Positions 1-64,000 of a DNA stretch of 64,000 nt are shown in pieces. The stretch lies in assembly GCA_009192285.1 (NCBI GenBank), contig CM018603.1:2844588-2908587 (forward strand). Direction: 5' to 3'. The notes beneath the pieces were generated by a model. That model saw only the letters and a program-made list of their open reading frames with translations, was not told the origin of the DNA and did no database searches. Every line of letters begins with the position of its first letter. Position 1 is the stretch's first letter. The DNA is from Morchella semilibera. Its lineage: Eukaryota; Ascomycota; Pezizomycetes; Pezizales; Morchellaceae. The translations under genes were made by a program, and so were the position numbers.

Positions 1-1531
1 CCTCAAGTTCTTCATCTTTAGTTTATGGCGGCGTACAAAGTCTTCATCAATCAATGCATATCCCGATGCTCCAGTATCAATCAAGGCATAGGTGGGTACA
101 ATAGATTTTTTATTTTGCGAAATAGAACAAACTACAATCAATTGATTCCCATTTATCCCACTTCCGATACTGAAAACGTAGAAATAGACACTTTAGAAAA
201 AACTTTAGGAGGTCCCTGGGCTATGCTGCTTAGGCCAGGGTCGAGTATTTTAACTCCTCTTCATCCGACGATAAGTCCTACTCCTTTTCCTTCTTTTCCT
301 TCTTCGCTTCCAACAATGCTCCCCTCAGCCTAGTTGCTGCTGTCCCCGAGTGCGAAAGAGTACAATCCCTAACCAAATGTCCAACTCCCCCACAATAATA
401 ACATTGATTCACCGCACGACGTGCCTCCCTTTCCCTGGGATCCGGGCGATGGCGACTATCGGACAAATCCATAGGGACAGCTCCCCCTGGAGTTTGGGAA
501 CGGTGGGCTACTGGCGCAACACTCTTTGGTGGTGGTTGGGGTGGTCCTCGTATGACTAGGGAAGTTTTTGATGCAACAGGTGGGCAAGGAACGAAAGGAG
601 GAGGAACGGGAGCAATAGGAATTTGAAATCTGAACCTCTCCATCCTGGCTTGTAAGGCTCGTTGCTTATTGTCAAGGCGTTGGAGAAGTAGCCCACAGTC
701 CTTAATAGTCGTTGGGGTTTCATTCTGAATTATTAGGGCCATCAAATCTTGATTAAGCCCTTCCAAAAGACATTCAATCTTGGCCGCCTCGTTGAACTCA
801 GAGTCGGCAGCATACCGCTGGAACTCTGCAAAGTACTCAGAAAAGGTGCGTTGGCGTTGCCTGATTTCCGTCAAGTTGCAAGGAGCGGTGGCAGCGCGAT
901 CCGGATCCCCAAAAGCATTATCCAAAATTTCAAAAAATTCTGGCATGGAATCCAGAGGGATTCCTTCATCTGTAATATAAACAAGAAATTGATCCGCCGC
1001 TGGCCCTTCCAATTGAGAAATAGAATACGCAAGTTGTTGTGCCGAGGAAGGAACGCGATCGAGATTAGCCGTGAGCTTGATCTGTAGTTGTCTCTGAAAC
1101 ATCCTAAGGGTCTTGCGATCGCCCCGGTATTTTTCCGGGCGGGGAGTTTCTCTGATTTGGATGGCTTGGTTAAGTCGTTGTGGAGCTCCTGTAAACCTCC
1201 TTTGACTCCTTCTTGCAACTTCTTGATCTTAGCCCGTAGTCCCTGAATTTCTTTGTGGAACTCGGCCTGGCCTTGTTCGGTTTCAGAGTGGTGGGTGGTG
1301 AGGTCGACCGCATATTGCTGAACCCCTCCATGCGCTCTTTGGAGGAGGGCATACGCTTGCTTCGCTTCCTCCGTTGTGGCGGGGTCCACTTCAGCGTGAG
1401 CGACAAAGAACTCTTCGAGATCCGTATGGAGCTTTTTATAATCAAATGCATTGGTGGCTGGAGAGGCCATGGTAGACTATGGTGCGAGGAACTAGGACTG
1501 TGCCAGTTGAGTAAGGGTGGTCTTGTCTTAG
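1..1531 (-). mobile_element. Gypsy element G0, 5' internal part (gag and start of protease)
   Basis: The minus strand encodes a Gypsy gag. It has a coiled N-terminal part beginning at about 1470, a central region with LEGPAADQF and FSEYFAEFQRYAA, and a CCHC zinc knuckle (CYYCGGVGHLVRDC) near 380-420. Nearer the left edge a retroviral-type aspartic protease begins (ALIDTGASGY, about 60-110). The element runs off the left end of the window, so pol is not visible here. A leader of about 60 bp separates the gag start from LTR-A at 1532, which is the expected 5' LTR position. The same protease and gag sequence reappears in G1 (21,105-24,838), so both belong to one family. It is broken, with a few breaks in the visible part; a fossil. 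Confidence 0.85.
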
Positions 1532-2019
1532 TGTGACGGAGTAACCCGATGCAAAGAAGAAGATGACAATGATGACGCAGGAAGACCCGAGGGGCAGAGC
1601 CTAAGCGATGAGGAGACCGACGAAGACAAGGGTAACACCGGGCAGGCACAAGCGCAGGCACTGGCGAAGGCAAAGGCAAGGGCAAAGGCACAAGGGCGCA
1701 GGGCGGGGAGAGTGAGGATCAGATGGACCTCAACGGGAACAATGAGAGATACTGTGAGTTTCCTCTTTTCTAGAGGATAGAGTCTTTGGTACGAGAAGCT
1801 ATGGCTTAGAAGTAGGAGTAGATTTCTATGTACCAAGATAACAGGAAGACGAGACAGAGAGAAAAGAAAGAAAGAACTAAGAAAAACTTCTATCCCCACT
1901 ATTTAACACACCTCCTCCACCAGTCCGCTATGACTCACACTTTTGCTTATAGAACCCCATAGAAACCCATCGCTGCCATACCTCATATTTATCCCCACCA
2001 TCTTCGCTATTTACATTAC

Positions 2020-2966
2020 TATTAGGGTGTCGCACCGGACTACTAGAGTGGTACTGTAAAGAGCTCGGAGTCCGAAACGCTAACAGCAAAGGCAGGAAGG
2101 AACGGGGTAGCTTCAGTCTAAACGTAATTAGAATCTCTGTTGTCTGATGCTAGCCCGACGAGTATAAGAAGTGGTTTAGAGTTGGGTAATGCTAACATGA
2201 AGATTAGTTCTGATAGATATTTTCAAGAATCACTAAGAGCGTATAGAATAGAGGTAATAGATTTATATCGTTAAGATTCTTTCTTCGTTGATGATGATTT
2301 CAACAAAGTCGGAGAATGACACTGTATTTATATCCCGCGCAAATGTCACGCGGACTAGAAACTATCATTACAACAAATCTGTGAGAGACCCAGAAGACCC
2401 TGATAATCGCCAAGGAAACCAAACACCAATGCCAATGTTCCCAATGCCTTTTAAATCCCCCATGTTACATCGCGCTACTGCATGCACTCAGTTTTTCGTC
2501 AGCGGGGAAGTGTCGGAGTCAGGTTACCTGATAACTCCTTAGTACCGGGCCTCGACTTCACTTGCCAACTCTTTCCCTGCATCGTTATCTATCACTAAGG
2601 AGCATGGCTCAACATTAGGACTATCAACGATGAGGTACCGGAGCTGTCGGGTAGTCTTACCTTTCCCTGAGAAGTCACCAGTGTCAGCTTTCCCAAAACC
2701 TTCGCCGTTTGATTAGTTTTGGTCCGATTGGTCCCAAACTTGAACTGCTGCCCCCTCATATACCCACCGGTATCCTGTATGGCCGTGCCGGTGCTTTGAC
2801 ACTCCAGGGGTTATTTCCGGGGTCAAAAACGTGATTTTTAACTAGTGATTCTGCAACTCCGCAATCTGGCCCATACTGGCACCACTGTACCTCTCTGGGT
2901 CCCCAATTGGGAGTTCAGTAGCATAGGGAGGCTTTGCTGGTCTTCCTGTCTCCAAATCCCGTAACA
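2020..2966 (+). mobile_element. Solo LTR-B (947 bp) inside LTR-A
   Basis: It begins TATTAGGG and ends CCCGTAACA, flanked by the 5-bp duplication ATTAC (2015-2019 and 2967-2971). LTR-A sequence resumes immediately after it. A second copy in the opposite orientation lies at 20,187-21,104. No internal coding region is present, so it is a solo LTR left by recombination. Orientation is given relative to this copy; the native direction is not known from the sequence. Confidence 0.85.
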
Positions 2967-3070
2967 ATTACCAATCCATCACGCCATTGAATCTACTAGA
3001 ACCCAATGACGACACCCCCTCCTGAGCATACCTCTTCCTCGCTTAACATTACCCCAACAACCACGACAAC

Positions 3071-4240
3071 TGTTAAGGGGGCACCCCCCCTTCTCCCGAG
3101 TAGTTCAACACAGAGCTCGGAGTTCCTAGAGACCATGGCTAAGGCCATCGGGTAGGAGTCTCCTCAGTCTGCGTCGCACATGTATCTCGGTAGCTAGGGG
3201 CGTCCCCGCGAGTCTGTGCTTTCCGGGAACCAACCGCTCCGTTCGAAGGGGAATTCATCAGGCAGAGTGAACAATCACAGAATACTAAAGTTCAAAGAGA
3301 AAAAACCCTCTTCCCAAGGGGAAGAGGTAAAAACTCCAAAGTCTCAATACCAGCGCCCCGCGCTGGCCTCTCCGTCTCGCGATAATAATATTAGACTCTT
3401 TCTTCCCCGCAGATAATGATGAATGAAGATCGAGTGGCAGCCCATTTTTACCCCGCAGGTATACCTCTGCGGCCAAGCCAGGGTTACTAACTATATACAT
3501 AACTCCTAACCCCGACGGGGTTTAGGTATTAACTCCGGGGCTGATGCCCCCTTTCCGCTTTTCTCCCTGCCGGGATCCTTGCAGGACTCCCTTCCGCTCA
3601 TACCCCTCATACTCGTCGCCAGGGGATAGGCTGGGCCCCGGTAGGTCCTTCGGACCTGGGCCGGTGTTGCTGGGTGTACTCGACACGTCTGCCCTGTTCC
3701 ATAGTCTTCTTCCCCTCTGGGAGAGTTGTACTAGCCCCTAGGGCCCTCCATTACTTTCCCCGGTACCGGAAAACCTTGTCGTAGTGCTCCGTGGAGTACT
3801 CACCCACACCGCCCTTTTCCCTTAGCTTTCCTTTCCCCGTAATCCGACTAGTAGAAGTTCCGAAGCCCCCCATGGTTTGCTCTGATAAACTCTGAGCCTC
3901 CCTCGCGGTCGCCGGCGGCTAACCCAGGTCCTTACTTCGCTTATCTCGTTACTCCCTCAGTTTTGGTCCGATTGACTCCAAACTGAAACTGCTACCCCCT
4001 TATATACCCACCGGTGTCCTGAAGGGCTGTGCCGGCGCTTTGACGCTCCGGGGGTTATTATTGGGGTCGAAAACGTGTCCATTTACTAGCGTTTCTGCAA
4101 CTCCGCTTTTCCGGCCATACTGGCCGTACCGTATCCTCAATGGACTCTCATAGTATAGTCGAGGCTGGTCGTATCCTTTCTCCCATCCTTCCCGACTGTA
4201 AAGCCCCTGATACCCTGATCCGGAAGCTATACCCGTAACA
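3071..4240 (+). mobile_element. Solo LTR-C (1170 bp) inside LTR-A
   Basis: It begins TGTTAAGGGGGC and ends CCCGTAACA, flanked by ACAAC on both sides (3066-3070 and 4241-4245). After the second ACAAC the last 46 bp of LTR-A follow. The segment from about 3961 to 4150 resembles LTR-B 2717-2905, and the termini are alike, so B and C are related families. It has no coding content. Confidence 0.87.
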
Positions 4241-4349
4241 ACAACGCTTTGACTACCAAACCCTCGGGACCGATGCTAAGATGCCGGGACAGTGAATTGG
4301 TGGGAGGTGAACCCCCCTAGGCACAGGAAACCTTCGGCCTCCACCGTTT

Positions 4350-4495
4350 CCTCTAATCTGTCGGCGTTCCCTCCAGCCTGTCGCCGTTCCCTATACTGTC
4401 ACCATTCCCTATACTCTACTGCTGTTCCCTATACTGTCACTGTTCCCTATACTACTCTACCGTTGTTTCCTATGTTCTGTCGCTGTTTCTTCAAT
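4350..4495. repeat. Minisatellite, GTTCCCTATACTGTCAC-like units
   Basis: Six or seven imperfect units built on TTCCCTATACT with C/T-rich linkers (variants CTGTCACC, CTACTG, CTGTCACTG) lie between the end of LTR-A and the start of Gypsy fragment G5. It has no coding sense. Confidence 0.7.
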
Positions 4496-4499
4496 TAAA

Positions 4500-6643
4500 A
4501 GAGTAGGAATAATATATTATTGGATCAACTCGTGGTCGCGAGCTGGCCACTGCTAGGAGCTAAGTACTTTACTAAGCTCAATTTGCGAAATGAGTATTAT
4601 TAGATGAAAATTCGGGAAGGGGATAAATGGAAGACGGTATTTAAAACCCGCTATGGACATCTTGAATATACAGTTATGCCCTTTGGCCTCACCAATGCAC
4701 CAGCCGCTTTCCAACATTGGGTTAATGATATGCTTTGCCCCTATCTTGACCACTTCACCACAGCCTACCTGGATGATATTTATATATATTCCGCTATCCT
4801 TGAAGGACATCATATCTATGTTGACAAGGTCCTTCGAATACTCGATCAAAACAATTTCCAACCAAAGCCTGAGAAATGTGAATAGGCTATCGAAGATACC
4901 ATGTATTTGGGATTTGTGCTTACACTGGAAGAAATCAAGATGAACGAAACAAAAGTGGCCACTATTAGGAATAGGGATACCCCAACCTGTCTAAAAGATG
5001 TACAAGAATTCCTGGATTTCACAAACTTCTATCGACAATTTCTTTATGTATATTAAAGAGTAGTATCTCCACTTATGGTACTAATAAAAAAGGGGGTGTT
5101 CTTCAAATGGATGTGTGACGGAGTAACCCGACGCAAAGAAGAAGATGACAATGATGACGCAGAAGGACTTGAGGAGCACAGTCTACGCGACGAGGGGACT
5201 GACGAAGACAGAAGCGACACTGGCCAGGCACAAGCACTGGCACAGGCGAAGACAAAGGCAAGAGCAAGAGCACAAGAGCACAGAGCAGGGAAGGTGGGGA
5301 CCGAATGGACCTCAACGAGAACGATGAGGAGTACTATGAGTTTCCTCTTGTTAGAGGATCGAGTCTTTGGTACGAGAGGCTATGGCTTGGAAATAGGAGT
5401 AGATTCCTATGTACCAGGATAACAGGAAGACGAGACAGAGAGAAAAGAAAGAAAGAACTAAGGAAAAGGTCTATCCCCGCTATTTAACACACCTCCTCCA
5501 CTAGTCCGCTATGACTCACACTTTCACTTATAAAACCCCATAGAAATCTGTCGCTACCACACCTCATAATCCTCCCCACCATCTCCGCTATTCTACATTA
5601 CCAATCCATCACGCCATCGAACCTCCCAGAACTCAATGACGACAACCTCCACCTCGCGCTCCCTACTCTCGCTTAACATTACCCTAGCAACCCTAACCAT
5701 GCATCCCCTACCGAACTATCGGGACAGATGCCAAGACGCCGGGACAGGATGGATAAGACTGAGAAGGCATTCTAGGATCTCATTATATTGACCATTTCCC
5801 TGATACTAAGACATTTCGACTCTAACTTGCAGATTATAGTGGAAACTGATACTTCTGACAATGTCTCCACCGCTATTATGTCTCAAAGTAATAATGAAGA
5901 AATACTACATCCCGTCGCATTCTTCTCAAAGAAATATACGCCAGCAGAATGCAACCATGTGACATATGATAAAGAATTGTTTATAATTATCCATGTCTTC
6001 CAAGAGTGGCGATATTTCTTAGAAACGGCTACATACCCCATCAAGCTTCTAACGGATCATAGTAACCTTGAATATTTTATATCAACAAAGCTACTGAATC
6101 GACGCCAAACTCATTGGTCAGAGTTTCTATCAAGTTATGACTTCGTTATCCATTTCAGACTAGGTAAACAAGGGGGAAAGCCCAATACATTAACCTGGTA
6201 ATTAAGGGATCTCCCTAAGGAGGAGAATGAACGCCTCGCTTATCAGTATCAGACCGTGTTGAAGAGAAAAAAATCTGAATACCAAACTAAGTTTGTTGGC
6301 GGGTTGTTTGGCAAATGAACCCGCTGAAGCAACGCCCACAGTCCAACAGCTATTTACCAAAGTTTACCAAGAAGGTAGTTTTACGAATGAGGTGCTTAAC
6401 ATGATGAAAGATGGAACAAAGCAATCAAAACAAATCTCTCTTGCCGAATACACAGAGAACGAAGACGGGTCTTTTCTATATCGATACAAACTCTTCGTAT
6501 CAGAATATGAAGAGTTACAACTCAGGCTCCTCCAAGAATACCATGATATACCATCAGCAAATCACCCCAACAGAGGAAAGACCCTCAAGCTCCTTAGTCA
6601 CGAATACTACTGGCCATACATGCGGAAATACACTGACCATTAA
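4500..6643 (+). mobile_element. Gypsy element G5, pol fragment (RT, RNase H, start of integrase)
   Basis: The plus strand shows reverse transcriptase (MPFGLTNAPAAFQ, then AYLDDI with the catalytic YLDD at about 4770). It then shows the RNase H region ([46 protein letters not shown]) and the integrase zinc-domain start (LLSHEYYWPYMRKYTDH, ending about 6643). It is interrupted by a solo LTR-A at 5114-5746. Sequence identity to G1 and G3 is clearly lower than theirs to each other, so it looks older or from another lineage. It is broken, with several breaks. The right end is cut where LINE sequence starts. Confidence 0.85.
5114..5746 (-). mobile_element. Solo LTR-A inside G5
   Basis: 633 bp, TGTGACGG to CCGGGACA, with an exact 5-bp target duplication GGATG (5109-5113 and 5747-5751). 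Gypsy pol sequence lies on both sides. The native orientation is minus. Confidence 0.92.
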
Positions 6644-7993
6644 CGTGTTTCACCGGGGAAGCCCAACATCACCGATTCTTTTTCTTCTCTACTTATCACC
6701 CACCACACTTCGATATTCTTCAACACCAGTTTCCTCTCCAACAAATACCCTGCTATATTAATGATATTGGCATGATAATGGTAGGGAAAGATGAGAGCTC
6801 AAACTGCAGACACTTGGAGAGAATGGCACAGTTAGCTGTTACATGGGGTGAAGCTAATGCTTTGGCATTCGACAACCACAAAACAGAACTACTCCACTTC
6901 CACAACAAACGAACCACAAACACTACGGATACAGCCAAAGTCAGAATGCCTGATGGTATTCTGGTTCAGGCCAGCGATACACTGAGATGGTTGAGTGTTT
7001 GGTTTGATAGGAAGCTATCTTTCAAACATCATGTCAAAACTAAAGCGGCTTCAGCTATGAGGGCATTTCTTGCACTTTCCAGGTTAGGAAACACAGAGAA
7101 AGGGGTGAGCCAAACAGCTCTCAGACAGCTCTATCAGACCTGCGTCACTACAATCAGTGATTTTGGTGCTGAGGTTTGGTGGAAAGAACAGATAGGATAC
7201 AAAACGCAACTTCAGAAGATACAAAACAATGCGATGAGAAGGATCACTGGTGCTTTCAGAACAATACCAATATCAGCACTCCAAGCAGAAACTGCACTAC
7301 TACCTATAGAGATCAGGCTTGACCTCCAAGAACAGAAATATATGCTCTACGGATTCTAAACATGCCGGTCACCCACCCTATTAGCACTTTCAGCCCGGAT
7401 TCATTTCCAAGTACATAGGAAACAGGAAGAGCGGAAGAACCTACAGCTACCCCATGGCATTCTGCTAGTGCTAGGCCACAGTACCAGTCCAGGTTATACC
7501 GAATCCTAAACAAAGTCACCGATTGGATTCAACTTCAAAGTCTGGTGGAGGACATAGATACAATTGCCTGTCCCCCATAGCATCAGAACATCATAGACAT
7601 ACAGATTGATGCAACAAATAAAGATACAGCAGCACAAAACCATAGGCAAACAACTCAAGGCAATTACAACAACTTACACTATTTGGTATTCTATTCTGAT
7701 GGATCACCAATGGAAGGAAAAGCTGGGGCTGGAGTCGTTGGCATTAGAGGCAACAAAATAGTGGTGGAGCAATTCTACCACCTTGGAAAAGAGGTGGAAG
7801 TCTTGGATTGCGAACTTTACGCAATAGCGCAAGCTACACAGCTTGCCCGGAAGGAGATCAGAAATTCACGATACTCCACAGATGATGTCTGGATCTATTT
7901 AGACAACCAGGCAGCAATAAGGAGAATGAAAAAACCGGAAGCATTCCGAGGCCAACATTGGGTTCAACTAGCAAGATCAAACCTATTTGAACT
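6644..7993 (+). pseudogene. LINE (Tad/I-type) ORF2 fragment: RT C-terminus and first half of RNase H
   Basis: Following G5, the plus strand reads non-LTR reverse transcriptase. It includes a SPILFLLYLSPT block (about 6670), a reduced YxDD region (CYINDIGMI, about 6755), WLSVWFDRKLSFKHHV (about 6985) and RNAMRRITGAFRT-like sequence typical of Tad/I-clade fungal LINEs. A stretch of about 300 bp with stops follows. Then comes RNase H: FYSDGSPMEGKAGAGVVG (first catalytic Asp, about 7690), LDCELYAIAQAT (Glu, about 7805) and YLDNQAAIRRMK (Asp, about 7900). The frame stops where transposon P1 inserts at 7993; the rest of RNase H is at 19,303. The element is 5'-truncated, frameshifted and not active. 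Confidence 0.85.
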
Positions 7994-8024
7994 TATCAGC
8001 AAGATTCAAACTCTCTCCGGAGGC
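7994..8024 (+). repeat. P1 left terminal inverted repeat
   Basis: TATCAGCAAG followed by ATTCAA and CTCTCCGGAGGC. The first base is T where the other ends in this window have C. It pairs with 19,272-19,302. Confidence 0.85.
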
Positions 8025-8345
8025 TTGACTGGATCTCCGGAGGCCGTTGCCAAGGCAATTACCCTCCCGTCTCTCCTAATAACCTCGGTAACCATGTGTT
8101 GCCTCCCGAGCCTCCCGATGGCCTCCCAAGCCTTCTAGAGAGTCTCCTGAGCCTTCTGTTACCCTCCTTACTTCTCCTGACACCTTGCTAATTGTATGTA
8201 GCCTCCTGAGCCTTCTAGAGGGCTCCCTGAGCCTTCTGTTACTCTCCTTACCTCTCCTGACACCTCGCTAATTGTTTCTCGCCTCTCGAGCCTTCCAGAG
8301 GGGTTCCTGAGCCTTCCAGAAGCCTTCCGGGCTTTGATTAGTAAG
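8025..8345. repeat. P1 left subterminal repeats
   Basis: Imperfect units built on CCTCCTGAGCCTTCTAGAGG, TTACTCTCCTTACCTCTCC and GACACCTCGCTAATTG recur two to three times. AGCCTTC/GAAGGCT also occurs throughout P1's non-coding parts. Such clustered subterminal motifs are known transposase-binding platforms in CACTA-like elements; that role is inferred here. Confidence 0.65.
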
Positions 8346-8603
8346 TTTCGGAGGCCACCAACAACCTATTTTCACGCAAAAAACATATACAGCTCTTTAT
8401 GGCTACCCCACCGCCCGGGAGCTTCTGGCCATCTTCGCCTTTATAAGGAGTTCTGGAGCCCTCATGAGTCCCCGATCTAGATCATATTGTTTCATTTACT
8501 ATCATGTTAATTTTATTCTAAATACATTCTATGCCAGCTGAAGTCACTCGAGCCTTTATGAAGGCCTCTTGTACCTTTCCCCAGGTCACCAGAGACATTG
8601 TCA

Positions 8604-11493
8604 CTATATATCGAACTCATTCCACGTTCTCAAATCTATCCTTGTGTTCACAAGCCATTGACCCTGTCCCAGCTCGAACAAATGAGCCATTCCCAAAACA
8701 CTACTGATATTAACTACCCAAAACCTTTGCCGAGAGCGCCTCGCAACTCTAAGAAGACTGTGTGAGCCGTCTGGAAGACCCCTATCCTTGGCTTCCAGTA
8801 GCTCTACAAGACAAAGCTGATATATTTTCGTCGATATACTGTCACGTATCTTGAATATTGCTCGTACAAGCCCTAGTAGGCGTCCCTGAAAGGCTCCCCA
8901 CGGCTCCGTTGTGGCCACCTTAATCCATGCCCAATCATTTCGAGTCGACCTTTTCCTAAATAATGCCTCTCCCGTACACCGTATATTGTGTATCTCATAA
9001 CTGTCAGGCTTCTGAAAAATGGATACTGGCACCTGTAGGCACTTAAAGCACCCCACTGGGCACTCCAGAAGGCTCAATAAGCCTTGTTCTCCCCAGCTCA
9101 GGCCCTGACCATATTCCAACACCGCTCTTGCTAGTTTTCTTCTATTGATTTTAATCATATCAGCGATATCGGATAATATGTGGGGTCCACCGTTGGGGGT
9201 CGACATCCTAGGTTCCGTGTGTTTATCATCGTCTAAGAATCTTTCGTTTGTCCTTTTTGGGTCCTCGTTTTTGAATACTTCCAACATGCCCCGGAGGCTC
9301 TCTCGATGGCTTGGGAGGCCCTCGTAATGTTCTGGAAGACTGACAACGATATCTTTTAGATTTAAGACCCGTATCTCTATAGCCATATGCCTTGAGTGGT
9401 AACCGAGAATCTGAACTGTTGCGTCGACCTTATTGGAGGCTGCATAAGCCATCTTAATTTGTTGCCTATGAGCTAACTCGCTCACATTGGTTGAAAACAT
9501 TTGTATATTACCAAATTGCTCTACATGCGCCCGGAAGTGTGAAAGAAGATGCATTTTAATGAAGTTGAAATGAGAAGCCTCGCGAATTTCCTCAAGCTCC
9601 GCCAGGCCTCTGTCAATACCTCCCGAGCCTTGCAGCGCCTTTGTTCGATCCTTTGCCTCTTTCCTTGTTCGATTATCGGCTCTAAATTCCAGAAACACAT
9701 CCTTATACTTGTAGAAATCTTCGAGATACCCTTGAAGATAGTCTAGTGTTTCTTTTGTATGCGTAGTGTACTGTGCCATCAAGTGGAAATCGATTAGTGA
9801 CCTCAAGGATCTCCCGAAGTCGCTCTGCGAAGCTTTTGGGGAGTTCCAAAGAGCCACTGCAAAGGCTCCTAGAACTATCCGGCCGAGATGACACATTTCT
9901 TTACCTTGCCATTGAGAAGTTGCCCGATAAGCCTTATTTGGTACAGCAAGCCCTGGGTAAGGCTTAATGGACGCCCAAGCCCGATCAAAATTCTCTAGCC
10001 GATTGTGTTTTTTCAAAAATGATTGAATCCATTCCATCATATGTTTCAATAGGCCGAGATAAATATTATGCAACATATCTGGCTTGTGAAGATCATACAC
10101 CTGAGCCTTTGGCAAGGCCCACAAAGCATTGTACCGAGTTTTGAAGGATTTTGACACTAGGTATTCAACGGGTGCTGTATCTGACGTATCCTCCTTATAA
10201 CGCTCTACCATTTCGATATATCGCTTCTCAATGCGTGGCGGGTTTTCTTGAAGGCTCCCTAGGCCCTTGAAATCAACTTCGCACCCAGGGCAGGCCTGAT
10301 TGTTGAGGTTTAGCAGCGAGGCGTGTTCTGGTTGATCCGCAATGCATGCACATAGTATCGGATAACATAGGCGCACATAGCCATCAGCGCATGTTATAAG
10401 CTCACCCCTTTCCGCAGGGCCCTGAAGGCCTTCGAGAACCTCAGAGAGGACCTGGTGAAGGACCATCTGGCTCTCCCAACGGCGTTCGTTCGTACGCACT
10501 CCAACCTTTGGTGGCACTGGCAGTAGAGCTAGGAGTATGATCGCGTAATTAGAGGGTTTATTTCGTGTGTCCGAGGTGATATTGCCAATCGTTAGGTATA
10601 CTTGCCAAGCCTTCTTGTCACCACTGAAATTAGTGAGGTGTGTTCCGTCTGATGCACATATTGCTCGCACCACCGTTGATCCTTCTGGAAGGGTATTCTA
10701 TAACATTTGTGAGGGGTTAGCGGAGGCTCCCTGAGCCTTCTAAGTAAGTGTTGCGAACCTGCATCTCCCACCACCAGTCTGCCGTGTGCATCTCCCCATA
10801 CATCCGCTCCCCCATTTCATTGTATTCCATAATAGGTGAATACACCAAGGACTCCCTAAATGCACGTTGTCCTAGAAGAAAACGCACTATATTCATAGGG
10901 TCCCTGTAGTAGTAAGGAATTTTCTGCACGCCCATTTCGACCTCTGAGTGTATCCAACTTTCTTTTCCTAACCCCCCCATAGACGACATCTCGTCGAGGA
11001 GGCGTGCGAAGCCTCTACCAGTGCTGTAGGAGCCTTGTAGAGGGCGTAAGGTGCGGAAGAAATAGTCTATTTGACCCTGAGATACATTCGATTGTAGGAA
11101 CCAGCGCGATAACCGAAATTCCTCTGCTGATTCGAAAGGCTGCCATGGGTTGATCAAAAGGCTTTCTGAGCCTTCAACATATCACGTTGCGGTGAAAAGA
11201 GGCTCTCTTGCACTCTCGTATATGGTAGTTGCTAGATTGAACCGCGTGGATCCCAAAGTATGATCATCATTCGATTCAGTATCGGATTCGCTTTCGTCTG
11301 GTATGTTCAAATGTCCACCCTCGTGGGGACCTCCTGAGCCTTCGGGAAGGCTCCGCGAGCCCTCAACGGGAGTCCCTGAAAGCTGCCTGTCATACCACCC
11401 GCAGGTCCGCGATGGGTGGACTTTTGAGAGATATCGATCGAAACTACCAGCATTGGCATAGCTCCGTATGCAAAATGGACATCGTGATCTCAT
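8604..11493 (-). pseudogene. P1 Plavaka-type transposase (C2H2 finger plus Plavaka core)
   Basis: This would catalyse excision and insertion of P1 and its derivatives in the nucleus. It starts with ATG at 11493: MRSRCPFC and a finger in which the first expected His is Tyr (SFDRYLSKVH; lineage E has EKHLRNIH). An acidic linker follows (ESESDTESNDD), then NPWQPF, IPYYYRDPMNIVRFLLGQRAF, the core (GTHLTNFSGDKKAWQVYLT) and a metal-binding-like CPGCEVDFKGLG. Next come KPDMLHNIYLGLLKHMMEW and a C-terminal YEIHNIRCTGEALFRK and VVNISSVLGMAHLFE. One in-frame TGA lies at 11182-11184. The frame changes between about 10,690 and 10,755, either an indel or a small intron ending GTTATAG. The main open part (8604-10673) is 689 codons. 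Plavaka assignment is from family knowledge. Confidence 0.82.
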
Positions 11494-11950
11494 TGCTGAT
11501 AGTCAATATTGGTGGAGGCTTCGGAGGCTCTGGAGGCTTTGGAGACTCTGGAGCCCCTGGGGGCTTCCTAAGCTTCCTAGGCTTGGGAGGCTTCGGGGAA
11601 GTTGGCACTCTAAATAGGCCCGTGCACCGATAGATCATATCTTATCGCACTAACGTTCTGATCACAATATTCGAGTGACATCATATGATTCAATATGATG
11701 TTCAATTGTTACTCCAATATATGACGTAGTGAAGTTTGATCGAAGATACCCCGCGTCCTCCTATTCTCCTACTTCTATCCCTATCCATCCCTAGGATCGA
11801 TATACTGGCTCAAGCTTACTACACTATCTCCAAGTCTCTGGAAGCCTTCAAGAGTTTATAATACACGATATAAGATGGTATCTTATCCTCTCTATTGCTC
11901 TATATTCCAGCAATTGACATATATACAGGAGGCTTTTTTTTCCTCTTTCT
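11494..11950. promoter_or_regulatory. Divergent intergenic region between transposase and ORF2a of P1
   Basis: Transposase (leftward) and ORF2a (rightward) start about 460 bp apart, so this region must hold both promoters. It contains a dense cluster of GGAGGCTT/GAGGCTCTGG-type motifs (about 11,513-11,600), the same words as in the subterminal repeats. It also has a TATAATACACGATATAAG stretch at about 11,857-11,875, ahead of ORF2a. Binding of the element's own proteins here is inference only. Confidence 0.5.
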
Positions 11951-13279
11951 ATGAGTCGGCATTCAAACTGCACCCCTCACCAAACACCCCCCGACAACAC
12001 CCCGGCAAGCCCTAAACAAGGCCAAAAACGAAGCCGCATATCCTCCCATAGAGATAAAAACGCATCCAAAAAACAGGAGGTCGGACCATTAATCCCCGGG
12101 CAGTACATTGATAGTGAGAGCTCGGACTCCAGCCATAGTTCAGCCTCTAGCAGTAGTGTTGCATTCCACATAGAGATCGAGTCAGAGGAAGAGATACCCC
12201 GGAGCACCCAGAAGGGAAAGTCGAAAACGTCTGAGAAGCCTCCGAAAAGCCCTGTTCTACGCCCTCCAGGATCCGAGCCTTCAGGATCCGGGCCTTCAGG
12301 ATCCAGGGCTCCCAAGGGCTTATCGGTGGCCCCTGGCGCCCCCCCAATGAAACCTACCCATAAGACTCGACGTTCCCTATCCCCCAGGTTAGACCCACAA
12401 GTCAGGAAGTGGGTCCAAAAGACCAAGGAGGCCCCTGAAATGGCACCACGATACAAACAGCCCGCCAAGTACATTTGCCAGATCACATACGACTGCCGGA
12501 GAATCTTGCACTTAGATAAAGATGGTATCTATAAGGCTCAACGCAAACAGCTCGCCGATGAGATGACAAGGACAGAGTGGGTGAATAAATCCAGCTCGGG
12601 CGATTCTTCATTCAATCATTTGTGCGAATATGCCATGGATCACAAGGCCCTCATGAATTTGAAGCCCAAGTGGTTAGAAAAGGCTTCAGAGGACTCTATA
12701 ATGATCCAAGCAACCCTAGCCCATCTCATTGTAGATCTATCACAAAAGAGGAAAAGGATAGACAAACGACATAACGAAGCTTTGGAAAGTGCGGTGGATA
12801 ACGAGAGATAGTACAAGATGGTACTCAAGTCCTGGGAGAATTTAGGAATACCTCCCAGGCCCGCAATAACCGTACATGTTATTGACCCAGAGAAGGCTAC
12901 TGCCATTCCAAGTGATACATACCGTCCATACGACTGGTATGGGATTGCGTCGCTTACGCCATTAACCGGCATTCTCGAAAGGATGTCTATGTATGATTTA
13001 GCAGCCCTCGCGCTGAAGCGAGTCCCACCAGCCGCCTTAGGGGGCCCTAATAGGGCTGTTCGAGCCTTCTACAGGGCGATATCCAATTCGGCACCCCGGG
13101 GGCAGGCACCTTATCCCCCATATCCGGAATATGTGCCGATAGGAGACGATCAAGAGCTGGAAGGTTGGCTCAGGGCCACAGAGGCAAAACCCTTGAGGCT
13201 TTGTGCGGTGCTTCATATGCCTTCGGCAATCGTAGCTGGGCCTACCCAAAGGCACCAAACGCCTTCACCAGAGGGATGA
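11951..13279 (+). pseudogene. P1 ORF2a, Plavaka-linked conserved protein of unknown function
   Basis: An ATG start at 11951 opens a Ser/Pro-rich, charged N-terminus (about 150 residues) with GSEPSGSGPSGS repeats. A conserved module follows: YDCRRILHLDKDGIYKAQ, LADEMTRTEWVNKSSSG, then ATLAHLIVDLSQKRKR. A C-terminal module follows: TVHVIDPEKATAI, RVPPAALGGPNRAVRAFYRA, ELEGWLRATEAKPLRLCAVL. The same order occurs in ORF2b and in the ORF2 of lineage E (AEMTRTGWVNKRTSG; EAWMLGSLAKPLRVLAILHRE). One in-frame TAG (12809-12811) separates the two modules; otherwise about 440 codons. I do not recognise the family. The basic, disordered N-terminus suggests a nuclear, possibly DNA-binding helper of transposition. 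Confidence 0.65.
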
Positions 13280-13620
13280 GATTACCTGACTGAGGACGAT
13301 ATTAATGATATAGAGCTTTTGGATTAGGAACTTGAAGGTCTGAATATACTCTATCCATGAGCTTATCGGGGTGGGCATTATAAAATGCTCTTCCTGAATG
13401 GTATTTATATGAATCTTATTATTCTGACTGAAACCACCTGTAGGTGCAGAGGATAAAACCAGCGACGACAGTGATAGGCTCCCAAACCTCTGTAGGCAGT
13501 TTAGAAGGCTTGAGGAGCCTCTATTTAGAAATTGGAGTTTTTTGTTTTTGCACATGCAGTTCTTAATTTTACCCCGGTTACCTCTTTAGGTTTTAGCAAT
13601 AATTATATGATTAATCTTTT
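13280..13620. other. Spacer after P1 ORF2a
   Basis: It contains decayed coding sequence after the ORF2a stop, AT-rich DNA, and scattered GAAGGCTTGAGGAGCCTC-type motifs. No gene or RNA is visible. Confidence 0.4.
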
Positions 13621-13775
13621 GTCTCCTGTGATCCCTGCCAATCTCCTGGGCTCTCCTGATGGCTCGCCAAGCCCTCCTGATATTTCCGGAAACTACTGAT
13701 GATTAAGCGAAACCTCCTAAGCTCTCCTGGGCAGGAGGCTCCTCGAGCCTTCAGATGGCTTCAAAAGCCCTAATT
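13621..13775 (-). repeat. Internal copy of the P1 subterminal repeat unit
   Basis: Read on the minus strand it matches one unit of the array at 18,520-18,990: GGAGAGCTTAGGAGGTTTCG, CTTAATCATCAGTAG, TTTCCGGAAATATCAGGAGG, GCTTGGCGAGCC. It sits between the two ORF2 copies, exactly where a duplication boundary would lie. Confidence 0.7.
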
Positions 13776-14119
13776 AGTGTGCTTGGTGCCTCTGCTCTCC
13801 TGATTCGAGTGATATCATGTGATACAATATTTGCTATGTAGTGAGGTTTGATCATAGATAAACACCGCTCACCTGTTTTCATGTCTTTAAACCTACCACT
13901 TTCAAATCTGCCACTTTCAAACATACGGTTCTTCAGGCCACTCGAGGCCTTTCAAGGCTTCAATCTTGAATTACTATAGAGTATTTAAGATGGTACAGTA
14001 TCCACTCTAAAGCTTTATATTCAAGCTATTGACAGCCGCGTCTTTAAACATCCCTTCAAATCTTAATACCTACCCCAAACCTCCAAAAAGGCCCCACAAA
14101 CCCGGAAAAGGCTCCAACC

Positions 14120-15362
14120 ATGCCACCACGCGAGAGACCAGCTGCTACGTACAAGTGCACGACAATCCACGACTGCCGAAGAATCCTACAATTGACTGGA
14201 AAAGATGCTATCTATAAGGCTCTCTGTAGCGAGCTAGCGAACGAGATGGTAAGAATAGGGTGGGTTAATAAGGTCACTTCGGGCGAACAATTGTTCAACA
14301 ATCTGTGTCAATTTTGCATGGACCACAGGGCCATCAAGGCGCTAAAGACCACATGGTCAGCAAAGGCTTCAGAGGACTCTATAAAGATCCAAGCAGCCCT
14401 CCTCCGCCTGATTATCGATCTATCCCAGAAGAGAAACAGGACAGCCCAACGCCACGGTGGGGCTTTGGGGGGCGCAGATGATGAAGTTAAAGATACACCC
14501 ACCTCCGGGGCACCTCCTGCCCGTACAAACGAACTGCAGACCCTACCGGAGTTCTGGCAGGCCTTGGGAATACCCTACAGGCCGGCAATAACCATACATA
14601 TTATTGACCCAGAAAGGGTTACAGGCATCACCAGCGATATATACCGCCACTATGATTAGTACGGGCCCGGATCGCTTATCCCCTTTATTAACATCTTTCA
14701 GGAGTTGTCTATGCAAGATTTAGAAAGACTTGCAATAAAGCGGGCCCCACCAGCGGCTCCAGGGAGCCCCGCGAGAGCTTTCCGAGCCTTCTACGGGGCG
14801 TTGTCCAATTCGGCTCCCCGGGGGCAGGCACCCTATCCCCCAAATCCGAAATATGTGCCAGATCGGAGATTCTGAAGAGCTGGAAGGTTGGTTCAAAACC
14901 ACAGAGGTAAAACCCTTAAGGCTCTGTCCGGTGCTTCACAGGCCTTCGGCAATCGTTACTGGGCCTACCCAAATGCTTCAAACACCTTCATTAGAAGGAT
15001 ATCAGCACCTTACCAGAGGCGACATTGATGGAATAGAGCTTGATGTTGAGGAGGAAATGCTAACGTTTAGGAATAAGGTTGATCAAACAGGTTAGAATAT
15101 CTCCAAGCCCTGTACTGATGAGGGGTGCCAGATGGTCCAGGCGGTGGTGCATGAGCGTTCCGAGAGGTACGCGGCGATTGGAAGAAGGCTCGATGAGCAT
15201 TATAGAAGGCTCTACCCAAATGCCATTATCTTTGAGTCTTGTCACTATGATCGTGAACATATTTGGACCCAGGCCGAGAGAAATCACCTGTTTAGGCACA
15301 CCAATGGTGAAGGCGGAGATGCCAATGACCGTGTCTCCGAGGACTCTAGTGACCTAGTATGA
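14120..15362 (+). pseudogene. P1 ORF2b, second decayed copy of the ORF2 protein
   Basis: It opens with ATG at 14120. It reads TIHDCRRILQLTGKDAIYKA, LANEMVRIGWVNKVTSG, RLIIDLSQKRNR, TIHIIDPERVTGI, RAPPAAPGSPARAFRAFYGA, then loses frame near 14,870. The tail 15,132-15,362 (ERYAAIGRRLDEHYRRLYPN) corresponds to the C-terminal part of lineage-E ORF2 (LELLNQKYLNKYPVGVG). It is clearly a paralogue of ORF2a, about 60-70 percent similar by eye in the conserved module. The long Ser/Pro N-terminus is missing. The upstream region repeats the ORF2a upstream pattern (GATATCATGTGATACAATAT against 11,680-11,700), so gene plus promoter were duplicated. Confidence 0.7.
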
Positions 15363-15363
15363 G

Positions 15364-15455
15364 TTTAGAAGGCCCGAGGGGCGTTGATTGGAGCTTAGAA
15401 GGCTTGATTAGAGCTTAGAAGGCTTGATTAGAGCTTAGAAGGCCTGATAAGCGGT
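15364..15455. repeat. 20-bp tandem repeat GAGCTTAGAAGGCTTGATTA
   Basis: Four consecutive units, the first and last diverged, lie directly after ORF2b. The unit contains GAAGGCT, the word enriched in P1 subterminal DNA. Confidence 0.8.
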
Positions 15456-15691
15456 TTGATGTTGACTGCAGTTGTTTTGTGTTTTTTGGGGAGGCAGTTG
15501 CAATTTTGCCTGTTTGGGAATATATGGTTGCCTATTTGGGTATCGTGTTATCTTATTTAAGTTAGTTATAGAATTGATTCTGTCTTAGCGAGCCGTCTGG
15601 AAGGCTTCTCGCCAAAAACCTCTAATTGCCGAGAAAAAACAAAGGTGATATGGTGTGAATCGAACCATATATAGTGGAGGTGAGAGCCTTC
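15456..15691. other. Spacer upstream of the P1 DUF6532-like gene
   Basis: A T/G-rich stretch with GAGCCGTCTGGAAGGCTTC at about 15,590. No open gene is visible; it is the likely promoter region of the next gene. Confidence 0.4.
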
Positions 15692-18445
15692 ATGAAGGCT
15701 CTTCCAGCCTTACAAACCACCATCATGGCTTCGCAGAGAGCAAAAATCAACAAGCGTGGCGTTGAGGAAGGACATGGCATGCAAGCCCCGATCTCCTCGT
15801 CCATTAATAAACGTCTAAGGGGGGCGATGAGTATTTCGAGTGCTGCGAGCAGTAGGAATTCCGGTACTACAGAACCAGATACTGACCCCGATTACTATGG
15901 CTCCCCGAACCCTCCAGAAAGGTTTCCGGACGGGGCAATATTGGTAAACGGAGTGTTGCAGGGTCCACCAAAAACCTGGAGTGATTTTGATGATCATCCA
16001 GAGGAGGAAGACTACGTTCAAATCCATGAGGATGACTATGAGGACGAGGAGCCGGGAGATGAGAATGCACCACCGCCCCAGCGTATGCTTTTATCAGAAC
16101 GGAGTATATCCCCAGTCCCACCATCCCCACCACAACCACCACAACTACCACCACCGTCACGACCACTGCCACGACCACCATCAAACTGGGGGTCGCGAGC
16201 TGGAAAAACACCAAGGGAGGCCCCTGTGGCCTCCACCAGGGCTCTTGCAGCCACTCGAAGGAGACCTAGTGGACTGGTAGCAGAAGCAATTGCTTCTTCT
16301 TCTTTTGCAGTAAATATGATGCAGGTATGTGATATTTAAATCCCCCTCGTCTCAGTCAAACCGCTGATATAACGGAGCACGGAAACCGTCATGTCATGAA
16401 TTTACAAAGGCAGGAAACTCCACGGAAGGCTGGAGTAGCCTCCGAAAGGGCTAGTATCATTGCCTCCACAGGTTCCTCATTTCGCTCGACCAGCAGCACC
16501 TTGCGACAAGAGCTCGACCGCGAGAACGAGACAACCCCTTCAAATTCACAACCCTTTCGTATGCCTAGCTCTCCACAGCAATATCGTAGAGCCCTATCTC
16601 CATATAGAACGCCAACGCCTTCGCAGTATGGAACGCCAACGCTTTCGCAGTATGGAGCACCAGAGCCTGACTCCATTAATGAAAACACAGCAGAGGCCAA
16701 GTCCATAATCAAGCATGCGGGATACCTTCTCGGACGTTATATATTGCTCGAGGAGCCTTGGCCTCAAGCTCATTCTCTTAGTATTAACGTCCGTCGGTTT
16801 TGGAGTGAGGCAAACGACCATTTTAATACAAGTTTACCAATGACTAAGTTAGCTAGGAGCGGCGTGAGTGCCTCGCGCGCCTTTCGGAGGGCTTAGTGAG
16901 CATTCCCTAACTGCTTCCATTAGGTTCAAATCAATTGTTCGCGGGTGAGATCGCACCTTGTTTTTATAGTGAAGGACTACATGTCGAAGGATGTTTTGTA
17001 TGGCTTGAGTGAGGAGAAAACGCCAGAGGCAAAGGGTAAGAAGGTATCCTTTCTCCTCGAAAATGACCGTTTTATACGCGATCCTGATAATTATACTGTA
17101 AGAGCTCTCTCCACCGTTCTATGAGCCTTTGGCAAGGTGCTGACAGCCACTAGACAGGCCGGCTTCACTTTTGGGCCCCGGAAATCGTAGAAGTAATATT
17201 TCTAAAATATTACAAAGGTGATAAAATGCGTGAGGCCAGGGATCCTGGTTTCATTGATAATATATCTCAGGCATTTATTAGCCTAGTTTGCACCGCAATT
17301 GTAACGGAGTAACCCGACGCAAAGAAGAAGATAACAATAATGACGCAGATAGGCTCGAGGAGCACAGTCTACGCGACGAGGAGACCGACGAAGACAAGAA
17401 CAACACCGGGCAGGCACAAGCACAGGCACCGGTGAAGGCAAAGGCAAGGGCAAGGGCAAAAACACAGGGCAGAGAAAGTGAGGACCGAATGGACCTCAAC
17501 GAGAACGATGATAGATACTATGGGTTTCCTCTTTCTCGGAGGACAGAGTCTTTGGTACGAGAGGCTATGGCTTAGAAAGAGGAGTAGATTCCTATGTACC
17601 GAGATAACAAGAAGACGAGACAGAGAGAAAAGAAAGAAGGAACTAAGGAAAACATCTATCCCCGCTATTTAACACACCTCTTCCACTAGTCCGCCAAGAC
17701 TACATATCGTCATCCACAGAATTCCCTAGAACCCCATCGCAACCACATTTCATATTCCTCCACACCATCTTCACTAGTTTTATTACCAATCCATCACGCC
17801 ATAGAACCTCATAGAATCCCCATAACGTCATACCCGTATCGCATCTCCCGGCCTCGCTTAACATTTCCTTATCTATCGCAACCATTCATCGCTCACCGAA
17901 CTGTCGGGGCAGATACCAAGATGCCGGGACAGCAATCTGGTTTATCTTACGATCTTAGAAAACAGTCATATACGTCGAAGGTTTGAACTTCAATCCACAT
18001 CAGAATCCGGATATCATGAGTAAGGCGCACCAAGCCCTCTAAAAGGCTCCTTCTGACTTCGGGATACCTCTAGCTACCTATAACGGGATGTTAAGCACTG
18101 GGGGAAGAGAAGCAAGGAGAACCAGGAGGGCACACTGAAAGTAATACGAGAATCAATTCGCGAGAAGGTAAATAAAAAAGTTTCAAAGCGCCTTATCTAT
18201 ATACTAATAAGCCTTTTAGGTCGATGAGTTAAGAGGGCCTAAAGAGGTTATATCCAGAGTCGGCCTGGAGGAGGATGATGTTCAATTAGCTGCGGATATA
18301 GCCGCATAGAGAGTTGCAAAGATACGCGGGAAGAAAGGCAAGGCACCAGCAGCGATTGAGTGATTTGGAAGACGTGGGCATGGCGAAGGCGGGAGAGGCA
18401 TTTCAAGAGCCTCCTACCGCCTCGACGGTGGATATGTGATTTTGA
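15692..18445 (+). pseudogene. P1 gene 3, DUF6532-like protein, multi-exon, interrupted
   Basis: Possible ATGs lie at 15692 and 15725. Exon 1 is acidic and Pro-rich and ends RRRPSGLVAEAIASSSFAVN; a GTATGT donor lies at 16325. Exon 2 (about 16,410-16,863) ends GRYILLEEPWPQAHSLSINV then RRFWSEAND, with GTGAGT at 16,864 and acceptor TATAG at 16,969. Exon 3 reads SKDVLYGLSEEK and VSFLLENDRFIRDPDN, with a GTAAGA donor at 17,098. Exon 4 reads FWAPEIVEVIFLKYYKGDKM, then DNISQAFISLVCTAI and is split by solo LTR-A (17,300-17,931). It resumes at 17,937, and the tail reads VGLEEDDVQLAADIAA. Each exon matches lineage-E gene 3. The helical core (LL.ND.FI, APEI.EV, L..TAI) resembles the uncharacterised fungal domain DUF6532. 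Stops occur in the last exons. Confidence 0.6.
17300..17931 (-). mobile_element. Solo LTR-A inside the P1 DUF6532-like gene
   Basis: 632 bp from TGTAACGG to GCCGGGACA, with the exact 5-bp duplication GCAAT (17,295-17,299 and 17,932-17,936). It sits in the exon coding the conserved TAIW segment, so it postdates P1. Confidence 0.92.
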
Positions 18446-18519
18446 GGGAGGACTCCTATTTTTAAATATGGTATGAATAATCAAAGTAGATTTTGAGGTA
18501 TCAGTAAATTAGTAATAGT

Positions 18520-18995
18520 TTGAAAGTCCTCGGAGATATTAGGAGAGCCCAGGAGATAAGCAGGGATTACAGGAGAGCATGGGAGATCTGGCTTAATCTT
18601 CAAGAGTCTCCGGAGATATCAGAAGGGCTTGGCGAGCCCTCAGGAGAGTCCAGGAGATTGGCAGGGATCGCAGGAGAGCTTGGGAGGTTTCGCTTAATCA
18701 TCAGCAGTCTCCGGAGATATCAGGAGGGCTTGGCGAGCCCTCAGGAGAGCCTAGGGGAGAGCTTGGGAAGTTTCGCTTAATCATCAGTTGTCTCCGGAGA
18801 TTGGCAGGGATTACAGGAGAGCTTGGGAGGTTTCGCTTAATCATCAGTAGTTTCCGGAGATATCAGGAGGGCTTGGCGAGCCCTCAGGAGAGCCCAGGAG
18901 ATTGGCAGGAATTACAGGAGAGATTGGGAGATCTCGCTTAATCCTCCGGAGATATCAGGAGGGCTTGCGGAGCCCTCACGAGAACGCCCTACTCA
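18520..18995 (+). repeat. P1 right subterminal array, about 105-bp tandem units
   Basis: Four to five imperfect units. Each has TCTCCGGAGATATCAGGAGG, GCTTGGCGAGCCCTCAGGAG, AGCCCAGGAGATTGGCAGGG, ATTACAGGAGAGCTTGGGAG and GTTTCGCTTAATCATCAG. Several sub-words are short palindromes (TCTCCGGAGA, GGGCTTGGCGAGCCC). One reversed unit is at 13,621. No coding sense. Confidence 0.85.
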
Positions 18996-19271
18996 TCCTT
19001 GGGCTTATAACAGAGCGTCTCTGAAGCTTCTCTAAACGAAAACCTCTTACTAGTGTGGAGGTCTACGATATCTCGCAGCCTCTTGGGAGAGAATAACAAA
19101 GCCTCCAGATGGTGCCAGGAGAGCGCCACTTAGTATCAAGAGAGCCCGCTAAGCCTTCTTGAAGGCTCGGGAGGCTCCTGCAAAGGCTCAGGAGGCCCTC
19201 ATATGGGCGGGTAAGCCCCTGGAGATCGAAAGTTTGACAGGAGTCTCTGAACGTCTCCCACACCTCGCGGG

Positions 19272-19302
19272 CCTCCGGTAGGCTTGAATAGGCTTGCTGA
19301 TG
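19272..19302 (-). repeat. P1 right terminal inverted repeat
   Basis: Read inward from 19,302 it is CATCAGCAAGCCTATTCAAG then CCTACCGGAGGC, matching the left end at 7994 in the outer nine of ten bases and in the ATTCAA and CCGGAGGC blocks. Confidence 0.88.
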
Positions 19303-20186
19303 CTTGAAGCACTAAACATCAAAACACATATCCACTGGGTACCGGGACATGTGGAGGTGAATGGCAATGAACATGCAGACAGGTTGGCAAAAAGAGGGGC
19401 ATAGGGTGAAAGGGTCGAACCAGATACAAGTGTATCAATCACCCACTTGAAGAGGAAAATCAAGGAGCAGTCTATCGCTACTTGGAGAGAGAACTGGAAA
19501 ACTATGAAGAAAAGAAGGAGCTACAGAGGTGCTCCTTCCTCCAAGATGTCTGCACCCCTTCATCGAAACATACCAAGGAAACTTGCAAGCACAATTACCC
19601 AAATGCGAACAGGCCATGGATACACCAAATCCTACTTATGCAGAATACCAACAACAAATATTGATACAGCGGAATGTAGGTATGGGTACTTCCAAGAAAC
19701 CCCAATTCACCTACTACTTTACTGCAAACAACATCCACTACCAGAACTCAGAAAAGATCTTACCGCCACAATCAAACCAATGCCACTCAACTGGATGACC
19801 GCCATGCATACAGACAAAGGACTTCAGGCAACCATCGATACGTTTCTTATACCATCCCAGATCGCCACTAGAAACTGGACACTAGGGGAGAGAGATGGTG
19901 ATAGAGGAGAACACGTAGGATGGGGGAGACTTGAGGAGGAAGGAGAAGGAGAAGGAGAAGGATAGTCACCAAGGTGCTTGCACCTATCGTTACGAGCTGG
20001 AATGGAGAAGACAACATGCATGATAACTTTGAAAGAGGGTTGATAGGAACACGGTCGTGAGGAGGATTTGATTTATGAAGGATAGTATATGACCGTGATG
20101 ATTGGGTTCTTTCTTTGTATGCCATATCCGGGTTCGGATGCAAACAGTATGAGTAATAAATAAATAAATAAATAAATAAATAAATA
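19303..20186 (+). pseudogene. LINE fragment, end of RNase H, C-terminus and tail
   Basis: It resumes the LINE cut at 7993. IHWVPGHVEVNGNEHADRLA carries the fourth RNase H catalytic Asp. Then come THLKRKIKEQ..W, RTGHGYTKSYLCRIP, and C-rich AECRYGYFQETPIHLLLYC, the CCHC-like C-terminal region seen after RNase H in Tad/I elements. The ORF ends in a Glu/Gly repeat at 19,965. The 3' end is an AAAT tail at 20,156-20,186. Frame is lost once near 19,400; the piece is inactive. Confidence 0.85.
20156..20186 (+). repeat. LINE 3' tail, (TAAA)n
   Basis: About seven TAAA units directly at the junction with LTR-B sequence. Simple-repeat tails of this kind mark LINE 3' ends. Confidence 0.85.
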
Positions 20187-21104
20187 CTCCCTACTAGTAT
20201 GCTACTAAACTCCCAATTGGTGCCCCAGAGAGGTACAGTGGTGCCAGTATGGGCCAAATTGCGGAGTTGCGGAATCACTAGTTAAAAAATACGTTTTCGA
20301 CCCTGAGAATAACCCCTGGAGTGTCAAAGCACCAGCACAGTCACTCAGGACACCGGTGGGTATATGAGGGGGCAGCAGTTCAAGTTTGGGATCAATCGGA
20401 CCAAAGCTGATCAAACGGCGAAGGTTTGGAGAAAGCTAACGCTAGTGACTTCTCAGGGAAAGGTAAGACTACCCGACACCTCCGGTACCTAATCGTTGAG
20501 AGTCCTAATGTTGAGCCATGCTCCTTAGTGATAGATAACGATGCAGGGAAAGAGTTGGCAAGTGAAGTCGAGGCCCGGTACTAAGGAGTTATCAGGTAGG
20601 CTGACTCCGGCACTTCCCCGCTGACGAAAAACTGAGTGCATGCAGTAGCGCGATGTAACATGAGGGATTTAAAAAGGCGTTGTGAACGTTGGCATTGGTG
20701 TTTGATTTTCTTGGCGTTTATCAGGGTCTTCTGGGTCTCCCACATATTGTTGTAATGATAGTTCTTAGTCCGCATGACATTTCGCGCGGGATATAAATAC
20801 AGTGTCATTCTCCGACTTTGATGAAATCATCATCGACGAAGAAAGAGTCTTAACGATATAAATCTATTACCTCTATCCTATACGCTCTTAGTGATCCTTG
20901 AAAATATCTACCTAAACCAATCTTCGTGTTAGCATTACCCCAATCCAAACAACTTTCTATACTCGTCGGACTAGAATCGGATCGCGGAGATTCTAGTTAT
21001 GTTCAGACTGAAGTGACCCCGTTCCTTTCTGCCTTTGCAGTTAGCGTTTCGGACTCTTAGCTCTTTACAGTACTACTCTGGTCGTCCGGTGCGACCCCCT
21101 AATA
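20187..21104 (-). mobile_element. LTR-B copy 2, truncated at one end
   Basis: The minus strand starts TATTAGGGGGTCGCACCGG at 21,104 and follows the LTR-B copy at 2020 closely until about 20,190. There the CCCGTAACA terminus is missing and the LINE tail begins. Its intact edge abuts Gypsy G1 integrase sequence, so it inserted into G1 and later lost one end. Confidence 0.8.
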
Positions 21105-24100
21105 GGAGGTACTGTTCCATAATCGCATTGGTTCTTTCCGTTTGTCCATCTGTTTGAGGATGAAAGGCAGTTGAATATCGGGGTGCAATCTCTAGACGAT
21201 CACACAGAGTTTTCAAAACTTAGCAGTAAACTGTGTCCCTCGATTAGAGACAATAGTCTCTGGTAGTCCATGAAGCTTCCATACCTGTTCCAGGTATAGA
21301 CGAGACATATCCCTGGCATTAACATTTTCTGTTGTAGGAATCAAATGCTTCATTTTCGGTTGTAGAAATCAAATGCTTCATTTTCATCAACCGATCCACT
21401 ACCACCAATATAGCATTGAACCCGTTGCTCTCTGGGAGTCCCGTTACGAAATCCATTGTAACATCCGTCCAAGGTGTTTTGGGTACTGATAGTGGGCGCA
21501 GAACCCCTTGTAGAGGGTTATGATTCGTTTTGCTCTGCTGGCAGGTATGACAGTTCTGGACATAGCGGTCTGTGTATTTCGGCATGGTCGGCCAATTATA
21601 TTCTCGATTCAGAAGTTCGAGCGTTTTTGACCTGCCCAAATGTCCAGCTAAAGGATTGTCATGATATTCCCGTAACAGATAGAGCCTAAGTTCATCATAA
21701 TGGGGAACGTAAAGCGTATTCCGATAAAGCAATAACCCATCTTCATTCTCCTTGCGCTCAGTTAGGGAAATCTCCTTCGATTGTCGGACGCCATCTCGGA
21801 GCATAGATAGAATTTTGCTTGAGAAACTATCGATCTGGTAAGCTTTGTTAAACAAATCAAGTACGGGAGATGATCCTTCAGTGGGTTCATTTGACAAAGA
21901 GCCCGTTAACAAGCGTATCTTTGAGTCTAAATTCTCCTTTTTCAAAACTACTCGACTTTGTTGTTCCAATCTCTCATCCCCTTCCTTTGATAAATCCTTA
22001 GACCTTCTGGTCAGAATATCAACCTTTCTTCCCTTCTTTCCCGGCCTATACTGAATCAAAAAATTAAATCGAGACAGGAACTCCGCCCAACGAGTTTGAC
22101 GCCGATTCAGCAATTTGGTTGACATAAAATACTCAAGGTTGCGATGATCTGTGAGTACTTTTACTTTGAATTGAGCTGTCTCCAGATGGGGTCTCCATTC
22201 CTCAAAGCAACGAATAATGGCCAACTCCTTGTCATAGATCTCGTAATTACATTCTGCAGGTGAATGTGTTTTAGAGAAAAAGGCGACTGGGTGGAGTATT
22301 CCTTCGTCGTCTTTTTGTGATAATATTCCTGCCGACACATAATCCGACGCATCGGTTTCCACAATGAATTCTTTCTTAGGATCAGGATGCATCAATACTG
22401 GAGCGGTGGTGAAAGCAGTCTTGAGTTTTTGAAAGGCTTGTTCAACCTTCTGAGTCCACTCAAATCGTACATGGTTTTTTGTCAGAGCAGTCAATGGCCG
22501 TGCCACTCGGGAATAAGTATAAATAAAGTGTCGATAGAAATTGGCAAACCCATGAAACTCCTGAACCTCCTTCACTGTCTTTGGCTCATCCCAATCCACA
22601 ATCGTCTGTACCTTAGTAGGATCCATCTTCATTCCTCCAGGGGTCAAAATCATGCCCAAATACTTGGTTTCCTGTACACTAAATTCGAACCTCTCTGGTT
22701 TTAGATGAACCTCGTTGGCTTCCAGGGCTTCGAGCACTTGTTGTACGTCCTGCTAATGCTGTTCTAAGGTTTCCAAATAATTAAGAATATCATCAAGATA
22801 GGCAGTAGCACAACGATCTAAAAAAGACCAGAATATATCATTAATCAAGCGTTGAAAAGTCGCGGACGTATTGGTTAGACCAAAGGGCATTACCAAATAT
22901 TCCCAATGTCCGTAGCGCATCCTAAAAGCCGTTTTCCACTCGTCCCCCTCTCTTATTCTAATCTGATTATATCCCCATGGTAGGTCCAACTTGGTAAAAT
23001 AATTCGCCCGTGCTTGGTTGGCCATAGTTTCCGGTGTAAGGGGAAGAGGGTATCGATCCTTAACCATGATGGCATTTAGCTTCCGATAATCAACGCACAA
23101 ACATAGGGAACCATCAGCTTTTTTGACAAATAGTACCGGGGCGCCCGCTGGGGAATTGCTAGACCGAAGAAATCCTTTCTTCAAGTTATCGGGCAGATAA
23201 TCCCTCAACGCCCTCAACTCTTCCCGCAACATACTGTACATAGGACCAAAGGGTGGTGCTGTTCCTTCCTGGAGCTTTATCTCATGGTCATAGGAACGAT
23301 GTGGTGGTAGCCTAGATGCATTGGTTTCATCGAATAGTTGTCAGAAACGTTGGTAGTCTATCGGGATCTTTCCATCAGGATTGGCAGGCATTTCCAGTAT
23401 CTTGTTAACAGCATATAGAGTGGTTGAGTAGACTTGGACGGTAGGATCCTAAGTCAACTTCTTGAACGATCGAGGGGTAACTGCTGAAATATGGGTAACT
23501 GGCTTTTCTGGTGGTGGAGTTGAAATTCTCTGAGCAACAATAGGTTTGCGGTTGGCAATGCAATGTTCAAGACATACTAATGACTGGAAGCGAATCTCAT
23601 TCCTTCCACTGTCAATCAAGACTCCATGCTTTCTCATCTAAGGTATTCCCATCACTATCAGATAATGTCTGTGATGGAGTAACCTGAAGCAAAGAAGAAG
23701 ATAACAATGATGACGCAGAAGGGCCTGAGGAGCACAGTCTACACAACGAGGAGACCGACGAAGACAAAAGCAACACCGGGCAGGCACGCGCACAGGCACT
23801 GGCGAAGGCAAAGGCGGGGGCAAAGACACAGGGGCACAGAGCAGGGAGAGTGAGGACCAGATGGACCTCAATGAGAACGATGAGAGGTACTATGGATTTC
23901 CCCTTTGTCAGAGGATCAGGATTTGGTACAAGAGGCTATGGCTTAGAAATAGGAGTTGATTCCTATGTACCGAGATAACAGGAAGACGAGACAGAGAGAA
24001 AAGAAAGAAAGAACTAAGGAAAACATCTAGCCCCGCTATTTAACACTTCTCCCCCACTAGTCTGCTATGACCCATACATCTCTTCATAGAAACCCATAGA

Positions 24101-24838
24101 ATCCTTTCGCACCCACACCTCGTATTCCTCCCCACCCTCTCCGATATCTGCATTACAAATCCATCACGCCATCGAACCTCCTAGAATTCAATGACGACAA
24201 CCTCCCTTAGCACACCCCCTCCTCGCTTAACCATTTCTAAACAATCGCAACCGTGCTTCGACTACCGAACCCTCGGGACCGATGCCAAGACGCTGGGACA
24301 ATGTCCCAGTTTCGTAACAAAGAAAGGACATTCATCCATATGTCCATTAATTTCCAATTCCAACGTCACCTTCCTAGTCACCTTCCCAGATTCAATAGGC
24401 CTTCTATCAATCACATCAATCTCCCTCCCAGTCCTCAAATTCTTCATTTTTAATTCATGGCGGCGCACAAAGTCTTCATCAATAAATGCATATCCCGACG
24501 CTCCAGTATCAATCAAGGCACAGGTGGGTACAATAGATTTTTTATTTTGCAAAATAGAACAAACTACAATCAATTGATTCCCATCTATCTCCCCTTCTGA
24601 TACCGAAATCATTGAAATAGAAACTTTAGAAAAAACCTTTGGAGGTCCCTGCACTATGCCACTTAGGCCAGAGACGAATCCTTTAACTCCTCCTCATCCG
24701 ACGATATATCCTCCTCCTTTTCCCTCTTTCCCTTCTTCGCCTCCAACAATGCTCCCCTCATCCTCGGTGCTGCCCTCCCGAGGGCGAAAGCGTACAATCC
24801 CTAACCAAATGTCCAACCCCCCCGCAATTTCATGGATA
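21105..24838 (-). mobile_element. Gypsy element G1, pol with protease and a trace of gag
   Basis: On the minus strand, from high to low coordinate: CCHC zinc-knuckle remnant (about 24,830), aspartic protease (ALIDTGASGYAFIDEDF, about 24,500), reverse transcriptase (CVDYRKLNAI, MPFGLTNTSATFQ, AYLDDI), RNase H (VETDASDYVSAGI) and integrase ([31 protein letters not shown] near 21,125). It is the same family as G0 and G3. A solo LTR-A (23,670-24,300) lies in the protease-RT region. The right-hand end of pol is lost under LTR-B and both LTRs are missing. Broken, with several breaks; a fossil. Confidence 0.88.
23670..24300 (-). mobile_element. Solo LTR-A inside G1
   Basis: 631 bp from TGTGATGG to CGCTGGGACA, flanked by the 5-bp duplication ATGTC (23,665-23,669 and 24,301-24,305). 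Confidence 0.92.
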
Positions 24839-25150
24839 TGTTAGGTTCGGAGGTTTGGAACGATTGGCAGGGTTGGGATTATTCTAAGCTAGGAGGTGGA
24901 GATGAGTCAGAATAGGTTCTATGGGCTTCTGTTACGCGAAGGTATGAGTCAGGCTTGGGTCTAGAATAGCGATTATATAAGGAAGGCAACGGCGCCTACT
25001 TTTGTACTTTCTTTCTTTTCCTTTTCTCTTTACGCAACGTCTTCTGCAACTCTACATTAATCTATTATAGTCTCTATTATACACTAGTGACTATCGCTGC
25101 CTCTTTATCCTCTACCATATACCTCCCCCTCTTGGAGGTATCGCCGTTAT
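24839..25150 (+). mobile_element. LTR-like fragment of unassigned family
   Basis: It begins TGTTAGGTTCGGAGG directly after the G1 gag remnant. It holds a TATA-type box (TTATATAAGG, about 24,975) followed by a C/T-rich stretch and TTTACGCAACGTCTTC. That last part resembles the start-site region of LTR-D (CTTCACGCAACCTTCC). It looks like the promoter part of another LTR, cut by the LTR-A at 25,151. No end or target duplication is identified. Confidence 0.45.
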
Positions 25151-25781
25151 TGTGACGGAGTAATCCGACGCAAAGAAGGAGATGACAATGATGACGCAGA
25201 AGGACTCGAGGAGCACAGTCTACACAACGAGGAGACCGACGAAGACAGGGAGAACACCGGACAGGCACATGCACAGGTACCGGCAAAAGCAAAGGCAAAG
25301 GCAAAGGCACAAGAGTACAGGATAAGGAGAGTGAGGACCGGATGGACCTCAACGAAAACAATGAGAGATATTATGGGTTTCCTCTTCCAAGAGGACAGAG
25401 TCTTTGGTACGAAAAACTATGGCTTAGAGATAGGAGTAGATTCCTATGTACCGAGATAACAGGACGACGAGACAGAGAGAAAAGAAAGAAAGAACTAAGG
25501 AAAACATCTATCCCCGCTATTTAACACTCCTCCTCCACCAGTCCACTATGACTCATACATCAGTTCATAGAAACCCACAGAAATCTATCGCATCCACACC
25601 TCGTATTCCTCTCCACCATCTCTGCTATTTACATTACAAATCTATCACGCCATCGAACCTCCTAGAATCCAATGACGACACCCCCCTTTAGTACACCCTT
25701 TCCTCGCTTAACCATACCTAAACAATCACAACAGCGCTTCGACTACCAAACCCTCGGGACCGATACCAAGAAGCCGGGACA
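25151..25781 (-). mobile_element. LTR-A copy without visible target duplication
   Basis: 631 bp from TGTGACGG to GCCGGGACA. The flanks are GTTAT and TCGAC, which do not match. It is either an old copy, an LTR left after deletion of its element, or one whose flank was rearranged. Confidence 0.8.
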
Positions 25782-25799
25782 TCGACCTATTCTCTATCC

Positions 25800-26115
25800 A
25801 TGGATAGAAGCAAAGCAATTAGAAACTGGGAATAGTATTACTTGATTGAAGACAATGCACCCGCATATGCTTGTGCACAAAGAGAAGGTACTAGGGATGA
25901 ACGGATGAGGCGAGGAATTTATACTGTCAACTGGCCAGCAAACTCCCCAGATTTGAATAAGATTGAGCCTTTGTGGGATTATCTAAAGGATTCTATGGAA
26001 GAGTATTCATTTGAGGGATTCGGAGCTAGTAAGGGGTCTGTAGCCCAAATTAGGGCAAAAGTGGGAGGAGATACCACAAGAGTTAGTGAACCGGTACTGC
26101 TTGGATTTTCATAAT
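25800..26115 (+). pseudogene. Tc1/mariner-type transposase C-terminal fragment
   Basis: The plus strand reads IEDNAPAY and then GIYTVNWPANSPDLNKIEPL followed by WDYLKD. This is the second half of a DDE_3 domain: the DNAP block has the second Asp and SPDLNKIE the third catalytic acid. Only about 90 codons remain; the N-terminal HTH part is absent and was probably lost when LTR-A landed at 25,151-25,781. No TIR is visible. The next 170 bp to 26,282 are AT-rich with no gene. Confidence 0.75.
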
Positions 26116-26314
26116 TGTCTTCAGCTTGTTATTCAAAATAACGGCCAAAATAACTTCAATAAGTAGTATAACAATATCAATAGTTTTTTTTGTGGACCCG
26201 TACCTGGCACTACTCATAGGGTATGGATACGAGACTAGACCCATACCTATTGCCAATGATCCCCATTGCTTTGAAAGGTGTACATCAGCAAGCTTGCAGT
26301 TGTCTCCGGGCGCA

Positions 26315-26665
26315 TAATCCTCCGCCATGGCGCATCCCTGCGCCCTCAGCGCCAGGAGTGCCCTGGCGCAAACCTTGTGGTTACCCTGCGCCAGGTGGCA
26401 CCCTAGGAATTACCCTGCGCCCGGCGCCCTCCTGGGAATCGCTCTGCGCCTAGCGTTATCCCGTGAATTATCCTGCGCCTGGCGCCATACACCGAATCAT
26501 TCTGCGCCAGGCACCATCCTCTGAATCATTCTGCGCCAGGCACCATCCTCTGAATTATTCTGCGCCAGGCGCCACCCTGTGAATCATTTTGCGCCAGGCT
26601 CACCTTATTCTTCTCCATTCACGCCAGGAGATTTCCCGTGTCCCATACGGCACCTGGCGTTCCAC
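26315..26665. repeat. E block 1 left subterminal repeats (CTGCGCCAGGCGCC words)
   Basis: Eight to ten imperfect units of about 31 bp of the form CTGCGCCAGGCRCCATCC followed by TCTGAATCATT. The CGCCAGG core also appears in reverse orientation near the right end at 43,920-44,230. Confidence 0.85.
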
Positions 26666-26729
26666 GAGATTTGGCGATAGCTCCTTTCACTATCGCGAAT
26701 CCCTACGAAGCTTTAGGTAGGCTATATAT

Positions 26730-29700
26730 CTAACTAAATTCATTCCATGTTTGCAGATCTATTCTAGTATTCACAAGCCAGTTTCCCTCATCGATCTCAA
26801 ATAAATGTGCCATCCCTAAAATACACCGTATATTCACTACCCAAATTTGGTTACTACTCCTTCTAGAGGCTTTAAGAAGACCATGAGAGCTATCGGCAAT
26901 CCCTAGGTCTTTGGCCTCCAAGAGTTCGATCGCGCATAGCCGGTGCGCCCGTCCCCTTTTATCCCGTAGCTTAAATAAAGCCTCCAGGCGTCCTGGTAGC
27001 CTACCCCCGAACGCTCCCCATTGATCTCGAGTCCCCACCGTTACCCATGTCCAATCTCTCCTCGGTGATCTTTTTCTAAATGCTGCATTTCCCGTGCAGC
27101 GCAGGTTATGAATTTCGTACGCATCTGGTCTTTGAAAAATTGGAACCGGAACCTGGAGGCAGGTAAATCGTTCAACTCGGAGCTCGCCAAGGTTCTCAAG
27201 GCTTCCGCCAAAGCTCTCTGAACATCACGCATCCTTCGCATATTCTCTTACCATGCGACAAAATTTTATTCTACTCATCGCAAGTCCATCTGCAATATCG
27301 CATAAGCTTTCAAACCTGGTAGAGCGATTGCAAAGCCTTTTTAAGGGTAACTCTGAGTCGATTATAGGCCGTTCATTCGTTGCTCTCTTCCGGTCTTCTA
27401 TCTTAAAGATATCAAGTAATTCTCGCAAGTTCTCACGATGCTCCCATAGGCTCTCGTTGCGGTTCTCGGAAGCTCCGTCAGCTCCCACAATATCCTTGAG
27501 GTTTAATATCCGTATTTCTAGTGCCAATCGCCTTCCGCCGTAATCAAGTATTTGGGTCGCCGCATCAACTTTGTTTGAAGCGGCGTATGCTTCTTTGATT
27601 TGGTGTACGTGGGCCAGTTCGTTGATATCCGTAGAGAACATAGGAATATTCCCGAATCGCTCCACATGCTCTCGGTAATGTGATAATTGATGCAATTTGA
27701 TGAAGTTGAAATGAGATTTCTCGCGGATCTCGCGGACCTCTTCTAAGCCACGGTGAATCCTCTGAGAGCTCTCCTGCCGGAGAGCCCGTGTTCGATTCTT
27801 TGCATTCTTCTTAGTTTGCTTGTAGGCTCGAAATTCTAAAAAGATATCCTTATACCTATGGAAGTCCTTGAGATAACTCTCTAGATATTCAAGTGTACTC
27901 TTGGTATGATTCCCGTATTGAGCCATCAGGTGAAAAGTCAATCATTGCCCGAACGCATTTCAAAGCCTTTCCGAAGTCAGCTCTGACAGAACTCCCTGGA
28001 TTTCTCAGAGCCACCGCCAAAGCTCCCAGAACTATACGCCCTAGGTTTCGCATCTCTTTCCCCTGCCATTGCGTGGTTGCCCTGTTAGGCTTGTTCGGTA
28101 CTGCAAGCCGAGGATAAGGCCCAATCTTTGACCATGCTATATCGAACGCGTCGAGACGCTCGTGTTTCTTGAGAAACCCTTGAACCCATTCCATCATATG
28201 CTTTAACATTCCAAGGTAGATGTTGTGTAATAGGTCCGGTTTGTTCAGGTCGTACACCTTGCATCTCGGCATATCCCATAAAGCATTGAAGAGAGTCTTC
28301 AAAGACCTCGATACAAGGTATTCTACCGGCGATGTATTCGTCGGATTCTCATTAAACTTGCCGTACCATCTCCTGGTAGGTCTCCTGATCACGCATAGAG
28401 CTCTGCCGATAGCTTCCAAGGTTCTTATACTCCACCTCACATCTTGGGCAGGCGAAATTGCTGATGTTTTGCAACGAGGCGTGCTCAGGTTGGTCCGCGA
28501 TCCACCAACACAGTACAGGAAAACATAGCCGTTCATATCCATCCGCACAGGATATCAACTCGCCCTCCTCGCCACTACTTTTCAGGCTTTTGAAGATATC
28601 TTTGAGAGCGCTGTGCAGAGCCATCTGCGATTCCCGACGCAAAGTTGCATTCGCACTCGCATTTGAACTGAGCTTAGGGGGCACTGGTAATAGCGCCAGG
28701 AGCACTAACGAGTGCCCAGAGACTTTCATTCTCACCGAGGACTTGATATTTCCAATTGTGAGATAGATTGGCCATGCCTTTCTTATCACCACTAAAGTTC
28801 GTCAGGTGAGTGCCATCCGAGGCACAGATTACCGGAACTAATGTCGAACCCTCAGGGAGAGAATTCTTTTTGAGATCAGTCATGACTTTTCTGACTCCAA
28901 CGAAACCTCCTAAAGATCTCGGAAAGCTTCTCCTCACCTGTGTTTCCCACCACCAGTCCCCTGTATGCATTTCGCCGTAGATTCTCTCTCCCTTCTCGTT
29001 GTGTTCCATTGACGGTGCAAATATAAGAGACTCCTTGAAGGCCCGTTGTCCAAGGAGGAATCGAATAATGGTCATAGGGTCGCGATAGTAGTATGGTATG
29101 TTTTTCCCTCCTATAACAACCTCCGCATGCTTCCATGTTGATCTCCCTAGGCAATCGTTCATTTCCTCCATTTTTCTTATAAAACCTCGCCCATTTCTAT
29201 AGGAGCTATGGCAATGGTCTCCAGGGGCATGTAGAAAGAAGCTATCGATACTTCCTTGTGATGCCATGGACAAAAATAAAGTACCGCGCCATCCGGAATT
29301 CATAAGATGAATTGAAAGGGTGCCATGGGTTGCCGAGAAGCCGTTGTGCGCTTTCCTGATAGCCCTCAGAGCAATATAGAGCCTCCCAGCACCTTCGTAA
29401 ACCGTCGTGGATGCATCGCGAGTAACTCCCAACTCCTCCTCACAATCCTCCCTATTGTCTACAAAGTAAGACTCTGATTCTAGGTCTGAATCTCCAGCAG
29501 TTCGTTGAGAGAAGTTAGAATATGTAGATGACCCGTCCTCGCAACTAGCATCATCCTGATCAGAGCTTTCTGAAACCTCGTGAGACTCCTGTAGTCGTTT
29601 GTGATTCTCTTGCAAAAGATCGCATTGATTTTTGAACCATCCATCCGCTTCGTTAGGGTGGATATTCCGTAGGTGCTTCTCAAAGTTCGCCGAGGAGCTA

Positions 29701-29735
29701 TATCGCTTGCTGCAAAAAGGACAGGAGGACTTCAT
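26730..29735 (-). pseudogene. E block 1 Plavaka-type transposase
   Basis: ATG at 29735 opens MKSSCPFCSKRYSSSANFEK, a C2H2 finger with HLRNIH. An acidic Ser-rich linker, IPYYYRDPMTIIRFLLGQRAF, WWWETQVRRSFP, GTHLTNFSGDKK, CPRCEVEYKNLG, KPDLLHNIYLGMLKHMMEW and a C-terminal VVNIRCILGMAHLFE follow; the stop is at 26730. About 1,000 codons in total. Compared with block 2 it has extra bases at about 28,775 (CTTTCTT for CTTCTT), 28,355 and 27,934 and a one-base loss near 29,375, so it is read in five pieces. It has the correct frame at the two places where block 2 is shifted. Errors in either copy could be mutation or sequencing. Confidence 0.82.
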
Positions 29736-29871
29736 TGGGTGTCGCGATAGCTCCCATGGCTCTCTCGGAGATGGTTCAAAATTACTACTGCCAAGCCTGT
29801 AGATTACTAATACTTGCTAGGGTGTCTTGGAGGGCACATAACCTCTTGCTAAACAAACCTTCTAGCAACGT

Positions 29872-30294
29872 CATATATTCACGTTGAAAACTAACCAACA
29901 TATGCTCTCAGAGCAAACCCAACATATGCTCTCAGAACAAACCCAACATCTATCCCACACATCGGCCAAACTTTCTCGGAGTCCACCACTACTCCAAAAG
30001 GTTTCACGAATACCCTCGAAATCGTGGCTCGAGATCGTGGGCAATGCCGGAAAATCCCTATCTTTTGATACCCAAATGACTATATCTGTACTTGAAAACG
30101 AGATCAAAACAGCTAACTATTCAAAGAAAAGCTATCATGCCAACACCAAAGTGGACTCGAATACCAACACTCATGTTGATCTACGTCATTTAGTAACTTA
30201 CCCAAAAGCATCGAAACACACTCGAGCAATCAATGATTCTGGCTCTGTGCGTTCTGGCGAAGACTGTGGAAGCTTTCGAAAGATCCTCTCATAG
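29872..30294 (+). CDS. Small open frame between transposase and ORF2 (block 1), doubtful
   Basis: An open frame of about 130 codons, starting at an ATG near 29,900, reads MLSEQTQHMLSEQTQHLS (a 26-bp direct repeat) and then SWLEIVGNAGKSLSFDTQ. It ends at 30294. The same frame is open in block 2 (to 38,021) with one residue changed. Two near-identical copies give no independent support, and P1 has no counterpart. It may simply be promoter and leader DNA. Confidence 0.2.
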   Translation, partial: HIFTLKTNQHMLSEQTQHMLSEQTQHLSHTSAKLSRSPPLLQKVSRIPSKSWLEIVGNAGKSLSFDTQMTISVLENEIKTANYSKKSYHANTKVDSNTNTHVDLRHLVTYPKASKHTRAINDSGSVRSGEDCGSFRKILS

Positions 30295-30689
30295 CTCTTA
30301 ATGACTAATTTGATTTCGTGTGAGTGTTGGAAGAAGAGGTATAAAGAACTGCTTCTTCCACCCTCGGGAGACCTTTCTTCACCATCCCCATTACTCTTCA
30401 CAACCTCGCCAGGCATTGAGCTGGTGTGTTCTACCTATATTACGTTAATCATTCGCCTTTTCAATTTCATTTCTACTTGATACCATCCACTTCGACAGCT
30501 CCAACCTGATACCTCTCCCAGAGTTTCAAGTTGAAAGATGCCTCCCAACGCTAGTAAGGGTACCCCTGGGAAGGTAGTATATAAACACCACATGGTTGTT
30601 CCCTAATCCCTATACATTAGTTCCTAACATACCTCCAGTCCGGTGGCAAGTCGAGAGGCCCCTCCCATCGTACTCACGATACCTTACAA

Positions 30690-32875
30690 AGCACTGCCAA
30701 AAGCCCTAGAGTAGAGATCCCAACCCCTCGAAAGCGTCAGCGCCAACCAGTCCCTGAATCCGAAGACGATATTGCCACAAGGCCCTGTCATTTGAACCCA
30801 CAGGCTCCTGATAGCCCTCCCCAAAGCTCTCAAAGATTGTTCGCAACCCCCCGAAAACGTGGGCGCCAACAAGTTCTTGATTCCGAAGACGAGATTGCCA
30901 CACGTCCCATCGTTCTAACCTGCAGGCTCCTGAGAGCCCTGACACCACTCCCGAAGCCCTGAAAGATCTCGACCAACCCCTCGAAAGCGTCTGCACCAGC
31001 CTATCCCCGAAATCGAAGAGGAAGACTCGGAGTTGATTGTTCTCTCACATAGAGTAGGAATTCCCTGGAGTTACGACGGTCCCCCACCAGACCTCACCCC
31101 TAAACAGCAACCGACACCCACGAAGACTGCTCCCGCGCCGCCAAAATCTCGCAAGCCCCAGCCGCCCCCATTGGAAAAAGAACAGCAGCAAGCAGATATT
31201 CGCGTTGGCTAAAGTATCAAGCACCCCAGAGACCATCACCACATCTCCCAAAACCACAGCAAATAACCCCCAAAACCACAGCAAAAACCATCCAAAACCC
31301 AGCACAACCTCCAAAACCACACAACTTCCAAAACACCTCAGCATCCGCAAAACACGGACTGCTTCGCAGCCCAAGAGTACTCCAAAAGCCCAACCAAAGC
31401 TCCAAGAGAACGCACCAATGCCCGCGCAAAAATCTCAGTCGTGGGGAGATCTCTACTGACTATTCCAAACCTGCTTAGTACCACCCGAGACCATCCACAA
31501 AGCTCCCAACTATCGCGCGTATCTTAAGAGCGCACATCAAGACGAAGATAGAGGACGAGCACACCATCCGAGGCGGAGACTGAGCGACGGAATCGAGGAC
31601 AATCAAGACGAAGAAGAAGACGAAGAAGAAGACGAAAGACGAAGACGAAGACCGACGAAGACGAACCTCGCCACGCCTCACAAGGACGTCGTCAGAGACA
31701 GAAAAAAAAAAGGGCTTTCAAGGCAAAGTGGTCAAAGGAGGTTGTTTCGATGGACGCAAGCACTGCCAAGGTGACTTTGGGACTGGCCGCCTCGCCAAAG
31801 AGTTACAACAGGTTGAGGAAAGACCTCGCGGCAGAGATGACGAGAACAGGATGGGTCAATAAAAGAACTAGTGGGCTTAAACATTATAATGAGTTGGTGG
31901 CATGGCTTCTCGAACAGAGGCCTCTAGTAGGTTTGGCCACGATTATGGGAGGTCAGAGGAATAGCGCCAGGGCCAAGGTACAGGAAGCACTTACCTGGCT
32001 AGTGTAGATGTCAGTCGGAAGGAAAAGTGTCTCTAAAAGGGCATGGGAACCGGGAATTCACCGAGATTACGCTCACGACCCCAGACTGGACGCTCGACCG
32101 ATTCGGATATCTTGCCGCAAAGGTCCTCAGAGCGCTCGGCAAAGCGCCAGAAGCTATCGCGCACACCGGACCGGACTAATATCTGGGTCAACCAGTTTGT
32201 CGACCCGGACCAGTTTAACGACTATTGATTCTGATGCTAGGAGGACGGGAGTACGCTTGGACTATGAAATAATAACCTAGTTTACGCATGCCGTGATGAC
32301 CGCGAAGAATATCCAAGAGCTTGGGGAGAGTACGCATCCAAGATATCCCTGTTGTCGATTGTCAGGAATTCTATGGCTCGATGAACCAACCAGCCGAACC
32401 GGAGGAGGAGCCAACCTGGGTCCGCATAATGGACACTGAGGAGGTAGAAGCCTGGATGCTGGGAAGCCTGGCGAAACCTCTCCGGGTTCTGGCCATACTT
32501 CACAGAGAAGGCCAGACTGAGCCCCATGGCGGCGACGAAACCCCTCCTAGAAGACTATACCAGCCGTACACCACCAGTGACGATTATGGACACTTTGAAT
32601 ATCCGGCTGAAGACTCTGAATTTGAGGGCGGAGTTAGATTGACCTCGATTGGAACCAGGCTTATCATGCCGAAGAATGATGCATCGTTCCAGGTAAACCT
32701 CCACAAGATCTCGTCACGCCGGAATAGCAGCAAGCGCCCTGAGCTCCTCAACCAAACCTTAATAAGTACCCTGTGGGGTTGGATTGCAGACCGTAACTTC
32801 AGAATTGGCGTGTCTGGGGCTCGGAGATCGCTCAGAAGCGTGAGGAGACAGAAACAAAGCCCCGCGCCGCCGTAA
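30690..32875 (+). pseudogene. E block 1 ORF2, heavily frameshifted
   Basis: Same protein as block 2 ORF2. It has TPRKR repeats (TPRKRQRQPVPESEDDIATR), a Thr/Lys/Pro-rich middle, an acidic DEEEDEEEDE stretch, then SMDASTAKVTLG, AEMTRTGWVNKRTSG and EAWMLGSLAKPLRVLAILHR. Relative to block 2 there are more than a dozen single-base insertions or losses, many in short runs, concentrated between 31,130 and 32,940. A preceding TATATAAA box lies at about 30,577. Confidence 0.7.
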
Positions 32876-33151
32876 ACAATGGGAAAGATGAAAGACTCCC
32901 TTGGTTCCCTCCCCGGAGGAGTGTGACAGGTGACGTGATGGTGATAGTGCTTAAGCCTATTTGGCGAGAGTTTGGAAAGGTTTTGCGAGATTCTGGTGAG
33001 TTATTCGCACTTCAGCATGATTGATCTATGTTAACCGACCCCATAGATTTTTTCCCCACTATTTTTTATTAAGGTATACAGAGGTTTCGAAAGGTTTGGC
33101 GATAGCTTTAAGAGCTTTCAAAACGGTCGGTAACAGCTTTGTGTTAGGTAT

Positions 33152-33152
33152 N
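33152..33152. other. Ambiguous base N at the end of the duplicated block
   Basis: The only N in the window. Identity between block 1 and block 2 ends exactly here, so it may mark an assembly join rather than a biological breakpoint. Confidence 0.9.
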
Positions 33153-33269
33153 AATGTCCCCCCTCATCGGTACCATATGTCCTAGCTGTAGTCCAGAACA
33201 AAGCATACTTATGAGGGCATTTTTCATTATGAATACCCCTATATATAATTAATTAGTAAGAATAAAATA

Positions 33270-33970
33270 TATGTACTCGGAAAGAATATTACCTTGCATA
33301 ATTATATGCTATGAACCCAGAAGGTGGTGCCATCGGAACACAGTCAAACTCAATATCATCATTCCCTACTCGGACCATATAGTTCCCCAAAGTTTGAGAA
33401 GTAGCTTTATGCTTAGCAGCATAATTCATTCTCGGAATGAGAGTAGAATTGCAAAAACCAGTAATATCATCAATAATAGGCTTCGGCAACCTCCCCTTAC
33501 TCATGTTCCATAGAAGAGCAAAGATATAGCTGCCCATATGTTCAAACTGTTCCTGTCGGTTTTTCTTAGAAGTGATGTTTCTGACTCAATCGAAACTGGA
33601 TTTGCTTCTGGAACCAGCTGAGAAACCCATCTGATAAAGTTTGCCAGAATCTTCAAGCTAAGAAATAATTAGCACTCGGAAGAGTAAAATTGGGGAAATA
33701 GTACTTACTCGGACAGATTTCCTAATCTGACATTCCTTGATAATAACATCATTGACTCATTCTAGAGTTTCTTTCCTGTCCTCGGCCATCCAATCCCTTG
33801 CAACCAAGCCAACAATCTCTTTGGTTTTGGCATCGACAAAGATCATACTTTGCTTCTCGGTAACATCCAATTGGAGATGTTGTGGTTCCAAAAGTAACAT
33901 CGGTGGTATCTTAAGTCTTTTGTCCTTCGGCTTTCCAAGCTGCAAATGGTCATGCCAAATGTCATGAATT
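33270..33970 (-). pseudogene. Fragment of an unassigned multi-exon gene
   Basis: The minus strand reads KDKRLKIPPMLLLEP, SMIFVDAKTKEIVGLVARDW and ETLEWVNDVIIKECQIRKSV. A GTAAGT...CTTAG intron (33,658-33,708, 51 bp) follows. The next exon reads LEDSGKLYQMGFSAGSRSKS, IPRMNYAAKHKATSQTLGNY and FDCVPMAPPSGFIAYNYAR, ending at a GTAATA donor near 33,300. One in-frame TGA replaces a probable Trp codon at about 33,585. I do not recognise the protein with certainty; the layout recalls repeat-linked fungal dioxygenase-like proteins (TET/JBP type), but no iron-binding motif is in the visible part. It lies between the two Plavaka E blocks; the E block 2 left end cuts or abuts its 5' side at 34,016. Confidence 0.45.
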
Positions 33971-34047
33971 TGGTCGGATTCATATACTCAGTGGCTTGGG
34001 GGAGGGTATGGTGATCATCAGCAAGCTTGCAGTTGTCTCCGGGCGCA

Positions 34048-34395
34048 TAATCCTCCGCCCTGGCGCATCCTGCGCCCTCAGCGCCAGGAGCGCCCTGGCG
34101 CAAACCTTGTGGTTACCCTGCGCCAGGTGGCACCCTAGGAATTACCCTGCGCCCGGCGCCCTCCTGGGAATCGCTCTGCGCCTGGCGTTATCCCGTGAAT
34201 TATCCTGCGCCAGGCGCCATACACCGAATCATTCTGCGCCAGGCACCATCCTCTGAATCATTCTGCGCCAGGCACCATCCTCTGAATTATTCTGCGCCAG
34301 GCGCCACCCTATGAATCATTTTGCGCCAGGCTCACCTTATTCTTCTCCATTCACGCCAGGAGATTTCCCGTGTCCCATACGGCACCTGGCGTTCC
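34048..34395. repeat. E block 2 left subterminal repeats
   Basis: The same CTGCGCCAGGCGCC-centred units as at 26,315-26,665, nearly identical. Confidence 0.85.
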
Positions 34396-34461
34396 ACGAG
34401 ATTTGGCGATAGCTCCTTTCACTATCGCGAATCCCTACGAAGCTTTAGGTAGGCTATATAT

Positions 34462-37400
34462 CTAACTAAATTCATTCCATGTTTGCAGATTTATTCTAGT
34501 ATTCACAAGCCAGTTTCCCTCATCGATCTCAAATAAATGTGCCATCCCTAAAATACACCGTATATTCACTACCCAAATTTGGTTACTACTCCTTCTAGAG
34601 GCTTTAAGAAGACCATGAGAGCTATCGGCAATCCCTAGGTCTTTGGCCTCCAAGAGTTCGATCGCGCATAGCCGGTGCGCCCGTCCCCTTTTATCCCGTA
34701 GCTTAAATAAAGCCTCCAGGCGTCCTGGTAGCCTCCCCCGAACGCTCCCCATTGATCTCGAGTCCCCACCGTTACCCATGTCCAATCTCTCCTCGGTGAT
34801 CTTTTTCTAAATGCTGCATTTCCCGTGCAGCGCAGGTTATGAATTTCGTACGCATCTGGTCTTTGAAAAATTGGAACCGGAACCTGGAGGCAGGTAAATC
34901 GTTCAACTCGGAGCTCGCCAAGGTTCTCAAAGCTTCCGCCAAAGCTCTCTGAACATCCCGCATCCTTCGCATATTCTCTTACCATGCGATAAAATTTTAT
35001 TCTACTCATCGCAAGTCCATCTGCAATATCGCATAAGCTTTCAAACCTGGTAGAGCGATTGCAAAGCCTTTTTAAGGGTAACTCTGAGTCGATTATAGGC
35101 CGTTCATTCGGTGCTCTCTTCCGGTCTTCTATCTTAAAGATATCAAGTAATTCTCGCAAGTTCTCACGATGCTCCCATAGGCTCTCGTTGCGGTTCTCGG
35201 AAGCTCCGTCAGCTCCCACAATATCCTTGAGGTTTAATATCCGTATTTCTAGTGCCAATCGCTTTCCGCCGCAATCAAGTATTTGGGTCGCCGCATCAAC
35301 TTTGTTTGAAGCGGCGTATGCTTCTTTGATTTGGTGTACGTGGGCCAGTTCGCTGATATCCGTAGAGAACATAGGAATATTCCCGAATCGCTCCACATGC
35401 TCTCGGTAATGTGATAATTGATGCAATTTGATGAAGTTGAAATGAGATTTCTCGCGGATCTCGCGGACCTCTTCTAAGCCACGGTGAATCCTCTGAGAGC
35501 TCTCCTGCCGGAGAGCCCGTGTTCGATTCTTTGCATCCTTCTTAGTTTGCTTGTAGGCTTGAAATTCTAAAAAGATATCCTTATACCTATGGAAGTCCTT
35601 GAGATAACTCTCTAGATATTCAAGTGTACTCTTGGTATGATTCCCGTATTGAGCCATCAGGTGAAAGTCAATCATTGCCCGAACGCATTTCAAAGCCTTT
35701 CCGAAGTCAGCTCTGACAGAACTCCCTGGATTTCTCAGAGCCACCGCCAAAGCTCCCAGAACTATACGCCCTAGGTTTCGCATCTCTTTCCCCTGCCATT
35801 GCGTGGTTGCCCTGTAAGGCTTGTTCGGTACTGCAAGCCGAGGATAAGGCCCAATCTTTGACCATGCTATATCGAACGCGTCGAGACGCCCGTGTTTCTT
35901 GAGAAACCCTTGAACCCATTCCATCATATGCTTTAACATTCCAAGGTAGATGTTGTGTAATAGGTCCGGTTTGTTCAGGTCGTACACCTTGCATCTCGGC
36001 ATATCCCATAAAGCATTGAAGAGAGTCTTCAAAGACCTCGATACAAGGTATTCTACCGGCGATGTATTCGTCGGATTCTCATTAAACTGCCGTACCATCT
36101 CCTGGTAGGTCTCCTGATCACGCATAGAGCTCTGCCGATAGCTTCCAAGGTTCTTATACTCCACCTCACATCTTGGGCAGGCGAAATTGCTGATGTTTTG
36201 CAACGAGGCGTGCTCAGGTTGGTCCGCGATCCACCCACACAGTACAGGAAAACATAGCCGTTCATATCCATCCGCACAGGATATCAACTCGCCCTCCTCG
36301 CCACTACTTTTCAGGCTTTTGAAGATATCTTTGAGAGCGCTGTGCAGAGCCATCTGCGATTCCCGACGCAAAGTTGCATTCGCACTCGCATTTGAACTGA
36401 GCTTAGGGGGCACTGGTAATAGCGCCAGGAGTACTAACGAGTGCCCAGAGACTTTCATTCTCACCGAGGACTTGATATTTCCAATTGTGAGATAGATTGG
36501 CCATGCCTTCTTATCACCACTAAAGTTCGTCAGGTGAGTGCCATCCGAGGCACAGATTACCGGAACTAATGTCGAACCCTCAGGGAGAGAATTCTTTTTG
36601 AGATCAGTCATGACTTTTCTGACTCCAACAAAACCTCCTAAAGATCTCGGAAAGCTTCTCCTCACCTGTGTTTCCCACCACCAGTCCCCTGTATGCATTT
36701 CGCCGTAGATTCTCTCTCCCTTCTCGTTGTGTTCCATTGACGGTGCAAATATAAGAGACCCTTGAAGGCCCGTTGTCCAAGGAGGAATCGAATAATGGTC
36801 ATAGGGTCGCGATAGTAGTATGGTATGTTTTTCCCTCCTATAACAACCTCCGCATGCTTCCATGTTGATCTCCCTAGGCAATCGTTCATTTCCTCCATTT
36901 TTCGTATAAAACCTCGCCCATTTCTATAGGAGCTATGGCAATGGTCTCCAGGGGCATGTAGAAAGAAGCTATCGATACTTCCTTGTGATGCTTTGGACAA
37001 AATAAAGTACCGCGCCATCCGGAATTCATAAGATGAATTGAAAGGGTGCCATGGGTTGCCGAGAAGCCGTTGTGCGCTTTCCTGATAGCCCTCAGAGCGA
37101 TATAGAGCCTCCCCAGCACCTTCGTAGACCGTCGTGGATGCATCGCGAGTAACTCCCAACTCCTCCTCACAATCCTCCCTATTGTCTACAAAGTAAGACT
37201 CTGATTCTAGGTCTGAATCTCCAGCAGTTCGTTGAGAGAAGTTAGAATATGTAGATGACCCGTCCTCGCAACTAGCATCATCCTGATCAGAGCTTTCTGA
37301 AACCTCGTGAGACTCCTGTAGTCGTTTGTGATTCTCTTGCAAAAGATCGCATTGATTTTTCAACCATCCATCCGCTTCGTTAGGGTGGATATTCCGTAGG

Positions 37401-37462
37401 TGCTTCTCAAAGTTCGCCGAGGAGCTATATCGCTTGCTGCAAAAAGGACAGGAGGACTTCAT
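34462..37462 (-). pseudogene. E block 2 Plavaka-type transposase
   Basis: Same protein as block 1, kept in two long pieces: 37462 to about 36,765 (finger CPFCSKRYSSSANFEKHLRNIH, acidic linker, YYYRDPMTIIRFLLGQRAF) and about 36,765 to 34,733 (WWWETQV, GTHLTNFSGDKKAWPIYLTI, CPRCEVEYKNLG, LLHNIYLGMLKHMMEW, HFNFIKLHQLSHYREHVERF, LRCTGNAAFRKRSPRRDW). One base is missing near 36,760 (GACCCTT where block 1 has GACTCCTT) and one near 34,733, after which the last 90 codons continue in another frame to 34462. With only two single-base differences this may have been an active gene very recently, or may be intact if they are sequence errors. No introns are apparent. Confidence 0.85.
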
Positions 37463-38414
37463 TGGGTGTCGCGATAGCTCCCATGGCTCTCTCGGAGATG
37501 GTTCAAAATTACTACTGCCAAGCCTGTAGATTACTAATACTTGCTAGGGTGTCTTGGAGGGCACATAACCTCTTGCTAAACAAACCTTCTAGCAACGTCA
37601 TATATTCACGTTGAAAACTAACCAACATATGCTCTCAGAGCAAACCCAACATATGCTCTCAGAACAAACCCAACATCTATCCCACACATCGGCCAAACCT
37701 TCTCGGAGTCCACCACTACTCCAAAAGGTTTCACGAATACCCTCGAAATCGTGGCTCGAGATCGTGGGCAATGCCGGAAAATCCCTATCTTTTGATACCC
37801 AAATGACTATATCTGTACTTGAAAACGAGATCAAAACAGCTAACTATTCAAAGAAAAGCTATCATGCCAACACCAAAGTGGACTCGAATACCAACACTCA
37901 TGTTGATCTACGTCATTTAGTAACTTACCCAAAAGCATCGAAACACACTCGAGCAATCAATGATTCTGGCTCTGTGCGTTCTGGCGAAGACTGTGGAAGC
38001 TTTCGAAAGATCCTCTCATAGCTCTTAATGACTAATTTGATTTCGTGTGAGTGTTGGAAGAAGAGGTATAAGAACTGCTTCTTCCACCCTCGGGAGACCT
38101 TTCTTCACCATCCCCATTACTCTTCACAACCTCGCCAGGCATTGAGCTGGTGTGTTCTACCTATATTACGTTAATCATTCGCCTTTTCAATTTCATTTCA
38201 ACTTGATACCATCCACTTCGACAGCTCCAACCTGATACCTCTCCCAGAGTTTCAAGTTGAAAGATGCCTCCCAACGCTAGTAAGGGTACCCCTGGGAAGG
38301 TAGTATATAAACACCACATGGTTGTTCCCTAATCCCTATACATTAGTTCCTAACATACCTCCAGTCCGGTGGCAAGTCGAGAGGCCCCTCCCATCGTACT
38401 CACGATACCTTACA
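37463..38414. promoter_or_regulatory. Divergent promoter region of E block 2
   Basis: It separates transposase (leftward) from ORF2 (rightward). It contains GCGATAGCTCCCATGGCTC at about 37,480 next to the transposase start, a 26-bp direct repeat at 37,625-37,675, a doubtful frame to 38,021, and a TATA-type box (TAGTATATAAAC, about 38,302) about 110 bp ahead of the first TPRKR repeat. Functional roles are inferred. Confidence 0.5.
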
Positions 38415-40714
38415 AAGCACTGCCAAAAGCCCTAGAGTAGAGATCCCAACCCCTCGAAAGCGTCAGCGCCAACCAGTCCCTGAATCCGAAGACGATATTG
38501 CCACAAGGCCCGTCATTTGAACCCACAGGCTCCTGATAGCCCTCCCCAAAGCTCTCAAAGATTGTTCGCAACCCCCCGAAAACGTGGGCGCCAACAAGTT
38601 CTTGATTCCGAAGACGAGATTGCCACACGTCCCCATCGTTCTAACCTGCAGGCTCCTGATAGCCCTGACACCACTCCCGAAAGCCCTGAAAGATCTCGAC
38701 CAACCCCTCGAAAGCGTCTGCACCAGCCTATCCCCGAAATCGAAGAGGAAGACTCGGAGTTGATTGTTCTCTCACATAGAGTAGGAATTCCCTGGAGTTA
38801 CGACGGTCCCCCACCAGACCTCACCCCTAAACAGCAACCGACACCCACGAAGACTGCTCCCGCGCCGCCCAAATCTTCGCAAGCACCCAAGCCGCCCCCA
38901 CTTTGGAAAAAGGCAACAGCAGCAGCAGATATCGCGTTGGCTAAAGCTTATCCAAGCACCCCAGAGACCATCACCACATCTCCCAAAACCACAGCAAAAA
39001 CCCCCAAAACCACAGCAAAAACCTCCAAAACCACAGCAGCAACCTCCAAAACCACAGCAACTTCCAAAACCACCTCAGCATCAGCAACACGGACTGCTGT
39101 CGCAGGCCCAAGTACTCCAAAAGCCACAACCAAAGCTCCAAGAGCAACAGCACCAACTGCCCGGCGCCAAGATCTGCAGTCTGGGGGATCCTCTACTACT
39201 AATTCCCAACCTGCTAGTACACCCCCGAGAGCCATCCACAAAGCTCCCAGAGCTATCGCGGTATCTAAGAGCGCACATCAAGACGAAGATAGAGACGAGC
39301 ACAACCATCCCGAGGGCGGAGACGAGGACGAGGACGAGGACAATCAAGACGAAGAAGAAGACGAAGAAGAAGACGAAGAGAAGACGAAGACGAAGACGAC
39401 GAAGACGAAGACGAACCTCGCCACGCCTCACAAGGACGTCGTCAGAGACAGAAAAAAAAAAGGGCTTTCAAGGCAAAGTGGTCAAAGGAGGTTGTTTCGA
39501 TGGACGCAAGCACTGCCAAGGTGACTTTGGGACTGGCCGCCTCGCCAAAGAGTTACAACAGGTTGAGGAAAGACCTCGCGGCAGAGATGACGAGAACAGG
39601 ATGGGTCAATAAAAGAACTAGTGGGCTTAAACATTATAATGAGTTGGTGGCATGGCTTCTCGAACAGAGGCCTCTGGTAGGTTTGGCCACGATTATGGGA
39701 GGTCAGAGGAATAGCGCCAGGGCCAAGGTACAGGAAGCACTTACCTGGCTAGTGGTAGATGTCAGTCGGAAGGAAAAGGTCTCTAAGGGCATGGGGAACC
39801 GGGAATTCACCGAGATTGACGCTCACGACCCCGAGCTGGACGCTGACGATTCGGATGATCTGCCGCAAAGGTCCTCAGAGCGCTCGGCAAAGCGCCAGAA
39901 GCTATCGCCACACCCGGACCGGACTAATATCTGGGTCACCGTTGTCGACCCGGACCAGTTTAACGACTATGATCCTGATGCTAGGAGACGGGAGTACGCT
40001 TGGACTCATGAAAATAATGAGCCTAGTTACGCTGCCGTGATGACTCGGAAGAATATCCAAGAGCTTGGGAGAGTCGCATCCAAGCATATCCCTGTTGGTC
40101 GATTGGTCAGGGAATTCTATGGCTCGATGAACCAACCAGCCGAACCGGAGGAGGAGCCAACCTGGGTCCGCATAATGGACACTGAGGAGGTAGAAGCCTG
40201 GATGCTGGGAAGCCTGGCGAAACCTCTCCGGGTTCTGGCCATACTTCACAGAGAAGGCCAGACTGAGCCCCATGGTGGTGATGAAACCCCTCCTAGAAGA
40301 CTATACCAGCCGTACACCACCAGTGACGATTATGGACACTTTGAATATCCGGCTGAAGACTCTGAATTTGAGGGCGGAGTTAGATTGACCTCGATTGGAA
40401 CCAGGCTTATCATGCCGAAGAATGATGCATCGTTCCAGGTAAACCTCCACAAGATCTCGTCACGCCGGAATAGGCAGCAAGCAGCCCTTGAGCTCCTCAA
40501 CCAGAAGTACCTTAATAAGTACCCTGTGGGTGTTGGTATTGCAGACCCTAACTTCAGAATTGGGCGTGTCTGGGGGGCTGCGGAGATCGCTCAGAAGCGT
40601 GAGGAGGACAGAAACAAAGCCCCGCGCCGCCGTACAATGGGAAAGATGAAGACTCCCTTGGTTCCCCTCCCCGGAGGTAGTGGTGACGGTGACGGTGATG
40701 GTGATAGTGCTTAA
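38415..40714 (+). CDS. E block 2 ORF2, Plavaka-linked conserved protein
   Basis: The N-terminus has three repeats of about 40 residues, each a basic TPRKR followed by an acidic patch (SEDEIATRP). A Thr/Lys/Pro-rich middle (KTTAKTPKTTAKTSKTTA) and an acidic run (DEDEDNQDEEEDEEEDEE) follow. The conserved modules are SYNRLRKDLAAEMTRTGWVN, ALTWLVVDVSRKEKVS, WVTVVDPDQFNDYDPDAR, EEVEAWMLGSLAKPLRVLAI and ALELLNQKYLNKYPVG. The two long frames (to 39,524 and from before 39,500) meet at a run of ten A at about 39,451; the second frame is open from that run. No clear ATG opens the first frame. The function is unknown; charge pattern and disorder suggest a nuclear nucleic-acid partner. Homologues here: ORF2a and ORF2b of P1. 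Confidence 0.62.
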
Positions 40715-41329
40715 GCCTATTTGGCGAGAGTTTGGAAAGGTTTTGCGAGATTCTGGTGAGTTATTCGCACTTCAGCATGATTGATCTATGTTAACCGACC
40801 CCATAGATTTTTTCCCCACTATTTTTTATTAAGGTATACAGAGGTTTCGAAAGGTTTGGCGATAGCTTTAAGAGCTTTCAAAACGGTCGGTAACAGCTTT
40901 GTGTTAGGTATTATTTGTTGTTTCCTTGGTCCGCGCATGTTAACCACGTAGCATTTTGGGTGATTACTATTATTAGAGAGTGTTGATTTGAGGCTTGGTA
41001 TTATTAGATAGCGTTGATTTATTCTTAGGTTGGGAGCATTTATTTGATACTGATAGGTAGCGAATATCAAAGTGATTTGAAGCCTTCTTGAATGCTACTA
41101 GTGATCTCGAAAGCTATCGCGAAGCCTCCTGAAAACATCATTATTGCGAGTGATTACCGATGAGACTATTTTAACCCAAATTGGTGTGCCCAGCCCATCT
41201 AATTAGCCAATTTTAGTCTGTATGTGGTTAGCCTTAGATTACATGAAAAATTTTCACGCCAAGCACTTCGTTTGATTAGAAATCAGGACAGCTTTCAAAA
41301 CCCTCAGGGGGGCCCTCACAGGCATCAAG
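40715..41329. other. Spacer between ORF2 and gene 3 in E block 2
   Basis: AT-rich. It holds GGCGATAGCTTTAAGAGC (about 40,858) and GAAAGCTATCGCGAAGCC (about 41,109), members of the GCGATAGCT motif set, and the point (about 40,910) where identity to block 1 stops. It is the likely terminator and promoter region; no gene is seen. Confidence 0.45.
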
Positions 41330-43720
41330 ATGCCTCAAGCAAAGCGTCCCTCAACGTCCGAAACGACCAAATCTACCCCAAGGCTCCCTGACCCTAAAGA
41401 CCACAATGGGGAAACTACACAGGAAGATCCAGACGAGGGTGAAACTGTACTCGAGAGAGCTCCCAACACTCTCACGAGAGTCAGCACAACCACGAAGAAA
41501 GCTCAAGGAAAGCGGCCGTCAGTATCCGAAAAGGAGCACTTCTTCTCGTAAACGTTCGAGGCCCACAAATGAAATTTCATCGGATGAGGATCTACCTGAT
41601 CCTCCATTGCGCCGTTCGGCCAAAGCTCAGCGAGTCCCCAAATCGTCTCTGAGGAGCCATTCTCGACGGAACAAAAAATCTAAAAAATCTGGTGCTCGGG
41701 TGGAGTTTAACATCGAAGAACAAACGTCGGAGGGGGAGCAAGAGGTTCAAGAGCGCCTTACAACCAGTTCTTCGGAATATGATGATGACTGCCTAGACAC
41801 TCCGGTAATACGCGACCAGAGCCTGAGGCATCAGGTCGGAGACAAGAGACCCCCGGGAACGCAGGTCGGAGACAAGAGACCCCCGGGTACGCAAGTCGCC
41901 GGAAAGAGACCTCCGAATAGTCAGGTAACGACTGCCAGAGGTGTGGCGAGTGCCCGGAGAAAGCCCACCAGTGCGGTTGCTGAGGCAATTGCGTCGTCAG
42001 CAGTGGAGATTAACGTTATTGAAGTAATTAACCCCAGTCCTTTTTTGATAAGTGACTTAAATGAAAGAAATTTTAGATGGGAAATCGTACATCGTCGAAG
42101 CCAACGAAAAATCCATCGAGCGCTCCACAAAGACCGCCGATGACTCCTGTGGACCCAGCGATGGCTCCTACTGCTACCCCCAGAAGACTGACTGCTTTTA
42201 ATTACTCTTCATCTTTTCGTTTCCCGCCCCCTTCCTCTTCTAGGTTTGGAGAATCGTCACCAACACCAATGGCATTGAATCCTGGATCCATGCCACCAAG
42301 CGATGATAGCTCCTGGGGCGGTTCTACGGGCTTTGGGATTAGCTCTCGAATGCCTCAAAGAATGGAGCCATCCCCACTAGGGAGACCACCTCGGAATAAC
42401 GATACAGCGAACTCTAACTATCTGTCGCCTTCACCTTCTTTACCTCCGCCCCACGATGACGACAGGTATCATTACCAAACCCCTGAAAGCTCTCGTCAAG
42501 CCTCTTCTGGCCAGATACCTCGTACACCTGCTCCAAACTCTAGAAGTGCGAGTGTGCTTCCTTTGGAAGCCCAAAGGATTGAGAAAAAGTGTAGTATATT
42601 GATAGGTGATCACACACTGTTTGAGGAGCCTTTTCCAAGCCCTGCGAGACTCTCGGTTTTGGTGGTGAATATGTGGGTACAAGCAAGTCGTAGTTTAGGA
42701 ATCAGCGCAGAAATCGACGAGGTTATTATAAAACAGGTGAGTGTCCCCGAAGATCCCATGATAGCTCCTAGGGAACTGAGGAGGCCCCACAGATTAGGAG
42801 CTTGCACTCCCGAGTGCGCTCACACCTGATGAGCGCAGTGAAGGAACGGCTAGCAGACTCTAGGATTTACGGAATTGCAAAGATTCGCACACAAGTGGAG
42901 AGGGCCGGGACAGTTGACTATCTTTTGAGGAATGATCGGTTCATCAGCCATCCAGCGCATTATGAGGTATATCCAAATTCTTGGGGACCACGGCGATAGC
43001 TCTAACAAGCCTTAGACGTCTAGCTGCGAATTCTTGGCTCCGGAGATCATCGAGGTTTTATACTATAGGTTTTTTGATGGGGCGAGGAGGCGAGGGTCCC
43101 GTGAACCAGATTTCCTTGACCGAATAAACCATACGTTGATATGCCTGATAGCGACCGCCATTTGGCATGGGATTCGCGCATGGTCTACGGGGAATTATGT
43201 GGTGCCGCAAAATTTCCAGACTCAAAATGATAGTGTAGTGAGTAAGTATTTCTCATATCTCCTAGAGATATGGCGAGTGCTAACCGAGGTGTTACGAATG
43301 CTCTAGAAACCTTCACGAGGATGGTAAACACTTGGACGTCATGTAGTCGTTCCAACCAAGAGGGCATCTTGAAATTGATAAAGGACAATCTCCGAGACAA
43401 GGTAAGAACCCGATCTTAATCACCGGTTATAACCTAAACTAATGATTTGTAGATACAAGAGAAGAAGGGGGTCACGGTCGAGGATATCCCAGTCGAGGGT
43501 CTTAGCGAGGACGATGATGCTCTGGCGGAGGCTCTGGAAGCTCTCAGGAGTGCTCGGGGAGGCCAAGGCGAGAAATCTAAACCCGGAAAAACTAACCTTC
43601 CACCACACGGGCTTGAATATGGTACGGATGGAGAGCCGGACCTACCTGAAGAAGAAGAGGAAGAGATTGAGGAAATAGTGGAAGAGGGTGGAGAAACAAC
43701 AGAAGAGGACCCTAACTAAA
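41330..43720 (+). CDS. E gene 3, DUF6532-like protein, multi-exon
   Basis: ATG at 41330; the frame changes once near 41,540 (small intron or indel). The charged N-terminus contains the triplet repeat QVGDKRPPGTQ (about 41,835-41,920). Then RRKPTSAVAEAIASSAVEIN ends exon 1; a 53-bp intron (GTAATT at about 42,023 to TTTTAG at 42,075) follows. Exon 2 ends IEKKCSILIGDHTLFEEPF and SVLVVNMWVQASRSLG, with GTGAGT near 42,736. Exon 3 has VRSHLMSAVKERL and VDYLLRNDRFISHPAHYE, with a GTATAT donor at 42,967. Exon 4 has FLAPEIIEVLYYRFFDGARR and LICLIATAIWHGIRAWSTGN, with GTAAGT near 43,241. Exon 5 is GILKLIKDNLRDK, and exon 6 (from 43,453) ends in an acidic EEEEEIEEIVEEG tail. The LL..D.FI, APEI and TAI..I..W.TG pattern resembles fungal DUF6532 (function unknown). 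Exon edges are approximate. Confidence 0.62.
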
Positions 43721-43904
43721 ATAACGAGATCTCTGAGAGGTATGGGGAAGTCTGTAGAGATAGTAATAAGACCTTATGTATTATTATAATTATTATATAG
43801 TGGCGAGACCATAAGTGAATATATCCATACCATTCGAGGAACAGAAGAGGCCTCTGAAAGCTATCGTGAGGTGAATAAATACATGAAAAGCACCAACCAG
43901 CACC

Positions 43905-44254
43905 AGGAGCTAGATGTGCGCGCCAGGGACTCCCCAGGCGCAATGGATGATGGAAAGTATATTAGCAGGGGAGATCGGGGCGGAAACGTGATGCCCAGGC
44001 GGAGCCAGGCGGAGCCAGGCGCAGGGTATCTCCGCCAGGGATATAGGTGCCCTTCCAGGTGTTACCTGAGAGAAAACCAAACTCCTGGCGCTAACCGAGG
44101 TTGGGATTTAATTCAGGGCTCTCAGGGCGTTGAAAGCCTCGCCCGGAGCGCCCGGAGGTTTGGCGAGGTTCTCAGGAGAATGGGTTTTTATCCGGTGCGC
44201 CCTCAGCGCCCTGAGCGCCTGGAGCGCCCGGCGAAATCGGCAGGTTTGCTGATG
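43905..44254 (-). repeat. E right subterminal region and terminal repeat
   Basis: It contains CAGGCGGAGCCAGGCGGAGC, CCAGGCGCAGGG, CGCCCTCAGCGCCCTGAGCG and related words, the same CGCCAGG vocabulary as the left ends in opposite orientation. It finishes TTTGCTGATG at 44,254. Confidence 0.75.
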
Positions 44255-44313
44255 TACGCTTGTGTGTTGATTATCGAAAGCTAAATGCTATTACGGTCAA
44301 GGATCGATACCCT

Positions 44314-44450
44314 CATCAGCAAACTCAACTTATGACTGCAGTCTCCCAACAGTCTCCCGGGTCTCCTGAGAGTCTCCTGAGACTCCTGGAGATTTTTTGA
44401 GTCTCCTGAGGCTCAGGAGACATCAGGAGACAAATGAGGTCTTGCTGATG
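44314..44450 (+). mobile_element. MITE alpha copy 1 (137 bp) in G3 RT
   Basis: Ends CATCAGCAAACTC and AGTCTTGCTGATG-like (here GGTCTTGCTGATG), duplication CT (44,312-44,313 and 44,451-44,452). The interior is made of AGTCTCC/GGAGACT words that fold on themselves. Gypsy sequence lies on both sides. Confidence 0.9.
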
Positions 44451-46949
44451 CTCTTCCTCTTACACCAGAGACGATGGCCAACTTAGCCCGCGCTAATTAT
44501 TTTACCAAGCTGGACCTACGATGGGGATATAATCAGATTAGGATTAAAGAAGGGGACGAGTGGAAAACGGCTTTTCGAACAAGCTATGGACATTGGGAAC
44601 ATTTGGTGATGCCTTTTGGTCTAACCAATGCTCCTGCTACCTTTCAACGTTGGATTAACGATATTCTTCGCCCCTTTCTGGATCGTTGCGCTACTGCTTA
44701 TCTGGATGATATTCTTATTTATTCGGAGACCTTGGAACAACATCAACAGGATGTGCGACAAGTACTGGAAGCCTTGGAAGCTAATGAGGTCCATCTAAAA
44801 CCAGAGAAATGCGAATTCAGCGTACAAGAGACAAAATATTTGGGCATGATCTTGACCCCTGGAGGAATGAAGATGGATCCTGCTAAGGTACAGACAATTG
44901 TGGACTGGGAAGCGCTAAAGACAGTGAAGGAGGTTCAGGAATTTCTTGGGTTTGCCAATTTCTATCGACGTTTTATCTATGCGTATTCCCGAGTGGCTCG
45001 GCCATTGACTACTCTGACAAAAAAGCATGTACGATTTGAGTGGACCCAAAAAGTTGAACAAGCCTTTCAGAAACTTAAGACTGCTTTTACCACCGCTCCC
45101 ATATTGATGCATCCTGATCCCGAGAGAGAATTTATTGTAGAAACCGACGCGTCAGATTATGTGTCGGCAGGGATATTATCACAACGAGATGATGAAGGAA
45201 TTCTGCACCCGGTTGCTTTTTTCTCCAAGACACACTCGCCAGCAGAATGCAATTACGAAATTTATGATAAGGAGTTGTTGGCCATTATTCGTTGCTTCGA
45301 GGAATGGAGACCTCATTTGGAGACAGCTCAATTTCAAGTCAAAGTACTTACAGATCATCGCAATCTTGAGTACTTCATGTCGACTAAATTGCTGAATAGA
45401 CGTCAAACTCGTTGGGCAGAGTTTCTATCTCGGTTTAATTTTATGATTCAGTATAGGCCGGGGAAGCAGGGAAGGAAGGTTGATATTTTGACTAGAAGAC
45501 CTAAGGATTTACCAAAGGAGGGGGATGAGAGATTGAAGCAACAAAGCCGAGTGGTTTTGAAGAAGGAGAATTTGGATTTTAAGATAGGTTTGTTAGCGGG
45601 TTCTTTGGCAAATGAACCCGCTGAAGGATCGTCTCCCGTACTTGATTTGTTTAACAAAGCTTACCAGAGTGATAGCTTTCCAAACAAAATTCTATCCATG
45701 CTCCGAGAGGGCGTTCGACAATCGAAAGAGATTTCGTTGGCTGAGTGCAAGGAGAGCAAGGAGGGGCTATTGCTTTATCGGAATACACTCTATGTCCCTG
45801 ATTATGACGAACTTAAACTCTATTTGTTACGAGAATATCACGATAAACCCTCTGCTGGACATCCGGGACGATCAAAGACGTTGGAACTTCTCAGCCGGGA
45901 ATATTATTGGCCAACCATGCGGAAATATACCCACCGCTATGTCCAGAATTGCCATACCTGTCGGCGAAGTAAGACAAACCATAATCCCCTACAAGGAGTT
46001 TTGCGCCCATTATTGGTACCCAAAGGACCCTGGACGGATGTCACGATGGACTTTGTAACGGGACTTCCGGAGAGTCATGGATTTAATGCCATTCTGGTAG
46101 TGGTGGATCGGTTGACAAAAATGAAACATTTGATTCCCACGACGGAGAGTGTTAACGCCAGGGATCTGTCTCGTCTATACCTGGAGCAGGTATGGAAGTT
46201 ACATGGGCTACCAGAGACTATTGTTTCCGATCGAGGGACACAGTTTACTGCTGAATTTTGGAAAGTTCTCTGCGAACGGCTGGAGATTGCCCCTCGTTAT
46301 TCCACAGCATTTCATCCTCAAACCGATGGACAAACAGAAAGGACCAATGCGATTATGGAACAGTACCTCCGTAGTTATGTATCATATCAACAGGATAACT
46401 GGGTGGATTTTTTACCTCTGGCTGAATTTGCTACCAATAATCACATCTCCGAAACTACTAATATGTCCCCCTTTCAGGCTAACTATGGGAGACACCCGAG
46501 GATGACATTCGGACCCTTACAGCACGGACAGACGGTGAACGAGGACCAGGCTAATGGGTTGGCACGGGAGATGTCCCAGGTGTTTGATTTTCTGAAGAGT
46601 GAGATGTTCAGGGCGCAGAAGATACAGGAGGAGATGGCCAACTTACACCGGATTCCGGCACCTCGATATGCGGTTGGCGATTTTGTCTGGCTCTCGACTC
46701 GAAATATTGAAACAAAACGACCCTCGAAAAAAACTTGACTGGAAACAAATTGGTCCCTACCCGGTCAAACGAATTGTGAGCCCTTATGCCTACGAGTTGG
46801 AATTACCTGCCTCTATGAAAATACATCCGGTATTCTATGTTTCATTATTATCGCCGACAGTTGGGGATCCTTTTCCTGGACAAATTGTTGAACCACCCCC
46901 ACCGGTGGAAGTTGAAGGAGAAACTGAATGGGAAGTAGCGGAGATATTG

Positions 46950-47086
46950 CATCAGCAAACTCAACTTGTGACTGGAGTCTCCCAACAGTCTCCCAGGTCT
47001 CCTGAGAGTCTCCTGAGACTCCTGGATATTTTTTGAGTCTCATGAGGCTCAGGAGACATCAGGAGACAAATGAAGTCTTGCTGATG
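46950..47086 (+). mobile_element. MITE alpha copy 2 (137 bp) in G3 chromodomain
   Basis: Same sequence as copy 1 with a few changes. Duplication TG (46,948-46,949 and 47,087-47,088). Confidence 0.9.
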
Positions 47087-47268
47087 TGGATTCGCGGAAG
47101 AGGGGGCGACGGGTGGAGTACTTGGTTAGATATGTTGGATATGAAGAAGCGTCCTGGCAACCTTCGGGTGATTTGGAGCATAGTCCTGATATTAGGAAAG
47201 CATTTCACGATCAATATCCTTCGAAACCTCGGCCTATCAGGAGCTAGGCCCTTGGAGGGGACCTGATC

Positions 47269-47902
47269 TGTCCCGGCGTCTTGGCAGTCGTCCCGACAGT
47301 TCGGTAGGCGATGCACGATTGTGGTTGTTAAGGTAATGATAAGCGAGAGTGGGGAGTACGAGGTGGAGGCTGTCGTCATTAGGTTCTAGGAGGTTCGATG
47401 GCGTGATGGATTGGTAATGTAGAACAGCGGAGATGGTGGGGAGGATTGCGAGGTGTGGTAGCGACGGGTTTTTATGAGGTTCTATGAGCGAGTGTGTGAG
47501 TCATAGCGGACTAGTGGAGGAGGTGTGTTAAATAGCGGGGATAGATGTTTTCCTTAGTTCTTTCTTTCTTTCTTCTCTGTCTCGTCTTTCTGTTATCTCG
47601 GTACATAGGAATCTACTCCTATTTCTAAAGCCATAGCCTCTCGTACCAAAGACTCGATCCTCTGACAAGAGGAAACTCATAGTATCCCTCATCGTTCTCG
47701 TTGAGGTCCCTTCGGTCCTCACTCTCCCTGTTCTGTGCTCTTGTGCCCTTGCTCTTGCCTTTGTCTTCGCCGGTGCCTGTGCTTGTGCCTGCCCGGCGTT
47801 GTCCCTGTCTTCATCGGCCCCCTCGTCGAGTACACTGTGCTCCTCGAGTCCCTCTGCGTCATCATTGTCATCTTCTTCTTTGCGTCGGGTTACCCCGTCA
47901 CA
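47269..47902 (+). mobile_element. LTR-A, 3' LTR of G3
   Basis: 634 bp, TGTCCCGGCG to CCCCGTCACA, directly after G3 pol and its purine tract. This fixes the native orientation of the family. The flank after it (CTTGG) is gag of another Gypsy, so G3 had inserted into G2. Its 5' LTR is lost, so no target duplication can be read. Confidence 0.9.
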
Positions 47903-49015
47903 CTTGGTAAGTTCCTCGCTCAGGCCTTCTATAAGAGCTTCCACATTGGCAGCTTCTCCCACATCAGCAAGACTTCATTTGTCTCCTGATGTCTCCTGAG
48001 CCTCAGGAGACTCAAAAAATATCCAGGAGTCTCAGGAGACTCTCAGGAGACTTGGGAGACTGTTGGGAGACTCCAGTCACAAGTTGAGTTTGCTGATGCA
48101 TACCAGCTTCCGCAGCGTAGCGTTGGAACTCGGCGAAATATTCCGAGAAGGGACGGTTGAGTTGTCTAATCCTCCTCAGAGCACGACGGGCGGTACCTAC
48201 CTGGTCTGGGTCCCCGAAGGCTGTATCCAAAATTTCAAAGAACCTTCCCATTGATGGGAGGTCGATGCCGGTGGTGGTAATATAGGGCATAAACTGATCG
48301 GCTGCGGGGCCCTCCAAGCGAGAAATGGCATAGGTTAACTGGTTTTGCAGAGTGGGGGTACCTATCGGCATTGCCCAACAACTTGAGTTTCAACATGTTT
48401 TTAAATTGGGGGAGTCCCTTCCTATTGCCGCGATATTTCTCTGGGTCCGGAAGCTTCTCTGATCTTGCCGCTCCCGGGTCTTGGGTAAGGGCGATGCCTT
48501 CTAAGAGGCGGTTGCGACGTCGAGGAGGGGGTGGCGGAATAGGGTCTGCTGCCGGAGGCGGAGGAGGAGGCGGGAGTGCGATCTGGGCGGCGAGTGCGGC
48601 TTCGGCGGCTTGCGTTGCTTGGTTTGCGGTTCTTACTTGGGTTTGGAGGGTGGTGACCTGGGCTTCGAGAACTGTTATCTGTCCCTCTAACTCTTGATTC
48701 TCCCTTCCCAACTTTGTGAGTTTCTTGGTCCATTCTTTTCGAGCTTCATCCCCATCCTCTATTTCTTCCTGCCAATTGATAATAAGTTGCTTGACGGCTT
48801 GTTGAGCGCGGAACATTAGGTCATGAATTTTCTTGGCTTCCTCGCTGGCATCGTCAGCGACGGTGGGGTGTGCGGCTACGAATGTATCAAGATCCCTTTG
48901 GAGGATCTCGTAGAGTCCTTCTGACTCTTCCATAGGGTCTGCGTGCGACATAGTAGATAACAAGATATTGTATCGATGTATGTAGTGTAGGTTGGCGTTG
49001 GAGACGCAACCTTAG
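47903..49015 (-). mobile_element. Gypsy element G2, gag and leader (LTR-D family)
   Basis: The minus-strand gag starts about 48,951 (MSHADPMEESEGLYEILQRD) and has a coiled coil (ENQELEGQITVLEAQVTTLQ) and a Pro-rich linker. A capsid-like part follows (SRLEGPAADQFMPYITTTGI, FSEYFAEFQRYAA), related to but distinct from the G0 gag. MITE alpha copy 3 lies inside at 47,962. Pol is absent because LTR-A of G3 abuts at 47,902. The leader to LTR-D (49,016) is about 60 bp. Broken, a few breaks. Confidence 0.82.
47962..48098 (-). mobile_element. MITE alpha copy 3 (137 bp) in G2 gag
   Basis: Same element in the opposite orientation: CATCAGCAAGACTTC to GAGTTTGCTGATG. Duplication CA (47,960-47,961 and 48,099-48,100). 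Confidence 0.9.
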
Positions 49016-49494
49016 TATCACGGAGCGAAGCGGAGTACTGGGCGAAGCGAGCCAAGGTACACTACCTAGGCGGGACGTAACAGTAATATTCGAGACGGAC
49101 GAGGCGAAACTATGGAACGAGGTGAGACTATGAAGCAAGGCGAAGTACGAAGCAGGTCCAGAAGCCGGAGTATATTCTAAAAGACTACAAACTCCTGAAG
49201 ATAGGAAGGTTGCGTGAAGAGGAAAGGAAAAGAACTATCTACAAGCGAGGGCGAGGCCCCTATATATACACCACATACCAGCCTAATAACTCATCCGAGT
49301 AACCCTGTACAGAACCCCAGAGAATCCCCCACGACATCCGCGCATCCTATCACCGAGCTTACATATTCTTATCTCCTATTACCGCAACCGTATCTCCGAC
49401 CCGAACCCTTGTCACCGAAACTCATAGAACATAAGGGAACCCCTGACTAACCCCTCTTCCCGCAACATCGCTAAGCACATTCCACGCCGTGATA
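49016..49494 (-). mobile_element. LTR-D, 5' LTR of G2 (479 bp)
   Basis: On the plus strand TATCACGGAGCGAAG to CACGCCGTGATA. The native minus orientation carries a TATATATAGG box. It matches the solo LTR-D at 52,257-52,737 closely along its length. The right side is LTR-A sequence, so G2 inserted into an LTR-A. Confidence 0.88.
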
Positions 49495-50034
49495 GATGAG
49501 GACACCGACAAAGACAGAGATAATGCCAGGCAGGCAAAAGCACAGATACCGGCAAAGGCAAAGGTAAAGGCACAAGGCCGCAGGGCAGAGAGAGTGAGGA
49601 CTGGATGGACCTCAACGGTAACAATGAGATTTTCCTCTAAAGAGGACAAGGTTTTGGGGTGCAAAGAGCTATGGCTTAAGAATAGGATTATATTACTATG
49701 TACCAAGATAACAGGAAGATGAGATAGAGAGAAAAGAAAGAAAGAACCAAGGAAAACATCTATGCTCGCTATTTAACACCTCTCCTCCACCAATCCACGA
49801 TAACTCATACATCAGCTCATAGAGACCCATAGAAATTTGTCGCAACTACACCTCGTATTCCTCCCCACCATCTCTGCTATTTACATTACAAATCAATCAC
49901 GCCATCGAACCTCCTAGAACTCAATAACGATACTCCCTCCTTAGCAGACTCCTACCTTGCTTAACTATGTCGTATCTATCACAACAGCGCTTCAACTACT
50001 GAACCTTCGAGACCGATGCTAAGATGCCAGGACA
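49495..50034 (-). mobile_element. LTR-A fragment, start replaced by G2
   Basis: It begins within LTR-A at the GATGAGGACACCGAC position and runs to the usual GCCAGGACA end. The missing first 80-90 bp would lie on the other side of G2, which is not in this window. Confidence 0.82.
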
Positions 50035-50316
50035 GTCATTATTCCTGTACCAGAGAGCTCCCCTATTATCAACACACCATGGAGACCTAGAACCACTGTA
50101 TGGCGCCTAAAATCAAAAGCTGCTGCTGCTAAAAAAGCCCTACATGCTGCTGTACTCAACAAAACAAAACCATTCTCCAAAAAACTATCTTGTAATGGGG
50201 TAACCAGGTGCAACGTGACGGATGACAATGATGATGCAAAGTAGCTTGAAGAGAACAGCTTATTGCAACAAGGACACTAATAAGGAGGAACGAGAGCCGG
50301 GCGGGCACAAGTACAG
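50035..50316 (+). other. Mixed remnant: coding-like scrap and a diverged LTR-A start
   Basis: From 50,035 to 50,190 the plus strand is open (IIPVPESSPIINTPWRPRTT), an unassigned scrap that could be from a LINE. From 50,191 (TGTAATGGGGTAACC) a strongly diverged LTR-A beginning runs to about 50,310, where the G4 LTR-A starts. Confidence 0.45.
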
Positions 50317-51072
50317 TGTGACGGAGTAACCCGATGCAAAGCAGAAGATGACAATGATGACGCAGAAGGGACTCGAGGAGCACAGCCCATGCGATGAGGA
50401 CACCGACGAAGATGGGAACTTGAACAATGCCGGGCAGGCACAAGCACAGGCACCGGCAAAGGCAAAGGCAAAGGCAAGGGTACAAGAGCGCAGGGTAGAG
50501 AGAGTGAGGGCCGGATGAACCTCAACGAGAACGATGAGAGATACTATAGATTTCCTTGGAAGAGGACAGAATCTTGGGTGCTAGGAGCTATAGCTTGAAG
50601 ATAGGAGTATTTTCCTATGTACTGAAATAACAGGAAGATGAGATGAAGAGAAAAGAAAGAAATAACTAAGGAAAACACATCAGCAAGATTTTACAAGTTT
50701 TAGGAGATTACAGGGGTCTCAGGGGACTCAGGGGACTCAGGAGACTATCAGGAGACTCAGGAGACTCCAGTCACAAATGGGAAAGCTTGCTGATGCATCT
50801 AAACCCGCTATTTAACACTCCTCCTCCACCCGTCCGCTATGACTCATACATCAGCTCATAGAAGCCCATAGAAATCCATTACAACCACACCTCATATCCC
50901 TCCCCACCATCTCTGCTATTTACATTACAAATTCATCACGTCATCGAACCTCCTAAAACCCAATGACGACACCCCCTCCTCAGCACACCCCTTCCTCGCT
51001 TAGGAATACCTAAACAATCGCAGCAGCGCTTCGACTACCGAACCCCAGGACTGGTGCCAAGACGATAGGACA
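50317..51072 (-). mobile_element. LTR-A, 3' LTR of G4, with a MITE inside
   Basis: Plus strand TGTGACGG to GATAGGACA. It follows the minus-strand end of G4 pol and the shared GATCAGGTCCCCTCC (complement of the purine tract). It is 756 bp including a 118-bp MITE and its 2-bp duplication. Confidence 0.85.
50678..50795. mobile_element. MITE alpha copy 4, short variant (118 bp)
   Basis: CATCAGCAAGATTTTACAAG to GGGAAAGCTTGCTGATG. Duplication CA (50,676-50,677 and 50,796-50,797). The interior has repeated AGGGGACTC/AGGAGACTC words. It differs from the 137-bp type inside but not at the ends. Confidence 0.88.
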
Positions 51073-52227
51073 GATCAGGTCCCCTCCTGAGGCCTAGCTC
51101 CTGATAGGTCGAGGTTTCAGAGGATATTGATAATGAAATAACTGTCAAAGTTCAGTACTATGCTCGAGATCACTTGATGGCTGCCAGGAAGGTTCCTCGT
51201 ATCCAACATATCTAATCAAATACTCCACTCGTCGTCCCCTTTTCCTAGAATCCAATATCTCTGCCACTTCCCATTCAGATTCCCCTTCAATTTCCACAGG
51301 TGGAGGTGGTTCAACAATTTGTCCCAGAATAGGATCGCTGATCGCTGGTGATAACAATGAAACATGAAATACTGGATGTATTTTCATGGAGGTGGGGAGT
51401 TCTAATTCATAGGCATAGGTGTGACGGAGTAACCCGACGCAAAGAAGAAGATGACAATGATGACGCAGAGGAATTCGAGGAGCACAGTTTACTCGACGAG
51501 GGGGCTAATGAAGACAGAAGCGACACCGGGCAGGCACAAGCACAGGCACCGGCGAAGGCAAAGGTAAGGGCAAGGGCACAGGAACACAGAGCAGGGAGAG
51601 TGAGGACCAGATGGACCTCAACGAAAATGATGAGAGTTACTATGAGTTCCCTCTTGTCAGAGGATCGAGTCTTTGGTACTAGAGACTATGGTTTAGAAAT
51701 AGGAGTAAATTCCTATGTACCAAGATAACAGGAAGACGAGACAGAGAGAAAAGAAAGAAAGAAAGAACTAAGGAAAACATCTATCCCCGATATTTAACAT
51801 GCCTCCTCCACTAGTCCGCTATGACTCACGCTTTCGCTTATAGAATCCCATAGAAACCCGTTGCTACCACACCTCGTAATCCTCCCCACCATCTCCGCTA
51901 TTTTACATTACCAATCCATCACGTCATCGAACCTCCCAGAACCTAATGACGACAACCTCCACCTCGCGCTCCCCACCATCTCCGCTATTTTACATTACCA
52001 ATCCATCACGCCATCGAACCTCCCAGAACCTAATCACGACAACCTCCACCTCGCGCTCCCCACTCTCGCTTAACATTACCCTAACGACCACAACTATGCC
52101 TCGCCTACTGAACGGTCGGGACAGATGCCAAGACGCCGGGACAATAGGGACTTACGATTCGCTTAATCGTATAGGGGCCAATTTGCTTCCAATCGAGTTT
52201 CTTTGAAGGTCACTTTGTTTCGATATT
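51073..52227 (-). mobile_element. Gypsy chromovirus G4, pol 3' end
   Basis: The minus strand carries the integrase C-terminus and chromodomain ([50 protein letters not shown]). It is interrupted by a solo LTR-A (51,420-52,143) and its far side (52,149-52,227) ends at a MITE. Only the last part of pol plus one LTR remain. Same family as G3. Broken; a fossil. Confidence 0.85.
51420..52143 (-). mobile_element. Solo LTR-A inside G4, with an internal duplication
   Basis: 724 bp, TGTGACGG to GCCGGGACA, with the exact duplication ATAGG (51,415-51,419 and 52,144-52,148). It is longer than other copies because an 82-bp stretch (CCCACCATCTCCGCTATTTT... to CTCGCGCTC) is tandemly doubled at about 51,887-52,052. 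Confidence 0.92.
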
Positions 52228-52849
52228 CATCAGCAAACTCAACTTGTAACTGGAGTTATCACGGCGTGGAACGTGCTTAGCGATGTTGCGGGAAGAGGGG
52301 TTAGTCAGGGGTTCTCTGATGTTCTATGAGTTTCGGTGACAAGGGTTCGGGTCGGAGATACGGTTGCGGTAATAGGGGGATAAGGATATGTAAGCTCGGT
52401 GATAGGACGCGCGGATGTTTTGGGGGATTCTATGAGGTTCTGTACAGGGTAATCGGATGAGTTATTAGGTTGGTATGTGGTGTATATATAGGGGCCTCGC
52501 CCTCGCTTGTAGATAGTTCTTTTCCTTTCCTCTTCACGCAACCTTCCTATCTTCAGGAGTTTGTAGTCCTCTAGAATATACTCAGGTTTCTGGTTCTACT
52601 TCGCGTCTCGCCTCGCTCCATAGTCTCGCCTCGTTCCATAGTCCTGCCTCGTCCGCCTCGAATACTACTGTTACGTCCCGCCTAGGTAGTATACCTTGGC
52701 TCGACTCGCCCTGTACTTCGCTTCGCTCCGTGATAGGAGTCTCCCAACAGTCTCCCAAGTCTCCTGAGAGTCTCCTGAGACTCCTAGATATTTTTTGAGT
52801 CTCCTGGGGCTCAGGAGACATCAGGAGACAAATGAAGTCTTGCTGATGT
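52228..52849 (+). mobile_element. MITE alpha copy 5, split by solo LTR-D
   Basis: The first 29 bp (CATCAGCAAACTCAACTTG...) lie at 52,228-52,256, the rest at 52,743-52,849 ending TCTTGCTGATG. The two flanking dinucleotides (TT and TG) do not match and the right flank is not Gypsy, so one side was rearranged. Confidence 0.85.
52257..52737 (+). mobile_element. Solo LTR-D (481 bp) inside MITE alpha
   Basis: TATCACGGCGTGGAACG to CGCTCCGTGATA, with the exact duplication GGAGT (52,252-52,256 and 52,738-52,742). A TATATATAGG box at about 52,488 and a CTTTTCCTTTCCTC start region follow in the native orientation. Confidence 0.93.
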
Positions 52850-52914
52850 GCCTCACCAATTAGCCCATGTCTGGACGATGATAGAATACTCAATTGCAGC
52901 GGGTGTGGAGGCAT

Positions 52915-52990
52915 AGAGATGAAAGCGTAGAGACGAAGGTGTGAAGATGAAGGTGTGAAGACGAAGGTGTAGAGGTGAAGATGTGGGGAG
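52915..52990. repeat. Minisatellite, GAAGGTGTGAAGA units
   Basis: Five or six imperfect 12-13-bp units (GATGAAGGTGTGAA, GACGAAGGTGTAGAG). It lies at the edge between the transposon nest and host DNA. Confidence 0.75.
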
Positions 52991-53694
52991 GGTGTAGAAG
53001 GAAAGAGGGACCTGATATCTCTAAGTTCCAACCCTAACCCTCATTTCCGCTGAGATCTTTTGATAATCTGATTTTTCGGTGAATGATTCACCCCTAATTG
53101 AGCCTGATTGGGATGTTAATAGGCCCCAAATATCAGAGTTATCACCCAATCAGGAAAGATTGAGGGTGATTCTGTATCTACAGCTCATATCACGCTCTAA
53201 TCAGACCCGGGTCTCAAAATCAGCCTGATATTTTTATACAGACTGGCGGTAAAGTACTTAGCTGTTTTATTGCTTTACAACCAAAATTTGTATGAGAACG
53301 CAACTCCAGCAATTAGCTGGATGTAATTAATGAAGTAAACGAAAAAAAAGCTCCAGCAATTATTACTATGTATTAATTCTCCTTTACCACACCACAAAGT
53401 CCCCACCAAAACGTTTTCAAAGCAATTGAGTGGTGAAACCCCATCTATACCTATAAGCACCAGGGTTCTCCACTAAAGTATTTTATTACACCTCAACCGC
53501 TCCTTTTTACCAATTCAAAAACCCGCCAAAGGCTTCTTCTCCCAAGGGCCAAGATATCTTAAGAACCTCTATCCATCACTATAATCAACTGTGCTGCGGT
53601 ACTACACCCGGAACCTGGTTCCACCTACTTAGTTTGGGTGGTGATTGGCCCTTTCACGAAACTTTTGGGTAGCGACTTTACTATAGTGTCTACT
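52991..53694. other. Host-side intergenic DNA with one imperfect hairpin
   Basis: No gene is seen. At 53,084-53,172 two arms of about 34 bp (ATTCACCCCTAATTGAGCC and its partner) face each other around CCTGATTGGG/CCCAATCAGG (53,103-53,112 and 53,144-53,153). It is a small foldback, perhaps an old MITE. Confidence 0.5.
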
Positions 53695-53848
53695 TATCCC
53701 ATGGTCCGTCAAGCTGACCCCCCTATGGTAGAGGAGCGAGATTTGTATGGGAGACCTACTACCTGGTAAGAGAGATAACAAGATCTATACATGTAAGTAA
53801 AACCACTCTTTCTATGGGGGTCAACATCTTACTGACGGGCGATGGGGA
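53695..53848 (-). mobile_element. MITE beta copy 1 (about 154 bp)
   Basis: Ends TATCCCATGGTCCGTCA and, inverted, TCCCCATCGCCCGTCAG, each followed by a TGACCCCC box. The minus strand aligns along its length with 59,143-59,291 (shared TTATCTC.CTTA.CAG and GATCTTCC/GGTCTCCC interior). No clear target duplication. Confidence 0.65.
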
Positions 53849-53875
53849 CGGCCCCACCTCCACGCCCCAAACGTA

Positions 53876-54210
53876 TAGCCGCGTCCAACAAGTTCGTGCG
53901 GTTTCGCCCGGGCCAACCACACGCGGCACCCCCGAATATCAACGAATAAATCAATTAACGAGCAATCTGATAGAGAATACATACATGTAGTAGTGCCTAA
54001 AAAAATATAAGAAAATTAAATATATAACTACCATTTTATATGTCCTCCATTTGCTGCCAAACATGCCCCGCAGCAGCTTGTCTCTTGCCATATTTTGAAA
54101 GTTCCCTTTTCGGGGGGGGGTGGTTGTGGCTTCATGGCTGTCGCGCAATGGTGGAGGGGGGTGCGTTGGTTGACACAGACAAAACCGCACGAACTTGTTG
54201 GACGCGACTG
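53876..54210. mobile_element. Tc1/mariner-type MITE (335 bp)
   Basis: Inverted ends YAGYCGCGTCCAACAAG continuing TTCGTGCGGTTT; 24 bp are perfectly paired (53,881-53,904 with 54,182-54,205). TA stands at both edges (53,874-53,875 and 54,211-54,212). The outer CAGT and TA duplication are typical of Tc1/mariner. The right end fits CAGT; the left has TAGC. An open minus frame inside is not a gene. Confidence 0.82.
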
Positions 54211-54221
54211 TACGCAACACC

Positions 54222-54452
54222 TAGTCTCGTTCCCAGACCTAACTGGTTTGTGATTGAAATTACAGGGGTATTATTTTCACAAACCGGAACGGTCTGGTGT
54301 GCTTACCCAAAAAGTTTGTACCAGTCCTTTTTTTTGCCCGGTTGCTATGCCAAAAGTCCGGTTTCTATGCCAAAAGTTATTGCTCCAGACCCTACTGTGA
54401 TGAACCTACCACCACCACCACTAACATCACCGTATGGCTGGGAACGAGACTA
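54222..54452. mobile_element. Mutator-like MITE (231 bp)
   Basis: Perfect 15-bp inverted ends TAGTCTCGTTCCCAG (54,222-54,236 and 54,438-54,452), flanked by the 9-bp direct repeat CGCAACACC (54,213-54,221 and 54,453-54,461). If the outermost TA is counted with the flank, the duplication is 11 bp. An 8-11-bp duplication suggests a MULE or hAT derivative. Inside are two CCGGTTGCTATGCCAAAAG-like repeats. Confidence 0.8.
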
Positions 54453-54461
54453 CGCAACACC

Positions 54462-54914
54462 ATATTATAGTCAATATCACTGCCATTGCCATATATGAAA
54501 GAACCATATCTAGGGGGCACGCATTAATTACAGCTGAATCCCTCCCCGTCAATTGTGACATACGCATTGATATCACGGTTCTCAAGCATGGAATGCCACT
54601 ACTAGAGAAGAAAGACAGTTCATCATATACTGAATATCCACCATTGAATTCGCAAGCACCTACTCAGCCACATAATGGACAACCTGATACACCTAAACCT
54701 ATTTAATAACTTGGATAATCACACGATCCTGAATTACCGGGAAATTTACATCTTATAGGTGAGATTCATATCCCTACCTACCTCCACCCACAGTCAGCAA
54801 CACTGGGTATATATATACACATCCCCCACTCCTTCACCGCCATCTTGATACCTCATATCTCATTACTGGCGAAAGTCCGCTCTGCTATTACCACTCAACC
54901 CTATAACCTATAAA
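54462..54914. other. Intergenic DNA downstream of PIF1
   Basis: An open plus frame to 54,706 (ALITAESLPVNCDIRIDITV) has no recognisable domain. A TATATATAC stretch occurs near 54,810. It probably holds the 3' end of the PIF1 transcript. No firm gene. Confidence 0.35.
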
Positions 54915-57667
54915 TCACCCCGCCATCATCATCATCTCCTCCTCATCCTCATCCAGCTCTTCCTCCACCGTCCTCTTCCGCGTGTCAAGCTTCTTCGCCT
55001 TCGCCTCAGCCGCGGAATACAGGCTCTTGTAGAACTCCCTAACCTTCTCGTGGGCCATGACCTTTGCCGCATCGAAGCGCAGCACCTCGAGTCCCTCTTG
55101 GCATGTGGCACGCGACAGTGCAACGTACGCTTGTCCCTTCTCGAACACCTTGCCCAGATCGACCTTGACGCGCTCCAGCGTCTGGCCTTGCGCTTTGTGG
55201 ATTGAGAGCGCCCATGCGAGGATGAGCGGGATCTGTGTGCGTGACGCCTGCACCTCGCCGGACGGTAGCTCGACTTTCCATGTTTCGGGCTGCACCAGGA
55301 GCTGCCGGCATGTGCCGTCGGGGAGCGCGAACTCAACGAGAGGCCAGTTGTCGGCAGTGTCGTTGGGGTGGATGGAGTTCTTGACCCTACTGATCGTTTC
55401 ATGAGGGATGACCTCATCCTCGGTGTCGTGGACCAAGTCAAATGTCTTTTCGCTCATAAAGCCGACAACGCGGCCGAGGGAGCCGTTGACGAGTGTGTCG
55501 TCGATATTTTTGATGAGCATGACCTGCGAGTTTTCCTTCAGGGTGATGACCTGCGGGGCCATACAATTCGAGAGCAGCTTGGTGCGGTGCTCAATGTCGG
55601 CCATGGTCCCATCGTCGGTTGACTTGAATACTTTCTCAGTGCCGGAGAGGAGGCGCATTTTGCTGTTGTTTGCAGCGTCCACCTCTTGCCGAGTGGGGAA
55701 GAGCTCGGTAGGTTGGATGCCATCGTCATATACCAGAGGGCGGGAAAGACGCCGGAATACTGCAACCGAAGCTGGGGATAGTTTTCCTAGCCGCATTTCG
55801 TTCAGAATAGCAGCGAACTCTATTGGCCAATCAGTTACTTTACATCACAAAACATCACTCATCTGAGACATGAGGCATCACTCGGTATTAGTCACGTGAC
55901 CTACCGGGATCGCGCTGACGGAAAACTTGGGTCAGGCCAATAGTATGCTCGATTGTGGTATTCCAAGTATTTGCGTCAAAAGCGAATCTAGCAACTTTTC
56001 CATAATCCGGTACGGGTGGTAGCTGAAAAAAGTCGCCAGTAACAACCAATTGAATGCCCCGAATGGCCTCCCGTTATTCCTGATTGTTCGGGCGACCCCT
56101 TCAAGCTTGTCAAAAAGCTCACCGTCCACCATTGAGATCTCGTCTATGATTAGCACTTTGGTCTGCAGCCACCGTTTCTTGGCCTTTGGGTTCCGTTTGA
56201 TCTTTTTGACGAGATCAGGAACGGGTTCTTTGCCAAGGCCAATACCAGCGAATGAGTGAAGGGTTACACCACCGACGTTACAGGCTGCAAGACCTGTCGA
56301 TGCGGTGACTGCGACTGCAGCGTGTTCAGGATCTTTAGGGTATTTGTGCCGGAGAGCGGCGATTACTTCACGCATCAGTACAGATTTACCGGTACCTAGG
56401 GACAGCATCCAATCAGTTAAATTGGTCTTGTGTATAAGGTTATTTGTTTTCGTATTCTCTTTTTTCTTTTTCATGTTTATAAGGGTGTTGAAAGTGATAG
56501 TAGTGAAAGTGCACAAACCAGCAGATCCAGTAAAAAACACACTCTTTCCCGAATCTAGCACCAAGTCCAGCACATGCATCTGCTCGGTACTCAAAGTTAA
56601 TTTTCCCTGCTTCTTTAGCGGCTCCTTCTGTTCTACTTCTCCCCCCTTTGTCGCCATTGTGCTCATTCCTCTCCTTTGATCTGCATTCTTTCTTGATGCC
56701 CTTTTGACATCAGTTGCTGTCATATCCCATGGTAATTTTTGGTGCCTTTTCCCGTTCAATTTTTTTTGGTGCCGTCGCCTTTACCTTACGTGATAAAGGG
56801 ACCGTGCTTTGAGCAGCCCCACCCTTCGCCCACGGAATCTTCCTCTTCTTCTTTGGCATCTCCTCCGGTTCATCGTCTATCAAATCTATAACTTCCGACT
56901 GCCTCGATGGTTGTTGCTTCTCTTGCTGCTTTTCCTGTAGCTTTTGTTGCTGCGGCTGCAGGGGTATTCCAGGAACCGGCCGTGGTGGAAGTATAAAGTG
57001 CTCCACCGGCGACGAAGACCAAGGGAGCGGCGCAGAGCTATACGGCGGTGGTGGTTCTTGCTGCGCCGAATCTACCCTCACAACATCCTCATCACCAATA
57101 CACCCATGATCCCTCTTTACGGGCGTGAGGCTCCTCCGCGTCACGCTCGCTGGCAACATATTCCGTGGCAATGGCGGCGTGGGGACACGAAAGCTCTTTG
57201 GAGAAGCCGAGTGCGTGTACGCATCCTCGACCACGACCGAGTCGTCGAAATTGAGGTCGCTATCGTTGTCGAAAATCACCCTCATCGAAGAAGACGGCAT
57301 CATGGAGTGCACTCAGCTGTGATTTTATCTCTGGGGACCTGCTGCCAGCCGCTGCCACGCTGCTGCTGCTGCTGCTTCTGGTGGCGGGCCCATTTTTCTA
57401 CGAATGATGAGGAGCACTCGAAGGCCTTTATGATCCTATCCCGTGGCTTGGGGCGGACAATGTTTGTGGCTGCTGTCTTCTGCAGGATCGTGTTAAGGGA
57501 TGGGCCATGCGAGGGGGGGGAGCTCGGGAGGTGAGGGGAGCTCTGGAGGTGGGGGCGGCGTAACGGGAGGTGGGGGGGGGCTTGGAAAACGCGTTAGAAA
57601 GGGAGGTCTGTGTCTGTTTCAGCGGTGGGGCTGTAGTTTTCGGTTTTGAGCTGTTGGTGGTGAACAT
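54915..57667 (-). CDS. PIF1: PIF1-type 5'-3' DNA helicase
   Basis: PIF1 helicases unwind DNA 5' to 3' at telomeres, G-quadruplexes and in mitochondria. ATG at 57667 opens a Pro/Thr/Ser-rich N-terminus; [11 protein letters not shown] and a basic [12 protein letters not shown] precede the helicase. Motifs: [15 protein letters not shown] (Walker A, split by an intron 56,396-56,518), [37 protein letters not shown] (motif II), [26 protein letters not shown] (then intron 55,820-55,904), and [20 protein letters not shown] with AYVALSRA (motifs V-VI). The stop is at 54915, after an acidic tail. Frame changes occur at short runs: CCCC at 56,057-56,060, T8 at about 56,762, GGG/CCC near 57,285 and a C-rich run near 57,515. 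All catalytic motifs are otherwise present, so sequence error is at least as likely as decay. Confidence 0.85.
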
Positions 57668-58560
57668 GGCAGTAGTGAAGGGGATCTGGGGTGGGAGTGA
57701 TGATGATGGTGATGGTGATGATGATGATGGTGGGTCCAGTAAGAACGTGGCAGAGCTTATGGTGGTGGTGGTGGTGGTAGTGGTAGCAGTAGTTGCAGTG
57801 GTGGATGAGGTGTGGAGGTGGGAAGAGAGGAGGAGGAGGGGGGGGGTGGTGTTCGTGTACGATGAGGTGGATAACGGTAGTTGTCGACGCGAGGTCGACC
57901 AACCACGGGGAAGATTGGTTGCTGGCAGTGGATAAAAGGGTTACAGTGGTAGTTCCTCTGCTGCAGTAAGGGTTTGCAAGGGGAAGGGAAAGATCAACGA
58001 TACTTTCCGATACAGCCAACCACCCATTCACGAGAACACCAGGTATATAAAAAGAGGGGGATCAAAAGAAAAAGAATGGTGTTTGGGGGGGGGAGGGGGG
58101 GGTGGGGGGTGGGTGGTGGGTTGGTGGTCAAACAAGGAAAGGGAAATAAAATAAAAAAATAAAAAAAAAAAAAAAAAAAGACAGCTACGGTTTGTATACG
58201 AGATCCCCTGTTCCACTCAAAGGAAAAAAACCACAGCACAAAGAGGGAATGAGGAATTGCTTGTGGCGGGTTCTCTCTCTCTCTCTCTCTCTCGCGTTTT
58301 GCGGGCGGGGGGGAGTGGAGGCGACAAATTTTTGCTGTCGAGCAGTGAGCGACGTTGCAGTAAATACGCGTCGAAAAAATCCCATCGCGCCAAGACTCTA
58401 AAGAGCTTTTCAGTGTGGGCCCCGATAAGTGGTATGCCATCCCTGTCGCATTGTAAAGCTGGGCAGAGCACAGCGCTAGAGATGTAATTAATAGATAGGG
58501 TAGACTAGATCAATTGATTGATTGATTGATTGCATGCAGTAATAGTTTCAATGCCATTTC
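57668..58560. repeat. PIF1 upstream region rich in simple repeats
   Basis: Contents: GATGATGGTGATG tract (57,695-57,735), GGTGGTGGTGGTAGTGG tract (57,760-57,800), G-rich runs near 57,840 and 58,085-58,125, A19 at about 58,160-58,180, (CT)n at 58,268-58,296 and (GATT)n at 58,510-58,535. The open minus frames across it are low-complexity (Pro, His, Phe) and not genes. The PIF1 promoter must lie here. Confidence 0.7.
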
Positions 58561-59142
58561 ATAGGATGCAATTACACCAACCGGCTATATATGGGCCTAG
58601 TAGCGAATCCTCCCCTTCAGGTATTTAGTTGCTGACTAATAGATGGTAGGTACAAACGCTTGATTTGGCACATATCGAGAGACATGTAATATTGATGTCG
58701 CCCGGCCGGGTTCTTGCATGTAGTCGCACACCCTCAGTCGCGTACGTGTGCCAAATCATAAGTAATCACTCGCAAGTTATCAGCCACACAAGGATTCTGA
58801 AACCGTTAGATAGGATCCTTGTGTATTAGAGAATTGTTATATACATCTACATATATGAAGCGCTGATGCCAGTCGAATCCCTGCGGCGTTGCAGTAACAA
58901 ACCGACATGACCAATTACACAGAAGTCAAGTTCATATGGTGTTACGCGACCTAATATATATATATCGATCATATGCCATCACTCGTGGGCCGCTGATTCG
59001 CGGATTGATTGATTGATTGATTGATAACGCATCCACTGATTTGTTGTTACTGTTATATCATTTACTACTAACGGCCATTGGGTAAGACCCAGTAACACCG
59101 CAGGATTGGCTTCAACTAATACCCAAAGGCGCTGGTGACTCT
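58561..59142. other. Intergenic DNA with a short inverted pair and (GATT)n
   Basis: TGATTTGGCACA (58,661-58,672) and its exact complement (58,747-58,758) face each other over 74 bp. (ATTG)n stands at 59,002-59,023. No gene or RNA is seen. Confidence 0.45.
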
Positions 59143-59291
59143 TATCCCTTAGCCTGTCAGTAAAGTGCTGACCCCCCCAAGAAGAAGCAAATTTTGTGTG
59201 GCTTTACTAACAGATCCCGTTATCTCCCTTATCAGATGATGGATCTTCCATTCCTCTTTTGTAGGGGTCAGTATTGACAGATTAAGGGATA
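59143..59291 (+). mobile_element. MITE beta copy 2 (149 bp)
   Basis: Inverted ends TATCCCTTAGCCTGTCAGTA and TATCCCTTAATCTGTCAATA, each followed by CTGACCCC. The interior aligns with 53,695-53,848 in reverse. No clear duplication. Confidence 0.7.
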
Positions 59292-59974
59292 CAATTACGT
59301 AGTACATGTAGTTAGAGTCCCGTACTACCACCCCCTGCCCAACCACGCCACAGACCGATAACGTCTACAATCGCGACACACAAAAACCAAAGAACTATCA
59401 CCTGGAGGATTAAGACAGGTGGAGAATCTCTCCCATGCATAAATACATGTATCATGTGATCTCGATTTTGGGTGGGTAACAGTCCGCCGCGTTTACCAGC
59501 CCTTGGAATACTTAGATATGCTATAGAATACGCACATTGCTGCTCTACTTTAGTTAATCACTTCCAGGATAGGGCACGCTAATACTTTACATGAGAGATT
59601 CTCCAAAAAAAAAGATCGACATAAAAAAAGATCAACACCTACTAACCATAGATAGTAGGTGTGATACTTTCAACGCCGCCCACAGAAGCCTCCGGCACGG
59701 TCTCCTAAGTGTAACCGTGAGAGCACAGCTGTAAACAGCGTTTGTCTGAGCACGGTGCTGATCTCTTTTTAACGGATCGACGGTTGACTTAAACTCTATC
59801 TATGATAACTCGTCAGGCCAAATTGAATCTGAGACACCTAAACTCTTTATGGTAGCGTGATGAATTTAACGCCCAGAATATTCGGGTGGTAGTTTTTGGC
59901 ATGCGTGATAGTTTGTCAATTCATTGGGCTGCTTATATCACGGTTACCAAAGGTTTTAGGTGTCCCGCCACAAA
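59292..59974. other. Intergenic DNA with half of a diverged direct repeat
   Basis: From about 59,605 to 59,760 (AAAAAGATC...ACACCTACTA...GTAGGTGTGAT...CCGCCCACAGA) a segment recurs in diverged form at about 60,168-60,335. No gene is visible. Confidence 0.4.
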
Positions 59975-60137
59975 CCAACAACCTCTGAGTCTAAATATTT
60001 AGTTCTTGGCGATAGTTTGTGGTGTGAAAATCCCGCCAAGAACTCAAAATTCGAGCTCAAAATTCGAGCTCTTGGCGGGCTATCCACACCAAAAACCAGT
60101 CGCCAAGAACTAAATATTTAGACTCAGAAGTTGTTGG
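59975..60137. repeat. Long foldback (163 bp), possible MITE
   Basis: Outer arms of 38 bp pair with one mismatch (59,975-60,012 and 60,100-60,137; core TGAGTCTAAATATTTAGTTC). Inner arms GGTGTG..CCCGCCAAGA pair less perfectly around a doubled AAAATTCGAGCTC centre. TAAATATTTA is itself palindromic. No target duplication is recognised. Confidence 0.7.
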
Positions 60138-60520
60138 CCAATACGCCCTAATAGACCTTTTAAGCCAACAGAAAAAAAAGATCGGCAAATAAAAAGATCA
60201 GCATCTACCAGCCGGAGTTATATTAGTAGGTATGATGTTTTCTATGCCACTCACAGAGGCCACTATCATGATATCAAAAAGTACAACCGTGCAAGCATGG
60301 TTATTGACTGCGTTTACCTGATAATAGCAACCTTGCATGGCAGGTAGAGGATTATCTTTTTTTTCGATCTTTTTTTTTCTGCAAACGACGGTGGCCTAAA
60401 GGGCCTAATATAATCGGCTCATTTTCAGATTGGGGTTTTTTTTCTCTGCTACGTACTAACACTTAAAGAACGGGGAAAGGAACGCTGGAGTGGTTGGCTT
60501 GGATTATATTTATCTAGAAA

Positions 60521-61290
60521 AATATTTCCGAGAATAAAACAAAAAAGACAAAAAAATTGAAGGTCGGAGAGAGATGCTTAGAGAATTATTTGTTCACCTC
60601 AGACCCAAAGCTACGAACGAAGGAGGTGAACTCGTGCAGTTTGGGTGTGAAGTGGGACAAATAACCACTAGGCCACCGCCTTATGTCTGCTTTCATTCCT
60701 GCCACACTTTTATCCTACGTGTGATGCGGCCTCCCGTTGGCTAAGTGGCTACCCTAGCGCCAACCTTAAAATGACATACCCCTCCTGCCCCTGCGGTTCT
60801 TAAAAAAATATTTTTCCGAGAATAAAAACAAAAAAGACAAAAAATTGAAGGTCGGAGAGAGATGCCTAGAGAATTACTTGTTCACCTCAGACCCAAAGCT
60901 ACGAACGAAGGAGGTGAACTCGTGCAGTTTGGGTGTGAAGTGGGACAAATAACCACTAGGCCACCGCCTTATGTCTGCTTTCATTCCTGCCACACTTTTA
61001 TCCTACGTGTGATGCGGCCTCCCGTTGGCTAAGTGGCTACCCTAGCGCCAACCCTAAAATGACACCCCTCCTGCCCGCGGTTCTATTCGAGAATAAGACA
61101 AAAAACCTGCAAAAAAGGGCAAGAGTTGCTTGGAGAGTTGCTTGCTACGCCTCAGACCCAAGCTAATAACGAAGGAGATGAACTCATGTAGTTTGGGTGT
61201 GAAGCGAGATAGGCCACCGCCTGCATGGTGAAAGCGTTTCTTCTTTTTACATTTTCATCCCGGCGTGGTGCGGGACGCAGCCCGCCGTTA
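60521..61290. repeat. Three tandem units of about 285 bp, possibly SINE-related
   Basis: Units at 60,521-60,806 and 60,807-61,084 are nearly identical; a third (61,085-61,290) is diverged and shorter. Each has an A-rich start (GAATAAAACAAAAAAGAC), AGGAGGTGAACTCGTGCAG and CCACTAGGCCACCGCC. Read on the minus strand the last gives GGCGGTGGCCTAGTGGTTA, which fits a tRNA A box (TGGCCTAGTGG); a weak B-box-like GAGTTCACCTCC follows about 35 bp later and the unit ends T-rich. A tRNA-derived SINE is possible but unproven. Confidence 0.6.
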
Positions 61291-62800
61291 TTGATTGCAT
61301 ATATTTCTAGATTACATGTAGTTGGTACTTTACGTGTCAGTACACATTCTTTTTTTTTTTTTCACCTTTACCCCGCCATAGTCCCGTGAATGTATCAATC
61401 ACTTTATATTCTGGCTTGATCCATCCGAACATTGCAATGATTAGGATCTCTGCAACCGCTTAGATGAAGAACGTTCTGCACCACCTCACGGCGCAACACC
61501 CCTCCCTTTAGGGTTCGCGATGGCGCTGCACAATCATAAGATATCACTCGGCAGCATTCCGATTGTGGGTTGTTGTGCCTGGGCTAAATACATGTCCGGT
61601 ACACATATATGTGACTGTCTTATACATAACTATTGGTATATAAGACACCTTTTTTGCACCCAGGGCTGACTAGATAGCGGGTCTATATTATCAATACATG
61701 TAGCTCTTTATCTCTGAATTTCTCAGCTCCTAAATAACCACTACGCGTAGAACAGCTACAACATATCCCCCACCGACAAAAAACCGGGTAACACATACAC
61801 AGGCGCTACATCCAACAAACAGAGACCTAGCTCCAGACAGCGTCACAGCATCCGAATCCGTATCTCTGCGATATAGATCAAGTGCACCTGTGCCAAGCAT
61901 CTTATCTAATCTCTACGAATCTGCAAAATACTACCTTTAGTATGCAGATTAGATAAGGCGCTCGGCACTGGTGCACGGTCTACCCTCCGGCCACGGCAGG
62001 GACCGTCTTACACCGAGAACCACCGGGCGCAAACTTCTTACATAATCCAGACCCCGCCACAAAACCCTGCCACGGATTCTCAACCCACAAATCAAGGAGC
62101 CACCTTGCAACAGCGTCTCCTACAGTAAGCACATGTATGCATCTTCCAGTTCTTGCTATATATCCTAATCTTTCTGCCAACTCCGAATACCCAACCACAG
62201 CAGCGACTCCTCTAGCAGGGGCATTCAGCAGCCAAGCCGTCCACCACCCCGAGTGACACCCCATGAATCGCAATCCCGGCCCGGGCGCTATAGAAGGTAG
62301 TCGCCAGGAGTACATATATTTGTCCGGTAATGTGACTGTCTTATATGAGTATTTATATAAGATGGCTCTCTTGACGTGTAGTCAGTCAGCCAACCAAGTC
62401 TCTGAATTGTGCGTTGTGTTGTAATCGAGTGATCCTTGATGATCCGCCTCGCCCCCCTAAAAATATACAGTGTCCTGCGTGGTTATAAACCCGATTTGGG
62501 GGGGTAATGGCAGGGAGGTTGGGATGGAAGGTTAATACAGCATCCACGTACGCATACCCAGAGTCTGGGCAGTTACATGCAGACTTGGCACATGTGCAAC
62601 AGGCCCGAGTCTTGAGGTCACGCATCTTTTCGTTATGTACCTAAATACTCGCGGGTCCGATAACATGTAAGTACAAGTGGGTCTCAACAACACATGTATG
62701 TAGAGAGACTCTTCACCCGAACAGCCGCGCCGCCACCGCCGAGTGACGGCCTATGACGAAACAGCATCACGTGATATTGCTGCCTCGATTGGGTCTGTTA
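61291..62800. other. Intergenic DNA with small inverted and direct repeats
   Basis: An imperfect hairpin lies at 61,882-61,976 (GTGCACCTGTGCCAAGC facing GCTCGGCACTGGTGCAC, with CTTATCTAATCT inside). TGTCTTATA/TATAAGACA arms stand at 61,616-61,646, and a similar GTCCGGTA...TGTGACTGTCTTATA recurs near 62,322-62,346. A minus frame at 61,980-62,315 has no recognisable protein. No gene is supported. Confidence 0.4.
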
Positions 62801-62942
62801 TTATGTCATCCCTGTAGTTGTGTTTTTGTGCATGTGTGTGCCTGGGCTATTCCCCATTGGGCCTTAAGCGATGATCGATCTCGATGTGTCTTTTTTTTCT
62901 TTCTTTCTTGGCCTGGCCCCTGACCCCCGCCTCGATGGGTGT

Positions 62943-62969
62943 TGACCCTGACCCTGACCCTGACCCTGG
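62943..62969 (+). repeat. (CCCTGA)n hexamer tract
   Basis: Four tandem units, TGACCCTGACCCTGACCC and more. It differs from the CCCTAA telomere hexamer. Confidence 0.8.
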
Positions 62970-62999
62970 CGCCTTCTGGATCGGGTTTCATAACCTTCT

Positions 63000-63155
63000 T
63001 CTTCTTCTTCATCACACCCAACAGACAGCGGACAGCAGACAGAAGACAGAGGACAGCAGACAGTAGATAGATTGATACTTCTCTCTCTTGATCTCTTTCT
63101 CTACTCTCTGCTCCTCTCTACTCACTCTCCTTACATCTACTACTGCTCACCGTAC
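63000..63155 (+). promoter_or_regulatory. Pyrimidine-rich leader and promoter of the zinc transporter gene
   Basis: ACAGCAGACAG-type repeats (63,020-63,065) are followed by a CT-rich stretch (CTTCTCTCTCTTGATCTC..., 63,078-63,145) ending at the ATG. CT-rich tracts just upstream of the start are common in filamentous-fungal genes with moderate to high expression. Confidence 0.5.
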
Positions 63156-63159
63156 CCCC

Positions 63160-64000
63160 ATGGCGTCCACAGTGCCGCCCACCCCAATTATCGCGCCCCC
63201 CACCCCCGACACAGACCCAGGCTCTCGACACCACAGCTTCTCATTCCGCAGTGGTAGCAGCGGTGCAGGCCTCGGGATCGAGGGTCTCCCCACGCCAGAG
63301 TCTTCCACGTTCGATGCCTCGGCCCTGTCTCCACCGACGGAGGACATCTTTCCGCCAAACTACAGCCTCAGCTCTACGCCCGAACGGTCCACGCCGCCCT
63401 CCTCCTCGTTCAACAGGCGCGGCAGTAGTAGTAATGGCCCATTCAACTTCCAGCCCATGATCGCCGCTAAAAGCCCGCCCATTGGAAAGCCTGTAAGTTG
63501 TACTCAAATATATGTAATTAGCCCCTTAACCGTCCTCTAATAATTACCATCTAGAACCAACGTCGTGGACATAGATACAAACACTCCTCAATCTCGCACC
63601 AAATCTTCCTTGAACCGCCCCCCAGGGCACCCCTGGTCCTCCCGGCCTCCCTCCCAATCCCCACACGAAGCGAGCTCTTCCGCTCCATAACGCCCAACCA
63701 GCGCACCCGTCTGCTCTGGTGCATATGCCACCACGCCGTCGCCCTGCTCACCCTCTACTCCGCCGCTGGCTCGCTCGCCGTGACGGCCCTCTCCCACCTG
63801 CTCGTCTTTGACGCGCTCAGCGCCTCCGTCTGCGTCGTTGTCGACGTGCTCTCAAACTTCGAGGTGTGGGGGCGCAGCAGCATCCGACACCCCTTTGGGC
63901 TCGAGCGCGCAGAGGTCCTCGCCGGCTTCGCCATGGCCGTGCTCCTCCTGTTCATGGGCTTCGACATTGTCTCGCACACCACCGAGCACCTCGTCGAGGG
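63160..64000 (+). CDS. Cation diffusion facilitator zinc transporter, ZRG17/MSC2-like, 5' part
   Basis: ATG at 63160. Exon 1 codes a disordered Ser/Pro-rich cytosolic N-terminus (MASTVPPTPIIAPPTPDTDP, then LPTPESSTFD). A 62-bp intron GTAAGT...CATCTAG (63,493-63,554) follows. Exon 2 begins NQRRGHRYKHSSISHQIF and enters the membrane domain: LLTLYSAAGSLAVTALSHLL, LVFDALSASVCVVVDVLS, then RHPFGLERAEVLAGFAMAVL, LLFMGFDIVSHTTEHLVEG. The HPFGLERAEVLAGF block is the hallmark of ER and secretory-pathway CDF proteins. Yeast Zrg17 and Msc2 form a heteromeric ER zinc importer. The His/Asp pair of canonical zinc-binding TM2 is not evident (SASVCVVVD), which fits a Zrg17-like subunit. The gene runs off the right edge. 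Confidence 0.82.

Follow-up and report, generated by a model that had tools for sequence, protein, structure and literature searches.

Two diverged Plavaka-type transposons carry the same two accessory genes beside the transposase

Two distantly related fungal transposons of the Plavaka type carry the same two conserved extra genes, which gives the DUF6532 domain a concrete biological setting. The elements, P1 and E2, lie in one window (the whole stretch of DNA analysed, 64 kb), and the comparison between them rests on these two lineages within it. In both, a Plavaka transposase on the minus strand is followed by two genes on the plus strand, ORF2 and gene 3, which are better called 'accessory genes' than 'cargo'. 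There is good support for counting these genes as part of the transposon, because P1 is a single precise insertion, the layout recurs in a diverged lineage, and the genes bear the marks of purifying selection. We found no description of the three-gene unit in the accessible portions of the Plavaka literature. The features are as follows (where no strand is given, none was assigned).

7994-19302: Plavaka element P1 (11,309 bp), delimited by the empty-site join and the termini
8121-8316: P1 left subterminal tandem repeat, 80-bp unit
8604-11481, minus: P1 transposase (PF18759; by Pfam and reading), frame broken in places
11951-13279, plus: P1 ORF2a, C-terminally truncated, with one in-frame stop
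13622-13729, minus: inverted copy of the P1 right subterminal repeat unit, 95% identical, between ORF2a and ORF2b
14120-15362, plus: P1 ORF2b, the second copy, frame broken
15725-18400 (3' limit approximate), plus: P1 gene 3, several exons placed by eye, split by an LTR-like insert
17300-17931: LTR-like insert (TG...CA), 632 bp, inside P1 gene 3 and outside the three-gene unit
18541-18983: P1 right subterminal repeats, unit about 101 bp
26283-33151: E1, a third Plavaka copy, ending at an assembly N (33152)
34016-44254: Plavaka element E2 (10,239 bp), termini CATCAGCAAG / TTTGCTGATG
34118-34331: E2 left subterminal tandem repeat, 29-bp unit with CTGCGCCAGGCGCC
34462-37543, minus: E2 transposase (PF18759 and C2H2 finger), frame breaks as assembled
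39293-40714, plus: E2 ORF2, 473 codons from stop to stop, with its first in-frame ATG at 39500; upstream exons possible
41406-43719, plus: E2 gene 3, spliced by eye

Results

Element limits and layout

P1 is one insertion inside a LINE-like RNase H gene. It is flanked by a 2-bp target duplication, CT (7992-7993 and 19303-19304), and its flanks, when joined with one CT removed, match positions 4-140 of the 141 in the RNase H profile (40.8 bits); taken separately, the left flank has no family match and the right flank covers only positions 112-140 (27.1 bits). Because the joined flanks restore the complete domain, we conclude that the whole unit arrived in a single insertion. The termini of P1 are TATCAGCAAG / CATCAGCAAG; the right end conforms to the PlavakaB termini CATCA..TGATG, and the left end (TATCA) is one base off.

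Both ends of E2 conform to the PlavakaB termini. Its flanks are discordant, no target duplication was seen at either of them, and a search for a matching insertion site found none. Nested repeats are dense in this region. E1 covers the left two thirds of E2, to which it is 97.6% identical, and it carries clustered single-base indels; together with the N at its end, these suggest the edge of a contig where the sequence was poorly corrected. Gene 3 is absent from the assembled part of E1, the N preceding the place of that gene. On account of this sequence quality, E1 was not used as further testimony; its frame breaks and its lack of gene 3 are given no weight either way. In no copy as assembled (P1, E2 or E1) are all three genes in unbroken frames.

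The first-pass annotation had ORF2 and gene 3 starting from a common divergent promoter region. This proved incorrect, as gene 3 sits downstream of ORF2, at a distance of 362 bp (P1) or about 690 bp (E2). Similarity between the divergent regions of P1 and E2 was not above that of shuffled sequences, and we found no promoter sequence shared by the two.

The transposase

The earlier assignment of a minus-strand Plavaka transposase to both lineages holds, since PF18759 exceeds its Pfam cut-off (26.3 bits) in each: in two frames of P1 (8604-10697, 3.3e-48, 165 bits; 10717-11181, 1.8e-14, 54.2 bits) and at 34635-36923 in E2 (2e-66, 224.9 bits). The C2H2 finger also claimed for it is recognisable at the N terminus in E2, albeit below the cut-off (20.4 against 25.2 bits), while the corresponding P1 segment (about 11413-11481) reads as degenerate, with CPFC and the last His kept and the first His replaced by Tyr. 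In a two-sequence alignment, D127, D234, C249, C252, H501, H505 and E525 are identical between P1 and E2, and both sequences show the same order, D, D, C(2)C, H(3-4)H, E; these candidate catalytic residues were assigned by reading, not by structure. Sequence comparison of the transposase with solved structures gave nothing significant (best E 0.094). The transposase alone had no pattern match in viral contigs, and its alignment gave 47 pattern matches there and 117 in prokaryotic genome contigs, with no relatives in either set; neither result bears on linkage in fungi.

The accessory genes

Alignment bears out the proposed homology of ORF2 and of gene 3 between the P1 and E2 lineages: the five alignments score 117-280, against shuffle maxima of 45-55 (200 shuffles each). 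ORF2 is duplicated in P1, and the two copies, ORF2a and ORF2b, show past purifying selection. A dN/dS check had been suggested for both accessory genes, and ORF2 passed it, with ratios of 0.29 (135 codons, 0.13-0.51), 0.17 (36 codons, 0.01-0.53), 0.40 (67 codons, 0.23-0.74) and 0.35 (46 codons, 0.16-0.99) in four segments; for gene 3 the evidence comes from codon positions only (see below).

No DNA-binding family in Pfam passed its cut-off for ORF2. The best was PF24465 (Tri-helical, cut-off 27 bits), which scored 25.3 bits for a trimmed piece of E2 ORF2, 21.3-21.5 bits for longer pieces and 19.7 bits for E1 ORF2, and matched neither ORF2a nor ORF2b. Searches by sequence against solved structures gave nothing significant for ORF2 (best E 0.11) and no match for the profile of its N domain, and ORF2 had no match in PHROGs. 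AlphaFold models were poor (mean pLDDT 33 for ORF2 and 58 for its N domain), and the seven Foldseek matches of the N-domain model (best E 5.4) are uninformative.

By Pfam's curated cut-off (24 bits), gene 3 is a DUF6532 (PF20149) protein in both lineages, scoring 61.6 bits in E2 and 39.1 bits in P1 for proteins spliced by eye, which bears out its earlier description as DUF6532-like. Introns of E2 gene 3 are predicted, again by eye, at about 42024-42076, 42737-42792, 42967-43015, 43242-43288 and 43402-43452. Gene 3 resembled no solved structure significantly by sequence (best E 0.53). To our knowledge, DUF6532 is a fungal domain without known function. The sole mention of it that we found, in the accessible part of PMC8955403, merely lists PF20149, next to Plavaka, among other additional domains of two Ganoderma species.

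Unequal divergence

The accessory proteins are 28-35% identical between P1 and E2, and the transposases 60%. Identity at codon positions 1/2/3 is 0.70/0.77/0.41 for the transposase, 0.51/0.59/0.31 for gene 3, and 0.43/0.52/0.26, 0.43/0.47/0.35 and 0.50/0.56/0.34 for ORF2, with third positions near-saturated in both accessory genes. The element ends present a similar picture to that first described, a short terminal sequence (CATCAGCAAG) common to P1 and E2 next to subterminal repeats that differ between the lineages. Blastn matched none of the P1 ends to the E ends, nor did it do so for the P1 left end with short words.

Discussion

The first-pass annotation regarded the accessory proteins as partners of the transposon. 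Insertion, recurrence and selection place their genes within it; a partnership in transposition is a further step that we infer. We consider it about an even call that P1 and E2 represent two lineages of a single Plavaka type, three-gene in its full form, with ORF2 as a repeat-binding partner of the transposase and gene 3 as a cofactor. A DDE transposase would cut and join at the common CATCAGCAAG termini. The ORF2 product, whose N-terminal domain is conserved and probably helical, would be its partner and would most likely bind the lineage-specific subterminal repeats, thereby assembling or licensing the ends as TNPA does in CACTA/En-Spm. The DUF6532 protein would most likely act as a second nuclear cofactor alongside ORF2, in the same complex or by keeping the element unsilenced. 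The faster divergence of the accessory proteins and the differing repeats would fit a DNA-binding partner that tracks lineage-specific end repeats.

Among the closest described elements is PlavakaB, which, in the accessible text of Kojima (2025, PMC12730594), has PF18759, the termini CATCA..TGATG, a 2-3 bp duplication (seen here in P1 only) and the order D/D/C(2)C/H(3)H/E; the extra gene discussed there is a TET/JBP dioxygenase, carried by some Plavaka elements, whereas ORF2 and DUF6532 go unmentioned in that text. The same source groups Plavaka with CACTA in a CMCT clade and leaves its membership inside CMC open. CACTA elements, as far as the consulted portion of the source goes, encode a second fast-diverging protein that transposition requires and that binds to variable subterminal repeats, and the pairing in CACTA/En-Spm of a transposase (TNPD) with such a protein (TNPA), short conserved termini and variable subterminal repeats recalls P1 and E2 (PMC2613891). 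CACTA/En-Spm is, however, one alternatively spliced unit, whereas the genes here are separate and divergent, with an extra third gene, and Pfam scans showed no homology to TNPA.

A different role for ORF2, gene 3 or both, which we think possible but doubtful, would be that of anti-silencing factors that, like VANC, attach to non-coding tandem repeats of the element and clear repressive marks, with no part in strand transfer. The precedent is VANDAL21 of Arabidopsis (VANA, VANB, VANC), although its transposase belongs to an unrelated class (MULE) and its accessory proteins are other ones. Like the elements described here, VANDAL21 has, according to the sections of the sources available, three genes, a transposase far more conserved than VANC and rapidly changing tandem repeats as targets (PMC5735166, PMC10398659), and the contrast of 60% with 28-35% identity found here points in the same direction. 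The TET/JBP enzyme of some Plavaka elements is also thought to aid escape from silencing in the available text of PMC12730594. Nevertheless, no VANC-type family (DUF1985, DUF287) is among the Pfam matches of ORF2 and gene 3, and neither these nor a TET/JBP dioxygenase appeared among those of the element proteins scanned. Were both genes instead captured host genes, riding along without benefit to the element, there would be precedent in the capture of genes by fungal DNA transposons (TET/JBP again, in the accessible part of PMC12730594), and host paralogues may exist, given the Ganoderma listing of PF20149 (PMC8955403, likewise seen in part); we nonetheless find this improbable, as one would not expect passengers to recur as a pair, in identical order, in two diverged lineages, under purifying selection and with near-saturated third positions.

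The crowded repeats, the N at 33152 and the discordant E2 flanks might suggest that separate elements came to lie together by chance or by nesting, or that the assembly is at fault. But the precise empty site of P1 already largely refutes this for that element, the layout is repeated within the boundaries of both elements, and the single N falls in neither P1 nor E2, which together make such an origin very unlikely.

Returning to the three-gene type with a repeat-binding ORF2, a broader version can be put forward tentatively, as somewhat less probable than the reading itself: DUF6532 could be mainly a transposon protein, which Plavaka elements spread within a module of three genes. ORF2 and DUF6532 would then recognise subterminal repeats that change fast, and would either license transposition or relieve silencing, as a separately evolved fungal parallel to the plant proteins TNPA and VANC. 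If the unit is general, DUF6532 genes, possibly annotated as host genes, would be placed in a biological setting, and Plavaka elements would depend on, or at least employ, more than their transposase. It would also add a further case, beside CACTA TNPA and VANDAL VANC, in which an accessory protein appears to track rapidly changing transposon repeats, and it would improve repeat masking and gene counts for mushroom genomes.

The insert that splits P1 gene 3 is flanked by a 5-bp duplication, GCAAT (17295-17299 and 17932-17936), and we read it as a solo LTR.

Accessory genes of the Plavaka elements

Our analysis supports well the conclusion that ORF2 and gene 3, the plus-strand genes beside the minus-strand Plavaka transposase, belong to the transposon. 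The first-pass annotation, which described Plavaka transposons carrying a transposase, ORF2 and a DUF6532-like protein, was right in essence, as seen in the PF18759 matches of the transposase, the homology of ORF2 between lineages and the DUF6532 (PF20149) matches of gene 3. It also took the two accessory proteins to be functional partners of the element; belonging to the transposon is the part that stands, while a function can be called only putative.

In Pfam searches, the transposase family PF18759 matched P1 (7994-19302) in two frames (3.3e-48 and 1.8e-14) and E2, the second-lineage element (34016-44254), at 2e-66, with the frames of both broken as assembled. The two transposases are 60% identical over 605 codons and share D127, D234, C249, C252, H501, H505 and E525, in the residue order given for the group in passages of Kojima (2025; PMC12730594). 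Those passages also give PlavakaB CATCA..TGATG termini, which P1 and E2 fit, and 2-3 bp duplications, which P1 fits. An N-terminal C2H2 finger is present in E2, below the Pfam cut-off, and in a degenerate form in P1.

Gene 3, spliced by eye before the search, matched DUF6532 at 1.2e-16 in E2 and 9.5e-10 in P1, both exceeding the curated Pfam cut-off. In P1 an LTR-like insert of 632 bp (17300-17931), bordered on both sides by GCAAT, breaks the gene, and the reading frames beyond it again resemble the tail of E2 gene 3. The ORF2 copies of P1 and E2 are as follows.

11951-13279, plus strand, P1 ORF2a
14120-15362, plus strand, P1 ORF2b
39293-40714, plus strand, E2 ORF2, 473 codons open from stop to stop

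P1 departs from the proposed layout with one ORF2 in having two copies. P1 and E2 ORF2 are 28-34% alike in three stretches, with alignment scores of 117-149 vs shuffled maxima of 50-55 in four score tests. The N-terminal part has 20 invariant columns among four sequences, two of which, from E2 and its partial copy E1 (26283-33151), are near-identical to each other. This part reached 25.3 bits against the Pfam Tri-helical domain in the E copies only, below the 27-bit cut-off, and longer pieces of the E-copy ORF2 scored lower.

Within the window, every ORF2 or gene 3 found accompanies a Plavaka transposase: ORF2 queries had no match beyond P1, E1 and E2, and tblastn of DUF6532 parts found nothing besides P1 and E2 gene 3. 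Gene 3 is present at two of three Plavaka transposase loci, and the third, E1, hits an assembly N (33152) before the place of gene 3.

P1 as a single insertion

7994, left end of P1, TATCAGCAAG
19302, right end of P1, reading inward, CATCAGCAAG
7581-7993 and 19303-19401, RNase H domain interrupted by P1

Both flanks of P1 lie within an RNase H gene, whose host, we would guess, is a LINE-like element. Joining 7993 to 19305, with one CT copy dropped, gives an uninterrupted frame that is lost if the two CT bases are kept, and the joined peptide matches Pfam RNase_H from position 4 to position 140 of the 141-position profile, scoring 40.8 bits; alone, the left flank matched no Pfam family and the right flank matched only positions 112-140 (27.1 bits). 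Because this join restores both frame and domain, P1 is a single insertion of 11,309 bp that duplicated 2 bp at its target, and its contents, except later inserts, therefore moved together.

Upstream of ORF2b, a unit of the right-end subterminal repeat (18570-18921) recurs inverted at 13622-13729, followed by a region with a 52-bp stretch resembling the sequence before ORF2a. The inverted position of this unit between ORF2a and ORF2b suggests that the ORF2 duplication arose along with end sequence, perhaps via recombination between related elements.

Selection and decay

Purifying selection on ORF2 copies, a check proposed with the initial claim, was borne out in P1. With stop codons omitted and segments picked around frame breaks, dN/dS between ORF2a and ORF2b was 0.29 (135 codons), 0.17 (36), 0.40 (67) and 0.35 (46), with upper bootstrap limits of 0.51, 0.53, 0.74 and 0.99, respectively. 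P1 and E2 are too diverged for direct dN/dS, and identity at codon positions 1/2/3 was used instead:

Identity between P1 and E2 by codon position
Gene 3 (162 codons): 0.51/0.59/0.31
ORF2 (151 codons): 0.43/0.52/0.26
ORF2 (138 codons): 0.43/0.47/0.35
ORF2 (122 codons): 0.50/0.56/0.34
Transposase (605 codons): 0.70/0.77/0.41

In ORF2 and gene 3, third positions are near chance while first and second positions are conserved, which indicates long purifying selection on both genes. Stop codons or broken frames in the present copies make the elements of this window look decayed, or else sequencing error has marred them.

Candidate roles and earlier descriptions

The accessory proteins of P1 and E2 are only 28-35% identical vs 60% for the transposase, and the subterminal repeats differ by lineage (in P1, units of 80 bp and ~101 bp; in E2, a unit of 29 bp containing CTGCGCCAGGCGCC). 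Two known systems offer models, each compatible with the sequence, which favours neither. According to passages of PMC2613891, CACTA elements need, alongside TNPD, a second protein, TNPA, whose binding targets are variable subterminal repeats; in VANDAL elements, VANC is described as binding fast-changing non-coding tandem repeats and lifting silencing, with a transposase much more conserved than VANC (PMC5735166, PMC10398659). We would give the larger share to a TNPA-like role, since PMC12730594 places Plavaka and CACTA together in the CMCT clade. For gene 3 we claim little in either model.

In the Plavaka passages of the papers covered by our literature search, neither ORF2 nor DUF6532 is mentioned as part of the element. 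The founding Plavaka paper is said to be that of Iyer et al. in 2014, and it is quite possible that extra Plavaka genes were already described earlier. Among the passages reached by our literature search, DUF6532 / PF20149 appeared only in PMC8955403, where it shares one domain list with PF18759 for two Ganoderma species. The interest of the unit would be greater if DUF6532 turned out to be mainly a transposon protein.

E2, E1 and the surrounding repeats

E2 runs from 34016 (CATCAGCAAG) to 44254 (TTTGCTGATG). Its right flank is a Gypsy reverse transcriptase, its left flank gave no match elsewhere in the window, and no target duplication was seen at its flanks; one side may have been rearranged or misassembled. 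TA closes the left flank of E1 (26281-26282) and opens the right flank of E2 (44255-44256), the pattern that one element's duplication would leave, though expected by chance in one case out of 16. E2's own left flank closes with GAT. The single N at 33152 links E1 to sequence matching nothing else in the window, and near it the E1-E2 differences are clustered single-base indels, resembling poorly corrected long reads.

Pfam scans of the window show repeat-rich eukaryotic DNA of fungal content, with Gypsy reverse transcriptase and a Pif1-type helicase besides the Plavaka and DUF6532 genes.

21319-23340, Gypsy reverse transcriptase
44438-46738, Gypsy reverse transcriptase
54915-56780, minus strand, fragments of a Pif1-like helicase, a probable Helitron remnant
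17300-17931; near 1532, 5114, 23670 and 25149; 47268-47906 (reverse); near 49520, 50317 and 51420, LTR-like repeat family
44314-44450; 46950-47086; 47962-48098 (reverse); 52738-52848, ~137-bp repeat

The LTR-like members (~630 bp) are roughly 60-90% alike and scattered through the window; the one within P1 gene 3 has a 5-bp duplication. Copies of the ~137-bp repeat, possibly a small non-autonomous element, are 94-99% alike, and a stretch of ~50 bp within the repeat is 76-80% similar to the left subterminal region of P1.
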